From: Dyella mobilis
GTDB lineage: Bacteria > Pseudomonadota > Gammaproteobacteria > Xanthomonadales > Rhodanobacteraceae
Direction: 5' to 3'
DNA: 64,000 nt
Assembly: GCF_016904945.1 (NCBI RefSeq)
Contig: NZ_JADIKF010000035.1
Location: 1 to 64,000 of the forward strand
In this document: positions 1 through 64,000 of the stretch, in pieces
Layout: every line of letters begins with the position of its first letter
How positions within the stretch are numbered: position 1 is the first letter of the stretch
The notes under the pieces: model-generated
Seen by the model: only the letters and a program-made list of their open reading frames with translations
Told to the model about the DNA's origin: nothing
Database searches by the model: none
Made by a program: the position numbers and the translations under genes

Positions 1-79
1 ATGCGTGGGTGGCGTAGTAGTGCCGGTCCATGTCGCTGATCGACAGTTCGGCCTTGTGGATGGTGGCGGTGAGGGCCAT
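1..79 (-). CDS. yaeQ: YaeQ family protein, N-terminal part only
   Basis: Reading the minus strand from the ATG at 79 gives a 26-residue open frame beginning MALTATIHKAELSISDMD and continuing RHYYATHA off the window edge. This matches the conserved start of YaeQ proteins (MALKAT-IYK...DMDRHYY). YaeQ has a PD-(D/E)XK nuclease-like fold; its role is not settled. Only the start is visible, so completeness cannot be judged. Confidence 0.75.
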   Translation of the reverse strand, partial: MALTATIHKAELSISDMDRHYYATHA

Positions 80-335
80 TGGGGCACTTGAGTGGGCGTA
101 AACCGACTATTTTACGCGGCTTTGCCCGGGGGCGGAAAGACACCGGGGGCCATGCTTGGGCTGTCCGTCTTGCGGGGGCGTGCGACCCATCCTTCGCACC
201 TGTCCCGCCATGACCGGGCAAGGCGTTGCTATCGGGCGTAAGTGCTACCAAGCTGGTTAGGTCCGCTTCCGACTGCGGATTCAGCCGGTCGATGCAACAC
301 ACTAAAGACTGCGCGAGTAGCTGGGGTGTTGCAAG

Positions 336-608
336 ATGTCCCGACGTCCAAAGATTTATTACACCAACTCTCAAAGAGCCCTGATGTGGGATCGCTGGCA
401 GCGCGGCGAGTCACTGCATCGGATCGCCCGGCTGTTCGACAGGCACCATTCTTCGGTCCGTCGGATTCTGGCTGAGGCTGGCGGCATTCGCCCGGCACCG
501 CGGCAACGGGCCGATCGAGTATTGACGTTGGCCGCGCGCGAAGAAATTTCCCGCGGATTGATGGCCGGACAATCGATACGTACGGTGGCCCTGCGGTTGG
601 GGCGAGCG
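336..608 (+). mobile_element. IS30-family insertion sequence remnant (5' end of transposase)
   Basis: This stretch encodes only the DNA-binding N-terminus of an IS30 transposase; the DDE catalytic part is absent. The GC-poorer leader at 285-335, with a gatgcaacac / ggtgttgcaag pair of near-inverted motifs, may hold the old left end of the element, but no second terminal repeat was found. It is the upstream half of the chimeric MsrB frame. Confidence 0.7.
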
Positions 609-926
609 GGCACTTGTGCGCTCCTCTATGAAAAGCGCAAAGGAACTTTTGTCTGTGCGGGCTGTGATCAACCGCTATTTGTCGCCAAGACGAAGTTCGA
701 AAGTGGCACGGGATGGGCAAGTTTCAATGAGCCGGAACCGGGGGGCGTCGAGACCACCGTGGACACCAGTCACGGGATGGTGCGTACCGAAGTTCATTGC
801 AGTCAGTGTGGCGGCCATCTCGGCCACGTTTTCCCCGATGGCCCTCCGCCGAAGGGCCTTCGCTATTGTATCAATGGGGCTGCCATGAACTTTCTGCCGG
901 ACGCGGCCCAATATCCGGCGCCGTAG
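336..926 (+). pseudogene. Chimeric ORF: IS30 transposase N-terminus fused to a headless MsrB
   Basis: The 196-residue frame has two unrelated halves. Residues 1-91 are the N-terminal helix-turn-helix region of an IS30-family transposase (RWQRGESL, GGIRPAP, AREEISRGL). From about residue 95 (LYEKRKGTFVCAGC) to the end it is peptide methionine-R-sulfoxide reductase B, which repairs oxidised methionine. The MsrB part keeps both zinc CxxC pairs (CAGC, CSQC), the GTGW segment and the catalytic Cys in RYCIN, but roughly the first 40 residues of a normal MsrB are missing. The in-frame junction lies near 608-616. It probably arose by IS30 insertion followed by deletion. Whether the fusion is folded or active cannot be told; the catalytic core is surprisingly intact for a plain relic. 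Confidence 0.8.
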
Positions 927-1128
927 GGCAGGGCGATCAGGGCTGTTATCGAGGGGCGGCATGGTTCGGTGTCTTCAGTGAAGACGCCTTGCCGTGGGCA
1001 CCGTTAAGCCCGCGGCCCATTATTAAACGCCTAGATGGCTTGGCTTCACTTCCGGGTGGCGGGAGCATATGGCGATGTAACGCCACTTCGCCCGCTCTAT
1101 GCTGCATCTGGCTCGCATTTTCACATGC

Positions 1129-2013
1129 TTAATCTTGCATCGCGGGTTTGAGGACGTCCTCGCACCATTGGCGAAAGGTTGTTGAAGTTGTGTTTTTCGG
1201 CGTGCGACGTATCCCCAGATCCAAGCCTTCGTTCTTGGCGAACATCATATCGCGCATGCCTTGCGCCATCGCTTCCGAGAAGCCGTGACGAAGAAAGCGT
1301 GCTTTATAGTCGGCGAAGCCGACCTGTTCGAAACGCATCTGTATATCGAACACTTCCGAGATGATCTTTGTCATCTCGTTGAAGGAAATATCCGCGGCCC
1401 CCAACACGGCAACATCTTTCTGGCCGCTCCAGTCGCCATTGAGCAGCCAGTGACCCGCCACCGCGGCTATATCGCGAGTTGCGCAGCTAGGCATTTTTAG
1501 GTCCCCAGAGATCGGAGAAGACAGCAAGCCCTGACACTTGATGGCGCCAGCCTGCCGAGCAATGTTGTCCATGAACGATGGCATGGTCAGCGTACGCAGT
1601 GCGACGCCCGTGCTGGCGAGCAGATCGTCCATAGCCAGCGAGGCTGTGACATGGCCGGCTGTTTTGTCGAAGGGTGTACCGCGACCAAGCGCGGAGATGC
1701 TGACAACACGTTTGACCTTATGCGCCTTCAGCGCCGCCGCCGCAGGGCGCGCAAAGTCGACGAACGCCGCTTCCAGACTTTCGGCGTGAGGATTCGGCGG
1801 CAACAGCCAGAACACCGCTTCCGCGTCAAAGAAGGCACGATTCACGACCTCGGTGTCACTATGCGAGCCCTGCACGATTTGCACCCGCGATCGCATATCG
1901 TCAGCAAGCCTGGAAGGATCGCGAGCAATGATGCGTACTGGCGCATTCGCTTCAAGCAGGCGAGTGAGTACCTGCTGGCCGATATCGCTGGTAGGGGCGG
2001 TAAGAACGATCAT
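1129..2013 (-). CDS. NmrA-like NAD(P)-binding oxidoreductase (SDR atypical)
   Basis: A 294-residue Rossmann-fold protein of the NmrA/atypical short-chain dehydrogenase type. The N-terminus MIVLTAPTSDIGQQVL is the dinucleotide-binding segment (a variant of GAtGxxG), followed by VRIIARDPSRL, VKRVVSISALG and a MPSFMDN motif typical of NmrA/azoreductase-like enzymes. I start it at the ATG at 2013 because the Rossmann strand begins there and an AAAGG lies upstream; the frame is open to 2127 but the extra residues are Arg-rich and not family-like. It is divergent from the AraC regulator at 2153, a common pairing in which the regulator controls the enzyme. The substrate is unknown. Confidence 0.8.
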   Translation of the reverse strand: MIVLTAPTSDIGQQVLTRLLEANAPVRIIARDPSRLADDMRSRVQIVQGSHSDTEVVNRAFFDAEAVFWLLPPNPHAESLEAAFVDFARPAAAALKAHKVKRVVSISALGRGTPFDKTAGHVTASLAMDDLLASTGVALRTLTMPSFMDNIARQAGAIKCQGLLSSPISGDLKMPSCATRDIAAVAGHWLLNGDWSGQKDVAVLGAADISFNEMTKIISEVFDIQMRFEQVGFADYKARFLRHGFSEAMAQGMRDMMFAKNEGLDLGIRRTPKNTTSTTFRQWCEDVLKPAMQD

Positions 2014-2152
2014 GAGTGGCAACCTTTGGCGGGTGCCGGCGTAGCCTCGGATCAGGCGCAGTCGGCGTTGAAGAAGCCGCAGCATAAGTACTGGAGCCAG
2101 GACGATCCATGTCGTAAAGTCCGCCATATCTTCGCGATCGTCCTAAGACGGC

Positions 2153-3112
2153 ATGGACCCCCTTTCCGATTTCCTCGCGCTTTTACGTCCCCGCAGTGCC
2201 GCGTCTTCCCGTTTCGATGCGGGTGGCGGCTGGTCCATCCGCTTTGGGGGCCAACAGCAGCGACACATCAAGTCTTATGTGGTGCTGGCCGGCGAGTGCT
2301 GGCTGGCTGTCGATGGCCGCGAAAAGATCGAGCGGCTTGAGCAAGGCGACTGCTTCGTGTTGCCAACCGGCTGCCCGTTTCGACTTGCCAGCGACCTTGG
2401 CCTGCCATCGGTGTCGGCATTGACACTGTTTCCCGCAGCGGGTCCCGGTGGAGTGGTGACACTTGCGGACGGCGATGACTTTTCAATGTTGGTGAGTCGC
2501 TTCGCGGTAACCGGCAAGCATGCGGACCAACTGCTACAGATGCTCCCCGCGGTGGTGCGGTTGCACAAGGACGCCGATCAGGCCGCATTGCGCTGGTTGG
2601 CTGAGCGCATGATGCATGAGCTTCGTGAGCCAAAACCCGGCAGTGATCTGGTCACCCAGGACATTGCGCATATGACCTTGGTACTTGCGTTGCGTGCGCA
2701 TCTTAATGGAGGTCTTGATCAGGACACTGGATGGTTCTTTGCGCTAGCGGACCAGCAGCTCAGCCGAGCGATCACTGCCATGCATGCTGAACCATCCCGG
2801 CGTTGGACTGTGCGCGAACTTGGCAAGCACGCAGGCATGTCGCGCTCTGTATTTGCACTTCGATTCAAGGCAGCGGCGGGTGAGACACCCATGCAATACC
2901 TTGCACGCTGGCGCATGCTGCTGGCCTGTGATCGGCTCGAACATTCCAGCGATTCGGTCGCCACAATCGCGGAGGCGCTTGGCTATGAGTCTGAAAGCGC
3001 GTTCGGCACTGCATTTAAGCGTGTCTTGGGGTGTTCACCACGGCAATACAGTAAGGCGTGCGACGAAGACGATGCGTTAGACACGGACAAGTCATCCTCC
3101 TTGAGCCCCTAG
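2153..3112 (+). CDS. AraC-family transcriptional regulator with cupin N-terminal domain
   Basis: A 319-residue regulator. Residues about 5-190 form a cupin-type sensing domain (KSYVVLAGECWLAVDG, then LEQGDCFVLPTG) of the kind found in AraC proteins that control oxidoreductase genes. Residues about 205-300 are the double helix-turn-helix AraC domain (WTVRELGKHAGMSRSVFALRF and DSVATIAEALGYESESAF, ending FKRVLGCSPRQY). It is transcribed away from the NmrA-like gene with about 140 bp between starts, so it probably controls that gene and itself. Start ATG at 2153; no strong ribosome site was noted. Confidence 0.88.
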   Translation: MDPLSDFLALLRPRSAASSRFDAGGGWSIRFGGQQQRHIKSYVVLAGECWLAVDGREKIERLEQGDCFVLPTGCPFRLASDLGLPSVSALTLFPAAGPGGVVTLADGDDFSMLVSRFAVTGKHADQLLQMLPAVVRLHKDADQAALRWLAERMMHELREPKPGSDLVTQDIAHMTLVLALRAHLNGGLDQDTGWFFALADQQLSRAITAMHAEPSRRWTVRELGKHAGMSRSVFALRFKAAAGETPMQYLARWRMLLACDRLEHSSDSVATIAEALGYESESAFGTAFKRVLGCSPRQYSKACDEDDALDTDKSSSLSP

Positions 3113-3298
3113 AGAAGCGTCTGCCTACGCCCCATGCATTACAGACTGAAGAAAAATGTTTAGCCCGTGTTATCAGGGGCAGTGGGCTCGCTTTGTGAAG
3201 AGCGAATTGGCAACATCGACGCTTCCTAGTTCATTCATTATTCGCCGAAATTCCCATACAGTATTTTCCTTTCCAGACAACGGGCATAAAAATTAAAC

Positions 3299-4429
3299 AT
3301 GAGATCGCTAAGTAAGCTGTTGTTCCTAGCGTTGTTGCCTGGCCTAGTAAGTATTCATCGGACTGCCGCGGCAGCTGAAACGCCACCCAATCTGCCGCCA
3401 GTCGGTCACGTTTTCGTGATTGTGCTCGAGAACGAGCCGTTTGACGTTACCTTCGGCCCCGAGTCGATAGCACCCTATCTGGCTCACGAACTTCCAGCGC
3501 ATGGTGCGCTACTGAAGCAGTACTTCGGAATCGGCCATTACAGCCTGGATAACTACATCGCGCTCATCAGTGGTCAAGCGCCTAATTCTCAGACTCAGGG
3601 CGATTGCCATAACTTCACCGAATTCGTGCCCACTACCGGCAAGCTCGACGCAAATGGTCAGTTGGCGGGCCAGGGCTGCGTCTATCCGGCCATCGTCCCC
3701 ACCGTAGCGGATCAGCTGCAGCATGCCGGCTTCCAATGGAAGGGTTACATGGAAGGCATGGGCAGCACGCCGAGTCGCGAGGCGGCGCGTTGCGGTCATG
3801 TAACGATCGGTGCGCGCGATGTTACCAATGGCGAGACATTGGAAGATCGCTACGCCGACAAGCACAATCCATTCGTCTACTTCCATAGCATCATCGACCG
3901 AAGCGATTACTGCGGTCGGCACGTGGTGCCGCTGACTGAGTTGAGCGTCGATCTGCAACAAGTGGCAACTACGCCTAACTACGCGTTCATCACACCGGAC
4001 CTCTGCCACGACGGCCACGATGCGCCATGTAAGAACGATGAGCCTGGCGGCCTGGTCTCAGCAGACGCCTTCCTACGCACGTGGGTGCCGCGCATCACCG
4101 CGTCACCGGCATTCCGCAAAGATGGCCTGCTGATTATTACCTTCGATGAAGGTACTGACGGCAAGGCCTGTTGCGGTGAACAGGGCTTGCCCGGCGGCCC
4201 AAAGCCCGGCCAATACGGTCCTGGTGGTGGCCGCATCGGCGCCGTGATGCTCTCACCCTTCATTAAGCCGGGTACGGTATCGGATCGCCCGTATAACCAT
4301 TACTCAACATTGCGCAGCGTCGAGCAGTGGTTCGGCCTCTCGTACATCGGCTATGCCCGGCAGGCGAACCTATCGACGTTTGGCGCGGATGTCTTCACCG
4401 GGTGGACGCTACACGCCGCAAAGCAATGA
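3299..4429 (+). CDS. Secreted phosphoesterase-family protein (acid phosphatase / phospholipase C type)
   Basis: A 376-residue exported protein with a signal peptide (MRSLSKLLFLALLPGLVSI, cleavage likely after RTAAAA). The mature part belongs to the phosphoesterase family of alkaline-phosphatase fold: VFVIVLENEPFD supplies the metal-site Glu/Asn, GHYSLDNYIALISGQ the substrate region, ITPDLCHDGHD and LLIITFDEGTD the remaining metal ligands, and GAVMLSPFIKPG with YNHYSTLRSVEQWFGL the C-terminal core. It probably hydrolyses phosphomonoesters or phosphodiesters in the periplasm or outside. It stands alone, with a 186-bp upstream gap and no partner gene. Confidence 0.85.
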   Translation: MRSLSKLLFLALLPGLVSIHRTAAAAETPPNLPPVGHVFVIVLENEPFDVTFGPESIAPYLAHELPAHGALLKQYFGIGHYSLDNYIALISGQAPNSQTQGDCHNFTEFVPTTGKLDANGQLAGQGCVYPAIVPTVADQLQHAGFQWKGYMEGMGSTPSREAARCGHVTIGARDVTNGETLEDRYADKHNPFVYFHSIIDRSDYCGRHVVPLTELSVDLQQVATTPNYAFITPDLCHDGHDAPCKNDEPGGLVSADAFLRTWVPRITASPAFRKDGLLIITFDEGTDGKACCGEQGLPGGPKPGQYGPGGGRIGAVMLSPFIKPGTVSDRPYNHYSTLRSVEQWFGLSYIGYARQANLSTFGADVFTGWTLHAAKQ

Positions 4430-4682
4430 CTTGCTGCGGTGATCGACCCGAATGGTCAAGACCAGCTGGACGAAGTTAAGCGTATCCATCGGGTATCGGG
4501 GCTTCAGATTAAAATTATTTCCCAGCAGATCGAGCATCTTGGAGTTGAGCAATCGCCGCAGCTTGAGCATTTTACTCATATACACAAAGGCACTGAAGCG
4601 GAGCCAAGAAAGATCGCGGCATGTCGTGGTGACGAATGAGCGTCACGCGCTGAATGTTGAGGTGATATGCATGAAGTAAGTC

Positions 4683-5034
4683 CGTGGCAAGGATCTTGAA
4701 GGTCGGATCGAATCAGTGATCCGCGAACTGGCACGGGTCGCAAAGAAACGTGGTGATAAGTACCTTTACACCGCAAGTGAGGTGGCGAGGGTTATTCCAA
4801 CTACCAGAAAGACGCTCAGAAGATATGATTTACTCGTAGAACGAGTTGTGGACGATCTCAAGTCCATGCGGCGCATGTGTCGCTTTTCCATGGCACGTGA
4901 TCAAACGCCTCAGTTGAGTCAATTGCGTTGTGCGGGATCGCATAGGCTAACGCTAGGACCCGCCTACGACCTTTCTTATGAAAGAATGAGTTGCGCAACC
5001 TTCCCAGGTTATGCCTTCAGTGCTAACGGTTGGG
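4683..5034 (+). pseudogene. Decayed ORF with a basic helix-turn-helix-like segment
   Basis: After the phosphoesterase, 4430-5034 has no convincing complete gene. From 4683 a frame reads GKDLEGRIESVIRELARVAK and then TASEVARVIPTTRKTLRRYD, which looks like genuine protein (basic, helical, winged-helix-like), but it has no good start codon (a stop lies just before) and loses protein character after about 4886. It runs on into the oppositely oriented lipoprotein gene. I read it as a relic of a DNA-binding protein; the family is not recognised. Confidence 0.3.
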
Positions 5035-5739
5035 TTAGTTGTGCCCGCAGAGAAACCATTCATCCGGAAAATCCCAAATATCGCGATCGTTTCCTTGCCA
5101 AGTGCTCAGGTGAATCTCGATTTTTTCGTTTGTTACGTCTTCGACATATCCATGATTCGCTATGCCGGTGCCTCGGCGTAGGCAAACCTCTGCACCCTTT
5201 TTCATAATACGTGGCAAGTCTCGTTTCTGTTGTTCCCTGAAAGAAAGCTCATTCGCCTCTTCGTTTGACTTTTCGGCAGCGGCGGCGATATTTCTTTCGA
5301 CAAAATAGCCGTTCCGCAAAACATAAGTGAAAAGGATCGGATGTGTGGGGTTGTTCCAAGCGGTGTCGTAAATCGCGCCAGGCACAAGTACGTAGCGGTG
5401 ACCCGCTAAATAGTTGAAGGTAGGAAAGACGAGTGGTGCGCTAGGAAGGTTATTGAATACACCGTGTGACCATACGGTGCTGATGACGTGATTGCCTGGT
5501 GTCACGACGATTTTTGAACTTGCGAGTCCAGACGCTCGGCCATCGACATAGCCAAGGTATAAGCAACTGATTGGATCGCCGGGATTCGCGCATGCCGAAA
5601 GTTCGTTCATGGCGATGCCGGAAACGAGAACGGCTTCGGCAGCTCGTTGCGCTGGCGTCAACGTTTGCGGAGTGGCGCATCCAGATATAATCACGGGAAA
5701 GGCGGCTAAACAGGGAAGAAACCGAACGAAACGCATCAT
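5035..5739 (-). CDS. Hypothetical lipoprotein
   Basis: A 234-residue protein with a lipoprotein signal peptide (MMRFVRFLPCLAAFPVIISGC; lipobox ISGC), so it should be anchored to a membrane, probably the outer one. The mature part has paired cysteines (SACANPGDPISC) and a C-terminal Trp-rich stretch (DIWDFPDEWFLC). I do not recognise a family. It is transcribed alone. Confidence 0.6.
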   Translation of the reverse strand: MMRFVRFLPCLAAFPVIISGCATPQTLTPAQRAAEAVLVSGIAMNELSACANPGDPISCLYLGYVDGRASGLASSKIVVTPGNHVISTVWSHGVFNNLPSAPLVFPTFNYLAGHRYVLVPGAIYDTAWNNPTHPILFTYVLRNGYFVERNIAAAAEKSNEEANELSFREQQKRDLPRIMKKGAEVCLRRGTGIANHGYVEDVTNEKIEIHLSTWQGNDRDIWDFPDEWFLCGHN

Positions 5740-5910
5740 TTATAGTGACTCCTTGAAGACCCCGGCGATCGCGCACAAAGCAAGGAATGCGGAAGGTCAT
5801 CCGCTCTGTGTGGAATATTTTTGATGCGACAAAGTCGCCGTCCCCAACCGTAGGCTTATAGGGCTTGATGTCAGCGCGCGACGCTGTTGACTGAGGTCAG
5901 CGTAGTACAA

Positions 5911-6258
5911 TTAGCCCTTTGCTGTGGTTTTAACGCTGCTTGCTTTTGACTCAATGGATTTGAGCAGCTGCTCCTTTTCGGCGGAGGGAAGGCTGTCGAA
6001 TGCCAAAATTAGACGAGCCAGCCTGTCATCTTCAGCTATTAGATAGGCCGCAGGTACATCCAAAGCCTTTGCCACCCGCGTGATTGTGGCGAAGTCGGGC
6101 TCATGAATACCTAGCTCGTATCGGTTGATGCGTGTGCTGGCCACAGATGGATCTAACCCCGCCGCTATACCTACATCCTTTTGAGATAAACCAGCCCTCA
6201 ACCGCGCCTCCATAAGGCGCTTCCGAAATACCTGCTGGATATCAATTTTTCGCGCCAT
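5911..6258 (-). CDS. XRE-family transcriptional regulator
   Basis: A 115-residue Cro/C1-type regulator. Residues about 12-72 form the HTH_3 domain (RLRAGLSQKDVGIAAGLDPS, INRYELGIHEPDFATITRVAKALDVPAAYL); the C-terminal 40 residues are a short charged tail. It is divergent from the 6375-7718 operon, and the shared intergenic region holds three palindromes built on CTACGA/TCGTAG, so it very likely represses itself and that operon. Confidence 0.85.
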   Translation of the reverse strand: MARKIDIQQVFRKRLMEARLRAGLSQKDVGIAAGLDPSVASTRINRYELGIHEPDFATITRVAKALDVPAAYLIAEDDRLARLILAFDSLPSAEKEQLLKSIESKASSVKTTAKG

Positions 6259-6266
6259 CTTTCAAA

Positions 6267-6334
6267 CCTACGTAGGAAAACGCTACGAGGTTCGTAGTTT
6301 TGGCTTGCCTGCGATACTACGAGTTTCGTAGTAT
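6267..6334. promoter_or_regulatory. Three palindromic operators between the XRE gene and the sseB operon
   Basis: Three inverted repeats share the half-site CTACG: CCTACGTAGG at 6267-6276, CTACGA-gg-TTCGTAG (imperfect centre) at 6283-6297, and a 21-bp perfect-arm palindrome ATACTACGA-gtt-TCGTAGTAT at 6314-6334. They lie just upstream of the XRE start codon and ahead of the rightward gene at 6375. This layout is what an autoregulating repressor with cooperative sites would need. Repressor identity is inferred from adjacency. Confidence 0.7.
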
Positions 6335-6374
6335 TGATTGCAAGCAGGCAATACTAAGGTCCCAGGTCCAACGC

Positions 6375-6719
6375 ATGTCTTTTCAACTGACCATCAATGA
6401 AGAGGTCTTCATTCCGATTCCCATGGACAACCTGACTTTGGAGGCATGGCAGCTCCAATATGGGAGGGCGGCGGAACAGGGGGCAATCGAAGGCTTCTAT
6501 AAGCGCCTTGGAATGTGTTTTGCCACGACGCTGAGTGAGTGTCTGGACGCTGATCTTAAGCCGCCGACCCAGGCTCAGCTCAAATACGCCACCGCCATTG
6601 CGCGTGATCTAAACTTGGCACTTCCTCCCGAGGCGTTGCGCTTTCGAGGGGCAATGACAGATTTCCTCGGTCGATTTGCTGAGGTACACAAGCAGCAACG
6701 TCGAACGCAGGCGCAGTGA
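6375..6719 (+). CDS. Hypothetical protein, first gene of the sseB operon
   Basis: A 114-residue protein beginning MSFQLTINEEVFIPIPMDNL. I use the ATG at 6375 because the frame upstream of it runs through the operator palindromes. The middle (LKPPTQAQLKYATAIARDLNLALPPEALRF) resembles the short helical segment seen in phage and plasmid proteins that follow PTxKQ-type motifs, and the tail is basic. Function unknown. Its stop overlaps the next start (GTGATG). Confidence 0.6.
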   Translation: MSFQLTINEEVFIPIPMDNLTLEAWQLQYGRAAEQGAIEGFYKRLGMCFATTLSECLDADLKPPTQAQLKYATAIARDLNLALPPEALRFRGAMTDFLGRFAEVHKQQRRTQAQ

Positions 6720-6967
6720 TGGCGCGACGCGTAGCGATGAAGGTAAAGGGACTTGGACCAAATGCGCGAAAGGTGACTGCACGGCGACTCGAAACGCTTT
6801 TAGAGGTGGAGCGGTCGGCTTCTACCTGCGCTACGGGTAGTGATGTGCGGGATCTTGGTATTTACATGTTTCGGCGCACACGAAGCGTCGAGACAGCTTA
6901 TCTTGTTTGGTATTCCGCTAAAGGGAGCGGAGGCGCGGGGTGTGAATGTGTGAACTATGCAGCATAG
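6716..6967 (+). CDS. Small hypothetical protein
   Basis: An 83-residue basic protein starting at GTG 6716 or ATG 6719, overlapping the previous stop by a few bases and the next gene by 11 bases. That tight packing is the main evidence that it is translated. It begins with several Arg/Lys residues, and no domain is recognised. Confidence 0.5.
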   Translation: MMARRVAMKVKGLGPNARKVTARRLETLLEVERSASTCATGSDVRDLGIYMFRRTRSVETAYLVWYSAKGSGGAGCECVNYAA

Positions 6968-7718
6968 GCAAAAGCAACGGACGGTGACATCGGCGCAGCT
7001 AAGCGAGTTCTTAGAGGCGGCTCGAATGGCGTCGCATGGGCCGGAGGGTGTCGCGGCCCAGGATAAGGCCTTTAGGGCTATCCTTGATGCGACGGTCTAT
7101 GCACACGTTCCTGTCGAACCATCGCCTTCTGGCCGCCTGCGATTTATTCAATTCGTGCGTCCTGACAATGGCCAGACCGTCCTGCCATTTTTTAGCGATC
7201 TGGCTCAGGCTGAGCAGGCTTCGAGCGATAGGGTCTCGATCATGGCGATGGCTGGGCGGAGGCTATTTGAAATCACGCGCGGAGCAACACTCATGTTCAA
7301 CCCGAACTCTGACGCCGTAGCGCTGTATCCACCGGAAGTCATCGCGCTCTTGGGGGGGAAGCCCATCGGTTATTTTACCAAGGAAGCGCTTCTGGAGAGT
7401 GTGCTTATCGCTGCTGGTCTTCCCTCCGTATCAACCGAAGCCCTCGATTCGCCGTTACGTGCCTTATTTGAATCGGAACCACCGGTTCGGGCAGCCTATC
7501 TCACCGAGGTTCATCGTGAGGGCGAGCGTGCTGAGGTGTTTCTTCTCTTAACCATTGTAGCGGCACGCGCTTATCACGAGCGGATTCATCATCTCGTTTC
7601 CCTCGTGCTAACGGAAGAATCGCCGGACCTATCGCTTCCTTTAAGCATTACTTTTGCTGTCCCTGATGAGCCGCTCCCGCTGTTCTGCCACGAGGGGATT
7701 CAGTTCTATGGGACATGA
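6957..7718 (+). CDS. sseB: SseB family protein (enhanced serine sensitivity)
   Basis: A 253-residue protein with the two SseB domains. The N-terminal one (about residues 12-135) contains LDATVYAHVPVEPSPSG, LPFFSDLAQAEQA and TLMFNPNSDAVALYPPEV; the C-terminal one (about 155-250) contains ESEPPVRAAYLTEVH and ERIHHLVSLVL. SseB proteins occur alone or beside secretion and antagonism systems; their biochemical role is unclear. It is the last gene of a three-gene operon facing the XRE regulator. Confidence 0.8.
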   Translation: MQHRQKQRTVTSAQLSEFLEAARMASHGPEGVAAQDKAFRAILDATVYAHVPVEPSPSGRLRFIQFVRPDNGQTVLPFFSDLAQAEQASSDRVSIMAMAGRRLFEITRGATLMFNPNSDAVALYPPEVIALLGGKPIGYFTKEALLESVLIAAGLPSVSTEALDSPLRALFESEPPVRAAYLTEVHREGERAEVFLLLTIVAARAYHERIHHLVSLVLTEESPDLSLPLSITFAVPDEPLPLFCHEGIQFYGT

Positions 7719-7885
7719 CCGCGATCGTTAGTCAGATTTTTCGTGCGTGAAAAAGTCCTTGTTGCGTCGACAATCACGGCAATATGTCATCAAAGGGTTT
7801 TGCATGCCGCCAGCCGCTCTATCGCAAAAGGTAGGAATCGTTTTAATTGCCCTTTCCGGGTTGCCAACTTCCAAGGAAAGATGAC

Positions 7886-8167
7886 GTGACGTTGCCAGAT
7901 GAAAGAACAAGGGCGCTCCTTTTGGCGGGGAGCTTTCTGATAGAGCTTGCTCGTAACACCGATTTGCCGATCGCTGTCAGGCAGCGAGCAATTATCATCG
8001 CGCGACACTTTCCCACCCTCGAAGATGTCTCACGCATGGCCATCTTCCGGCACCCGTCCGGATTCGGCGTGGGGCTGACCACGCCCATTAAGGGGGAGTG
8101 GGAGAAGGGTTACCCGTGCGGCCCACTTCTTCACTCAACGCGGCTAGATTGGCCTGAAGAGCATTAA
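7886..8167 (+). CDS. BPSL0761-type small protein
   Basis: A 93-residue protein read from GTG 7886 (preceded by AAGGAAAG). Its start VTLPDERTRALLLAGSFLIEL, then AVRQRAIIIARHFPT, matches the BPSL0761-like family of short proteins common in accessory DNA of Burkholderia and Xanthomonadales. The family has no known function. The tail after residue 55 is less typical. The ATG-like codons further upstream have no ribosome site. Confidence 0.6.
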   Translation: MTLPDERTRALLLAGSFLIELARNTDLPIAVRQRAIIIARHFPTLEDVSRMAIFRHPSGFGVGLTTPIKGEWEKGYPCGPLLHSTRLDWPEEH

Positions 8168-8932
8168 ACAAAACGTTTATGCCGATTGTGTTCTCCGAGC
8201 GTGGGAGTTTCGTCGTCGGCTGAAATGAGCAGTTGTTCTGCAGCAACCGCCCGATCGCACCAGAGGCCAGCGTACAAGATTGGTTGAGGAGCCTACAGCC
8301 TCGTGATCTATCGAATTCCACGAACCGTGTAACGATGTTAGTAATGAAGAACTCCAGAAGAGCTATGGTCAAGGTACCAAGGGCAGTCTTGGATCGATGG
8401 GGCAAACTGGTGGCTGCCATGCAGACGCCGCGGCAGGAAGCCGCCCTTCGAAAGCTTTTTCGAATGAACCCGGAGGGATTGGGCAGAGCCGCATTGCTTG
8501 GTGTGAAAAAGAAGAAGCAAAGTCGCGATTAAAACGGTGCAGCGATTTGTTGGAGGTGGCGAAGAATGCGCGACCTTTTGTAGACAATGGTCTCCAAAGC
8601 ATCCCGCCACTCAAGGTTAAGGGGCGTCGGTTGCTCAATAGTCACCGAACTCTATGTTCAAACTATGGTAGTGAAGTCGTTCAAGATAGGGGTGGTGTGA
8701 TTAAGAGGCATCACATTGATGTGTGGTTTTCGAGCGACAAGCAGGCCAAGAACTGGGGTAAAAGAGATGAAGACGTTACGGTCTGCACGCAAATTAGCGT
8801 GGCTTAAACGCGTGTTGCGTTGATGACTCTTTCACTCTTGTCTTGAGAGCAATTGCACGTTACGGAATTGCTTTCCATTAAGAGCGTTGGGTTGAGCCAA
8901 GACAGCTATTGAAGCGTCCTCGTTCCTTCGAG
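8168..8932. other. Gene-poor stretch with one possible short ORF
   Basis: No complete gene is convincing here. The best candidate is a 62-residue basic frame from the ATG at 8344 to 8532 on the plus strand (MKNSRRAMVKVPRAVLDRWG..., ending in a KKKK tail); a second frame, 8527-8807, reads protein-like but has no start of its own. The region sits between small accessory genes and an IS3 relic and looks like decayed accessory DNA. Confidence 0.3.
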
Positions 8933-9139
8933 TCATTCAGAAATAAAGGCTGGGGTTGATAATGCCATGGCGTAGCGGATGGGAGACAGGCCACCCAACG
9001 ATCGGTGTGGACGGTCATGGTTGTAACGATGTCGCCAGTCCTCAGCCATGCGGCGCACCTCGTTGAGGTGGGTATCGCCAAGCACAAGCATCTGGCTGCA
9101 CGGACGTTGGGCGAAGTAGCGTCGGGTCCGGCGAGGTGA
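8933..9139 (-). mobile_element. IS3-family transposase C-terminal remnant
   Basis: Minus-strand translation gives QMLVLGDTHLNEVRRMAEDW followed by RHRYNHDRPHRSLGGLSPIRY and a stop at 8933. This is the C-terminal end of the rve integrase domain of an IS3-family OrfB, including the YN..RPHRSLGGLSP signature. Nothing upstream encodes the DDE catalytic part, and no terminal repeat is seen, so this is a dead fragment. Confidence 0.75.
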
Positions 9140-9454
9140 CCAAGCACATGAATTGGACTATCTCATCCATTCGATCGTGGCCGGGGGCATGTAGAGAGGT
9201 TGATCTTGATCTGACGCCACTAAGCGACGCACGTCACGGCTATCTAGGCACAGCGCTTCGGTGTTGCGTCGGTCGGTCGGGATCGCAAGCGCCGATATGT
9301 GGGTATACGATGCCCTCATCCTACCTGGTGGCGATCGATATCGTCAGGTCTCGTCAGTCGGTTCTTCTCGAGGTGTGAAGAGCTTGGAAGTGACTGGTTA
9401 TTTTTTAACCAATCGCGGGATGCGCTTTTTTGGGGCGGCCGGCGTTGAGAAATC

Positions 9455-9515
9455 GCGATGCCCTCATTTTCAATGATGGGGCATCGCCGAAAAGCCAAGC
9501 GCCTGCGACGCTTTT
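9455..9515. terminator. Hairpins downstream of the lipoprotein gene
   Basis: A long inverted repeat (GCGATGCCC at 9455-9463 with GGGCATCGC at 9479-9487, extended by an inner TCATT/AATGA) and, nearer the gene, an AAAAGCG...CGCTT-type hairpin followed on the minus strand by GGCTTTT. Both lie 25-80 bases past the minus-strand stop at 9537 and probably end that transcript. Confidence 0.55.
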
Positions 9516-9536
9516 CTGTTAGTCAGTGTATTTCAC

Positions 9537-10367
9537 TTACATATCGAACGAAGTGAATATCTGGGCTCTCTTGTCCCACGCGGGCGCATCATATAGATCA
9601 ATGTGTATGTGGGTAATGGTGGCCATCACCCGGTTGCCATTCTTTACATCGTCAACGTGAAAATAGAGTATGCCTTTGGCGCCAAGCTTGGCGGTCGCAC
9701 GCAACTGCTCGATCTTCTTGGCCGTGTCGACGTCAGTGACCTTCAGTGCGCACTCGTCGCTTCCGGTATTGCTGAAGTCGAGGACTACATTCTGGTTGTT
9801 TGCGTATCCCATGGTCCAGCACTGCTTCGCGCTATTGAATTGGAAGCTCTGGGTATTAAAGTCGTAGGGGGAGCTAAAGAAAATGTTCGGAGAGATGGCG
9901 CCATTGGGGCCGGCTACGTCGCCGAACTTGATGGCGTAATAGCTTTGGTCAGCGTAGCGCTTCAAGTTTTGTTGGATGGGCGGAAGCTCCGAAGCTATAA
10001 GATCGTGTTTTTTGAAGGCGTCGGGCTCATTAAAATATTTGGGCGAGAACATATTCAATTTCTCTTCATCGCTTGGTAGCGGACTGACCCGCGACACGGC
10101 GATATAGGTTAGCCACACTGGGCCATCCGCTTGATCGAGTTGCGTGTAATTGGCGAGAGGGACGCTTGGGTCTGCTTTGGGATGCTCGGCCTCTTTCGCC
10201 TTCTGAGCGTCGGCAAAGGCTTGCGCCGCCGCCGCATTAGAGCCAGACGTGTCCGGGGTCGTGGATGGCGCGTTGGCTGTGGATGGAGTGGCTGCTGGCG
10301 TGTCGTGCTTTCCGCATCCGGCCAGACAAAGCACGGCCAGGGCGAGGCTTCCATATTTCAATTTCAT
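9537..10367 (-). CDS. Hypothetical lipoprotein
   Basis: A 276-residue lipoprotein: signal peptide MKLKYGSLALAVLCLAGC with lipobox LAGC, then a low-complexity Ala/Thr/Ser/Pro linker to about residue 65, then a folded domain with two cysteines (AKQCWTM and DECALKV) that could form a disulfide. The domain might belong to a DUF4852-like group, but I am not sure of that. No partner genes; it lies just downstream of the membrane protein gene on the same strand. Confidence 0.65.
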   Translation of the reverse strand: MKLKYGSLALAVLCLAGCGKHDTPAATPSTANAPSTTPDTSGSNAAAAQAFADAQKAKEAEHPKADPSVPLANYTQLDQADGPVWLTYIAVSRVSPLPSDEEKLNMFSPKYFNEPDAFKKHDLIASELPPIQQNLKRYADQSYYAIKFGDVAGPNGAISPNIFFSSPYDFNTQSFQFNSAKQCWTMGYANNQNVVLDFSNTGSDECALKVTDVDTAKKIEQLRATAKLGAKGILYFHVDDVKNGNRVMATITHIHIDLYDAPAWDKRAQIFTSFDM

Positions 10368-10680
10368 ATGCGCTCCTTAGAAGCCAACTAACGCCCGCGC
10401 CCCAGCACGGGTATACGTCGTTGGCGATGATGGTGGTAATGGGAAAATTTTTGGTAAGAGGCAACCAGTGCGTAACTGCATTAGAAGCTACGGTTACCGT
10501 TGAAATCCATGGCAAATGGCGCGTGAGATATGTACGGTCACTGACAGGTACCGGTCGACGTCAATAGGATGGCGGTAGGCGTGTCGAGCCCCGTGGTGGT
10601 GCCGGCATCAAGTGCGCTTCACCGTCACCGGCATCCGCGATGGGCAGCAATCGTAAACGCTGCCCGTGATTCGCGTCGTC

Positions 10681-11100
10681 TTACGATTTGAATAGCTGTC
10701 CGCGTAAGGCATCAACAAAAGCGTTCGCGTCATCGCGTTGCCACGGGAACCCTCTGGCGGCACTCAGGTCTCGCCCTGCGGTATTGACCACCACGGCTGG
10801 GGAGCCCCACAGAAAAATAACGGCGAGAGCGAGAATAAGTAATCCAATGAACCCGAGAATTCCGAGGCCCGAAAATAAGAACCCCAAGCCAACCAGGAGC
10901 AACAGGATCCCGCCAAAGATGGAACGAGAAATATCCAGACGGACAGACGTTACGTGCTGCAGTGGAATATCTTCGCGGGATCCACCACTAAACCAGCCTT
11001 TGGCTCTGTAGTAGGTGACTCGTTTGTTGGTCACGGTGCCAAACGGGTTCTGCACAAACGTCTGTTCCGCTTGTGGCTGTGCCGAAGCTTCAACTGTCAT
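10681..11100 (-). CDS. Small membrane protein with PH-like N-terminus
   Basis: A 139-residue protein. Residues about 18-55 (NPFGTVTNKRVTYYRAKGWF, DIPLQHVTSVRLD) look like a bacterial PH-type domain; residues about 60-95 form one or two Gly/Leu/Ile-rich transmembrane segments (GGILLLLVGLGFLFSGLGIL). The tail is soluble. Function unknown. The flanking stretches 10368-10680 and 11101-11439 hold no gene I can support. Confidence 0.6.
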   Translation of the reverse strand: MTVEASAQPQAEQTFVQNPFGTVTNKRVTYYRAKGWFSGGSREDIPLQHVTSVRLDISRSIFGGILLLLVGLGFLFSGLGILGFIGLLILALAVIFLWGSPAVVVNTAGRDLSAARGFPWQRDDANAFVDALRGQLFKS

Positions 11101-11439
11101 TCCTTTTCCCCTGTTTTATGGCCGATTTTGGCCTTGCCTCAATAGTAGTCTAACGGTACTGCGATGCTTATTGCGGGGCAAGACGCCAGTTGCAATCTTG
11201 CCATTAGCCCGGCGTTCGAGGCGATCATGTCTCATCAATGCAGAGGCTTTCGCTATGCAGAAACACGGTCGATCAGGTCCGCTAGGCGGACTTTATGTGC
11301 GGCTAGTGCCGACTGATGCGCCTTCTCTGACAACGCTTGGACTGCTTACACTGCTGGTTCGGTATGGCGATCGGTTTGGATGTCATGCGAACAGCATTGA
11401 GGGGTTAGTCACCGATCGCCTTGCGCCGACGTGGAGCTG

Positions 11440-13929
11440 TTAATGATGCTGCTGCGGCAACTCAGCTATGGCTTTCTTGGCTCTCTCGTCTCCTAGGGCT
11501 GCTGCTTTGCTCCACCATTCTCTAGCCAATGTTCGGTTGGGTGCTTGCGACCCTTCGCCTTTCCAGTCCATAAGGCCGACGTTGTACATGTCTGCGGCCT
11601 GGCCTGCGTTGGCGGCTTCCGTAAACCAATATCGCGCTTGGACAGCATTTCTTGGAACGTGAGCACCATTGATATAGATAAGACCTAGAAGGTGCATCGC
11701 GTTGGCATTGCCTCTAGCGGCAGATCGCTTGAGTAATGAAATGCCGGTGTTCATGTCCACCGGCTTATTCCAGCCGGAAGTGGATAGGTCACCGGCTACG
11801 TATAAAGCGTCGGCGTCATCAGGGTACGCGTTGACAGCTTTGATGGCCCAAGTGGTCGCCGAGATGCGGTTGATTTGGGCTAGGTTATTTGTCGTGCCCT
11901 GGTCGTCGAACATCAAGACTTTGGCTAGTGGCAGATAAGCTGCCTTTTCCCCGCCTTCAGCAAGTGACAGGAGGAGCGGCCGCGCCTGGGCGAACTGCCG
12001 CTGTTCAAAGAGAGTCATTGCCTGGGAAAGCGTCGTGTTCGATATCGCGCTGGATTTTCCAAAAACGGGAATATTAGGAACGGTGATCGCCACGCCTTGA
12101 GAACGCGTAAAACCAAATACAGCTAGCGCTGTCAGTAGCGCCGATGGTAAGTAATGCAATGCGTGTGCAAGACGATGATGTCGCGCTTTTTTAACGAGCG
12201 CTATGGCTTGTTCAGCCTTCGCTTTGTTCCCGAGTGATGCGGTCAACACTGCTTTTGCTTTCCATTGCAGATGCATAATCGACGCAGGGAAGGAGAATGC
12301 CGCCACGAGCACAGCAACGATGGGGCGATGCAGCCACCATAGGGCGCCCGCGGTGAGGCCGAGAATCAGCGGCGTTGGCCACCATGTGCTCGCTCCTATG
12401 CTGGTATAGATCCTTTTTAACGCTGAAAGCAACGCAGCCCGGAGCTTATCTGCGTATTCTGGGGAAAGAATGGTGCGGAGCTCATCAGTTGGCCTGCCAT
12501 GCAGGGTGGCATCGACCAGTGCGGTATTCAGTTCCGAGTCCACGACGTGACGTAGCGGTGCGGCTAGTTTTGAGATTTTTGCGGTAAATAGGCCGCCTTC
12601 ATCGGAAGCTACCAGTGCTGTGCGCAGTGCCTCAAGGTCACCGCTGAGGAGGTCGGCGACAATATCATCGAGGTCGTGCCACTGACGGTTCTTGCCAAAA
12701 GCAACCACGTGGTAGCTTTCCTGATTGCACTTGGCATCCAGGTGCATGATCTGAAGGACGCCTGCGTAACTCGCCTGAATAATGCTGTGTGACCTTGATT
12801 GATTGCGATGAAGATCGGTCAAGCTAAGCGAGTGGGACTCGTGTGCAATTCTATGAAGTCCTGCCTTGGACTCTATATCGGCCGCATGGCTATCCGGGGG
12901 CGAACACCACGACATGGCATACTCGGCTTCGTGGTGAACTTCCATCCAAGCGGCCGTTCCGACGTGCCCGGAACCATCGCATGGGAGGCATTTTAAGTCA
13001 CCAACGCCGGCGCATGTCTGGCAAGTGATTCTCCCGGTGGAGTGGCACGTCGTGCAGTTGATGTGCCCGCTTCCGGAACAATTGTTGCAATTTACCTTGC
13101 CAAAGTTACATTGATAGCAAGGCTCCCGCTTTGTAACCCAACGACTCTTGTACTGGGTTTCAGACTGACCATTGACCCATACGGTTTCTGAGTAGTATTC
13201 CGTTCCTGACATATCCACTTGCATAGAACCATGGCAGCGGGAGCAGTTGACCTTTCCGCTGCCATAACATTGGTAACAGTCGGTTTTCCCCCTGCCGCTG
13301 CATCGAAGACATGTCTCGTTGCAGGCGCCATGGCATGCATGGCACGTTACACGACCACGCGCGAAACAAGATGAGCAGGACTGCAGGTCGTAATGGGTGC
13401 AGGCATGTGGTAGCCACAGGCCATTCTTAACGGCATTGTAAGGCGCGCTTGTTTGATTAAGCCGATCTTCGAGATACCTCATTCCCAGGGCAAGCCGCGT
13501 CGAATGATCTGCGGACGCACTTGCGATGGCATTTGTGCACTTACTGGAACTTGATGCGCTAGGTACTGTACGGCCGTTGATGGGGAGGCTCTTGAGTTCG
13601 CCTTTCAATACATGTTTGGCGCTGAGTCTAAAAAACTGGGTAGTGGCTGCTTCAGAGACAGGCTGCACATCATTCGCGTGGAAGCGCGTGCGGGTACGAA
13701 TGAGTTGGCGGAGCTTGGCGAGCGCCGTCCCGTCGTCATCTTCGACGATTTCATCAGCGCCCTCATTCTCTTCGAGCTGCAAGTCCAGGGCGGGCTCATC
13801 GGTGGCAAGGCAGTCCGCTTCCAGTGCCGTTAAGCCTATTGTTGATGATGTTTCCGAGCTTCTCGTGGTCGGGGGCTCGGTCCCTGCAGCGGAATCCAAA
13901 TCCTTGTCCTGCTCATTATCTTTGCTCAC
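11440..13929 (-). CDS. Membrane protein with DnaJ-type zinc-finger repeats and Sel1 repeats
   Basis: An 829-residue multidomain protein. I prefer the GTG at 13929 because AGGGGGAG precedes it; the frame is open to 13974. After an acidic N-terminal region come ten CxxC pairs in CxxCxGxG-like repeats (CSSC, CHAC, CLRC, CYQC, CSRC, CYQC, CNNC, CTTC, CQTC, CLPC), the zinc-ribbon array of DnaJ-type chaperones, here without a J domain. Next is a helical region, two hydrophobic segments (LILGLTAGALWWLH; YLPSALLTALAVFGF), and a C-terminal solenoid of about three Sel1/TPR repeats (ANAMHLLGLIYINGAHVPRN, AADMYNVGLMDWKGEG). It probably holds client or partner proteins at the inner membrane. Standing alone, its partners are unknown. 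Confidence 0.75.
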   Translation of the reverse strand: MSKDNEQDKDLDSAAGTEPPTTRSSETSSTIGLTALEADCLATDEPALDLQLEENEGADEIVEDDDGTALAKLRQLIRTRTRFHANDVQPVSEAATTQFFRLSAKHVLKGELKSLPINGRTVPSASSSSKCTNAIASASADHSTRLALGMRYLEDRLNQTSAPYNAVKNGLWLPHACTHYDLQSCSSCFARGRVTCHACHGACNETCLRCSGRGKTDCYQCYGSGKVNCSRCHGSMQVDMSGTEYYSETVWVNGQSETQYKSRWVTKREPCYQCNFGKVNCNNCSGSGHINCTTCHSTGRITCQTCAGVGDLKCLPCDGSGHVGTAAWMEVHHEAEYAMSWCSPPDSHAADIESKAGLHRIAHESHSLSLTDLHRNQSRSHSIIQASYAGVLQIMHLDAKCNQESYHVVAFGKNRQWHDLDDIVADLLSGDLEALRTALVASDEGGLFTAKISKLAAPLRHVVDSELNTALVDATLHGRPTDELRTILSPEYADKLRAALLSALKRIYTSIGASTWWPTPLILGLTAGALWWLHRPIVAVLVAAFSFPASIMHLQWKAKAVLTASLGNKAKAEQAIALVKKARHHRLAHALHYLPSALLTALAVFGFTRSQGVAITVPNIPVFGKSSAISNTTLSQAMTLFEQRQFAQARPLLLSLAEGGEKAAYLPLAKVLMFDDQGTTNNLAQINRISATTWAIKAVNAYPDDADALYVAGDLSTSGWNKPVDMNTGISLLKRSAARGNANAMHLLGLIYINGAHVPRNAVQARYWFTEAANAGQAADMYNVGLMDWKGEGSQAPNRTLAREWWSKAAALGDERAKKAIAELPQQHH

Positions 13930-13974
13930 AGCTCCCCCTTGAACCCGCTCCATCATATTTGAGCATTTCGGCAC

Positions 13975-14463
13975 GATCGCATGGAGCTAAAGTCCGGCTA
14001 TCGTCCATCCACAGTCGAGTCTCAATCTTATCGAGAAGGTGTGGCCAAAGGCCGTGATGTGTTCAAGTTCAGCCCCATCATTGCGGCGAGTTCCGATCCA
14101 GCACTCCCCAGGGACGCTTGTTTCGCGACTTGCGCCGTAAAAATTTGCGCAACTGTTGCAGCGTATCCATCTTCCCGTCTCGACTCTCCTGTGGCTAGCA
14201 CGTCCAAGGGTGGGAGTTGGGTAGGCCGATTGATGTCGTTGCAATGCATCAGGAACGCTTGGTTCGATCGACAACGGGCTCATCGATTCGGCCCAATAAA
14301 GCAACCCCTGATTCTTGGGGTGCCCCCTGCACGCCCTCTTCACTACCCTTCCCGCGCGGGGGAGGGTGTGCATGAGCGTGGGCCATAAGCCACCATCATG
14401 AGCACTATCGCTTCCCCAACGTAAAAGCACGCCACATGCGTTAGCGCGGCACTTGGGGAACAC
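13975..14463. other. Intergenic region upstream of the autotransporter
   Basis: About 490 bases between two divergent genes with no supported ORF. It holds a GC-rich imperfect palindrome at 14347-14367 (CCTTCCCGCGCGGGGGAGG), similar to REP-type intergenic repeats of Xanthomonadales, and must contain the autotransporter promoter, which I could not place. Confidence 0.35.
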
Positions 14464-22251
<7,788 letters not shown>

Positions 22252-22258
22252 GGCGGCA

Positions 22259-22285
22259 CCGGTGCCCGCCAATCGCGGGCACCGG
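22259..22285 (+). terminator. Terminator hairpin after the autotransporter
   Basis: A perfect 11-bp stem (CCGGTGCCCGC with GCGGGCACCGG) around a 5-base loop, starting 7 bases after the autotransporter stop. The following bases (TGTTCT) are only weakly T-rich, but position and stability support a terminator role. Confidence 0.7.
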
Positions 22286-22817
22286 CTGTTCTGGATCGAG
22301 GTTGCTTGTCATGCGGTAGTGACTCGCATTTCTGATGTCCGCGTACGCACTACCCATGTTTCACGCATGACCAAATAACCCTCCAGACCAGCGAACTTCG
22401 CACGGCGTTCAATCATCCGTGCCAGATGATCGGCTTTGAGCACATTGGTGCCGCCGTGATGCAGTCGGCGGGAGGGGTAAGCCGACTCTGGCTCTGCTTC
22501 AGTCGCAGGCTCGACGTAAGGCACCTATCACTCACGAAGTGAAATTTCGATGAATTTATTCACGAGGCGAACCCCCAATTATTGGGATTGCGGTACCACC
22601 GAGAACGGCCGAAGGTGGCGACTTCCTACAGAAAGGAAAGCAAAGATGAGGGTCGCATTGGAAGCGAACGAACAAGGTTTGCCCTTGTCCTTGGATCAAC
22701 CGTATCAAGGGGTTGTCTGGAGCGCAACGTTCCAGAAACACGTCGGATGTGTGGCGGAATGCGTCACACGAAGCACACTCATGTAATTCCACCCATCCTT
22801 ACCAAGTAGGGGGCATC
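22286..22817. other. Intergenic stretch with weak short ORFs
   Basis: No gene is well supported. A minus-strand frame 22309-22524 (71 residues, GTG start, containing LKADHLARMIERRAKFAGLEGYL) reads protein-like and might be a small gene, but its start site is poor. The rest should contain the promoter of the Cry-like toxin gene; none could be assigned. Confidence 0.3.
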
Positions 22818-24563
22818 ATGCAAATCGATACGAACACAGAACTTGGACCCGCCGGGATAGCACCTACGAGTTCGCTTGTAGCGCTTGACGAAAACGGTCC
22901 ACTTCAGAACGTGGAAGAGGACATCAAAGTCTTATTGTGCACAGCGTTGTCGCAAATACCCTACGTCGGCTCCTGGCTCTCAGCATTTATTGGACTTCTT
23001 TGGCCTATCCATCAACCTTCTACGTGGGACCAAATCAAGGACCGACTGGCGGAACTCATTGATGACAAGATTGAATTGTTCTATGAGCAAATGTTAAAGC
23101 AAACGATCGACGGCTTGCACGGCATCCTCGGCGACTATGTGCTAACGATCCAGCAAATCAAAAAGGGGATAGATGAAAAAAAATCTCCCAATGATTTAAA
23201 GGGTCTGCGGGAGGAACTCCGTATGCAAGCCACCGCGATCCAAGGTCATTTCCAGATACTTATTGAAACATTTACCGGAGCAAGTGCGGATACGGGATGG
23301 AAAGTGCTGCCGCTTTATGTGCAGGCTGCAAATTTACACATGACATTTCTCGCTGATTATATAAGTCCCAAGAATGCAAAAGAGATATATGGCCTCGACG
23401 ATGGCGTGATTGGTATTTACCGCACTCATTGGAAAGAGGCTGTGGACAAATACGCGAAATATGTCGATGACACACTTCCTAAAGCCTCGGCAGAATTCAA
23501 AAGCAAGCGCGATAAACGTGCGAAAGAAGAGTGGGTGGATCTTCGCGTTCCCTTTATTTGGAGTGCCCAGGGTAGCGGTATCGCGACCGGTGCGTGGGAG
23601 GGGCAGCGCGAACTCAATGACAAGGAAAACCATTACACGTTACAGGTACGTGATTTTCGAGAATTGTGGAAAAGCGCTCAGGATCCGACTCAAGCACATG
23701 CGAATAGAGAGCGCCCAGCGCTGACGCGCGAGCTGTGGTACGGCCCTTATGGCGTGCCAAGCGTGGGTGACAGCGGCGGCCTGATTGGGTACAAAGACCT
23801 CCTTGTCGTGCCTTCCGTACCTGCTCCGATGACCACGCCGCTGGGACGGAAGTTGGGTTACATTTCCGGCCGCGGCATGGATTTTTATCGCGATAATGAG
23901 GGCCGCAATCACTGGGATTTTCCGACCCAATTGGCGCTAGAAGGGGCGAGTGGGCCGACCGATAGAGTTCCGAACGCCACTTTTAACCTGGACCTCAACG
24001 ATCCGAGGCTTGGCGGACCAGTCATCAAGATCGATGTGCACATCGGACACTACCTTGACTTAGGTTCCAACGTGGGAGATGTCACAGGTGGCTACCTGAT
24101 CAGTTCGATGAATTTTATTCGAGAAGGAAATCCCGCAGCATCGAACCGTTTTGGTGACGAAGACTCTTACGGCCAAGAGATGCTCGATTACAAGACCGAA
24201 GCCTGGATCGCGCCTCCCGGGCATGCCTTGGTGAATATTTTTTGCCCGTCGCATGTCAAAAAGCTGTGGGATAACCGCAAAAGGCAGGGTCAGACAAGCA
24301 TCGGTAGCGTGATGTTCTCGTGTCGCCTCAAGGATCCCACTTTGGCGCCGACCTCCAAGCAAATTGCTTTGCTCTATGTCACAAGTCCGGTAGAACTATC
24401 CGTGGATGACCTGACAAATATTGGCGCCGAATCAACCGGAACCAGGTATTCCGAGGTCGATCGTCAGCGCTTGGCTAAAGCGATCGATGGCCACAAAAGC
24501 CGATATTTGTTAGAGGATTACCGAAAGCGATACTGGGAGTCTTTGAAAAAAAGTCATCCGTGA
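22818..24563 (+). CDS. Cry-like delta-endotoxin family protein
   Basis: A 581-residue protein. The ATG at 22818 follows TAGGGGG at good spacing; the frame is open to 22713 but that extension is not family-like. Residues about 30-245 resemble the helical, pore-forming N-terminal domain of three-domain insecticidal Cry toxins: the IPYVGSWLSAFIGLLWP hydrophobic helix, the DKIELFYEQMLKQTIDGL helix, and an AANLHMTFLADYI helix. The remainder is beta-rich (KIDVHIGHYLDLG, YLISSMNFI), compatible with receptor-binding sandwich domains. There is no secretion signal, as in other Cry proteins. Such proteins kill insect or nematode gut cells; the target here is unknown. No helper or crystal-forming gene is adjacent. 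Confidence 0.7.
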   Translation: MQIDTNTELGPAGIAPTSSLVALDENGPLQNVEEDIKVLLCTALSQIPYVGSWLSAFIGLLWPIHQPSTWDQIKDRLAELIDDKIELFYEQMLKQTIDGLHGILGDYVLTIQQIKKGIDEKKSPNDLKGLREELRMQATAIQGHFQILIETFTGASADTGWKVLPLYVQAANLHMTFLADYISPKNAKEIYGLDDGVIGIYRTHWKEAVDKYAKYVDDTLPKASAEFKSKRDKRAKEEWVDLRVPFIWSAQGSGIATGAWEGQRELNDKENHYTLQVRDFRELWKSAQDPTQAHANRERPALTRELWYGPYGVPSVGDSGGLIGYKDLLVVPSVPAPMTTPLGRKLGYISGRGMDFYRDNEGRNHWDFPTQLALEGASGPTDRVPNATFNLDLNDPRLGGPVIKIDVHIGHYLDLGSNVGDVTGGYLISSMNFIREGNPAASNRFGDEDSYGQEMLDYKTEAWIAPPGHALVNIFCPSHVKKLWDNRKRQGQTSIGSVMFSCRLKDPTLAPTSKQIALLYVTSPVELSVDDLTNIGAESTGTRYSEVDRQRLAKAIDGHKSRYLLEDYRKRYWESLKKSHP

Positions 24564-24590
24564 TCGCATAAGAAACGAGTAAAGTAACGA

Positions 24591-24633
24591 CAACGTGGCG
24601 CGCCGCATCTGCGGAGAGGAGCGCGCCGCGTTG
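24591..24633 (+). terminator. Terminator hairpin after the Cry-like gene
   Basis: A 13-bp stem with one G-T wobble (CAACGTGGCGCGC at 24591-24603; GCGCGCCGCGTTG at 24621-24633) followed by CTTTG. It lies 28 bases past the toxin stop codon. Confidence 0.65.
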
Positions 24634-24787
24634 CTTTGAAGCCGAACATAACGCCATGCGCGTGATTGGTGGTGGGATTCAATTCTTCAATCACCATCGT
24701 TCGCGCTAGGCGCTTGGCATTAGGACGTCCGCGCTAGCGTATGCTTTAGCGGTCTGACCTGTGTATGAACTGCTGGGTCGTTACACT

Positions 24788-24943
24788 CTAGTGTAGGTCG
24801 GCCCGTTCCAGAAAGCGGAGCAGTTCGACTGGCGAGCGTATGCCCAATTTGTGCATGATTCGCGAACGATGGATCTTGATGGTTTTTTCCGCTGCACCAA
24901 GATCCATGGCGATCTGCTTATTGAGGTGTCCGGTGAGTAGGCA
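24788..24943 (-). pseudogene. LuxR/NarL-type response-regulator C-terminal fragment
   Basis: The minus strand encodes [20 protein letters not shown] followed by [20 protein letters not shown], the LuxR helix-turn-helix seen at the C-terminus of FixJ/NarL response regulators, ending at a stop at 24788. The first part of the HTH domain and the whole receiver domain are missing. The 25020-25485 stretch upstream holds no supported gene, so this is a truncated relic. It may be related to the decayed sensor kinase at 30562. Confidence 0.65.
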
Positions 24944-25485
24944 GGTAGGAAGGAAGGGAAATTCCAGGGTGCGCATACTGGTGTAAGGATACGCTGTGCA
25001 TACACATTTTATGCACATTGCCTGTGATTGCCTGTAGCCGCAATTCGGGGAATCGAAGGAAGGGGATTAAAATCAAGTAAATGTGCCAGAGGGTAGTCTG
25101 GCAATCGGCTTGTGCGCGCCTAAAAAAAATCTTCGTATCGGCTTAAATGGAGCGATAGAGGGTACTGCGTTCTAGCGAATCAAGAATCGCTTTTGCATGC
25201 TTACGTCAGCGATTCTGCTGGCCACCGCAATCCTTCGGATGCTTGGCTGTGTGCGACTGCCCCTCCAAACGACCCCTGAAATAAGCCCAGGATTAACAGT
25301 TGGGGATGTGGTTGGTCGCACTGTCCGCGAAGCTGGCGACGCATCTATTCGTTTGCACGGTACGCTGAGTCTCATGATTTACGTTTCACCAGGATACGGA
25401 TGACGCGAGCGATTTGGGCATGGGATCACATGTTTTTTTCCGTGATGTACTTGTCTTGTCATGGATATTCCAAGAGGGGAAGGAT

Positions 25486-28410
25486 ATGGAAGAGCGGGAA
25501 GATATGCCGAAATGCTTTTCACGGCCTGGAGAAGCTGCTGAGCGCCTTGCGGAACTTTTTGTCGGTGTCGCTCAGGAGAGCCGTATCCGCAATGGGGAGC
25601 AACCGGCGGAGCGTGCCGTCTTTCGAAAATTGCATGGCGTCGCACATGGACGCCTTGAAGTGCTGCCGACGATTCCAGCGTCGTTGAGGGTTGGCATATT
25701 CGAGCACCAAGGTCTTGATGCGTGGGTGCGCTTCTCGAGCGATACGGCACCCATGTCGCCCGATCTCACATCGACGTTGGGTATCGGCATCAAGCTTTTC
25801 GGTGTGACCGGTCTGAAGGCGCTGGGGGATGACGGCAACACCGCCGACTTAATCATGCAAAACCACCCTGTGTTCTTCGTTGACAATGCGGAGGATATGC
25901 TGGCCTTCACTTATGCCGGCGTCGTGGCGAAAGACTATCCCGGTTACTTGAAGGACCATCCGAAGACGGCAAAGATCCTCGACGAGATGGCCAAGGTGGA
26001 GGGCAGTACGCTTACTGCCACCTATTGGGCGATTCTTCCATTTCATGCGGGAGAAGACCGATATGTGAAATATCGGTTGGAGCCTGAAACGTTGCCGGAG
26101 AACGTACCCAACAATGAGGCCGATTACTTAGCCATTGACTTTCGCCGTCGCTTGGCCGAGCGGGAATACCGTTTCCGGTTGATGGTTCAGTTGCGCACCA
26201 ACGAGAAGACCATGCCGCTTGACGAGGCGACGGTCGAATGGCCGGAATCGGAAAGTCGTTTTATGCAGGTGGCGACGCTGGTTCTTCCGCGCCAGGACGT
26301 GACGATACGAGGGCAAGCCGAGTATGGGCAGGGGTTGAGCCTCAACATCTGGCGCGTTCCGAATGTGCAACGGCCCGTTGGCTCCATTGCTGAAGCCCGC
26401 AAACTGGTCTATGCCGCAGGCGCGAGGGCGCGGCATGAGGCGAACGGACAAAGCCTGGAAGATCCTTCCAAACCGCGTGTGGCGGGTCATGCGGCTGCAC
26501 AAGAAGACACGTGCATTGTCAATGCGGTCATCTATCCGTCAATCGGTATCGCGCGCGTGGGATCGAGTCCGACGGACTGGTTTATCGGGCCGGAGGTCAG
26601 CGAACCGCCACCCCATGCTCCAGGGTTTTATCGCGATAGCGAGAAACGCCTCAAGCGACAGGCTGCTAGGTTTCGCCTTTATGGCGTCAACGCCAAGGGG
26701 GAAATCGTCAAGGAACTCAACGCCTCCAATGCAGATATTGAATGGAAGGTGCAGCTCGCTAACACCAAAGCGAGTTGGTATGGATTTCAGCTTGCACAAG
26801 ATATTCCTGAAGCAGCTTCGGCGCCGCCAACAACATTGCGTAACAGTGCGGTCAGTGATCGCGCCAAGCTTGCCATTACGCCAAAACGGCGCACCATATA
26901 CGGAAAAAATGTGGCCGCGCAACGTTTTGACGACGGTGAATTCATGGGAAAGCGCATGTATCTGGGCGAAATCCTGACCGACGAAGATGGCAATCTAGTC
27001 GTGCTCGGCGGGCATGGTGTATCAGCGTCTTACGATGGCAGCCGCGCGATCACTTTCGCCAACAATGAGGGGTGGCATGATGACGTATCGGATGGGCCTG
27101 TTACCGCAACGGTCACTTATGATGGTCAGTCCGTGACAGTGGTTCCGGCCTGGGTTGTGGTGGCACCACCCAATTACGGTCCACAACGTAAATCGGTGCG
27201 CACGATGTGGGACCTGATGCGTGATCTGGCCATTAACGCGGGTTGGCTTCCGGCGCCAGCGAGGCCAAGCTTTACTCACGACATACTGCCTCTCTTTGAG
27301 CGACTGAACGGCCTGCAATGGGTCAACGCTGGGTTTGCCGCTGGATTTGGTTGGAAAGGGGCCGTCGATCTGACCAGTTCAGATACCCTGACGTTTTTAT
27401 CGAGTGCGAGCGGTGCTTATGTAGAGATTCGGCGTACCGTTGCCAATCAGTTTCGCAATGACAATATCGACGCTTGGTCCCCAAAACCCTGGCCGTGGGT
27501 ATACGGCGATGCAATGGCGGTTCCGGCTGCGCAAACACCTCGGCAGAACTGTGCGCTCACTGCCACCCAACTTGCCATGCTGGCGCAATGGGCTCAGGGA
27601 GATTTTATCGAAGACTACGACCCCAAGCGCCAGCTGCCAGCCGATATAGATCATGTGCCGCTGAAAGAGCGTGGGGATATGCTGACTCGTGCGGCTTTGG
27701 AATTTTGCCTGGCTGATGCCTTTCATCCTGGCTGTGAGATGACATGGCCAGTTCGTTCGACAAAGATGTACATGGCGCCGTTTCGCTTCAAGCATGCGCC
27801 GGACGAATGGATAGCGCCGGAGCCCGGCGAAGTGTTTACCAGTGACGATCTCAATCTGCCCAACGGCGCTCTGGCTGGACAGCAAGCTGGGGGTATTACG
27901 CGATGGATGGCTGTGCCGTGGCAGACCGATACTGCAAGCTGCCGCTCAGGCTATGACAAGTCATATGATCCTTATCTACCCACATTTTGGGCAGCACGCG
28001 TTCCTAACCAGGTGCTTACGCGGGAAAACTACAAGATCGTGATGGACTCCAAGCGTCCACTCGAGGAGAGACTGGCTGCGTTCGCCAACCGTGCGAGCTG
28101 GATCGAGCCGCTTGGTTCGACAAGCTACACGCACCAGATCAACAATATGATTCAACATTTTGATCATCTAGGAGTGGTCGAGTCGCATCAAGGGCCCAGT
28201 GACGATAATCATTTCCCAGGCGTCATCGAAGTCGAAGATCAGCACGTTCCGATCCACGATGTCGATTTGACCGGACATGGCGCGCAACAGGGGCACGATC
28301 CCGGTACCGTAAGGGTGCAAGTAGGTGCCGCAACGCGAGTAAGTGCCGTGTCCGTAGACGTCATGACGATCGAGAAGGTGCGACGCTTCCCGAATGGATT
28401 GCGAAGCTAA
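25486..28410 (+). CDS. Catalase-like domain fused to a LodA/GoxA-type CTQ amino-acid oxidase
   Basis: A 974-residue fusion. I use the ATG at 25486 because GAGGGGAAGG precedes it. Residues about 10-320 form a catalase-family heme domain (FRKLHGVAHGRLEVLP with the distal His, AWVRFSSD, and proximal EARKLVYAAGARAR with a candidate heme Tyr). Residues about 345-960 are LodA-like: VNAVIYPSIGIARVGSSP at the start, GKRMYLGEILTDEDG, then AFHPGCEMTWPVR with Cys750 and RWMAVPWQTD with Trp812, the likely pair that forms the cysteine tryptophylquinone cofactor. LodA-type enzymes deaminate L-amino acids and release hydrogen peroxide, which kills competitors. A catalase module on the same chain would detoxify or limit that peroxide. 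The LodB flavoprotein follows 8 bases downstream. No signal peptide is seen; LodA proteins can be exported without one. Confidence 0.85.
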   Translation: MEEREDMPKCFSRPGEAAERLAELFVGVAQESRIRNGEQPAERAVFRKLHGVAHGRLEVLPTIPASLRVGIFEHQGLDAWVRFSSDTAPMSPDLTSTLGIGIKLFGVTGLKALGDDGNTADLIMQNHPVFFVDNAEDMLAFTYAGVVAKDYPGYLKDHPKTAKILDEMAKVEGSTLTATYWAILPFHAGEDRYVKYRLEPETLPENVPNNEADYLAIDFRRRLAEREYRFRLMVQLRTNEKTMPLDEATVEWPESESRFMQVATLVLPRQDVTIRGQAEYGQGLSLNIWRVPNVQRPVGSIAEARKLVYAAGARARHEANGQSLEDPSKPRVAGHAAAQEDTCIVNAVIYPSIGIARVGSSPTDWFIGPEVSEPPPHAPGFYRDSEKRLKRQAARFRLYGVNAKGEIVKELNASNADIEWKVQLANTKASWYGFQLAQDIPEAASAPPTTLRNSAVSDRAKLAITPKRRTIYGKNVAAQRFDDGEFMGKRMYLGEILTDEDGNLVVLGGHGVSASYDGSRAITFANNEGWHDDVSDGPVTATVTYDGQSVTVVPAWVVVAPPNYGPQRKSVRTMWDLMRDLAINAGWLPAPARPSFTHDILPLFERLNGLQWVNAGFAAGFGWKGAVDLTSSDTLTFLSSASGAYVEIRRTVANQFRNDNIDAWSPKPWPWVYGDAMAVPAAQTPRQNCALTATQLAMLAQWAQGDFIEDYDPKRQLPADIDHVPLKERGDMLTRAALEFCLADAFHPGCEMTWPVRSTKMYMAPFRFKHAPDEWIAPEPGEVFTSDDLNLPNGALAGQQAGGITRWMAVPWQTDTASCRSGYDKSYDPYLPTFWAARVPNQVLTRENYKIVMDSKRPLEERLAAFANRASWIEPLGSTSYTHQINNMIQHFDHLGVVESHQGPSDDNHFPGVIEVEDQHVPIHDVDLTGHGAQQGHDPGTVRVQVGAATRVSAVSVDVMTIEKVRRFPNGLRS

Positions 28411-28418
28411 GAGGCGCT

Positions 28419-29528
28419 ATGGAGCTGGAGGCTGATGTGTTGGTTGTGGGTGCTGGTCCCGCGGGCTGCACCACAGCCCTCAATCTGGCGTCATCCATGC
28501 GCGTGCTAGTTGTGGATAAAGTCAGTAACCCAGGCATGCGCATTGGTGAATGTCTACCTGCAGCCGCTAACCGTCTGCTCCAGGATATGAGGCTGTACGA
28601 CTCGTTTATCGCCCAAGAGCATCTTCCTTATCGGACGATGCGTAGTGCTTGGGGAGGTAGCGCACTCTTGGAGCAGGATGAGATGCGCAATCTGGATGGT
28701 CACGGTTGGTATCTGGACCGTCAACGCTTCGACATCTGGTTGCGCGAAATGGCCGTACAACGTGGGGTAGCGGTCATCGACGAAACGACCGTGCGCGAAT
28801 TCGGGCGCGCGGGCGACAACAAGTCTTGGTGTATCACGCTCGAACGCGGCGGTCGTCCGCTTATGGCGCGAGCAAAATTCGTAGTCGATGCCAGTGGTCG
28901 ACGCGCCGTAGTTGGTCGTCGCCTGGGCGCGAGATACGGACGCCGGGATCGCTTGACGTGTGGCTGGATTTACGGGACCGATACCGTACCAGCTTCCGAC
29001 CAAATCGGCGGTGGTGAACTGCATGCGGAGAGCGAGGGCTGGTGGTATACCTCGCCCCTACCAAGACATGGTCGTATTCTCGCGTTCTATACCGATGCAG
29101 ACCTTCCTGCCGCACGCAGCCTACGTTCCCGTCAACAGTTACTCCGGCGTGCGCACGACTATGCTCCGTTAGCTAGATATTTGGTTGACTGCGGCTTTCA
29201 GGCTGCGGAGCATCATGGTGTTTGCGCTGCCCACAGCGTGATACAGGAAAACGTCGTCGATTCTGCATGGCTAGCGGTGGGGGATGCTGCGATGGCTGTC
29301 GATCCCTTGTCATCCATGGGTCTGTTCAATGCGCTTTACACGGGGCTTTCTGGCGCAAACGCGATTTACCGTTGCCATGCTTCTGATGATAATGCTTCAT
29401 TCGAGAACTACAGGGAGCAGTTGAATAGCATTTGGCGCTTATACACGGAGCATCTCGCGGGATGTTATCGACTTGAGTCGAGGTGGCAGCATTTGCCTTT
29501 TTGGAGGCGTCGAACGGGGGTGATGTGA
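28419..29528 (+). CDS. LodB-like FAD-dependent flavoprotein (CTQ maturation)
   Basis: A 369-residue flavoprotein of the tryptophan-halogenase/monooxygenase type. The FAD Rossmann motif is at the N-terminus (DVLVVGAGPAGCTTALNLA), followed by GMRIGECLPAAANRLL and the second FAD motif VGDAAMAVDPLSSMGLFNALYTGL. LodB proteins are needed to build the CTQ cofactor of the neighbouring LodA-type oxidase. Immediate downstream position and co-orientation with the catalase-LodA fusion support that job. Length is normal for the family. Confidence 0.88.
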   Translation: MELEADVLVVGAGPAGCTTALNLASSMRVLVVDKVSNPGMRIGECLPAAANRLLQDMRLYDSFIAQEHLPYRTMRSAWGGSALLEQDEMRNLDGHGWYLDRQRFDIWLREMAVQRGVAVIDETTVREFGRAGDNKSWCITLERGGRPLMARAKFVVDASGRRAVVGRRLGARYGRRDRLTCGWIYGTDTVPASDQIGGGELHAESEGWWYTSPLPRHGRILAFYTDADLPAARSLRSRQQLLRRAHDYAPLARYLVDCGFQAAEHHGVCAAHSVIQENVVDSAWLAVGDAAMAVDPLSSMGLFNALYTGLSGANAIYRCHASDDNASFENYREQLNSIWRLYTEHLAGCYRLESRWQHLPFWRRRTGVM

Positions 29529-29604
29529 CCGTCAAACCGTGGCTTGTTACATGTTGGCTCCGATGAATTAGCTAATCCGAATGCAAATAAATAGGCGTAC
29601 CGTA

Positions 29605-29751
29605 ATGAGCGTAGAAGAGTCGAGATTCAAGTCGTATTTCGATTCTGCCGAATCGGCACTGCTGGGACAGGATGGTATGTCTTCACATGCGGGGCATAGT
29701 CTCAATAAAGGGACTCCACGCGAAGAATTTGTGAGGGGATTCTTGAGGTAA
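29605..29751 (+). pseudogene. Short relic resembling the start of a DUF6602/nuclease-type protein
   Basis: In the 430-base gap after lodB a 48-codon frame reads MSVEESRFKSYFDSAESALL and then SHAGHSLNKGTPREEFVRGFLR before a stop. The SHxG...REE..R.FL pattern is what is seen near the N-terminus of DUF6602-type proteins, which are several hundred residues long. I treat it as a truncated start; the assignment is tentative. Confidence 0.25.
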
Positions 29752-29961
29752 AATGTGGGTAACACAGTAATGATCGGAGAAGGGGAGATCATTAGTGCAA
29801 GTTATCATCACGGTGATGCCCTCCACGAACCACAGCTTGTCGAGCGTGGTCAATCCGACGACCGTCGTTGTTCGATAACAGGATTAAATCTAAATCAAAA
29901 TTCGCGTTATGGTTGGAGTTAAGGAGAAGGCAAAAGGCATTGCAAAGCCACAGGGGGCTGC

Positions 29962-30324
29962 ATGATGCGCGCAAGTATTGCGGGATCTTTGTTATTACTA
30001 CTGATGATGGCGGTAGGGGGCGTTTTTGCGAATCAGGTTTTTTCCCGCGATGCCACGCATCACGGGGTGGGCGATTTTTCCTGTGTTCGATGGACCGGTG
30101 CTCGAGCGCGTCGAGATAGCGCGTCGGAGGACGTGATGGTCGCTTGGACGGAAGGCTATCTATCAGCCAGGGTGTCCGATGGCGTGGTCACCGACGCCAG
30201 CGATGTCGAAGACATTCGCGCTTTCTATGACGACTATTGCAAAGCCAAGCCAACAGTGACGCTCTTTGACGCGGTAAACGATTGGATTGAGCAAAGAAGA
30301 AACGAGATAAAATATTCAAACTGA
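29962..30324 (+). CDS. Small secreted protein
   Basis: A 120-residue protein preceded by AGGGGG. It has a signal peptide (MMRASIAGSLLLLLMMAVGGVFA) and a small mature domain with two cysteines (DFSCVRW and DDYCKAKP) that could form one disulfide, and a VAWTEGYLSA motif, features shared with HdeA-like and Rap1a/Tai-like small periplasmic proteins. Family not certain. It could be an immunity or stress protein for the periplasm. Confidence 0.55.
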   Translation: MMRASIAGSLLLLLMMAVGGVFANQVFSRDATHHGVGDFSCVRWTGARARRDSASEDVMVAWTEGYLSARVSDGVVTDASDVEDIRAFYDDYCKAKPTVTLFDAVNDWIEQRRNEIKYSN

Positions 30325-30561
30325 AGTAGGTGCTCACGGCTCGGATTGCTGCCAACTTGCCCCCGCGTCAGCGAAAGGAAAGGCAGGGAAGACTTCCAAG
30401 TGGTCGTGACGTCTATGTTCCGTAAAATCGTGCGGTGTGGGGGTTACACAACGAATTCACACGCGCCATTCAACCATTGTGGTGGGGTGGCCGGTGCCTA
30501 TGCGGCCTATATCGGAAAATTCTAAGAGACGTCGCCATATCTCGCTAAAGGGGCACGGAGC

Positions 30562-32208
30562 ATGGGGAAAGGAACAGGGGCTCGCTGGCGCGAATGGCTA
30601 CTTCAGGTCGTGGTTGCCTTGGCGTACGCGTTCGTTTACATCGCCGTGCACCCCATTTCAAATGCGCACTGGCAGATCCGGACGGCCGTCCGTCTCGCCT
30701 CGCTACTGCTAATGCCCTACCGCTATTGGCCTGCCATGCTGGTGGCCGAAGCTATCCCCAATGCGTATGAAGTGCTGCCTTGTTTGTCATCATTGGGAGC
30801 GGGCTTTGTTGCTATTCGCAGTGTTCCACCGATATTACCAGCGATGCCGGTCGTGTGGTGGTTTCGCAGGTCTGGTATTTTTCCCGCGCAGCGCCTCATA
30901 GACGTCAAGATGCTGCTTAAGTGCGCATTGATCGTGACGCTCGTATCGACCGGTTATGACTACCTGTCGATCTCCTTTGTGCACATACCCAACCAGTTCG
31001 ACGCTCAACCCATCATGGCTCTCGGCTATGCGATAGGAAATTGCATTGCCATCATTGGTATTGTCCCCATCGTTCTGTTGATGAGCCTTGACATTCGCAA
31101 ATGGGGCTGGCGCGATCAAATGAAGCATATGTTGGGGAGCAAGCTCACTCTAGATATGGTGCTGTTTGCAGTGCCGTCGCTTGCCCTTCTTTCCTATGCG
31201 GTCCTGCGTAGTCACGACGAAGACGTTAAGCAAGTGGCCCGAATGGCTATGTTTGCTCCTGTTGCGTGGTTGACACTCAAGCACGGATGGCGAGCGGCGG
31301 CCGTGGGTGGAGCACTTGCGGCTGCATGCGTCTGTATTCTCACGGAATCACGACCTGAAGCGAAGATTCTGGAAGTGCAGGCGCCTGTGATGCTTGCGAT
31401 TGGCCTCTTACTGGCGACAGGGGCTCGCATTACGGCTCAACGCATCCAAGAGGAACGCTTACGGCGCGGCGATGTCACCATGAAACGAATCGCTCGACAG
31501 ACATTTCTTACGAGCGAGCGCCGTGGGCGTCAGGTATCTATTGCTTTGGAGCGTTTGGCTGGTGGTTTGCACATAAGCAATAGCCAATTCATCGATCAAT
31601 TACGGCGACTCCTCCCTGGTCTAGATCACCAGACGTATGCCAAGCAGGTGAAGACGACTCAAGAAAAGGTCTATGAATTGGCAGAAAGTCTTCACCCCTT
31701 GGCTTGGCGAGAGCGTGGGCTTCCTGCCGCACTCAATGAAACAATTGCGCGTGCGCTAGATGAGGCAGGTATTGCCTATCGGTGTCACATCACCGGGCGT
31801 GGATTTATCCGAATGTCGCCTGCGCTTTTAACGGGGGCTTATCGCTGTGCTTGCGAGGCAGTTGTGCTTCTTAGTGAGAAATGGCATTGCACGCGAATAA
31901 GCCTCACGCTGCGCGGTGGTGAAACGAACGGAAAGAAATGGGTTGTATTGAGGGCTCATGGATTTTATTCGCAACGCGATGTTGCGGAAGCGGCTCTGCG
32001 ATTATCCGAACGCAACCACCTTGCTCCGAGGCTCGGCGCTATTGGTCTTGATCGTGAGCAATTAGCGGATTTCGCAAGCGTTTTTAATGGATTGGTGCAT
32101 GCCCGATCGCAGATGACTTGTGACCAGCTTACCATTTATCTCCGTGACGCAGGAGCGGGCGCAGAGGTCGATGATGAAGTCGAACCTCTACGTTTGTGGG
32201 TGGACTGA
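30562..32208 (+). CDS. MASE1 membrane sensor with a degenerate histidine-kinase core
   Basis: A 548-residue protein. Residues about 10-290 form a MASE1-type multi-helix membrane sensing domain. The C-terminal half follows the layout of NarX/UhpB kinases (a coiled segment near SERRGRQVSIALERLAGGLH where the HisKA_3 box would be, then AESLHPLAWRERGLPAALN and YRCACEAVVLLSEKW where the ATPase N-box would be), but the phosphoacceptor H-box and the G boxes of the ATPase are not recognisable. It is probably a pseudo-kinase or a decayed sensor. No response regulator is adjacent; a LuxR fragment lies 5.6 kb upstream. Confidence 0.6.
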   Translation: MGKGTGARWREWLLQVVVALAYAFVYIAVHPISNAHWQIRTAVRLASLLLMPYRYWPAMLVAEAIPNAYEVLPCLSSLGAGFVAIRSVPPILPAMPVVWWFRRSGIFPAQRLIDVKMLLKCALIVTLVSTGYDYLSISFVHIPNQFDAQPIMALGYAIGNCIAIIGIVPIVLLMSLDIRKWGWRDQMKHMLGSKLTLDMVLFAVPSLALLSYAVLRSHDEDVKQVARMAMFAPVAWLTLKHGWRAAAVGGALAAACVCILTESRPEAKILEVQAPVMLAIGLLLATGARITAQRIQEERLRRGDVTMKRIARQTFLTSERRGRQVSIALERLAGGLHISNSQFIDQLRRLLPGLDHQTYAKQVKTTQEKVYELAESLHPLAWRERGLPAALNETIARALDEAGIAYRCHITGRGFIRMSPALLTGAYRCACEAVVLLSEKWHCTRISLTLRGGETNGKKWVVLRAHGFYSQRDVAEAALRLSERNHLAPRLGAIGLDREQLADFASVFNGLVHARSQMTCDQLTIYLRDAGAGAEVDDEVEPLRLWVD

Positions 32209-32212
32209 ACGC

Positions 32213-32662
32213 TTACGATGAGCCTGATCCACCGCAGTTATACGGGTCTTGGCAAGCCTCTTGAGCAGTGAACTTTGTTGCTCCATTGCTTTGTGGTGTC
32301 GCAGTGACTGTGATGGTGCTGTCACTGTAAATGGTCGTTGCAGATGATGACGTCGTTGAAGATGTTGTCGTGGTGACATTTTGTGCATCAATGCCTACCG
32401 GCAATACAATCGTTGTGCCACTGGCCGTGCCAATCGCCGCATGCACCGTGCCGTTTAGGTCGTTGACCTGAACGTATTCCACGCCGTTGAGATAAAACAC
32501 ATACACATGCCAATGAGGATTCGCGCTGACATCGGCGGCGTTCGGCCATGCCTGGCCCAAGCCTGTAGCAGGCGTTGAAGTCTGCGCAAAGACCGTAGAC
32601 GTCAAGCCGAGGGCAACAAAACCGGCGAGTAGTGCTTTGCGAACTCCATAAACGCAAGACAT
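32213..32662 (-). CDS. Small secreted Ser/Thr-rich protein
   Basis: A 149-residue protein. The ATG at 32662 follows AAAGGGGAAG and opens a signal peptide (MSCVYGVRKALLAGFVALGL, cleavage near VFAQ). The mature part contains HWHVYVFYLNGVEYVQVND, a Thr/Ser-rich stretch, and two cysteines near the C-terminus. Function unknown. Convergent with the sensor gene, with only 4 bases between stops. Confidence 0.55.
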   Translation of the reverse strand: MSCVYGVRKALLAGFVALGLTSTVFAQTSTPATGLGQAWPNAADVSANPHWHVYVFYLNGVEYVQVNDLNGTVHAAIGTASGTTIVLPVGIDAQNVTTTTSSTTSSSATTIYSDSTITVTATPQSNGATKFTAQEACQDPYNCGGSGSS

Positions 32663-33050
32663 AGGCTTCCCCTTTAAAAGCCGGTAGACCATCTACCGGA
32701 CAAAATGGAATTTAACAGGGGAAATGTGTATGCAGAAATGAAGGAAGTTAGGGTCGGTAGGTTAATGATTTATTGCGGACTCGCCAAAGTGTTGCTTTCA
32801 CGTTTCCTGCACATTTACTGGCTGTGCTTTGAAGTGATGTTCGGGGACGATCCCTTGCGTGCAAGGCCCAGGGAGCGAGGTTTGCCTATTGGAAGGCGGT
32901 CCGGTGCAGACGATGATGCGATTCACTTCATTGAAGCCGATCTGGAACGCGACTTCACAACTCATTGACAAATTCGTGGACACCATGGCTCGCGCAAGGT
33001 TGTGCTCATTTTTAACTGAACCCATGGAACACGGAATGGAGGGTGACGGT

Positions 33051-34291
33051 ATGAAGCGCTACGTGCAATTTGCGATTGCGATGCTGATTGGGATGATTGA
33101 TGTTGTACATGCGGATGACTCACTAAGGGTGACATTGTCCGAGCCTACAAAGGTAGCCGATAAGCAAACGGGTGTTGTCATTCTCACGTTGACTAACGAT
33201 GGGAGCGCGCCAGTCGAAGTATTGAAGTGGAAGTCTCCCTTTGTTGCAGCTGGTAGAGCGCTTCCAAATGATCTTTTTGTAATCAAGGATGCGAATGGTG
33301 CTCAAGTTCCCTACACTGGGAGCTTTGCTAAGTTCGTCGGAATGACGGCGGACAGTTTTATTCACCTTGGGCCAGGTCAGTCTGTAAGCGCGTCAGTTGA
33401 CCTTTCCAAAGACTATGCACTGAAAGCGGGCGCCTACACCGTTACTTACAATCAAGACCTTTCGGCGGTACCGCCGAAAGCTGGAAAGACCGACGCCGCG
33501 CCGACGCCGTGGCTAGCAGGTGCGCATAGTGTGAGCAACGTACTTCAGATCGAAATAAGCGGAAGCCTTCTCCAGGGTAAAAAAGCTTACGAGACTAATG
33601 GAGGTGCGTTCGTTAACCCGGCTGATGCGTCATCTTGCGGTGACAACGAGTCAGTGGTTACGACAGCCTTGGCGGAGGCAAATACCCTTGCTAACGCAGG
33701 ATTGACCTATGAACAAAATAATTGGAGCAACACTATGGTCAATGGTCAAATGGTGTTAGTAACTGGATACCCACTGCTTGGTATGAATACTGGTTAGGTA
33801 ATGACGGGGAAATTTTGGGAACGGACTTTGAAGATTCGTCTTACACGGGTGTCATGACCGATCACGTCATGCCGCTATGGGCCATCGCAGCGATGACGTT
33901 CAAGTTGCAAAGTAACGAGATCAATTTGACGTGTGATGCCTGTGATGGGTGGAGTCCTGACACGGCAGCGCATTCCACTACGTCTACTCCATTTTTAATT
34001 TATTTGTGCCAAAAATATTTCACTCTTGGGACGACTGGTGCAGATTCGCAAGGAGGCACGATTCTCCATGAGCTGACTCACTTTACCTATTCATTCCAGG
34101 AGAATGGGTGCGAGCCATTACCCAACGATGGCGTGGCATGTCAGACGCAAACAATTACCATCAATGGAACGGGCGATTATGCGTACGGTACTGCCGCCGC
34201 AGCAGCGTTGGCAGCTTCAAATATTCATGAGGCACGGTACAACGCAGACAATTGGGAGTTTTTCTACGAAAACCCAACGAATCTGCAATAA
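33051..34291 (+). pseudogene. M35-family (deuterolysin-like) metalloprotease, frameshifted
   Basis: Two overlapping frames make one protein. The first (33051-33797, ATG after GGAGGG) has a signal peptide (MKRYVQFAIAMLIGMIDVVHA) and the beta-sandwich propeptide-like domain of bacterial M35 peptidases (VVILTLTNDGSAPVEVLKWKSP, FIHLGPGQSVSASVDLS). The second (33722-34291, shifted frame) carries the catalytic domain: WYEYWLGNDG, ILHELTHFTY with the HExxH zinc site, GTGDYAYG with the third ligand Asp, and NWEFFYENP. The switch must occur at about 33,720-33,790. As sequenced the enzyme cannot be made whole without a frameshift. A sequencing error or a recoding event is possible, but no clear slippery site was seen. 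Confidence 0.8.
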
Positions 34292-34297
34292 GCATTC

Positions 34298-34756
34298 TCA
34301 TAGCCAACCGTCGCCAACGTCTACGGCGACATGATCGGTGGCAGCGGCCTTGTTTTCCAATACCAATGACGCGAGGTATCCGCCGCTGCCATCGAGCTCG
34401 TGCGTGGCTTTGGCCACGATCCAAGCGTAGGTGGTGATGGTGACGGGCCATCCGATGAGTTGGATCGGCGTTTCCGGAAAGATGTCCGGGCGTCCGACTG
34501 CCAGATCCAGTGTAAAGGTGGCGGCACCGCGCTTTACACGTGCCAGTTCGGCCTCGGCGGCACCCTTGGTGTCCGCCTCGGTCGGGAGGTCGCCGCGCAG
34601 GATCTTAACGTGCCCATTGTTACCTGCGAGCGCCTGGTGACCGCAGGCACCATTCATGTCGTACCAGCGCGCCCGGACGCCGATGTAGGCGCTGCGGTCG
34701 ATTTCCTGGAAATGATGATGATCACCGCTGCCACGCCGAAGCTTGACGGTAGGTAC
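34298..34756 (-). pseudogene. Phage late-control gene D protein, C-terminal fragment
   Basis: The minus-strand frame ending at 34298 encodes the C-terminus of the P2-type tail protein D: YIGVRARWYDMNG, LRGDLPTEADTKGAAEAELA, RVKRGAATFTLDLAVGRPDI, ATHELDGSGGYLASLVLENKAA. The full protein is normally more than twice as long. Homology ends abruptly near 34,745-34,756, right where the Tn3-family transposase region begins, so a transposon end or a deletion cut the gene here. Confidence 0.7.
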
Positions 34757-34771
34757 TCGCCTAGACGAGGA

Positions 34772-34807
34772 GAGGCGGCTGCGTGCTATCAATGCGTCAG
34801 CCGCCTC
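34772..34807 (-). terminator. Hairpin just past the transposase stop
   Basis: A perfect 10-bp inverted repeat (GAGGCGGCTG at 34772-34781, CAGCCGCCTC at 34798-34807) lies 7 bases beyond the transposase stop and about 20 bases from the truncated phage gene. It may end transposase transcription or be part of the transposon end; no T-run follows. Confidence 0.5.
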
Positions 34808-34813
34808 GGGGCT

Positions 34814-37800
34814 TTAAATTCTAACGGCGTCGTCCTCGTCGTCACGATCGGATTCCGGCACCGTGTCCGCGTTCTTGATAATACGGCGTGTAAAGTCCAT
34901 GGGAATAATCGCTTTCCCTGTATCAATGGTGTAATCGCCAAAACGATTAATGTGTGAGGTCCGGTAGGGAGACAGGCCGCTTAGGACCTCAGGGCTGATC
35001 TCAATGCCCTCATCCCTTAGCAACTCAAGCACGCGCGACATCTGCTCGACATTGTTCAAAATCACCATGTTTGCTACAAGGTGATTGTAGGCAATGATCT
35101 TGCGTTGCTCATGGCGGTCGTTTTCACGAATGATTCCCATGCCACCAAAGAACACCCACTGTACGAAATTATTGAATTGCTCACTCTTGTTGGTGGCTGC
35201 CTGAATGACCCTCCTTACTTCAGGATCATCGATGTAACGCAGTAAAAACAGTGTGCGTATGACGCGGCCGAGCTCCTTGAATGCAAAATAGAGCTTGCTC
35301 TTGTTGAAATTGCCAAACCTGCGAAGAATTGTCGAGGCTGAAATCTTGCCCTTCATGATGGACACGGCTACACGCAACATGTCGTGGTAATGCGTCTGAA
35401 TCAATCCCCAGTCAATGACGCCTTCACTGAAAAGTGACTGAATGTGCTGATAGGTGACGTCGGTATCCGGCTTGGACAGCGCAAGGTCCTTGATGTTACG
35501 GATACGCGGCATCAATTGGATGCCGAGGAGGTGCGCAAGGGCAAAGACGGGGAAATTTTGAGCCTGGGTATCACCATGCACGGTATCCGGATGGATGTCG
35601 GATTTGTTTTCGATCAGGCCATCCAGAATGTACACCGCCTCGTACGCCCCGCAGGGAATAAAGCGGCTGAAGAGGGCGATATAGTTATCCGTGACGTGGT
35701 AGTAGCCAATGCCGCCGTATCCACCGTAACGAATGTGGTACTCCGACAACATGTTTTCTTCGTACACATTCCACTTTGTTCCGTCGGCCGATGCCGACTT
35801 TCCTTTACCCCAGTAGCTGGGCAATTCGTACTTGTTGTAGGCGTTGATGACATCAGTGCAGGCCTGTTCGAGGGTATCTTCGGTCACCATCTTTAGATTC
35901 AGCCATGAGTGCTGGCGGCGATTGAGGCCGCGGATTGAGCGGGCTGTCTGCGTGGGACCTAAATTGCAGCCGTAGCAAAATAAGGTTGCGACCACTCGAT
36001 TGCGAAGATCCTTGATGCGGGACTCCGAGCCGGATAATGGCTTGAAATACTTATCCATATCCATCCAGTGCGTCACGTCTACCAGGACGTCGATGATGCT
36101 CGTTTCTTCCAGTCTTTCAGTAATCAACTGGTCAATGGCGGCAAGCGCTTGAGATATTTCTGTGCGCTTGAGCTTTTTCAGCACCAGTCGGCCGTCAACG
36201 ATATCGGTATCGATGTTCTCGGGGAATCGAGCGTCGACCTCCAGGCACTTGGCCCTAAGCTGCTCGCGCAGGCCCGTGATGAAAGGTTCCGGATCCGTAT
36301 CGACACCGGCCGCCTCACCGTACCCCTTCAATTCCTCCAGGAAGGTGTCGTTGTCGACCAATTCCTCACGATAGTCATCGTAGCGATCGCCGCCGGGCAC
36401 AAATACATCACCTGACTTCAGCTCATTCTTAATCTCGAAAAGAACGGCTAACTCGAAATAACGGCGATGCATCCATCCCGCGCGATCGGCGCCCCAGGTT
36501 TTCGGGAACACGTGCCTTCGCCAGTTGACAGACATCCAGCTAAAGTCACGTTCCATGTCCAGGCCAAAGGAAGCAACCTCAACGACTTCCTTCCGCTGTG
36601 AGCGCAGCTGACCCATTGCAAGAATCAAACGCTCCATCGTCATATCTTGTGACGACGTCCTAAGGTCCATGATCTGGAGGCAATTTAAGAGCAGTGCACG
36701 TATGCTTGCATAAGGCTTTGCCAGGAATGGTAGGAAGTTCTTGTCAGCATGCGCCATATGCTCTTCGCAATCGGCGAGAAGCTGCGAGACATTTGGCTCG
36801 ACGACATCGCCGATCGCATCGATGCGTTGAGTGTCGGTGCCGTCCAGGCGATAGGCCTCCAAAATGTTCTTAAGCTGCGCAATGAGGTTGTCGGTGCGCT
36901 TGAGGTGTTGAGCCTGGTAGGCCAACAATGACTTTTGCGCGGCGTTCTCCAGGTTTTGCATCAACCGTATAAATAGGTCGGCCGCATCATCCAGGACTTT
37001 CCCCAACTGGGCACGGATAAAAATGGCAGCAAGGGCGTAGCGCTTCTCGGGCGTAAGCTCCGCTAATTCGCCGGCATCCAGAGCCCGGGCCATGTTTCGA
37101 AAATATTTGAGTTTTGAAACGGGCATTTCCATTTTTGGAATGGCATCTGCCAGGCTTTGTAGCCGCTCGACATGTTGCAAGTAGGAGCGCACTTCCTTGT
37201 TGCCTGGGCGCTTGGGTTCGCGCTTTAGCGCTTGCCATCCGGTGTAGGTATTTCCCGGTGCGACCGCAAGTAAGGTGTCAATCAGCTTCTTTGCATGGGG
37301 TGACAGGGCGTTCGTGATGTTTTCGTAATGGCCATTGTGGATCACCTCACGTGCGGATGCTGCGATGTCATCCAGCATGCGAAATGCAGGCATTTCATAA
37401 CGATGGTGCGCCAGTTCTTCAACCATGACGTTGATGATGTCGGCAAGCATGTGCTTGGTGGTTGCCGCATTTTCCGCGACTGTCTTCAACCAAAGTCGGC
37501 CCTCTTCGGCGAGAGGTCGTACATTGAAGTAATCGCGAAGTTTCGCAATGTGATCGCGCCGTACACGCGATTGATCATACTCATCCAAGTCCGATGGAGA
37601 CAGCTTGAGTTGATAGCTGAGGGATTTGGCGACGTGTCGAACAATGCGCTCGGGGGTGTCCTTGAGAAGACCGAATGTTCCGAGCCGTTGAAACATTTTG
37701 AGCTGCAGGGCCAGCATGACGCGGCGATGTGTCTGAGAGCTCACTGTCTGAATGAACGCCATTTCATCCAGTGTTGGCGTGTAGTAGTCGTGAAGCTCTT

Positions 37801-37855
37801 TTGAGGATATGTCTTGCTTCAGGCGGGGATAGTTGGTTTCGTGGGGCGCAGTCAT
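34814..37855 (-). CDS. tnpA: Tn3-family transposase TnpA
   Basis: A 1013-residue DDE transposase, the normal size for Tn3 TnpA. The DUF4158-type N-terminal DNA-binding region (residues about 15-170, EMAFIQTVSSQTHRRVMLAL) is followed by the catalytic domain. Catalytic residues are visible: first Asp in SASADGTKW, second Asp in VHGDTQAQNFPVFALAHLLG, and Glu in QAATNKSEQFNNFVQWVFFG. The DGLIENKSDIHPDTVHGD segment is a family hallmark. It catalyses replicative transposition by cutting at the terminal repeats. The gene appears intact. Confidence 0.93.
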   Translation of the reverse strand: MTAPHETNYPRLKQDISSKELHDYYTPTLDEMAFIQTVSSQTHRRVMLALQLKMFQRLGTFGLLKDTPERIVRHVAKSLSYQLKLSPSDLDEYDQSRVRRDHIAKLRDYFNVRPLAEEGRLWLKTVAENAATTKHMLADIINVMVEELAHHRYEMPAFRMLDDIAASAREVIHNGHYENITNALSPHAKKLIDTLLAVAPGNTYTGWQALKREPKRPGNKEVRSYLQHVERLQSLADAIPKMEMPVSKLKYFRNMARALDAGELAELTPEKRYALAAIFIRAQLGKVLDDAADLFIRLMQNLENAAQKSLLAYQAQHLKRTDNLIAQLKNILEAYRLDGTDTQRIDAIGDVVEPNVSQLLADCEEHMAHADKNFLPFLAKPYASIRALLLNCLQIMDLRTSSQDMTMERLILAMGQLRSQRKEVVEVASFGLDMERDFSWMSVNWRRHVFPKTWGADRAGWMHRRYFELAVLFEIKNELKSGDVFVPGGDRYDDYREELVDNDTFLEELKGYGEAAGVDTDPEPFITGLREQLRAKCLEVDARFPENIDTDIVDGRLVLKKLKRTEISQALAAIDQLITERLEETSIIDVLVDVTHWMDMDKYFKPLSGSESRIKDLRNRVVATLFCYGCNLGPTQTARSIRGLNRRQHSWLNLKMVTEDTLEQACTDVINAYNKYELPSYWGKGKSASADGTKWNVYEENMLSEYHIRYGGYGGIGYYHVTDNYIALFSRFIPCGAYEAVYILDGLIENKSDIHPDTVHGDTQAQNFPVFALAHLLGIQLMPRIRNIKDLALSKPDTDVTYQHIQSLFSEGVIDWGLIQTHYHDMLRVAVSIMKGKISASTILRRFGNFNKSKLYFAFKELGRVIRTLFLLRYIDDPEVRRVIQAATNKSEQFNNFVQWVFFGGMGIIRENDRHEQRKIIAYNHLVANMVILNNVEQMSRVLELLRDEGIEISPEVLSGLSPYRTSHINRFGDYTIDTGKAIIPMDFTRRIIKNADTVPESDRDDEDDAVRI

Positions 37856-37896
37856 ACAATCAACGGTCTCCGTGTAGAGGTGATTGAGAGGTGCTA

Positions 37897-39189
37897 CTAA
37901 GCCCAGCGGCGATCATGGACCTCGTCGTAAAGGGAGGCGTCCAGATCGTGATCGTGGTTGTCAGCGATCCGATACAGGTCTTCGATCAGTGAGGAGGCGA
38001 TCTCACTCAGGACAACGTCGTTTTCCGCCTCGACCGTCAACGCATATTTGGATCGGTCACGATTGAGCGCGACGGCCTGATGGGGTGCCAGGCATATTCC
38101 TTCGATGGTTTGGCGTAGTTGTTTGGCGCCCTTTCCCTTACGCCTGGGCGTAAGTCGCACGGTCAGCGTCAACGCAAAGGTGGGAAGTGTCGCGGCTGCC
38201 GCCATGCTGGGCGAGGGAAGGGTGAGCGGCACGGAAGGAACGAGAGGGGAAGGAAGTGCCGCTTCGATCCGTTGTTGGCCGAACGCATCCGGTACGTCGA
38301 TGTAGCGCATGGCCGACTGCACGTCCTTCCAGCCCACATATTCCATCAGGGCTTTGATGTCCCATCCACTGGCATTGGCCCAACCTGCAAAGCCGCGGCG
38401 TAACGAATGACCGCTGTAGGCTGCCGGTGCAGCCAGACCTGCTCGTGTGAATAGCCGCCGCAATAGAGGAACGACGCTGTTGGAATGCAGGGGCTTGGCT
38501 GCCAGGCCGCCCCATTGATTGACGCTTCGGAAAAGAGGGCCTTCGGTGATAGCCGCTGCGGTCATCCAATCTAGTGTGGCCGTTACCGGACACCACCGGC
38601 TCAAGGCCGGTACGGGAAATGTGGTTCCGACGTTTTGGCGATCCCCTTTCGTGCGAGGCAGGAAACAGGTCATGCCTTGGCCCGGAACAACTTTGATGTG
38701 CTGTGCTTCCAGCCGCGTTAATTCATCCGTCCGAAATCCGCGCCAGAATCCCAAGAGGAGCATGGCCTTGTCGCGCCGATGACGAAGGGCGGTGCTGACA
38801 TCGCCGCATGCGTCTGCCGCTGCCTTGGCCGTATCCAGCCAGTCCGCGATCTTGGCGATAGCCGTCAATTGCAATGGCTCCGCGCGCTTTGGTTCGACCG
38901 GATGCAAAGTCTTGATGCCCTTGAGGGCATTTTTGACGATGGGCGCGGCTGTGGGATCGGCAAAGCCATGCTCGCGATGCCACTGCGCGAGCGCAGCGAG
39001 TCGGCGGCGCAACGTGCTTACGGACAGTGTCGCGGCATAGGCTGCTAAATAGTCGGCGATGTTTTGGGCCGTAGCAGGAAGCAACCCGCCAAAACTGATT
39101 TCAAAATGCCGCAGGTCGGACGCATAGCTATTCAGCGTATTTTCGCGCTGCGCAGCTTCCAGGTACTGCTCAAGGGTATGGGACGGCAT
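37897..39189 (-). CDS. Tyrosine recombinase, probable TnpI-type resolvase
   Basis: A 430-residue site-specific recombinase. Residues about 5-95 are the SAM-like core-binding domain (LNSYASDLRHFEISFGGLLP). The catalytic domain shows the first Arg in FWRGFRTDELTRLE, the Lys in LPRTKGD, HSLRR (His and second Arg), the Trp/His position in VGWKDVQSAM, and the nucleophile Tyr in MRYIDV. After about residue 305 there is an extra C-terminal domain of some 125 residues with no recognised fold, making it longer than TnpI of Tn4430. It lies 41 bases upstream of tnpA on the same strand, so it probably resolves cointegrates of this element. Confidence 0.85.
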   Translation of the reverse strand: MPSHTLEQYLEAAQRENTLNSYASDLRHFEISFGGLLPATAQNIADYLAAYAATLSVSTLRRRLAALAQWHREHGFADPTAAPIVKNALKGIKTLHPVEPKRAEPLQLTAIAKIADWLDTAKAAADACGDVSTALRHRRDKAMLLLGFWRGFRTDELTRLEAQHIKVVPGQGMTCFLPRTKGDRQNVGTTFPVPALSRWCPVTATLDWMTAAAITEGPLFRSVNQWGGLAAKPLHSNSVVPLLRRLFTRAGLAAPAAYSGHSLRRGFAGWANASGWDIKALMEYVGWKDVQSAMRYIDVPDAFGQQRIEAALPSPLVPSVPLTLPSPSMAAAATLPTFALTLTVRLTPRRKGKGAKQLRQTIEGICLAPHQAVALNRDRSKYALTVEAENDVVLSEIASSLIEDLYRIADNHDHDLDASLYDEVHDRRWA

Positions 39190-39333
39190 AGACGATGAGT
39201 GCGTGGTGGGAAGAAAGGGATTACAGATTCAGCAAAAACGTGACATGCCGATCCGGCCATCCCAGCGGCGCGGGGGATCGCGGGCCATCTATTGACGTCA
39301 TCCCTTCGAACGGGTCAACTAGAGACGCTCTTT

Positions 39334-39382
39334 GGGAGATGGCATACCTCCCTGAACCGCCGCGAGGCTGATGATGCCTACC
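39334..39382 (+). ncRNA. Fluoride riboswitch 1 (crcB motif), upstream of the DUF190 gene
   Basis: The aptamer pattern is nearly perfect: GGGAGATGGCATACCTCCC, then GAACCGCC, then GGCTGATGATGCCTAC. These are the conserved GATGG..., AACCGCC and CTGATG..CCTA blocks of the fluoride aptamer, with GGCAT able to pair with ATGCC. A hairpin (CCAACCCG/CGGGTGG) starts right at the 3' edge of the aptamer and is a candidate expression platform. The next gene on this strand is the DUF190 protein at 39619. The 236-base leader between has a 74-codon frame that I do not think is a gene. Confidence 0.93.
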
Positions 39383-39618
39383 AACCCGGGCTTTCGGGTG
39401 GAGGCGCTGCGTGACCGCTATCCGCGAGCTCGGCCGCTGTTTGTTGACCACCGAGTACCGCGCACCCTCGAATACGCCGACTTTTACCGTTCTTTTTACC
39501 TGACACCGATTGCATTGGGTGCTGACGGGCGAATGGGGTTCGGCATAGCGAATGGGCGTGGTGCGTCGCAGCATACTCGGATCCACTTTGGCTGACTTCG
39601 TCATTGGAGGCGCTCGTT

Positions 39619-39939
39619 ATGAAGGGTTATTCGCTTCGTTTCTACATGCACGAAAACCAGAAACACCGTGGCATGCTGCTGTACGAATGGGTCCTGGAGA
39701 AAGCCAAGGCGACTCACGTCCACGGGGGATCTGTCTTCAAGGCCATTGCCGGTTTTGGCCGTCATGGGGTTATGCATGAACAGCATTTCTTCGAACTGGC
39801 CGGTGACATGACGGTCTTGGTGGAATTCATCGTGGATGACACGGATGCGGGCAAGTTGCTCGACATCGTCCATGAGGATGGGGCGCCCCTGTTCTGGGCC
39901 AAGTTCCCCGCGGAATTTGGTATCGTCGGAACGGATTGA
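39619..39939 (+). CDS. DUF190 PII-like protein under a fluoride riboswitch
   Basis: A 106-residue protein of the DUF190 family (MKGYSLRFYMHENQKHRGML, ATHVHGGSVFKAIAGFGRHG, LVEFIVDDTDAGKLL). DUF190 proteins have a ferredoxin-like fold related to PII signal proteins and often accompany crcB fluoride channels. I start it at ATG 39619, which follows GGAGG. Here it has its own fluoride riboswitch but no crcB neighbour. It may sense a nucleotide or metal and adjust a transporter; that is inference. Confidence 0.85.
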   Translation: MKGYSLRFYMHENQKHRGMLLYEWVLEKAKATHVHGGSVFKAIAGFGRHGVMHEQHFFELAGDMTVLVEFIVDDTDAGKLLDIVHEDGAPLFWAKFPAEFGIVGTD

Positions 39940-39971
39940 CGGTACCTGCTGATGGGCTAACCACGTTAGCG

Positions 39972-41267
39972 TCATGGCCGTCGAGACATCATCAGTAGGT
40001 GAAGGCACTTCAGTGGGTTGATGGCCCATGCTGAGAGCGGTATGTCTGCAAGGTAGATGCGGACATACCGCGCAGTGATGCGGTGCTTTAAGGCCGTATA
40101 CGCCTGCCATCTAACGTCCCAGTTACGATCACTTAGCCGATTAGTGAGCCAGCTACCCGACTCAACGGGGTCTAGCCGTTCAACAGCAATGGCGGCGGCG
40201 GCGCGCACTCGCGAGTTCGCATGGTGTATCAACTGTTTGAGAGCGGCTGCCGTGGGGGTGTTCCACCGATGTATGCCAAAGACGAGTTCGTCTTCCGAAA
40301 CGGCCGTCATGACACGATGCAAATTCCTGGCATTGTCACCGGTCCATTGCAGCAATTGAGTCAACAGCCAATACCGTCCCCAGGTATCTGAGGGGTGGGC
40401 ATTGTCATAGATGTCTCTTTCCCTGTTAGCTCGCAGGATGTCGAGCCCAGACTCCAGGAATAGCGGTCCTGCTTGTTGCAGTCGATCACGACAGGCCGAT
40501 GCCAAGATAGGATCTTTGCTTAATACGCCATGCAAGAGGGCCTCGATGGTGGCGGTGTCCTTTACGTCAGGCATCACCAGAGCGGCGGCGCTATGTACCA
40601 TGCAGCACGCATGGCTCAGTGCTTTGTCTGTAAGCCCTCTTTCTACGGCAACGTGAATGGAGGCCAACCATCGAAATGCACGGACGAGAGCAAGACGCGT
40701 GCGGGGCGAATCGCTGGAAGGGTCTAACCAGGCCTGTATTGCGGCTAACACGGACTGGACGCTTTCGGGTCGCAACGCGTGAAGGGCCGATTCAGCGGGC
40801 GACGCCAGTACATCATCGGTGAGTAGCTCGACTAACGATGCCCTCAACCCGAGCACCCTCAACGTTCCCGCCGCACGAATGGCAGAGGGCAATCGTTCGC
40901 TTTGAATGGCCCAGCAAATATCGTCTACGGTGGCCTCATTTTGCACGACCAAGGCGCCCATCGCCGCATCCTTGACCCGGTATTCGGACTCAGCCAGACC
41001 GGGAGGGAGCTCGTGAAGGGGATACGCACGAAGAAGCTGACGTAATAGTTCAGGCACTCGCGCATCGTGAAGACGTCCCAACATTTGCACCGCCAGAACA
41101 CGGGGTTGGGATACCGGTTGGGGACCTTGTTTTAGGTAATGGGCTAACGGTTCAATGGCGCGATGGCCTAAAGCGAGAATGTTCTCAACAGCCATCTCGC
41201 GTCTGGCCAAATCATCGAGCCATGCAGCGACCTGGATCGTATCCTTCTGGGTATTCGGGCCGTTCAT
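39972..41267 (-). CDS. HEAT-repeat protein, last gene of the fluoride/complex-I-like operon
   Basis: A 431-residue alpha-solenoid. The ATG at 41267 overlaps the stop of the upstream small ORF as ATGA, which fixes the start; the longer open frame to 41555 is Arg/Cys-rich and overlaps the GTPase gene. Repeats of paired helices are visible (RVLAVQMLGRLHDARVPELL, SAIRAAGTLRVLGLRASLVE, SRVRAAAAIAVERLDPVESG, RNWDVRWQAYTALK). HEAT solenoids act as protein scaffolds or adaptors. Position downstream of a dynamin-like GTPase and a respiratory-type complex suggests a role in assembling or tethering them. Confidence 0.75.
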   Translation of the reverse strand: MNGPNTQKDTIQVAAWLDDLARREMAVENILALGHRAIEPLAHYLKQGPQPVSQPRVLAVQMLGRLHDARVPELLRQLLRAYPLHELPPGLAESEYRVKDAAMGALVVQNEATVDDICWAIQSERLPSAIRAAGTLRVLGLRASLVELLTDDVLASPAESALHALRPESVQSVLAAIQAWLDPSSDSPRTRLALVRAFRWLASIHVAVERGLTDKALSHACCMVHSAAALVMPDVKDTATIEALLHGVLSKDPILASACRDRLQQAGPLFLESGLDILRANRERDIYDNAHPSDTWGRYWLLTQLLQWTGDNARNLHRVMTAVSEDELVFGIHRWNTPTAAALKQLIHHANSRVRAAAAIAVERLDPVESGSWLTNRLSDRNWDVRWQAYTALKHRITARYVRIYLADIPLSAWAINPLKCLHLLMMSRRP

Positions 41268-41512
41268 GGGATCGATGCCTGCCATGCGTCGGCATGGCCG
41301 ATCACAGCGCCGACTTTGCGGTGATATCGGAGGCTGACAACGGCTGCCATACAAACGTCGTAACGTGGATGATGCCGTGCCACGTGGAACGACGCGGCAT
41401 GCGGATGCGCCCGCCGAGTTTCGATGCCAGTACCACCGTAGGGGTAACACGTACATGTTTCCTCGATTCTCGCGCAGCACTCCGGACAGAAGCAAACGAT
41501 ATGCACAGACAT
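41264..41512 (-). CDS. Small Cys-rich ORF between dynamin and HEAT genes
   Basis: An 82-codon frame whose ATG lies 3 bases past the GTPase stop and whose TGA overlaps the HEAT start (ATGA). That fit on both sides is the argument for translation. The N-terminus is cysteine-rich (MSVHIVCFCPECCARIEETC, then CYPYGG), which could bind a metal; the rest is His/Arg-rich and less convincing. Not recognised as a family. Confidence 0.4.
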   Translation of the reverse strand: MSVHIVCFCPECCARIEETCTCYPYGGTGIETRRAHPHAASFHVARHHPRYDVCMAAVVSLRYHRKVGAVIGHADAWQASIP

Positions 41513-41515
41513 GGT

Positions 41516-43438
41516 TTAGCCCGGACGCTCTGACATTGATGACGATGCCTGACACGTCCGATCGCCTAATAATGTGGTGAGATGCTCAAGGTCGTTGTTA
41601 AGAGTTGCCGCATCGGTGGGGATCCCCGAGAGGAGAGCCCCTGACGCCTCCATGGTGTGATGGCGAAGCTCTCGCACGCGCTGATCCAGCCAATGATTGA
41701 GCTCGTTGGCATACGCGTCAAAGCATTGGTTTAAACGGTCACTCACGACGCGTTGCAGGCGCCGGCGAAATAGGGGGCGACGCCATAAGCTTAGGCCCAT
41801 CCCCGATGAAATGTGCCAATCGCTCGGAAGCGTCGCAGCAAAAGGCGGCGCGCCACGCAGCACCTGAGCAACGGCCGAAGGGTTCATGTCGTGGGTGATT
41901 CGGCGCAGTTCGCCCAGGACATCGCGGACCACGGCGTCGGCGAGTGCCGCGGCACGGTCGGAGAGATCCTCTGCTGTCAGCGTTAGGTTCCTGGGTGTTT
42001 GCGCCGTCACTTCCTCAATGATGACGTCAGCGCCGCGCTCGGCGAGATCGCGAATCAGGCTGTGCAGGCGTGGATGAACATCGTCCAGATCGGCCAGAAC
42101 GTCGGCATGCCCGCCCACGTCATGCTCGGGAGGAGATAGCGCGGGCAGTTCTGCAATCGCTTGCTGTAAGGTAATGCGTACTCGATTGGCCAGGTCCAGG
42201 ACGCGACCCTGATGTCGGACGCTGGCTTGTTCTGCGGTCTTTTGAAGGCCCTTTCGAAATGCATCATCGAGCCACGCCTGAAGCGTGTCATGGTGTTCCG
42301 GCTGGATGCTGACAGCCTGGACAGATACGGACTCTCGCACGGCCTCACGAAGCGCTTGCGTCACATATTCACGTTGTTGGTTCAACGCGTCGCCCGATAC
42401 GGTATCGGCCTTGGTGAGCACGACAAGCCAATAAGCGCCGGCATCCCTCAGCGCACGCACAATGTCCAGATCTTGCGGCATTAAGGTCGCTGCCGCATCG
42501 ATAGCGATAACGCCCATATCGCAGCGCGGTAAATAATCGAGCGCATGGGCCGATGCATGCGCGTGAAGAGAGCCGAGCCCAGGCGTGTCCGCGAGAACGA
42601 CGCCGTTTTGAAGAATGGCGGCTGGAAAATGGATGCTCACTTCGCGCAGGCGAAGGCGATTGCCGGGATTGCCCGCTTCGTCGACATAGTCGTGCAGATT
42701 CTCGGGCGCAATGGCCTCCACTTCACCCTCGACATTCATGGCGCGAATGTCGATGTTTTCGCCGTAACGAATGCGGGTGACGACCGTTGTAACCGGAACA
42801 GCTCCCACTGGGAGCAAAGGGTGGCCCAGAAGGGCGTTGACCAAGGACGACTTGCCGCTACTGACGCGTCCGAGAAGGGCCACCTCTACGCGGTCCCCCT
42901 GCTCGCGAGCGAGCAGAGCTTCCAGCCGGCTGCGATACTCGAACAAACGATGTCGCTCTATGATCTCCGTCAACGCAGCGAGCAACACATCATCGATTCC
43001 CGATGGCAAACGCAGCGGCTCACGGCGGAGCTCGCCGCCCATGGTGTTGAGAAGCATGACCAATTCAGCGGATAGCGCGCGGCAAGCTTGTTCATCCTCG
43101 GTACTTATTTCTCCATAACCGCGCAAATTACCTGGACGAAGCTCGTAGACGGCGTTACGTATGAGTGCAAGGTGGGTTTCAAAGCTCCAGGATGCTTCAA
43201 TAAGATCATCCTGCCGATAGTCGATGCGGTACGTGTCCATGAAACGACGCATGACCGCACGCAGCCGCGCCAGATGGGCCACCAACGCGTCGATTCGCTC
43301 CTGCGAGGGAAAGTTGCGGTACTCGTGGAACAGGGCGTCCCTGTCATTCCCATGAAGTTGCGCAATCGACTCGCCTACCTCGCGTTCGATGTGGCGTAAG
43401 GCGGTAGCGAGATAGCGACGGTGGTTGTCCGAAAACAT
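41516..43438 (-). CDS. Dynamin-like GTPase
   Basis: A 640-residue large GTPase. A helical N-terminal region (about 1-185) precedes the G domain: P-loop LLGRVSSGKSSLVNALLG, switch threonines in VPVTTVVTRI, G3 VVLADTPGLGS, G4 VVLTKADTVSG. A long helical C-terminal part (about 380-640) would form the stalk, with a basic WRRPLFRRRLQR patch that could touch membrane. Bacterial dynamins bind and remodel or protect membranes. It sits 15 bases downstream of the NuoL/HyfB-like gene, in the fluoride-riboswitch operon, so membrane repair under fluoride stress is a reasonable guess. Confidence 0.85.
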   Translation of the reverse strand: MFSDNHRRYLATALRHIEREVGESIAQLHGNDRDALFHEYRNFPSQERIDALVAHLARLRAVMRRFMDTYRIDYRQDDLIEASWSFETHLALIRNAVYELRPGNLRGYGEISTEDEQACRALSAELVMLLNTMGGELRREPLRLPSGIDDVLLAALTEIIERHRLFEYRSRLEALLAREQGDRVEVALLGRVSSGKSSLVNALLGHPLLPVGAVPVTTVVTRIRYGENIDIRAMNVEGEVEAIAPENLHDYVDEAGNPGNRLRLREVSIHFPAAILQNGVVLADTPGLGSLHAHASAHALDYLPRCDMGVIAIDAAATLMPQDLDIVRALRDAGAYWLVVLTKADTVSGDALNQQREYVTQALREAVRESVSVQAVSIQPEHHDTLQAWLDDAFRKGLQKTAEQASVRHQGRVLDLANRVRITLQQAIAELPALSPPEHDVGGHADVLADLDDVHPRLHSLIRDLAERGADVIIEEVTAQTPRNLTLTAEDLSDRAAALADAVVRDVLGELRRITHDMNPSAVAQVLRGAPPFAATLPSDWHISSGMGLSLWRRPLFRRRLQRVVSDRLNQCFDAYANELNHWLDQRVRELRHHTMEASGALLSGIPTDAATLNNDLEHLTTLLGDRTCQASSSMSERPG

Positions 43439-43453
43439 GCCTCGCCAGTGAAT

Positions 43454-45436
43454 TTAGGTGAGACCGAGTGCAAGAATGAGCATCAACAGCACGCCCACCA
43501 TGCCTAGGTAGATATTCATATGTCCCGATTGCAGCGGCCCCAGTGCCTTGGCCACGCTTTGCACGATCCGGGTGGGTGTACGAAAAACGGCCGCTTCGAA
43601 TAGCGGCGACACACTGGCCGTATGACGCATCTCCTGGACAAAGTATTCGCTGTGATCGGGGCCTTGCTCCACATCGTCGGTGGGGTGGTAGACAAAGCCG
43701 TAGAACGTACGCATCGCGTTGGAGAACGCCAAGGGTGTGGTGTTGCCATGAGCGGGTTTGGGCAGGCCTCCAAACCATGCACTTGCCCGGCGCACGCGAT
43801 GGCGTCGGCGTGCCATGCCAAGTAGCACGAGGGGCACAAGCGCCAGTAATGGACAGGCGATGATCAACTTGGTGGGGGAGATGAACGCGAAGGTATTGGT
43901 CAGCGGGACGAGGATCAGGCCATCGTGTAAAGGGGCGGCCGGCACATCCGCAAAGCGCGCATGGACGGCAGCGTCGATCGCACTGAGCCACCAGGGCATA
44001 CCGACGGCGAGCGCAAGAACGGCCAGGCCGAGTAATCCGGTGGCGCATGCATAGCCGCGCTCTGCGCCGGGAAGTGGTGTTTTTTTGGTTGCATCACCGA
44101 GAACCCCGAGTCCGGCGAGCTTCACGAAGGTCGCAAACGCAATGGCCGCGGTTAACGCCATGCCTGCGCCGGCCAACGACAAGGTGAGTCGTGCGGGCAT
44201 ACCTGCCAGGTGGAAGCCTTGGAATAGCGTCTGGAAGGTAAACCATTCGCTGACAAAGCCAGCTTGGGGCGGCATCGCCGCCAAACTCATGCTGGCAAAG
44301 ACCACGCCGATGCCGTAGAGCCAAGGGCTGCGTCGCAGCAGCCCACGTTGAATGAGTTCGTAGTCGCCGCTTACGCGATAGGCCCCGTCGGCCGCCAACA
44401 TGAGGGCGCCCTTGGCCAAGGCATGGCCGGCCAAATGCAGGAGTGCCACCGCAAAACCGAGACCGGCCAGCGCATCCAGCCCTTCACCCCGAAAGAGCTG
44501 ACTGGCGCCCAGCAGCGTGACGGCGATAGCGGCATTTTCCGCCGAAGAAAACGCTAGCAAACGACGCCAGTCATTTTCCTGGAAGGCGTACAGCACAGCG
44601 AGGATGGCGCTGAGTACCCCGAGCGCAACGGTAATGATCGCGAGTGCCACATCACCGGGAAGCCAGCTCGTGAAGGCGCGCGCCAAGGCGAAGAATGCGG
44701 CGTTTAATACGATGCCCGAAAGGATCGCACCACTGGCACCGCTGCCTTGGCCATAGGCGCCGGGATACCATTCATAGAACGGCAACAAACCCAGTTTGGC
44801 GCCAAAGCCAATGAGAAGCAGCACCCCGATAACGACGCGTCGCCACGTCGCAAAGGCGACACCCACGTTGGCGAAATGGTCGAAATCGAGGTGGCCTGCA
44901 CTGGACGAAAGCATCAGTAAGGCCGTAAGCAGTGCTACCGCGCCAACCTCCAACAACGACAGCATGAAAAACAGACCGCGCCCCTCGCGGGTGTCGCCAA
45001 GCTTTTCGCCGATCAACAATACGGCGCCGCCCAAGCTCATGACTTCCCATGCCACCAGGAAGCTCACGGCATCTTGCAGGCCAAAGCACCCCAGCGCGCC
45101 CAGCATGGACAATGCGGCGCCGGAACACCAACTGCGCCACCGTAATGAGGTGGTACCCAACGCCGTGGCGAAGAACGCTGCAAGCGCACCAAAGAGCAGT
45201 AGCCATAGCGCATCGGGGGTGAGCATGAATCGTGCGCTGCCGGCCGGCCCCCATGACGTAGTGAGCGCGGGCATCGCCATGCCTCGGGGCAATTGCCAGA
45301 GCGCGGCGATAGCGAGCAGTAGGGCACCCACGGCGAGGCAGGCGCGCGCGAGCACACGTCCGATTCCCGCGCACGCCAATACGAGGCACAACAGCCATAG
45401 CACCGCGGCGAGGGGCGCTAACCATTCAGGGCGCAT
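43454..45436 (-). CDS. HyfB/NuoL-like antiporter-type membrane subunit
   Basis: A 660-residue polytopic membrane protein of the proton-pumping complex-I antiporter family. The ATG at 45436 follows GAGAGGAC and overlaps the previous gene by 11 bases. The proton_antipo_M core is clear: VAWEVMSLGGAVLLIGE (key Glu), GFGAKLGLLPFYEWYPGAYG (key Lys), and LHLAGHALAKGALMLAADGA, plus a distal C-terminal part (PTDDVEQGPDHSEYFVQEM) as in HyfB/HycC. It would carry ions across the inner membrane as part of the complex encoded upstream. It is last of the complex genes, followed by the dynamin-like GTPase. Confidence 0.85.
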   Translation of the reverse strand: MRPEWLAPLAAVLWLLCLVLACAGIGRVLARACLAVGALLLAIAALWQLPRGMAMPALTTSWGPAGSARFMLTPDALWLLLFGALAAFFATALGTTSLRWRSWCSGAALSMLGALGCFGLQDAVSFLVAWEVMSLGGAVLLIGEKLGDTREGRGLFFMLSLLEVGAVALLTALLMLSSSAGHLDFDHFANVGVAFATWRRVVIGVLLLIGFGAKLGLLPFYEWYPGAYGQGSGASGAILSGIVLNAAFFALARAFTSWLPGDVALAIITVALGVLSAILAVLYAFQENDWRRLLAFSSAENAAIAVTLLGASQLFRGEGLDALAGLGFAVALLHLAGHALAKGALMLAADGAYRVSGDYELIQRGLLRRSPWLYGIGVVFASMSLAAMPPQAGFVSEWFTFQTLFQGFHLAGMPARLTLSLAGAGMALTAAIAFATFVKLAGLGVLGDATKKTPLPGAERGYACATGLLGLAVLALAVGMPWWLSAIDAAVHARFADVPAAPLHDGLILVPLTNTFAFISPTKLIIACPLLALVPLVLLGMARRRHRVRRASAWFGGLPKPAHGNTTPLAFSNAMRTFYGFVYHPTDDVEQGPDHSEYFVQEMRHTASVSPLFEAAVFRTPTRIVQSVAKALGPLQSGHMNIYLGMVGVLLMLILALGLT

Positions 45437-46232
45437 GGACACGTCCTCTCTGGATACGCTGTGGTTTGCGCTCCAGCAATAACAAAAGCGCTTCAATGAT
45501 GGCGGCAGGATTCGGCGGGCAGCCTGGCAACCACACATCGACTGGGAGGATGCCTTCCACGCCGTGTCCACCCGCATAGGTGTCTGCACTTACGCCACCG
45601 CAGACCGCGCAGGTCCCGCAGGCGAGTACACGCCGCGGCTCGGGCATGGCTTCCCAGGTGGCCATCAGCGGCTCGCGCATAGCCGCCGTGACTGTGCCCG
45701 TCACCAGCAGGAGATCCGCGGCGCGAGGGGAGGGGGTGAAAAAGATGCCCAGCCGATGCAAGTTGTAAAACGGATTGACGAGTGCCTGCAGCTCCGACTC
45801 GCAGCCGTTGCAGGAGCCTGCATCGACGTGGCGGATGTGTAGGCTGCCGCGGAAGCTTGCATCGATATGCGATATCAGCGCGTGTTCCGAACGCGTTGCA
45901 GGATTCGATGACCAACGCAGATCCTCACGTTCGCGGACTCCAAAAGCCCATTCGGCCCCAGTCTGCAGGGTGCCGCTGGGACACGCATCGACGCACAGCT
46001 GACAGGCAATACACCGGCCATAGTCAAGTGTTGCGAGGCGGTCGCGCGTATCGAGCTGGATGGCCCGTGTCGGGCACACCTCAGCGCACGCGCGGCAGGC
46101 ATCGTGACACGGCTCGGCGCCAATGGTTGGCATGCCGTAACCGCTTTGCTGACCGGTATCGCCTTCGGGGCGATCCGGCCAGTTCGTGGTCGCAATGCCT
46201 TGGCCCAATCCTCGCAGTGTCCACAGCGGCAT
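45426..46232 (-). CDS. NuoB/HycG-like small subunit fused to a two-cluster ferredoxin
   Basis: A 268-residue Fe-S protein. Residues about 38-88 hold two 4Fe-4S motifs (CHDACRACAEVCP, CIACQLCVDACP), corresponding to the NuoI/HyfH ferredoxin. Residues about 125-260 are the NuoB/HycG subunit with its proximal-cluster cysteines GSCNGCE, CGTCAVCGG and PGCPPNP. All ligands look intact, so the electron wire is preserved. In most Hyf/Hyc systems these are separate genes; here they are one chain. Start ATG 46232 follows AGGAG. Confidence 0.87.
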   Translation of the reverse strand: MPLWTLRGLGQGIATTNWPDRPEGDTGQQSGYGMPTIGAEPCHDACRACAEVCPTRAIQLDTRDRLATLDYGRCIACQLCVDACPSGTLQTGAEWAFGVREREDLRWSSNPATRSEHALISHIDASFRGSLHIRHVDAGSCNGCESELQALVNPFYNLHRLGIFFTPSPRAADLLLVTGTVTAAMREPLMATWEAMPEPRRVLACGTCAVCGGVSADTYAGGHGVEGILPVDVWLPGCPPNPAAIIEALLLLLERKPQRIQRGRVHAP

Positions 46233-46241
46233 GGGGTTCTC

Positions 46242-47717
46242 CTAGCGGTCGCAGCCGGCGATGGTGAGACCGAAGCTGGCCTGGTTGATGGCGTAATCCA
46301 TCATGTTGGTTCGATGCACGGTGAAAGGAAACGCCCGCCAATTGGAGAAGGAGGGCGACTTGATCTTTACCCGTGCGAGCTTTCCGTCGCCATTGATATG
46401 AACGGCATAGAACAACGATCCCCGCGGCGATTCGGCCCAGCCCAAGCCTTCCGATCCGGGTTGCAGGGGACATTCGGCACGCACAGGACCGGCAGTGAGC
46501 GAGGGGATCAAGGTGTCGAGCAAGTCAAAACTGGCACGCAGCTCCGCCGCGCGGACTTTGGCTCGCGCGTAGGCATCGCCTTCATCGGCCAACGGCACCG
46601 ACACTTTCAGCCACCGGTACGCCGCATACGGATGATCGCGGCGCAAGTCGCGGTCCAGACCCGACGCGCGTTCGACAGGACCGGTAGCCCCTTGATCGAA
46701 CGCCACTTGCCTTGTCAGCACGCCGGTCGTGATAAGCCGATCCAGATAACTGGTCGTACGTTCCAACTCCACCAGGTAGCTATCCACTTGCTTGCGTAGC
46801 ACGTACAGCGTGTTAAGGCAGTCATGCGTCATCGTGATATCGCGGCGCAAGCCGCCTGGTGTTAGCACATTGCGCAGGAAGCGGCTGCCGGTCATGTGCG
46901 CATTGAGCTGTTTGGCACGCTCCGATAGCAGCGCTCCTTCCGCATGACCCACTTTCAACGTGGTGGTATCGGCCAGATGGCCAAAGTAATAGAGATGGTT
47001 GTAGAGACGTTCCAATTCGGCCAGCACGGCGCGCCATTGCTGGGCGCGCTGGGGTACGTCACATCCGGCCGCGTCCTCGATCGCTTGGCAGTAGGCCAAG
47101 GCGTGCGCCACGCTACCCACACCGGAAACACGCTCTGCGATCGTGGTGGCGGTAAGCGGGTCACGCCCCTCGAACGCGCGCTCCATGCCGCGATGTTTGA
47201 AGAACAGACGTGGCTGATAGTGCAAGATCGATTCGCCGAGGTAATGAAAAAGGAACTGGGCTGATTCCACAGCACCGGCACGCACTGGGCCAAAGCTCAG
47301 CAGTTGCACGTCATCACCGTGCACATCCGGGACGTGATGAGGGGCATGCAACTGACGCTGCCAGCCTGATGCGTGAATCAGTGGGGTGGTGTCCATCCAG
47401 CCGTCGGCGATGAGTGGATAGGGTTGCGGATGGTCGGTGAAGCACACCCCGTACAGATCATGGATCTCGCGTTCGTACCAGCCTAGTAAAGGGGCGCACG
47501 TGGTGAGGCTCGGCAGCGTGTGTTCATCGGGGCGACAACACCAGACCTGGAAGGGCTGACTTGGCGCGGGCGCGGCCAGATAGCGTACCTCGATACGATC
47601 GGTTTGCGCGTGCCACGCGTAGGCCATTTGCATACGGCCGCCGGTGGCGAGCAACGCTTGGACACGCGCGTGTAACGCCACCGGTTCCAATGATAGCTTC
47701 TCGAACCCGAGGCTCAT
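46242..47717 (-). CDS. HycE/NuoCD-like large subunit lacking the NiFe cysteines
   Basis: A 491-residue fusion of a NuoC-like domain (about 1-150; WYEREIHDLYGVCFTDHP) and a NuoD/hydrogenase-large-subunit domain (about 160-491). In HycE/HyfG the NiFe site needs two CxxC pairs. Here the first, expected after ERV, reads ERVSGVGSVAHAL, with no cysteine at either position, and the C-terminal one reads SFGLTIAGCDR with only one Cys near the position. The end in DR is like NuoD. So it cannot be a working NiFe hydrogenase and belongs with energy-converting-hydrogenase-related complexes. The ATG at 47717 overlaps the upstream stop as ATGA. Confidence 0.88.
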   Translation of the reverse strand: MSLGFEKLSLEPVALHARVQALLATGGRMQMAYAWHAQTDRIEVRYLAAPAPSQPFQVWCCRPDEHTLPSLTTCAPLLGWYEREIHDLYGVCFTDHPQPYPLIADGWMDTTPLIHASGWQRQLHAPHHVPDVHGDDVQLLSFGPVRAGAVESAQFLFHYLGESILHYQPRLFFKHRGMERAFEGRDPLTATTIAERVSGVGSVAHALAYCQAIEDAAGCDVPQRAQQWRAVLAELERLYNHLYYFGHLADTTTLKVGHAEGALLSERAKQLNAHMTGSRFLRNVLTPGGLRRDITMTHDCLNTLYVLRKQVDSYLVELERTTSYLDRLITTGVLTRQVAFDQGATGPVERASGLDRDLRRDHPYAAYRWLKVSVPLADEGDAYARAKVRAAELRASFDLLDTLIPSLTAGPVRAECPLQPGSEGLGWAESPRGSLFYAVHINGDGKLARVKIKSPSFSNWRAFPFTVHRTNMMDYAINQASFGLTIAGCDR

Positions 47718-49174
47718 GGCGATGCCCCGAGTGTTGCGGCGATGCGCTGGAACAAGGCCATCCATGCAGCGGGCCACCACACGCCAAGGATCAACAATGG
47801 TGCAAGGGCGAGTGCGATGGGCCACACACGCCAGGCGGTTCCCGACGGTTCCGCGGCGACCGGTTTATCCAGGGGGGCTCCCAGATACATGGTCCGAAAG
47901 TGGTTGAGGAAGGCGATGAAGATGATGATCAGCAGGACTAACATCGCGATGGCTGCCCACAGGTTGGGGCTTGCCCAACCTGCGCGGAGGATCGTGATTT
48001 CGCTCAGAAATAAACCGAATGGCGGCGCACCGGTAATGGCTATGGCGCCGCATAGCCACAACCAGCCTGAGATGGGAAAGATCTTTAAAATGTCGCGAAG
48101 ATCTTCGATGCGTTTACTGTGATAACGATGCATCGCGTTGCCGGCCCCAAAGAACAGGAGCGGCTTACAAAGCGAATGGTTGAGCATGTGGTAGAGCGCG
48201 CCGGCGATGCCGAGTGGTCCACCAAACCCAAACCCAAGCGCCAACACGCCCATGTGTTCGATGCTCGAATACGCCATCAAACGTTTGATCTGGTGTTGTC
48301 GCACGATAAAAAACGCGCCGACCAGCAGCGACAATACACCAAGCGCGACAAGTGCCGTGCGCGGAAGGAGGCTTTGTCCGGCCGCATCCGTGGCAGCAAG
48401 AAAGCGCACGATCCCAAGCATGGCCGTGTTGAGAAGTGCCCCCGAAAGCATGGCCGATACGGGGGCTGGGCCTTCGCTGTGAGCATCCGGCAACCACGTA
48501 TGCATCGGCGCCAAACCGACTTTAGTGCCATAACCAATCAGGGTCAGCAGGAAGCCGAGCTTGAGCAGCACTGGTGGCATCTTGGGGGCCACCTGAGTCA
48601 GCGATTGCCACGTGAGGCTGTAGGTTTCGCCGAGCACGAAACTGCCACCCCAATAGAGCAGCGCCGTGCCGAGCAAAGCAAGGCTGATGCCGGCAGAGAC
48701 CACGATAATGTATTTCCAGGCAGCTTCCATGCTTTCGGGGGTTTGTTCAAAGCCGACCAGAAAGGTGCTGACGAGCGTCGTGAGCTCGATGGCGATCCAG
48801 TACACGCCGATGCTGTTGACCAGCGGCGCGAACAGCATGCTTAAAGCAAAGCCGGCTTGCAGTGCGTAGAAGGCAGGAAGTCGTCGCTCACCGGCCTCAT
48901 CGTGACGCATGTAGCCGATAGCGTAGATCGAAGAGAGCGCATAGACGATCGCGACGCACATCACGACCCATGCACCGAGTGGATCGAGTAAAAGGTACCC
49001 GTGGAGGAGTTCCTGGGGTGCCTCGATCGTGAAAGGAAGCGGCAGTCCCACGGCCAATACCATCAGGCTGGCCAGCAGGTTCAAGTACTCCGATGCGCGC
49101 GGTTGGCGCAACGCCAAACCGATGACGATCGGCAGTAGAGGAGCCCCCAGCAAGATAGCAATGCGCAATTCCAT
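47714..49174 (-). CDS. HyfF/NuoN-like antiporter-type membrane subunit
   Basis: A 486-residue membrane protein of the complex-I antiporter family with about 14 hydrophobic helices. Pumping-site residues are present: Glu in VYWIAIELTTLVSTFLVG, Lys in GYGTKVGLAPMHTWLPDAHS, and His/Lys in ALYHMLNHSLCKPLLFFGAG. It matches the HyfF position in the gene order HyfC-HyfE-HyfF-HyfG. Two such subunits (with HyfB) imply at least two ion paths. It lies 2 bases from the HyfE-like gene. Confidence 0.86.
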   Translation of the reverse strand: MELRIAILLGAPLLPIVIGLALRQPRASEYLNLLASLMVLAVGLPLPFTIEAPQELLHGYLLLDPLGAWVVMCVAIVYALSSIYAIGYMRHDEAGERRLPAFYALQAGFALSMLFAPLVNSIGVYWIAIELTTLVSTFLVGFEQTPESMEAAWKYIIVVSAGISLALLGTALLYWGGSFVLGETYSLTWQSLTQVAPKMPPVLLKLGFLLTLIGYGTKVGLAPMHTWLPDAHSEGPAPVSAMLSGALLNTAMLGIVRFLAATDAAGQSLLPRTALVALGVLSLLVGAFFIVRQHQIKRLMAYSSIEHMGVLALGFGFGGPLGIAGALYHMLNHSLCKPLLFFGAGNAMHRYHSKRIEDLRDILKIFPISGWLWLCGAIAITGAPPFGLFLSEITILRAGWASPNLWAAIAMLVLLIIIFIAFLNHFRTMYLGAPLDKPVAAEPSGTAWRVWPIALALAPLLILGVWWPAAWMALFQRIAATLGASP

Positions 49175-49176
49175 GC

Positions 49177-49863
49177 CTACCCCGTCAGGCGCCGTAGTTC
49201 ACGGCTGCTCGTCGTACCGATATGCGTAAGCAGATAGCGCACCAATACGCCGAAACACGCCACCGCCACCAGTAAGTCGAAGAGCAGCACCAGTTCGATC
49301 ATCAACGGCATGCCCGGCACCAGAATCTGGCTGCCGAGGAAAATGCCGTTTTCAAGGATAAGAATGCCCAAGATGTGACTGATGGCCTCATGCCGCAGCG
49401 TAAGCATCTGAAACCCGATGAGCTTCATGGAAAACATCACGGTAAGCGCCAACACCACGACGTTTGAATTTAAGCCCAGGCTTTCGGTGACATGGATGGC
49501 GACCAACAAGGCAAAGATGACTAACGCTGCGCCAATAATCAGGCTGCTCGCGGGACTCACGATTTCATGCACTTCGCGCTGAGCGGGCATTTGCCGAAGA
49601 ATGCGCAAAATTAGCCAGGGCAGGACGAGGCCACGGAATAGCACCGTCAGTGCTGCGACGACATAGAGCTCCCGATAACCACCGTAATAACCAATCAGGG
49701 CGGAAAGAATGCCGATCAGCCACGACTGTGCGCCGAAGGCAAACATGTAGTCTTTTAGCCAGCGCGAACCGAGCATGACAAAAGCCAACAGCAAGCTGGC
49801 AATGGCCAGAAGGCTAAATAAGGAGGCGGCGAGAGGGTCGAGGTGAGCGGCAAGCATCGGCAT
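49177..49863 (-). CDS. HyfE/NuoK-like membrane subunit
   Basis: A 228-residue, almost fully hydrophobic protein with about seven helices, matching HyfE, which contains a NuoK-like half (SHILGILILENGIFLG with the membrane Glu). I use the ATG at 49863, which overlaps the upstream stop (TGATG); ATG 49857 is an alternative. The open frame further upstream is out of place inside the HyfC-like gene. Confidence 0.8.
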   Translation of the reverse strand: MPMLAAHLDPLAASLFSLLAIASLLLAFVMLGSRWLKDYMFAFGAQSWLIGILSALIGYYGGYRELYVVAALTVLFRGLVLPWLILRILRQMPAQREVHEIVSPASSLIIGAALVIFALLVAIHVTESLGLNSNVVVLALTVMFSMKLIGFQMLTLRHEAISHILGILILENGIFLGSQILVPGMPLMIELVLLFDLLVAVACFGVLVRYLLTHIGTTSSRELRRLTG

Positions 49864-50807
49864 CACCGGATCTGGTTGGCCACGATCGCCAGGACGGCGA
49901 GCATGAATGCCGCGGCGAGCGGCTCTTGGTAGCGATAAAAGCGCAGACGGGACTGCGCGGTTTCCACCACAATGACCGCGCAAGCTACGACACCGAACTT
50001 CACGCCTATACCGAGTATCGCGCCGCCGATACCGACGATCGTCCCCTGGTGCGATAACCCCCACGGCAACAACAGAACGTGACAGAAAATGGTGTAAAGG
50101 ATGAACTGCTTCATCATGGATGCCCACTTCAGCAGTCCCAGCAACGGGCCGGAATACTCGAGGATGCGAGCCTCCTCGATCATGTAAACCTCAATGTGCG
50201 TGCTCGAATGTATGGGCAGTCGATCCGTTTCGGTCAACAGGAGCACAAAGAACGCGGCGACCAGAAAAAGGTGTGTCGGTCCAAGGTACACCTCGGGATG
50301 CGCGACCAAAAGATGGTTGACGACGAACGGCAGCATCGCGTGCGCCATCAGCGTGATGCCCACAAAGACCAGGATCAGGGTGGGTTCGGCCAGGATCGTA
50401 ATCATCACGGTGCGGCTGGCACCGATACCCCCGTACGCGCTGCCGGTGTCCAGTGCCGCAAGGTTTATAAAGAACGTACCCAAGGTCAGGATCAGGCCAC
50501 CTCCCAGGATGTCGCCCATGTCGGAAAGCGGTAACGGATAGTCCGTCAGCACCGGGATCAAAATGGGCACCGTCAGCATCGCGGTGAATGCCACCACCGG
50601 CGCCGTCCAGAAAATCCATCCGGCGGTCTTGGGGACGACGAGCTGCTTGCGAAATAGCTTCCGCAGGTCGCGATACGGCTGCAGTAAAGAGGGACCGCGC
50701 GCACGCTGCGCGCGTTCCTCATAGCGGTGGATAAAGCCCTGCAGCAGCGGGGACAGCAACAACGCCGCGAGCACTTGCGCGACTTGCGCGGCGATGTCCC
50801 GCCACAT
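49863..50807 (-). CDS. HycD/HyfC/NuoH-like membrane subunit
   Basis: A 314-residue membrane protein with about eight helices. NuoH/HycD marks are present: RYEERAQRARGPSLLQPYRD near the start (quinone-chamber loop region), FFVLLLTETDRLPIHSSTHI and MIEEARILEYSGPLLGLLKW with the conserved acidic residues. It links the soluble arm to the membrane arm. It is the first long gene of the operon, preceded by a 42-residue membrane peptide and the riboswitch. Confidence 0.87.
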   Translation of the reverse strand: MWRDIAAQVAQVLAALLLSPLLQGFIHRYEERAQRARGPSLLQPYRDLRKLFRKQLVVPKTAGWIFWTAPVVAFTAMLTVPILIPVLTDYPLPLSDMGDILGGGLILTLGTFFINLAALDTGSAYGGIGASRTVMITILAEPTLILVFVGITLMAHAMLPFVVNHLLVAHPEVYLGPTHLFLVAAFFVLLLTETDRLPIHSSTHIEVYMIEEARILEYSGPLLGLLKWASMMKQFILYTIFCHVLLLPWGLSHQGTIVGIGGAILGIGVKFGVVACAVIVVETAQSRLRFYRYQEPLAAAFMLAVLAIVANQIR

Positions 50808-50819
50808 GACGGCGCGGCC

Positions 50820-50948
50820 TCAGCGCTGCGCCTGACGGGAAGAAGGCTTGATGGGTGGGCGTATTGCCGCCGCTTTGGGCCGGCGCACGCCGGCCGCCAG
50901 TACGGTGCCAAAGAGGGTCAACAGGGACGACAGGACGATACAGGTCAT
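50820..50948 (-). CDS. 42-residue membrane peptide at the head of the operon
   Basis: A short frame lies between riboswitch 4 and the HyfC-like gene: ATG 50948 preceded by GGAG at 8 bases, encoding MTCIVLSSLLTLFGTVLAAG and then a basic tail (VRRPKAAAIRPPIKPSSRQ). One transmembrane helix with positive cytosolic end. Its stop is 12 bases before the HyfC-like ATG. It could be a tiny subunit of the complex or a leader that couples translation. Support is the ribosome site, spacing and composition. Confidence 0.55.
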   Translation of the reverse strand: MTCIVLSSLLTLFGTVLAAGVRRPKAAAIRPPIKPSSRQAQR

Positions 50949-50985
50949 GACACGGCTCCAGACATGGAAAAGCCATCACTCGCCT

Positions 50986-51033
50986 GTAGGTGTCATCAGC
51001 CCTGAGGGCGGTCAGAGGCGGACACCATCGCCC
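50986..51033 (-). ncRNA. Fluoride riboswitch 4 (crcB motif), heading the complex-I-like operon
   Basis: On the minus strand: GGGCGATGGTGTCCGCC, then TGACCGCC, then GGGCTGATGACACCTAC. All conserved blocks of the fluoride aptamer are present, with GGTGT pairing to ACACC, a compensatory variant of the GGCAT/ATGCC pair in the other three copies. Just downstream, GGCTTTTCCA can pair with TGGAGCC, which contains the GGAG ribosome site of the 42-residue ORF, so translation control is likely. The first gene starts 37 bases after the aptamer. Confidence 0.92.
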
Positions 51034-51180
51034 TGTTGCAGGGACGGTAACACGGTTTTCCCAGTCGGGGAATGTGTCCACGCGAGGCTTTCTAAGATGT
51101 GAAAACCTCGTCAAGCCGCTCGTTTGACGTTAACGCAAGTACCTTGCCGGTGGAGGCGGGATTGCGATATGGTTTGCACA

Positions 51181-51237
51181 GGGAGATGGCATTCCTCCCG
51201 GGCTTGGCCCAACCGCCGCAAGGCTGATGATGCCTAT
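51181..51237 (+). ncRNA. Fluoride riboswitch 2 (crcB motif), heading the usp-MFS-PPase-MutS operon
   Basis: The plus strand reads GGGAGATGGCATTCCTCCC, a loop, CCAACCGCC, then AGGCTGATGATGCCTA, matching the fluoride aptamer consensus. It lies 148 bases from riboswitch 4 on the other strand, so the two operons diverge from one fluoride-controlled hub. A GC hairpin (CGCGC...GCGCG) begins about 5 bases downstream and may be the platform. The first gene starts about 270 bases later; that leader holds no supported gene. Confidence 0.93.
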
Positions 51238-51510
51238 CGAACGCGCTTGTTCGTAGCGCGCGTGGCGATGGGCGTTACCCGATTCCCCTCGTAACACGCG
51301 TTCCGATTCAGGCGTCCGATTAGCGACGGTTCTGGAGTCGGGCCATGCATCTCTCCCTTGGGACTGCAGCGTCATGGTGCGCACGCACACGTGTGCATCG
51401 GCGCGCGTGCGTACCCACCCCTCTCCCGGTTCCTACCCGCATCGTGCTGGCTGGCGTACAGGGGCGCCTGGCACGGAATCATTCCTATCCCCGGACAGGA
51501 CGCATACGCT

Positions 51511-51906
51511 GTGCCTACACAAATTCTCGCGCTCTATGACCGCTCCGCGCTGGGCGATCTTGCCGTTGAAACGGCGTTTCAGGCGGCCCGCGAACAAGCC
51601 ACAGCGGCGCTGCATCTATTGGCTATTCCAAGCGTTGCCGATGATGCCGCGCAGTGTGAACGCCTCAGCGATGACTTGATCGCTTTTGCACGGATCGGCC
51701 AACGGTACGGCATTGTGTTAGACGGCGCGGTCATCGTGGAGCCGACGGTCGAGCGTATAACGACCGAAGTCCGGGCGCGAAAGATCAACCTGCTTGTTAT
51801 TGCCAAGCCGGCCAGTCAGCGCGGGTCCACCGAACTCAGCCGGTTGCTTGATGCTGTCGCACACGTGACCGGTATTCCAACCACCGTGGTACATGGTGGC
51901 CCGTGA
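51511..51906 (+). CDS. Universal stress protein, UspA-like
   Basis: A 131-residue single-domain Usp. I start it at GTG 51511 (VPTQILALYDRSALGDLAVE), where the first beta strand begins; the open frame upstream to 51358 is not family-like. The end INLLVIAKPASQR...IPTTVV is the usual Usp last strand, but the G-x2-G-x9-G-S ATP motif is degraded, so nucleotide binding is doubtful. First gene after riboswitch 2; its stop overlaps the MFS start. Confidence 0.75.
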   Translation: MPTQILALYDRSALGDLAVETAFQAAREQATAALHLLAIPSVADDAAQCERLSDDLIAFARIGQRYGIVLDGAVIVEPTVERITTEVRARKINLLVIAKPASQRGSTELSRLLDAVAHVTGIPTTVVHGGP

Positions 51907-53138
51907 TGGATGCCGGCAACGACGCCATTGTTGTGCAGCTGCCCGTCTATCGCAGCAGCCTTCACGCGCGCCGGGCGTTGCGCTTTGTGGTCATGGTGGG
52001 CGTCGTCAGTCTGTTCGCCGACATGACGTATGAAGGCGCACGAAGTATCAATGGGCAATTCCTGGGACTTCTGGGCGCAAGCGGCTTCTGGGTCTCAGCC
52101 ATCGCCGGCGTCGGTGAACTAACCGGCTACGGGCTTCGGCTCTTTACGGGTTACTTGGCGGACCGAACGGGACGTTATTGGTTGATTACCATTACCGGCT
52201 TTGCTGTGAACCTGCTGATGGTGCCGCTCTTGGCGCTCGCCGGCCATTGGCAAGTAGCGGGTGCACTGATTATTGGGGAGCGGATTGGCAAAGGCATCCG
52301 AACGCCGGCGCGCGATGCCATGCTGGCCCATGCGGGTCGTAGCCTGGGCAATGGCTGGGCGTTTGGCTTGCATGAAGCGCTGGATCAGGCCGGTGCCACC
52401 ATTGGCCCTCTGCTGATGGCCGCAGTGCTGTTTCTACGCGGTAGCTATCACCTGGCTTATGCATGCTTGCTGCTGCCGGCGGCAGCTGGCCTGGTGGCAC
52501 TCCTGTTAGCACGCTTGGCGTTCCCCACGCCACGAGACCTGGAGCGATTGCCGCATGTACCGGTCGTGGATGCGAATCGTCGCTTCTTGCTCTATTTATG
52601 CGGTACCTCGTTGGTGGCGGCTGGATTTGCAGACTATTCGCTGATCGCCTTCCACGCGCACGTGTCGCATGTGCTCCCCGATATATGGATCCCGCCGCTG
52701 TATGCGTTGGGCATGGTCTCAGCAGGTGCGAGTGCACTGATGTTCGGCCGTTGGTTCGATTGCTACGGCGTGAGTGCTTTGCTGGGCGCTACCGCACTGT
52801 CTTCGCTGTTCGCGCCATGTGTCTTCCTTGGCAACGCGACATGGGTCGCCATCGGCGTCGTTCTGTGGGGCATCGGGGTAGGGGCCCATGAATCGGTCAT
52901 GCGGGCCGCAGTGTCGCGGTTGGTTCCTGCTGAACGGCGCGCCTCCGCCTACGGCGTCTTCAACACCGTTTTCGGGGTGGCTTGGTTTCTTGGAAGCCTC
53001 GCCCTGGGGTGGGCGTATGAGCATTCGCTTGGATTCATCGTGGTGCTGTCCATGGCACTCCAGGTGCTAGGTGTGCCGTTGTTGCTCTTTGCGCGAACGC
53101 CCGTTCTCTCAACCTCCATAAAGGAGCCACAGTCATGA
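51903..53138 (+). CDS. MFS transporter in the fluoride operon
   Basis: A 411-residue 12-helix major facilitator protein. The GYLADRTGRYWLI loop after helix 2 is the MFS signature, and IGERIGKGIRTPARDAML marks the helix 4-5 region; a second half-repeat starts near residue 215. Start GTG 51903 or ATG 51906 overlaps the usp stop. Substrate unknown. Since no crcB or CLC-F gene is present in the operon, this is the most direct candidate for exporting fluoride or a metabolite that builds up under fluoride; that is inference. Confidence 0.82.
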   Translation: MMDAGNDAIVVQLPVYRSSLHARRALRFVVMVGVVSLFADMTYEGARSINGQFLGLLGASGFWVSAIAGVGELTGYGLRLFTGYLADRTGRYWLITITGFAVNLLMVPLLALAGHWQVAGALIIGERIGKGIRTPARDAMLAHAGRSLGNGWAFGLHEALDQAGATIGPLLMAAVLFLRGSYHLAYACLLLPAAAGLVALLLARLAFPTPRDLERLPHVPVVDANRRFLLYLCGTSLVAAGFADYSLIAFHAHVSHVLPDIWIPPLYALGMVSAGASALMFGRWFDCYGVSALLGATALSSLFAPCVFLGNATWVAIGVVLWGIGVGAHESVMRAAVSRLVPAERRASAYGVFNTVFGVAWFLGSLALGWAYEHSLGFIVVLSMALQVLGVPLLLFARTPVLSTSIKEPQS

Positions 53139-53752
53139 CCACAATCTTGCTCATCCGGCATGGGGAGGTCGAGGGCATCACACCGCCGCGTTTTCGCGGA
53201 CGCACGAACTTGGCGCTGACGAAACGCGGGATAACTCAAGCCGAACAGACGAGGGATGCCATTAGTGATCGCTGGGTGCTCAATGCTGTCTATTGCAGCC
53301 CATTGACGCGCTGCGTACGGACTGCGGATGCCATCGCGAGTCCCTTCAAGCTGGATGTCATGCCGCATCACGGGCTTAATGACATCGATTACGGCACCTG
53401 GCAGGGCAAGCTTCTGACAGAAGTGGCGCAACGCTGGCCTAACGAGCTAACGACATGGCACAGCGCTCCCCACACGATGCGCTTGCCGGGTGGGGAATCC
53501 CTGTATGAGGTGCTTGCGCGTGCCACTGATGCCCTGCAGACCATCCTGCACGCCAACCATCACGGCACGATCGCAATCGTTGCTCACGACAGCGTCATTC
53601 GACTACTTCTGTGTCATGCCCTCGGACTATCGCCCGCAAGCTATTGGCTGACATCGCCATCGCCCTGTGGCATCAGCGATCTTCATTTCCATGAGGATCG
53701 TTTCACGATCCATTCCATCAATGAAACACAGCATTTAACTGAGAGAGAGTAA
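53135..53752 (+). CDS. Histidine phosphatase family protein
   Basis: A 205-residue phosphoglycerate-mutase-like phosphatase. The phosphoacceptor motif LIRHGEVEG is at the N-terminus; CSPLTRCVRTA gives the second Arg pair, LNDIDYGTWQGK the acid region, and IVAHDSVIRLLL the second catalytic His. It probably removes phosphate from a small metabolite. Being next to pyrophosphatase and in the same regulon as enolase, a role near lower glycolysis is attractive but unproven. It overlaps the MFS stop (ATGA). Confidence 0.85.
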   Translation: MTTILLIRHGEVEGITPPRFRGRTNLALTKRGITQAEQTRDAISDRWVLNAVYCSPLTRCVRTADAIASPFKLDVMPHHGLNDIDYGTWQGKLLTEVAQRWPNELTTWHSAPHTMRLPGGESLYEVLARATDALQTILHANHHGTIAIVAHDSVIRLLLCHALGLSPASYWLTSPSPCGISDLHFHEDRFTIHSINETQHLTERE

Positions 53753-53757
53753 GTGCC

Positions 53758-54303
53758 ATGGCACTCGATAAGGTTTCCCCCGGTCCGCAAATTCCAGATG
53801 CCATTCATGCCATCGTTGAAATTCCCATGGATGCGGAGCCGGTCAAGTATGAAGTAGACAAAGAGTCGGGTGCGATCTTCGTCGACCGCGTGCTATCCAC
53901 ACCCATGCGCTATCCCTGCAACTATGGGTATATGCCCGGTACGCTCTGTGGGGATGGTGACCCGCTGGATGTGCTGATTGTCATGCCCATGCCGCTGATT
54001 CCGGGTTCCGTCATCGTATGCCGGCCGCTCGGTGTCATGGACATGACCGATGAAAATGGCGAGGACACGAAACTGATTGCGGTGCCGGTGACCCGCACAT
54101 TCGCCGGTTACGCACACTGGCAGGCTCTTGCCGACATTCCTGATACCACACGAGGCCGCATTCAACACTTCTTTGAGCATTACAAGGACCTGGAGAAAGG
54201 CAAGTGGGTTCGCTTTGAGGGGTGGCGTGATGTCGGTCCAGCACGCCAGGAAATTCTGGCCTGCATTGATCGTTATACGGCGTATCAAAGCGAGCCCAAA
54301 TAG
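53758..54303 (+). CDS. ppa: Inorganic pyrophosphatase, family I
   Basis: A 181-residue soluble pyrophosphatase, normal length. The active-site signature GDGDPLDVLIVMP is intact, along with VKYEVDKESGAIFVDRVL, YPCNYGYMPGTL, EDTKLIAVP and HFFEHYKDLEKGKWV. The enzyme splits pyrophosphate to two phosphates using magnesium, and family I enzymes are strongly inhibited by fluoride. An extra copy switched on by fluoride would restore capacity. Fifth-position packing with the phosphatase (6-base gap) supports one operon. Confidence 0.93.
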   Translation: MALDKVSPGPQIPDAIHAIVEIPMDAEPVKYEVDKESGAIFVDRVLSTPMRYPCNYGYMPGTLCGDGDPLDVLIVMPMPLIPGSVIVCRPLGVMDMTDENGEDTKLIAVPVTRTFAGYAHWQALADIPDTTRGRIQHFFEHYKDLEKGKWVRFEGWRDVGPARQEILACIDRYTAYQSEPK

Positions 54304-54314
54304 GGTTTGGCCTC

Positions 54315-55877
54315 ATGAACGACGCCACGACCCTCGATGCAGCTCCCTTCGTCAGCATTCTGTTCGCCGGACAGGATGCGGATACTGTGGGTGAAACGTC
54401 CCAAATGCCTGAGTGCTTTCACGATCTGAATTTGGATCAGATCGTGACCGCCATTACCACGGGCAAGGAAGACTACCGCCTGGCGCCTTTTTTCTATGCC
54501 ACCGCGCGTTCATTGGACGAGGTGGCATACCGCCAGGAGGTTATGCAGGACCTGGAGCGGCATGAGTTGATGGCGGCGATAGGCGTATTCGCCAGCAGCA
54601 TGAAGGCGCTGCGCGACCAACTCACGCAGCGAGAGAAGCTGCACTATCGCTACGAGAGGGAGCGGTGGCTGATCGGCGCCATCAGTCTGTATGGCGCTGC
54701 CGTGGAACGTTTAGTTCAGGATCTACACAGGGAGAGGCCGCGTTCGCGTGGTCTCTGTGCTTGGATGGGCTATCTGACGCAGTACGTGCGCTCTGACGGT
54801 TTTGCACAGAGGCTAAGCGCGGCCCGATCGCTTATCGATGCATTGTCGGCCATACGCTATGGCCTGCATATCAATGGGCGAGCCATTACGGTCCGCGCCT
54901 GTGAAGGGGAGGTCGATGCCAGTGAGGCCATCGAAAAGACGTTCGCCAAATTTAGCCAAGGTGTGTCGAAAACCTATCTCGCGCACTTTTCTCGCGGGCC
55001 CGGGCTAGACCATATCGATGCCCAAATTCTGGAGCGGGTGGCCCTGCTTCAGCCCGAGGTATTTCTGGAGCTCGAAACGTTCGGCCAGGAAAACGAACAG
55101 TTCCAGGACGAGACCGTCAATCGATTCGATCGTGAAATTCAGTTTTATGTGGCTTATCTGAACCATATCGACCGCTTTCGTGCGCGATACCTACCGTTTT
55201 GTTACCCCCGCTTGTCGGACACGGATAAGGAAGTGGCGTCTTTGGAATCGTTCGATCTCGCGCTGGCCAATCGCCTGATTCGAGACAACGCTCGCGTGAT
55301 CTGCAACGACTTCTCTTTGAGCGATGTCGAACGATTGCTGGTGGTGTCCGGACCGAATCAGGGCGGCAAGACGACGTTCGCCCGGATGTTTGGGCAGATG
55401 CATTGGTTGGCGGCGTTAGGTTGCGCGGTGCCAGGGAAGGAGGCAAACCTCTTCTTTTTCGATCGTCTTTTGACTCACTTCGAGAAGGAGGAGGATATCA
55501 GCAACCTCCGCGGCAAGCTCAAGGATGATCTGGTGCGCATCCACCACATTCTTGATCAGGCCACGGACCGCAGTATCGTCATCATCAACGAGATCTTCGC
55601 GTCAACGACACTGGATGATGCGATGTTTCTAGGCAAGAAGATCATGAGTCGCCTTTCGCAACTGGACGTCATTGGCGTGTGCGTCACCTTCCTGACGGAC
55701 CTGGCCTCATACGGCGATATGACCGTGAGCATGACTAGCACGCTCGACCCCAAGGATCCAACGATCCGCACCTTTAAAGTGGAGCGACGCCTCGCAGACG
55801 GGTTGGCATACGCACTGGCCATCGCCGAGAAGTATCGCGTGACCTACGATTGGCTGGTAAGGCGGATTGGGATATGA
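54315..55877 (+). CDS. MutS-like ATPase, first of a pair
   Basis: A 520-residue MutS-family ATPase without the mismatch-recognition domain. Residues about 30-330 are helical core/lever regions; the C-terminal ATPase shows Walker A SGPNQGGKTTFARMFGQ, Walker B SIVIINEIFASTTLDDAMFL and the signature region. MutS relatives without domain I (MutS2-like) act on branched DNA or ribosomes rather than mismatches. It has no Smr domain. Stop overlaps the second MutS-like start (ATGA), so the two are made together and may form a heterodimer. Confidence 0.85.
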   Translation: MNDATTLDAAPFVSILFAGQDADTVGETSQMPECFHDLNLDQIVTAITTGKEDYRLAPFFYATARSLDEVAYRQEVMQDLERHELMAAIGVFASSMKALRDQLTQREKLHYRYERERWLIGAISLYGAAVERLVQDLHRERPRSRGLCAWMGYLTQYVRSDGFAQRLSAARSLIDALSAIRYGLHINGRAITVRACEGEVDASEAIEKTFAKFSQGVSKTYLAHFSRGPGLDHIDAQILERVALLQPEVFLELETFGQENEQFQDETVNRFDREIQFYVAYLNHIDRFRARYLPFCYPRLSDTDKEVASLESFDLALANRLIRDNARVICNDFSLSDVERLLVVSGPNQGGKTTFARMFGQMHWLAALGCAVPGKEANLFFFDRLLTHFEKEEDISNLRGKLKDDLVRIHHILDQATDRSIVIINEIFASTTLDDAMFLGKKIMSRLSQLDVIGVCVTFLTDLASYGDMTVSMTSTLDPKDPTIRTFKVERRLADGLAYALAIAEKYRVTYDWLVRRIGI

Positions 55878-57382
55878 AAGCCTATCTCATGCACCCTGCG
55901 AAGAATTTCGATGCAGACCAGGACCTTCCAGGCCACGAGGCTACGTTACGAAAGGATCTGGAACTGGACGTTCTGCTGAAGATCATGGCCGATGACGATG
56001 ACTTCGTCCTGGATATCGCGCGCAGGGTGCTGCTTCTTTGCTTCACCAATGACATAGAAACCATACGGTATCGTCATGATGTTTTATGGGACAGTTTGAA
56101 ACACCCGGACGTGGTTCGGCAGATGTACACCCTGACCGTGGAAGCGATAGAAGGCAGGAAGCGGTGTTATTGGAGTTTCTCTAGCGATCAGCCCTCGTCC
56201 ATCCTGCACGGTTCGGTCGAGGTGCTGCAGTTGTTTGTGAGCGTCTTGCAAAAGATGAGGGTGGTGGCCGATGCATGCATCGGTCAGTTCGGCTCGCGCG
56301 GTCTGGGCAACATTTTTGCCATGTTGCGCGCTGAATTCTCTGACGACTATCTGTCCGGTGTACAGGCGCACCTTAAAGAGCTGAAATTTCGACATGGCGT
56401 CCTGTTGAGTGCCCAATTGGGCTCCGGGAACGAAGGCACCCATTTTATGTTGCGCCGACCGAAGGATCGAAGTCATGGCTTACTGAAACGGGTCTTTGGC
56501 AGTCCCTCACCGTCGTATACGTTTCGCCTGCATGAGCGGGATATGGCCGGGGCACAGGCGGTAGGGCAGATGCGCAACCGCGGCATCAATCGGGTTGCGA
56601 ACGCACTGGCCCAGTCCATGGATCACATCATGGCTTTCTTCCAGATGCTGCGTACGGAGCTCGCATTCTATGTGGGTTGCCTGAATCTGGAGTCCAGGCT
56701 GGAAGCACTGGGGCGCCCCGTGACACTTCCCGACGTGTCGGATGCTGGCATTGGCCCCCGACACTTCAGTGACCTTTACGATCCATGCCTGGCCTTAAGC
56801 CTGGGCCGCGACATTGTGGGGAACACGTTAAACACGGATAAAAAGCACGCGGTGATTATTACCGGCGCCAATCAAGGCGGAAAGTCCAGTTTTCTGCGTA
56901 GCGTGGGTATTGCTCAGCTCATGATGCAGAGCGGCATGTTTGTCGCCGCCGGCACCTATGCAGGGGCGCTTTGTAATGCGCTGTACACGCACTATAAGCG
57001 CGAAGAAGACGCGACGATGAAGCATGGCAAGCTTGACGAAGAATTAGGCCGGTTGAGCGATATCGCCAAGGAAATCGCCCCGGACGCCATGGTGCTCTTC
57101 AACGAATCGTTCGCCTCCACGAATGAGATGGAAGGTGCTGAGATTGCCAGACAGATCACCACGGCCCTACTGGATCGGCGCATCGTGGTTTATTTCGTCA
57201 CGCACCTGTACACGTTTGCGCATGGGCTGATGGAATGTGGTCGCGAGGATGCGCTCTTCCTACGCGCGGAGCGTCTGGATGATGGCACTCGAACGTTCCG
57301 CCTGGTGGAGGGCGCTCCGTTGGAAACCAGCTATGGCCATGACCTCTATCAAGAAGTGTTTGGGAAGAGGGCAGGCACGTGA
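55874..57382 (+). CDS. MutS-like ATPase, second of a pair
   Basis: A 502-residue protein of the same architecture as its neighbour but divergent in sequence. Walker A is TGANQGGKSSFLRSVGIAQL, Walker B is DAMVLFNESFASTNEMEGAE, and VYFVTHLYTFAHGL gives the H-loop. ATG 55874 overlaps the upstream stop. MutS ATPases work as dimers, so a two-gene pair suggests an obligate heterodimer. Function under fluoride stress is unknown; MutS-type genes have been seen with fluoride riboswitches before, as I recall. Confidence 0.85.
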   Translation: MKAYLMHPAKNFDADQDLPGHEATLRKDLELDVLLKIMADDDDFVLDIARRVLLLCFTNDIETIRYRHDVLWDSLKHPDVVRQMYTLTVEAIEGRKRCYWSFSSDQPSSILHGSVEVLQLFVSVLQKMRVVADACIGQFGSRGLGNIFAMLRAEFSDDYLSGVQAHLKELKFRHGVLLSAQLGSGNEGTHFMLRRPKDRSHGLLKRVFGSPSPSYTFRLHERDMAGAQAVGQMRNRGINRVANALAQSMDHIMAFFQMLRTELAFYVGCLNLESRLEALGRPVTLPDVSDAGIGPRHFSDLYDPCLALSLGRDIVGNTLNTDKKHAVIITGANQGGKSSFLRSVGIAQLMMQSGMFVAAGTYAGALCNALYTHYKREEDATMKHGKLDEELGRLSDIAKEIAPDAMVLFNESFASTNEMEGAEIARQITTALLDRRIVVYFVTHLYTFAHGLMECGREDALFLRAERLDDGTRTFRLVEGAPLETSYGHDLYQEVFGKRAGT

Positions 57383-57429
57383 CGGCGAACCCCTTGGCTA
57401 CGCCGAGCGCCAGATGGGGTGCGCACCGC

Positions 57430-57477
57430 AAAAAAACCGATCCCGCGCGCCTCAGTTCGTGGCATGCGGGATCGGTG
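57430..57477 (-). terminator. Rho-independent terminator of the enolase operon (shared with mutS-like pair)
   Basis: A stem CCGATCCCGC/GCGGGATCGG lies between convergent genes, 7 bases past the enolase stop. On the minus strand the second arm is followed by TTTTTTT, a textbook intrinsic terminator. It may also end the plus-strand transcript, without a T-run. Confidence 0.85.
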
Positions 57478-57483
57478 AAAGCG

Positions 57484-58761
57484 TTAGCGCATGAACGCCG
57501 ATCGGCCTGCAAAGCGGGCGCGCGGACCCAGTTCGTGTTCGATACGCAGCAGTCGGTTGAACTTGGCGGTTCGCTCGCCGCGACAGCCCGAGCCGGTCTT
57601 GATATGACCACAGCCGATGGCGACGACAAGATCCGCAATGAACGTGTCTTCTGTCTCACCTGAACGGTGAGATACGTAGCACCCATACCCTGCAGCTTTG
57701 GCCTGCTGTACGCAGTCCAGGGTTTCCGTGACGGTGCCGATCTGGTTGGGTTTGATGAGGATCGAGTTGGCCACACCTTCCCGAATTCCCCGTTTCAGAA
57801 GCTCGGGGTTGGTGCAAAAGATGTCGTCACCGACGAGTTCTACGCGATCACCAAGATCTTGGGTCAACTGAGCCCAGCCTTCCCAGTCATGTTCTGAAAG
57901 CGGGTCTTCCAGCAGGACAATCGGGTAGCGCTGCAGCCAGTCGTCCCAGAGTGCAATCATCGCGGCACTCTCGCGCTCTGACTGGGTGGATTTGAAAAAA
58001 CGATAGCGGCCGTGGTGCCACATCTCGCTCGCAGCGGGGTCGAGGGCCAGTGACACCTGTTCGCCAGGCTGATAACCGGCTGATTTGATCGCCGCGACGA
58101 TGAGCTCGATGGCCTGCTCGTTACTGTGCAAATTCGGTGCAAATCCGCCTTCATCGCCCACGCCGGTCGAGAGTCCGTGCTCTTGCAGCAGCTTACGCAG
58201 CGCATGAAACACTTCTTCACCCATGCGAATGGATTCGGCAAAGCTCTCGGCATCATGGGGGACAATCTTGAACTCTTGAAAATCCACGGTGTTGTCGGCG
58301 TGACGTCCCCCGTTGATCACGTTGAGGCAGGGCACCGGCAGGATGACCGCATCATCGCCCCCCAGGTGCTGGTAAAGAGGCATCTTCCTCGACGCGGCCG
58401 TCGCGCGTGCATAGGCGATCGATACGGCAAGGGTGGCGTTCGCACCTAGTTGACTCTTATTGGGCGTCTCGTCCAACTCGCACAAAAGATGATCGAAGGC
58501 ACGCTGATCGCCGGGATCTTTGCCAAGCACGGCGCCACTTATCTCGCGCCGCACATGACCGACCGCTTTTTGGACACCTTTCCCACCATAACGGTGTGGA
58601 TCGCCATCGCGCAGCTCGACGGCCTCATGCATGCCGGTAGAGGCGCCGGATGGTGTGATGGCACGGCCTTCGGAACCGTCTTCCAGCCGCAGCACAGCTT
58701 CGACGGTGGGATTGCCACGCGAGTCGAGTACTTCTATCGCGTCAATGTGGGTGATCTTCAT
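57484..58761 (-). CDS. eno: Enolase, fluoride-regulon copy
   Basis: A 425-residue enolase of normal length, converting 2-phosphoglycerate to phosphoenolpyruvate. Active-site blocks are present: PSGASTGMHEA, GVGDEGGFAPN, metal ligands in LALDPAASE, LLEDPLSE and LVGDDIFCTN, catalytic Lys in LIKPNQIGT, and SHRSGETEDTFIADL. Some positions differ from housekeeping enolases as I remember them: ALDPAASE instead of ALDCAASE, and KTGSGCRGERTAKF where KTGS-x-SRSERxAKY is usual. Fluoride inhibits enolase by binding magnesium with phosphate in the active site, so a fluoride-induced, slightly altered copy could keep glycolysis running. ATG 58761 follows AGGAG. Last gene of the riboswitch-3 operon. Confidence 0.93.
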   Translation of the reverse strand: MKITHIDAIEVLDSRGNPTVEAVLRLEDGSEGRAITPSGASTGMHEAVELRDGDPHRYGGKGVQKAVGHVRREISGAVLGKDPGDQRAFDHLLCELDETPNKSQLGANATLAVSIAYARATAASRKMPLYQHLGGDDAVILPVPCLNVINGGRHADNTVDFQEFKIVPHDAESFAESIRMGEEVFHALRKLLQEHGLSTGVGDEGGFAPNLHSNEQAIELIVAAIKSAGYQPGEQVSLALDPAASEMWHHGRYRFFKSTQSERESAAMIALWDDWLQRYPIVLLEDPLSEHDWEGWAQLTQDLGDRVELVGDDIFCTNPELLKRGIREGVANSILIKPNQIGTVTETLDCVQQAKAAGYGCYVSHRSGETEDTFIADLVVAIGCGHIKTGSGCRGERTAKFNRLLRIEHELGPRARFAGRSAFMR

Positions 58762-58791
58762 GGGACGTGCTCCTGCGGGTAAGGGGTGGCA

Positions 58792-61700
58792 TCAAGGAGA
58801 GGCGAGGTCAAACAATTCACGAAGATCGTTATCGTTCAGGCGTTCTAGCGGAGCCGTACTTTCACTCAGCATAGCGCCGGCCAGATCGCTCTTATGACTC
58901 TTCATGGCGTCGATCTTTTCTTCGATCGTGTTGTCGCAGATCAGCTTGTAGATAAACACCGGGTGTTCTCGGCCTAGGCGATGGGCGCGGTCGATGGCCT
59001 GCATCTCGACAGCAGGGTTCCACCACGGGTCGTAGTGGATCACCGCATCAGCGGCCGTGAGATTCAACCCGACGCCACCCGCTTTCAGGCTCGCCAGCAA
59101 GATCGGACAGGCGCCCGATTGGAAGTCGCGCACCGGTGTTGCCCGATCAGCGGTGTCGCCTGTCAACATCGTGTGACGAACGTTTGCTCCCTTAAGGGCC
59201 ACGCTGATCAAGGCCAACATCGAGGTGAATTGACTGAACACCAGAATTTGACGATTTTCTTCGCGCAGCGACTGGATCAATTCCAGCAGAGCCTCAAGCT
59301 TGGCCGAATCTGGCGGTTGACTCAACGATTCAACTAAACGTGGATCGCAGCAAACCTGGCGCAAACGGAGCAGCGCCGATAGCACGACAATCCGCGATTG
59401 TTCCTGGTTATAGCTGGCCAAGGCTTCACGTACGCGCTCGTTTTGGGCCAGTCGCAGCGACTCATACAGAGTCCGTTGGCGTTCACCCATGGCGACGCGC
59501 AAGGTGGTTTCCGTTTTTGGAGGGAGTTCGGGCGCAACGGCTGTTTTAGTGCGACGCAGAAGGAATGGGCCAATCCTTTGCCGCAGAATGGCCTTCCGGA
59601 CATCATCCTCGTACTGCTCAATCGGTTGGCGGAAGCTTCGCTTGAAGGAACGATAGTCACCCAGATAGCCCGGTAGTACGGCATCAAAGTGTGCCCACAA
59701 TTCGCCCAGGTGATTTTCAAGAGGCGTGCCGGTTACGGCAAGCCGATGCGTGGCGTGCAACTGGCGTACGGCGCGGGCCGTCTGCGTTAGCGGATTCTTG
59801 ATCCACTGCGCTTCATCCAATACCAGCATGGTGTAGTCGATCTTCTCCAAGATGGGAAGGTCGTTAGCAACCAAGGCGTAACTGGTGATAATGATGTGCG
59901 CACCGGGAAGCGCATCATGCAACGACGCTCGCGCTGCGCCGGTGAAGTTGACGTAATGAAGCGTCGGCGCAAAGCGCGCCACTTCGTCCAGCCAGTTGAA
60001 GATCAGGCTGGTTGGCGCAACGATCAGGGCGGGCCGATCCAATCGCCCGGCTTCATCCTCCATCAGAAGGTGGGCGATGATCTGGACGGTCTTTCCAAGC
60101 CCCATGTCGTCGGCAAGAACGCCCCCGAGCTCGCTCTGTCGCAAAGCCTGCAGCCACTGGAGGCCTTCGTGTTGGTAGCCGCGTAGCGTTCCTCGAAAGG
60201 ACGGCGGAACGGTGATCATGGGAGACAGCGTGACCGCCGCGCGAAGCGCCGCAAGGGTTCGCGCAATATGAGACGCTTGACTGCCTTCTACGCTAACGCC
60301 CTGGTGCTGCAAGCAGCTACTCAATGCCATGGCTTGTGAGCGCGAGATGTTCAGATGGCGCTCCTGCGACGCCGTCGGGCGGTCGAGGCATTCAAGCAGC
60401 GGCGCCATCCATTCCCGTAGCTGATGAAGCGGCAGCGGAAGCCAGCGACCCGCCCCCAAGGGGGCGAGCCAATGCGCACCGGCAGGTTCGCTGGGGAGCG
60501 GGGTCAATGAAAACGCGCGCCGAGCAAGCCCGCCCAGCACAATCGGCAATACATCGATGTCTTCGCCGTCGATCGTGGCGGCGAGCTCAAATTGTGTCCA
60601 GCCGGGCCGCTCTCCCTTGTCCAGGATCGCTCTTAACTCGACGTCATGCGGTAAGACGGTGAAGGGCAATTCCGGGTCGTACTCGATGGTGTAGCCGGCA
60701 TCTCCCAATGCCTGCAGCAACGTTTCGAGCGCCGAAAACGTCTCGGCACCCCCATGGTGGCAATCGCGGTGAGCAAGGGCGCCGAGGTCGGGCGTAGGCG
60801 TCAGTACACGACGCGCCTCCGGCACCAGTGTCGCGATCTCCACCAAGCCGAGGGCATGGAGAGCTTTTCGTGCACGGGCCTCTTGATCAACATCACGCTG
60901 TAAGAGCACATATTCGTGGCCGGCTTGGGCAACCCATTCCTGCTGATGCAAATCGCTCGCCAGTTCTAGTCGATGGCCAGCGTAGTCGGCATACGCCTGC
61001 GCGTAAAACACGTGATCACCACGTTGGTCGTGCCGTGAAGCACGGATGACGATCACCGGATGACACGATGCGTCGACGTGGCGAAGAGTAGGGGGAGGCG
61101 GAGGGTGGGGTACATGGATGAGCAGGGGATGAGGCGGCCACGCATGCGTAAGCGCCTCCGCCTCTCGCGTGCCCACAGGCGGCATTTGTTGAAGGATGTC
61201 CCACGCCATTTTCGACAGCGCCAGGCTGCCCAGCTCGCCCGTGGAGAGATCCAGGTAGTGCAAGCCCGCCAATTCGATCAATTGCACCTCGTGGGAGGTC
61301 TCCCAACGCAGTGCGAGACGGGCATTGGCATGGCGATCGTGCGACCATTCCCACTCGGGCTGACGCGGTTTGCCTGCGTGGATTTCCTGCAAGGCATGCG
61401 CATGCATGCATATCCCCGCGTCCAGAAACTCCGTCAGCAGATGGGCGCCGGCGGTGCCATGCAATACAAAGGCGGTGTCATGGGTGCGCCGGCGTTTCTG
61501 TGTCATGGCCAGCTGCGATTGCCACAAAATGGCCTGCCGCGATAGGTGAGGATGCGCTTTCGGCTGTTCGACCGACATCCAGCGCTCGGGCTCTGGTCCA
61601 TGGGCAAGCAGCAATTGGACGGCCACTTTGAAAGGCGGGCGCTCCCCCTCGGCGTGCAGCAGGCAAACCAGTCGCCAGGACTCATTTTTGGGAAGGACGG

Positions 61701-62157
61701 TACCCGAGGTTTCAGGCACCTCATGCCAGCTCTCAACGCTCTGTTGCCACCGTTGCAAGGGCGTCATGGCCCGCGGCCAATCCAGCAGCTGCTGAAGTCG
61801 GATGAGCATCGCAGCCGCGTGCACGCACTGCGCAAGCCCACAACTGCACTGAGCATCCAACTGGATCTGTCCGAACAGTGCGAACAGGTACACGGTCACG
61901 CACTGAAAGCCGCCATCCATGTCCATCACGCTGCATTGCAATGCTTGCGCTTGGCTGCCTTCCGGTTGAAACCAAGCGAGCGGTTTCTGCCAGTCCTTGC
62001 TACGCAAGGCCAGCGCTTCGGCCGCTTTGAGCGTGGGGCGACCAAAGTGAGCGGCTAATGGCAGCTCACGAATGGCGTCCATCAATGAGCGGCGCGCCTC
62101 TTCGGTCCGATTGGGCGCATGAGCATGAGGACGCGGTGTCATAACGGCCTCGCTCAT
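58792..62157 (-). CDS. SWIM-domain SNF2/RapA-like helicase
   Basis: A 1121-residue SF2 ATPase. A SWIM zinc finger near residues 95-125 (AQCSCGLAQCVHAAAMLIRL) is followed by a long linker region and the SNF2 engine from about residue 640: GGVLADDMGLGKTVQIIAHL (motif I), LVLDEAQWIKN (motif II), VTGTPLENHLGELW (III), and the second RecA half QILVFSQFTSML, LASLKAGGVGLNLTAADAVI, AIDRAHRLGREHPV (V-VI). Such proteins move along DNA and remodel nucleoprotein. The start at 62157 overlaps the usp stop (ATGA). Sharing an operon with enolase and usp under fluoride control is unexpected. Confidence 0.9.
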   Translation of the reverse strand: MSEAVMTPRPHAHAPNRTEEARRSLMDAIRELPLAAHFGRPTLKAAEALALRSKDWQKPLAWFQPEGSQAQALQCSVMDMDGGFQCVTVYLFALFGQIQLDAQCSCGLAQCVHAAAMLIRLQQLLDWPRAMTPLQRWQQSVESWHEVPETSGTVLPKNESWRLVCLLHAEGERPPFKVAVQLLLAHGPEPERWMSVEQPKAHPHLSRQAILWQSQLAMTQKRRRTHDTAFVLHGTAGAHLLTEFLDAGICMHAHALQEIHAGKPRQPEWEWSHDRHANARLALRWETSHEVQLIELAGLHYLDLSTGELGSLALSKMAWDILQQMPPVGTREAEALTHAWPPHPLLIHVPHPPPPPTLRHVDASCHPVIVIRASRHDQRGDHVFYAQAYADYAGHRLELASDLHQQEWVAQAGHEYVLLQRDVDQEARARKALHALGLVEIATLVPEARRVLTPTPDLGALAHRDCHHGGAETFSALETLLQALGDAGYTIEYDPELPFTVLPHDVELRAILDKGERPGWTQFELAATIDGEDIDVLPIVLGGLARRAFSLTPLPSEPAGAHWLAPLGAGRWLPLPLHQLREWMAPLLECLDRPTASQERHLNISRSQAMALSSCLQHQGVSVEGSQASHIARTLAALRAAVTLSPMITVPPSFRGTLRGYQHEGLQWLQALRQSELGGVLADDMGLGKTVQIIAHLLMEDEAGRLDRPALIVAPTSLIFNWLDEVARFAPTLHYVNFTGAARASLHDALPGAHIIITSYALVANDLPILEKIDYTMLVLDEAQWIKNPLTQTARAVRQLHATHRLAVTGTPLENHLGELWAHFDAVLPGYLGDYRSFKRSFRQPIEQYEDDVRKAILRQRIGPFLLRRTKTAVAPELPPKTETTLRVAMGERQRTLYESLRLAQNERVREALASYNQEQSRIVVLSALLRLRQVCCDPRLVESLSQPPDSAKLEALLELIQSLREENRQILVFSQFTSMLALISVALKGANVRHTMLTGDTADRATPVRDFQSGACPILLASLKAGGVGLNLTAADAVIHYDPWWNPAVEMQAIDRAHRLGREHPVFIYKLICDNTIEEKIDAMKSHKSDLAGAMLSESTAPLERLNDNDLRELFDLASP

Positions 62158-62543
62158 CCGACCACGGTGATAGGAATGGAGCAATCGTCGTGGAGCGCCT
62201 TCAACAACAGGGTGTTGGTGCGCGACGCACCGCCTTCAGGCCGGCCCATGATGATGCGATCAATCCCGTGTGCGAGCAGTATTTGCTGGAGCAGATCGGG
62301 AGTGGGGGCGTCCAGGTAGCTGGCATCCACATCGACGCCCAAGGGCGTCCCCTGGTGGGCGAACCCCACCAGGTCCTGGGTGAGCCGCTCTCCCACTTCG
62401 ACCGCGGATACCGCCTCTTCTTCCAGTCGGATCGCCAGGACAAAGAGGCTGGCGTGAACTTCTGCCGCGAGCTCCAGTGCCTCCTCGACCGCCCTGCGGG
62501 TATCTGCCGAGCCGTCATACAGAACCAGCAGTCGGTTAGCCAT
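62154..62543 (-). CDS. Universal stress protein, UspA-like (second copy)
   Basis: A 129-residue single-domain Usp starting MANRLLVLYDGSADTRRAVE with the family's Asp in the first turn. The end reads DRIIMGRPEGGASRTNTLLL and IPITVV; part of the Gly-rich ATP loop is kept. It is distinct from the copy at 51511. The start codon lies inside the end of a leader ORF (62536-62643), suggesting coupled translation, and the stop overlaps the SNF2 start. Confidence 0.85.
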   Translation of the reverse strand: MANRLLVLYDGSADTRRAVEEALELAAEVHASLFVLAIRLEEEAVSAVEVGERLTQDLVGFAHQGTPLGVDVDASYLDAPTPDLLQQILLAHGIDRIIMGRPEGGASRTNTLLLKALHDDCSIPITVVG

Positions 62544-62643
62544 GGCGCGGTTCGATCCCTAGGCCGCCACCACATCCGGCAGACGGCGTGGGTGGACATG
62601 CACCGATACGATGCGAAACACCTTTTAGACGGGAAACACGCAT
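62536..62643 (-). CDS. 35-residue leader ORF upstream of usp
   Basis: ATG 62643 is preceded by an excellent GGAGG (GGAGGTCGTC-ATG) and encodes MRVSRLKGVSHRIGACPPTP, then SAGCGGGLGIEPRHG. Its TAA lies 5 bases inside the usp gene, so ribosomes ending here could restart at the usp ATG. This is the best ribosome site in the riboswitch-3 transcript. A leader or coupling role is more likely than a stable protein. Confidence 0.5.
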   Translation of the reverse strand: MRVSRLKGVSHRIGACPPTPSAGCGGGLGIEPRHG

Positions 62644-62706
62644 GACGACCTCCGTAGCGCAAACCTGACAAAAGCGCGCTCCGGGTCGGACTTTGGAAGG
62701 AAAGTC

Positions 62707-62751
62707 ATGCCTACCAACCATCACGATCCGGATGGCACATTCGGTAGGCAT
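62707..62751 (-). promoter_or_regulatory. Anti-aptamer expression platform of riboswitch 3
   Basis: The last aptamer block ATGCCTACC (minus, 62751-62743) has a perfect 9-base complement GGTAGGCAT at 62715-62707. Pairing them would dismantle the aptamer's long-range GGCAT/ATGCC contact, so fluoride binding and this stem exclude each other. No T-run follows; control could be at translation, via the leader ORF, or through Rho. Confidence 0.65.
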
Positions 62752-62799
62752 CATTAGCCTTACGGCGGTTGGGTCGATCGGGGAGGAATGCCATCTCCC
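62743..62799 (-). ncRNA. Fluoride riboswitch 3 (crcB motif), heading the usp-SNF2-enolase operon
   Basis: On the minus strand: GGGAGATGGCATTCCTCCC, loop, CCAACCGCC, then GGCTAATGATGCCTACC. It matches the fluoride aptamer with one change (CTAATG for CTGATG) in the third conserved block. It is nearly the same sequence as riboswitches 1 and 2, suggesting duplication. Confidence 0.9.
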
Positions 62800-62855
62800 A
62801 GGGAAAAACATTACTGGAAGGGCGGCGCGCCATCAAGAGAGCGCATGGTCCGCCC

Positions 62856-64000
62856 CTAGGAGGGTTGCCGGCTGCCCGATTGCGAGAACTGCAGCCGATA
62901 CAGGTGGGCATACGCGCCATCGGCGGCCAAAAGGCTGGCGTGGGTCCCATGCTCGATGATGCGTCCCCGATCGATCATGACAATTTGGTCCGCATGCTGG
63001 ATGGTGGAGAGGCGGTGCGCTATGACCAGAGTGGTGCGTCGGTGCATCAACCGCTGCAACGCCTCTTGAATCAATTGCTCCGACTCCGTATCCAACGCGG
63101 AGGTCGCTTCATCCAAAATCAAGAGAGGCGCATCTTTTAGCACCGCACGCGCGATCGCAATCCGCTGACGCTGCCCGCCTGAAAGCAATTCGCCATCGCG
63201 GCCGATCGGCGTATGCAAGCCCTGCGGCAGCTGTTCAATAAAGCCCCACGCGTTGGCGGCCTCGGCAGCTTTTCGAATGTCCTGCTCGCTGGCTCTGCTC
63301 AGTTCCCCGTAGGCGATATTGGCCGCCACCGTATCGTCGAACAACACGACCGATTGGCCGACCCAGGAAATATTCTGGCGAAGCGACGCGAGCCGATAGT
63401 CCCGCAGATCGATCCCGTCGAGCCGAATGCTCCCGCCGCTCGGATCGTGAAAGCGCGGCACTAAACTGGATAGCGTGCTCTTGCCGCTGCCTGAGCGCCC
63501 CACTAACGCCGTAACGGTGCCGGGCCGACACCGCAATGTGATGTCTCGCAGAGCGGGTGTCGGCGCTGCGGAATAGGTGAATTGCACGTGGCGAAACTCA
63601 AGCTCCCCCTGGATACCATCCGCGAGGAGCTGGCCCTCGTCAGGTTCTGCGGGCGCATCGATGACCGCAAACAAATCTTCAGCCGCCACCATGCCCCGCT
63701 GCATCGCGGCCTGCACGCCAGTAAGTCGTTTGAGTGACGGCAGTATGCCGCCCATGGCCATGATGACAGCAAAGAATGTCCCAGGTGTCATGCTGTAGAG
63801 CAGGTTAGGGCGTGTGGCGAGGTAAATGAGAAAAGCTAAAGCGACTGCCGCCACTAGCTGGACCAAGGCAGTGGCCAGCGCACTGGTCGCCGCCACTTTC
63901 AGATTCAAGCGCTGAACACGCTCGGTAATGACAAAGAAACGCTTTTTTTCTTGCAGCTGCGCACTGTATGTTTTTATTTCACGATAACTGGTCACGGCAC
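62856..64000 (-). CDS. MsbA-like ABC exporter, 3' part (runs off the window)
   Basis: The C-terminal 380 residues of a half-size ABC exporter: the last membrane helices (VAAVALAFLIYLATRP, GTFFAVIMAMGGILPSLKRL) and a complete ATPase domain with Walker A ALVGRSGSGKSTLSSL, Q-loop ISWVGQSVVLFDDTV, signature LLSGGQRQRIAIARAVL, Walker B LLILDEATSALD and H-loop IAHRLS. The frame stays open to the window edge, so the start lies outside. The ATSVAEE..REVK-like stretch at the edge fits MsbA, the lipid A-core flippase. It is upstream of riboswitch 3 on the same strand and probably not part of that operon. Confidence 0.85.
   Translation of the reverse strand, partial: AVTSYREIKTYSAQLQEKKRFFVITERVQRLNLKVAATSALATALVQLVAAVALAFLIYLATRPNLLYSMTPGTFFAVIMAMGGILPSLKRLTGVQAAMQRGMVAAEDLFAVIDAPAEPDEGQLLADGIQGELEFRHVQFTYSAAPTPALRDITLRCRPGTVTALVGRSGSGKSTLSSLVPRFHDPSGGSIRLDGIDLRDYRLASLRQNISWVGQSVVLFDDTVAANIAYGELSRASEQDIRKAAEAANAWGFIEQLPQGLHTPIGRDGELLSGGQRQRIAIARAVLKDAPLLILDEATSALDTESEQLIQEALQRLMHRRTTLVIAHRLSTIQHADQIVMIDRGRIIEHGTHASLLAADGAYAHLYRLQFSQSGSRQPS

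Follow-up and report, generated by a model that had tools for sequence, protein, structure and literature searches.

What a dense group of fluoride riboswitches governs in Dyella mobilis (Rhodanobacteraceae), and what the complex-I-like membrane complex encoded behind one of them may be doing, are the questions raised by this locus. The whole stretch of DNA analysed, called the window here, comprises the first 64 kb of contig NZ_JADIKF010000035.1.

Fluoride riboswitches of the window

An earlier note on this DNA had claimed four fluoride aptamers, each at the head of a distinct unit on one or the other strand, which together were said to control some 20 genes. A covariance search (cmscan, all Rfam, gathering thresholds) has borne out the RNAs, as exactly four RF01734 matches and no other Rfam family were found in the window, with scores of 45.2-49.3 bits against a curated cut-off of 34 bits. 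RS1 (39326..39387, + strand; 47.9 bits, E 3.4e-10), RS2 (50980..51041, - strand; 45.2 bits, E 2.6e-9), which lies 173 nt upstream of the hyfC-like start, RS3 (51173..51243, + strand; 49.2 bits, E 1.3e-10) and RS4 (62738..62807, - strand; 49.3 bits, E 1.2e-10) were each found upstream of their own same-strand unit. With 18 genes in these units the number given earlier was about right, but the window edge cuts the island. The genome contains 10 fluoride riboswitches, nine of them within 58 kb (approximately 39-97 kb of the contig), and the window is the left part of this nine-riboswitch stretch. A fifth riboswitch is located beyond the window at contig 64799-64868 (- strand), with an ABC transporter gene downstream (62856..64000, continuing to contig 64694, - strand; PF00664, PF00005). 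The nine island RNAs are likely to switch on the operon set at rising fluoride.

In 40 aptamers the pseudoknot between the loop and the 3' strand was found to be paired in 200/200 cells. Two-sided cells numbered 20 against a shuffle mean of 4.4 and 0 in slid controls, and both-sided change was seen at 2/5 pairs; by two measures of covariation, the counts of both-sided pairs and of pair types, the same 40 aptamers did not exceed the shuffles.

The expression platforms are mixed. A complement of at least 6 nt to the pseudoknot strand follows in 19/42 leaders versus 8% in shuffles, and the RS2 leader of the window has no such complement. Scans of the window found no intrinsic terminator between RS1-RS4 and their first genes, and this type of platform was dropped for the window; visual inspection showed a terminator-like sequence in just three leaders, all from Paraburkholderia (L122, L125 and L139). 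Upstream of the hyfC-like gene, short reading frames begin at an SD-like site and start codon that lie 3' of the aptamer. Coupling through such a leader frame was also dropped, the overlap of its stop with the hyfC start occurring in 11/38 cases versus 12/38 and 3/38 in the frame-shifted controls.

Genes of the four units

The RS1 unit consists of one gene, for a DUF190 protein (39619..39939, + strand; PF02641, E 7.5e-19; solved homologues 1o51 and 2dcl). The RS2 unit has eight genes on the - strand, six of which encode complex-I/Hyf-like subunits, namely a hyfC/nuoH-like membrane subunit (49863..50807; PF00146, E 2.7e-30), a hyfE-like membrane subunit (49177..49857; NCBIfam NF008556, E 1.1e-12, under the model's own cut-off), a hyfF-like antiporter-type subunit (47714..49174; PF00361, E 7.4e-54), a HyfG/NuoCD-like large subunit in which the 30 kDa and 49 kDa parts are fused (46242..47765; PF00346, PF00329), a fused 8Fe-ferredoxin and NuoB-like small subunit of HyfH-HyfI type (45426..46232; PF01058, Fer4) and a hyfB-like antiporter-type subunit (43454..45436; PF00361, E 5.1e-31). 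The other two encode a dynamin-family GTPase (41516..43438; PF00350, E 1.4e-19) and a HEAT-repeat protein (39972..41285; PF13646, E 2.3e-9), whose frame stays open to 41555.

Six genes on the + strand form the RS3 unit. A Usp-like protein (51511..51906), which has no Pfam match and was named by its likeness to the protein at 62154-62543, with a match in Frateuria (G009) at 50%, is accompanied by an MFS transporter (51906..53138; PF07690, E 1.1e-28), a histidine phosphatase of the phosphoglycerate-mutase superfamily (53135..53752; PF00300, E 7.4e-53), an inorganic pyrophosphatase (53758..54303; PF00719, E 1.1e-54) and two MutS domain V ATPases, a (54315..55877; PF00488, E 4.8e-16) and b (55874..57382; PF00488, E 1.5e-16). 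The RS4 unit, on the - strand, holds three genes, for a universal stress protein (62154..62543; PF00582, E 4.3e-6), an SNF2-type helicase (58792..62157; PF00176, E 1.3e-64) and an enolase (57484..58761; PF00113, E 6.5e-111). The pyrophosphatase and the enolase of the island are both second copies in this genome, the others being on contigs C34 (62% identical) and C31 (54% identical), respectively.

Riboswitch linkage of the membrane complex

Relatives of the complex were picked by protein sequence alone, the best 80 of 213 being taken. A locus was counted as checkable where at least 300 nt preceded the hyfC-like gene, and a riboswitch was sought within 600 nt on the same strand. Among these best 80 of 213, a riboswitch was found ahead of the complex in 67/67 checkable loci, or 61/61 without duplicates. 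R1, the RNA model we built from sequence alone, scores some genuine riboswitches too low (an Rfam match at L129 17143 receives only 13.4 bits with it), and hence Rfam was used as a check; of the nine weakest linkage cases, eight were rescored with Rfam, each coming out above threshold.

The riboswitch-linked close relatives form one clade (SH-aLRT 100), and the riboswitch is retained ahead of the complex in sequences from Pseudomonadota and Acidobacteriota with identities as low as 54%. The linkage is not confined to this clade; in the sister clade a riboswitch is present at L055 and at second copies in L093 and L099, and none was found at L192 and L193. At more distant relatives (26-37% identity), none was found in 40 fetched loci, 14 of which were also searched with Rfam. 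Because all 61 checkable close relatives are riboswitch-headed, the complex likely belongs to a fluoride-survival kit as a dedicated component, predicted to pump protons, and we infer that it is controlled by fluoride. A crcB or DUF190 gene follows the hyfB-like gene within 900 nt in 22/60 loci (tblastn), which makes no rule, and CrcB/DUF190 was dropped as a fixed tail of the complex operon.

Active-site and proton-path residues of the complex

Many database relatives of the complex bear formate hydrogenlyase or NiFe hydrogenase names, and the best solved relative is formate hydrogenlyase subunit 5. However, all four Ni-Fe cysteines of the large subunit are replaced in 79/79 sequences; at HycE C241, C244, C531 and C534, the cysteines of the two CxxC motifs that hold Ni-Fe, these sequences carry S/V, G/D/A, T/S/A and G, respectively. 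The maturation factor HypD is absent from the Dyella mobilis genome and from 13/16 other carriers, being present in the remaining 3/16. In 80 loci, no FdhF match at 1e-6 was obtained up to 10 kb on either side of the complex, and neither HypA/B/C nor the NADH-input proteins NuoE/F/G were matched. Gly215, aligned to the quinone-site tyrosine of the complex I 49 kDa subunit, is invariant in 17/17 sequences, so that of the marks of respiratory complex I (NDH-1) neither the tyrosine nor NuoE/F/G was found.

The fused ferredoxin/NuoB-like subunit has kept its 12 cluster cysteines in 75-76/76 sequences, and the proton-path Glu/Lys/Glu is invariant in the hyfF-like (74/74) and hyfB-like (67/67) subunits. 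The lysine corresponding to NuoM K265 and NuoN K247 is replaced by Asn in 74/74 hyfF-like and 66/67 hyfB-like sequences, and NuoH E216, E218 and E220 are not conserved in the hyfC/nuoH-like subunit. Proton pumping is what we infer for the complex, residue conservation alone being no proof of it. With large and small subunits of the hydrogenase/complex-I kind that lack NiFe ligands, and with two Mrp antiporter-like subunits, we read the complex from its sequences as a fluoride-dedicated clade of the Ehr (energy-converting-hydrogenase-related) complex, which would probably act as a redox-driven proton pump offsetting HF-borne acid.

Mobility and spread of the island

A tyrosine recombinase (37897..39189, - strand; PF00589, E 3.7e-14) and a Tn3-family transposase (34814..37855, - strand; PF01526, E 8.2e-144) lie beside the island, and a further tyrosine recombinase is found at C35:67685. 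No Tn3-type terminal repeats or paired ends were found on comparing 33,000-40,500 with 33,000-119,000 by exact 14-nt seeds, the search returning nothing but fragments of the riboswitches, of 18 nt at most, and matches of a size expected by chance, up to 17 nt. In other genomes a large part of the gene set is again found with riboswitches, in reshuffled order, and across loci the riboswitch-headed complex is accompanied by genes of the same kinds. All 16 named carrier genomes searched have 4-34 fluoride riboswitches each. Copies of the complex are also carried on plasmids, and a 134-kb plasmid, typed as conjugative, holds the gene set, its 10 riboswitches lying within 33 kb. The view of the earlier note that this is a dedicated, portable fluoride-survival system is thus supported by the comparative evidence, with the response to fluoride as a predicted property of the kit.

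Proposed mechanism and alternative explanations

As a full explanation, a riboswitch-run operon set around a Ni-less complex-I relative that would pay for the HF/F- cycle seems to us probable. Fluoride would enter as HF and give H+ and F- inside, and CrcB and CLC-F would expel F-, whereby the proton is left inside and the membrane potential is drawn on. Donor electrons may pass through the ferredoxin-like domain to an acceptor at what was formerly the NiFe/quinone site, now altered, and the antiporter-type subunits would drive H+ out, so that the complex pays for the cycle. The second enolase, the second pyrophosphatase and the phosphoglycerate-mutase-like enzyme may sustain the fluoride-poisoned steps, and the Usp, MutS-like, SNF2, Hsp70-like and dynamin proteins may serve as damage control. 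We also incline, a little more cautiously, to the view that the complex represents a nickel-free, riboswitch-controlled clade of redox-driven proton pumps, spread on islands and plasmids across proteobacterial classes and Acidobacteriota and misnamed formate hydrogenlyase.

The full set of iron-sulphur ligands, the antiporter-type subunits and the glycolytic enzymes within the gene set would also suit a fluoride-induced respiratory bypass, in which low-potential electrons are fed into quinone or another carrier since fluoride blocks glycolysis and pyrophosphate turnover, the purpose being energy and not the handling of acid or F-. The glycine at the quinone-site position and the lack of a nearby NADH-input module in the 80 loci make this rather unlikely. 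Less likely still is a cluster in which resistance genes of independent origin are loosely gathered, with the complex as a passenger whose riboswitch was kept by chance or common descent; gene order does vary among genomes and recombinases and a Tn3 transposase are close by, but the riboswitch has stayed before the complex in two phyla and the same gene kinds keep recurring with it.

The antiporter-type subunits could instead form an electron-powered primary fluoride pump, moving F- out or HF/F- against H+. The riboswitch in every checkable close relative, the crcB or DUF190 neighbours and the Asn in place of one proton-path lysine are in its favour, whereas at three key positions of the ion path the residues are those usual for protons and the islands already hold dedicated F- exporters; we consider it very improbable and know of no precedent for such a pump. 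That the complex is a group 4 NiFe hydrogenase or a formate hydrogenlyase of the usual kind is hardly credible. This identity, held in databases and reviews, draws on the names of many relatives, the best solved relative and, in the available sections of the riboswitch literature, the term 'formate hydrogen lyase' (PMC2864571, PMC11139923), but it is contradicted by the loss of the four cysteines and by the lack of hypD in the genome and of FdhF in the 80 loci.

If the redox-driven pump is the true reading, the Ehr clade gains a defined physiological role and the idea of a fluoride-switched hydrogen-type fermentation is overturned. In the available part of a 2024 review, the 'formate hydrogen lyase' controlled by fluoride riboswitches is mentioned together with a change to anaerobic fermentation (PMC11139923). 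Should the riboswitch-controlled protein belong to the Ni-less clade, that interpretation falls, and fluoride, as a simple inducer, would allow a function of orphan Ehr complexes to be tested. The islands represent a regulon built from a single RNA motif, with as many as 34 copies per genome, and being movable they matter for organofluorine bioremediation and for tracing the spread of fluoride tolerance.

Comparison with known systems

Our search of the open-access PMC literature found no multi-riboswitch fluoride island and no Ehr complex dedicated to fluoride. Fluoride operons of smaller size, carried by an island or by plasmids, have been published, as the available sections of two reports indicate (PMC5533749, PMC5971314), and the Ni-less riboswitch-linked clade, missed in the earlier note, is a stronger novelty than the gene cluster. 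The Pantoea vagans plasmid pPV989-94 carries gpmA, eno, ppaC and crcB, and the accessible text does not mention complex-I-like genes or multiple riboswitches (PMC5971314). In the Weinberg 2010 survey (PMC2864571), the neighbours of crcB-motif RNAs include mutS, genes of 'formate hydrogen lyase' and genes for the transport of K+ or Cl-; its available sections mention neither a multi-riboswitch island nor the NiFe ligands of the 'formate hydrogen lyase', whose examples in our view probably belong to the Ni-less clade.

Island GI3 of Enterobacter cloacae FRM, as described in the sections at hand, has one fluoride riboswitch, six genes and flanking transposases, with induction and knockout shown, and its fluoride operon includes pyrophosphatase, Usp, enolase, phosphoglycerate mutase and CrcB (PMC5533749). 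The Dyella island resembles it in having riboswitches on a genomic island that would drive pyrophosphatase, Usp, enolase and phosphoglycerate-mutase-type genes, but it has nine riboswitches over 58 kb together with the Ehr-type complex, the MutS pair, SNF2, dynamins and CLC. Ehr complexes are defined, in the available text of PMC6349859, by group 4 hydrogenase/complex I subunits and antiporter-like subunits without Ni-Fe-coordinating residues, and that text mentions no fluoride link. The Dyella clade shares this definition (PMC6349859) and differs in its tie to the fluoride riboswitch and in its fused ferredoxin/NuoB-like subunit.

Fluoride riboswitches and their units

When all Rfam families were scanned over the whole window at gathering thresholds, four matches to the fluoride riboswitch (RF01734, E 1e-10 to 3e-9) and no other RNA family were obtained, at the positions where the earlier note had recognised fluoride aptamers from the sequence alone. 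Open frames with Pfam and NCBIfam assignments place 18 genes in four riboswitch-headed units, each of which is probably one transcript, judged from strand and spacing. Unit 1 holds a DUF190 protein; unit 2, six complex-I/Hyf-like subunits (hereafter the complex), a dynamin and a HEAT protein; unit 3, a Usp-like protein, an MFS carrier, a histidine phosphatase, a pyrophosphatase and two MutS_V proteins; and unit 4, a Usp, a SNF2 helicase and an enolase. To the left of the island lies a single open frame of 2595 codons (14464-22251, plus strand).

The genome (5.18 Mb, 40 contigs) was found to carry ten riboswitches over the cut-off. Nine lie between 39,326 and 97,077 of contig C35, whose first 64 kb are the window, and a weak tenth (35.8 bits) on contig C32. 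Past the window the riboswitches are followed, by position, by an ABC transporter, a prenyltransferase-like protein with a second dynamin, a PilT-like ATPase, a CLC channel and a partial crcB frame. The island enolase and pyrophosphatase are second copies in the genome, 54% and 62% identical to the other ones. In L041, the part of C35 beyond the window, two crcB frames look partial (L041:1860-2093 and L041:16120-16386, matching N- and C-terminal portions of the CrcB profile). An exact 23-nt repeat is common to riboswitches 8 and 9, and between these two lies a CBASS-type defence set (TRIP13, two HORMA, oligonucleotide cyclase and NucC; L041:4308-7985, that is, C35 84308-87985), with a second cyclase at L041:10504-11379.

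Linkage of the riboswitch to the complex

Relatives of the complex were collected by protein pattern, blind to RNA, from 84,980 species genomes; 213 were found and the best 80 kept. At least 300 nt precede the hyfC-like gene in 67 of the 80 loci, and all 67 have a same-strand riboswitch within 600 nt, at 73-192 nt from the gene in 62; after removal of six duplicates, a riboswitch precedes the complex in 61/61 loci. Two hits scored below 18 bits with R1, our own sequence-only model of this RNA, and eight of the nine weakest R1 hits, both of these included, all passed the Rfam threshold (8/8). The remaining hits rest on R1, which equals Rfam hit for hit on five plasmid loci.

No riboswitch was found in 40 control loci of more distant relatives (26-37% identity), comprising 25 of the 30 lower-identity family hits and 15 others among the listed matches; two carry the CxxC motifs of true hydrogenases, 37 extend 300 nt past the outermost recognised subunit, and an Rfam scan of 14 also returned no riboswitch. 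Of the five family hits left outside the controls, one (locus L055 of genome G175) has a riboswitch and the other four are outside the count. A quick tree (without bootstrap, and with long branches flagged) unites the 77 close relatives in a single clade with SH-aLRT 100; a sister clade is mixed, with a riboswitch in L055 and none in L192 and L193. Martelella alba groups with Rhodanobacteraceae, and one Terriglobia MAG stands next to a proteobacterial MAG within a mainly alphaproteobacterial group; these placements suggest transfer, though binning error may account for them. Second copies of the complex in L093 and L099 have weaker riboswitch hits. A second, more distant subfamily of energy-converting-hydrogenase-related (Ehr) type (about 36-43% identity) is riboswitch-headed in some loci (L055:7027-8361, L093 0-4.8 kb, L099 18.9-21 kb), and in L055 its genes sit behind crcB and DUF190.

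Across 40 aptamers, every cell of the pseudoknot strands is paired, and 20 cells are changed on both sides against a shuffle mean of 4.4; the numbers of two-sided pairs and of pair types are not above shuffles. The pattern used in the leader test missed 20 of the 61 leaders. A stretch of 6 nt or more complementary to the pseudoknot strand lies 3' of the aptamer in 19/42 leaders versus 8% in shuffles, and in 26/42 a match of 5 nt or longer is close to a Shine-Dalgarno-like site and a start codon, which would suit a translational on-switch. The leader of RS2, the riboswitch before the complex in the window, has no such complement in this test. Three Paraburkholderia leaders are terminator-like by eye, and a coupled leader frame found no support.

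Residues and partners of the complex

Among 7,998 candidates scored, 3,393 homologues of the large subunit were found, and in the best 120 of these many named ones bear the name Ni,Fe-hydrogenase III large subunit or formate hydrogenlyase subunit 5. On alignment with E. coli HycE and HyfG, the four cysteines, which we take to hold Ni-Fe, are all replaced in 79/79 large subunits with letters at these sites (one duplicate locus was left out and one truncated row has no letters there). Glycine occupies the aligned position of what is presumably the complex-I quinone-site tyrosine. With rows below 80% length dropped, the cysteines for three 4Fe-4S clusters are conserved in 75 or 76 of 76, and Glu, Lys and Glu residues, to which we assign proton-path roles, in 74/74 hyfF-like and 67/67 hyfB-like proteins. 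Asn replaces the lysine of NuoM K265 in all but one hyfF-/hyfB-like protein and three NuoH glutamates are lost, both of which would speak against an unmodified copy of the pump of complex I.

HypD is absent from the genome in a search where E. coli was positive; among 16 named carriers of the complex, 13 have none and three have one each. No match to FdhF, NuoE/F/G or HypA/B/C was found across the 80 loci, where positive controls worked, and the HycB and HyfA matches there lie within the complex's own ferredoxin domain. Since the Ni-Fe cysteines and the quinone tyrosine are gone and the iron-sulphur and proton-path residues are kept, the predicted complex has most of the components of a redox-driven ion pump but no known active site, for which PMC6349859 uses the name Ehr complex.

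Gene neighbourhood, spread and plasmids

Within up to 10 kb on each side of the complex, the 80 loci contain DUF190 in 42, enolase in 25, CrcB in at least 21, and the MutS-like proteins a and b in 17 and 18; in the 40 control loci, which are shorter stretches, tblastn gave no match to any of them. A small protein, regulator-like by eye and bearing the motif LALTHGQ..WLM..LG or a near variant, recurs about 0.7-0.8 kb after the hyfB-like gene (L068, L074, L075, L077, L087, L090).

Within Rhodanobacteraceae, 177 of 197 genomes (own included) have no or one riboswitch match (E up to 0.001, strict filters). The 12 genomes whose large subunit is 57% or more identical have 10, 8, 9, 14, 4, 1, 3, 3, 4, 5, 2 and 3, and the remaining 185 reach at most 4 (G175, with a more distant complex inside a riboswitch-headed operon), then 3 in two genomes. 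Loci from G134, G007 and G009, taken as Dyella sp. AtDHG13, Fulvimonas soli and Frateuria sp. Soil773, and from G175 contain much of the island gene set, reordered, with riboswitches. Each of the 16 named carriers chosen out of the 80 loci has between 4 and 34 matches in its genome, with 34 in Paraburkholderia sp. DHOC27 and 24 in Ancylobacter dichloromethanicus.

In a set of 72,556 plasmid records, a large subunit at 54-55% identity was found on five Burkholderiaceae plasmids, one of them Caballeronia SBC2; riboswitches were counted on the other four. The 134-kb plasmid NZ_CP073707.1 of Burkholderia cenocepacia, typed conjugative and from a human blood isolate, carries a fluoride gene set in 33 kb (98748-132196) with ten riboswitches, one directly before the complex; its genes include the complex, two enolases, two pyrophosphatases, two DUF190, two annotated MutS proteins, dynamin, CrcB and CLC. 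A second plasmid of near-equal length and gene list also has ten, a B. multivorans megaplasmid nine and Caballeronia pSBC1_2 three; a Rhodococcus plasmid with a 35% relative has none.

Proposed role and comparison with known systems

HF passes the membrane and splits, as in weak-acid physiology. In our application of this, expulsion of F- after the splitting would result in net proton entry and drain of the membrane potential, and the complex, as a fluoride-induced proton pump, would pay this cost. The extra enolase, pyrophosphatase and phosphoglycerate-mutase-like enzyme would restore fluoride-poisoned steps. We infer the putative pump function of the complex, together with its donor and acceptor.

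Searches of open-access PMC turned up neither a fluoride island with several riboswitches nor an Ehr complex linked to fluoride. Weinberg 2010 (PMC2864571) lists mutS and formate hydrogen lyase as genes near crcB-motif RNAs, and in a 2024 review (PMC11139923) formate hydrogen lyase is set beside a shift to fermentation. For E. cloacae FRM GI3, PMC5533749 describes a single riboswitch together with six genes and gives data on induction and knockout.
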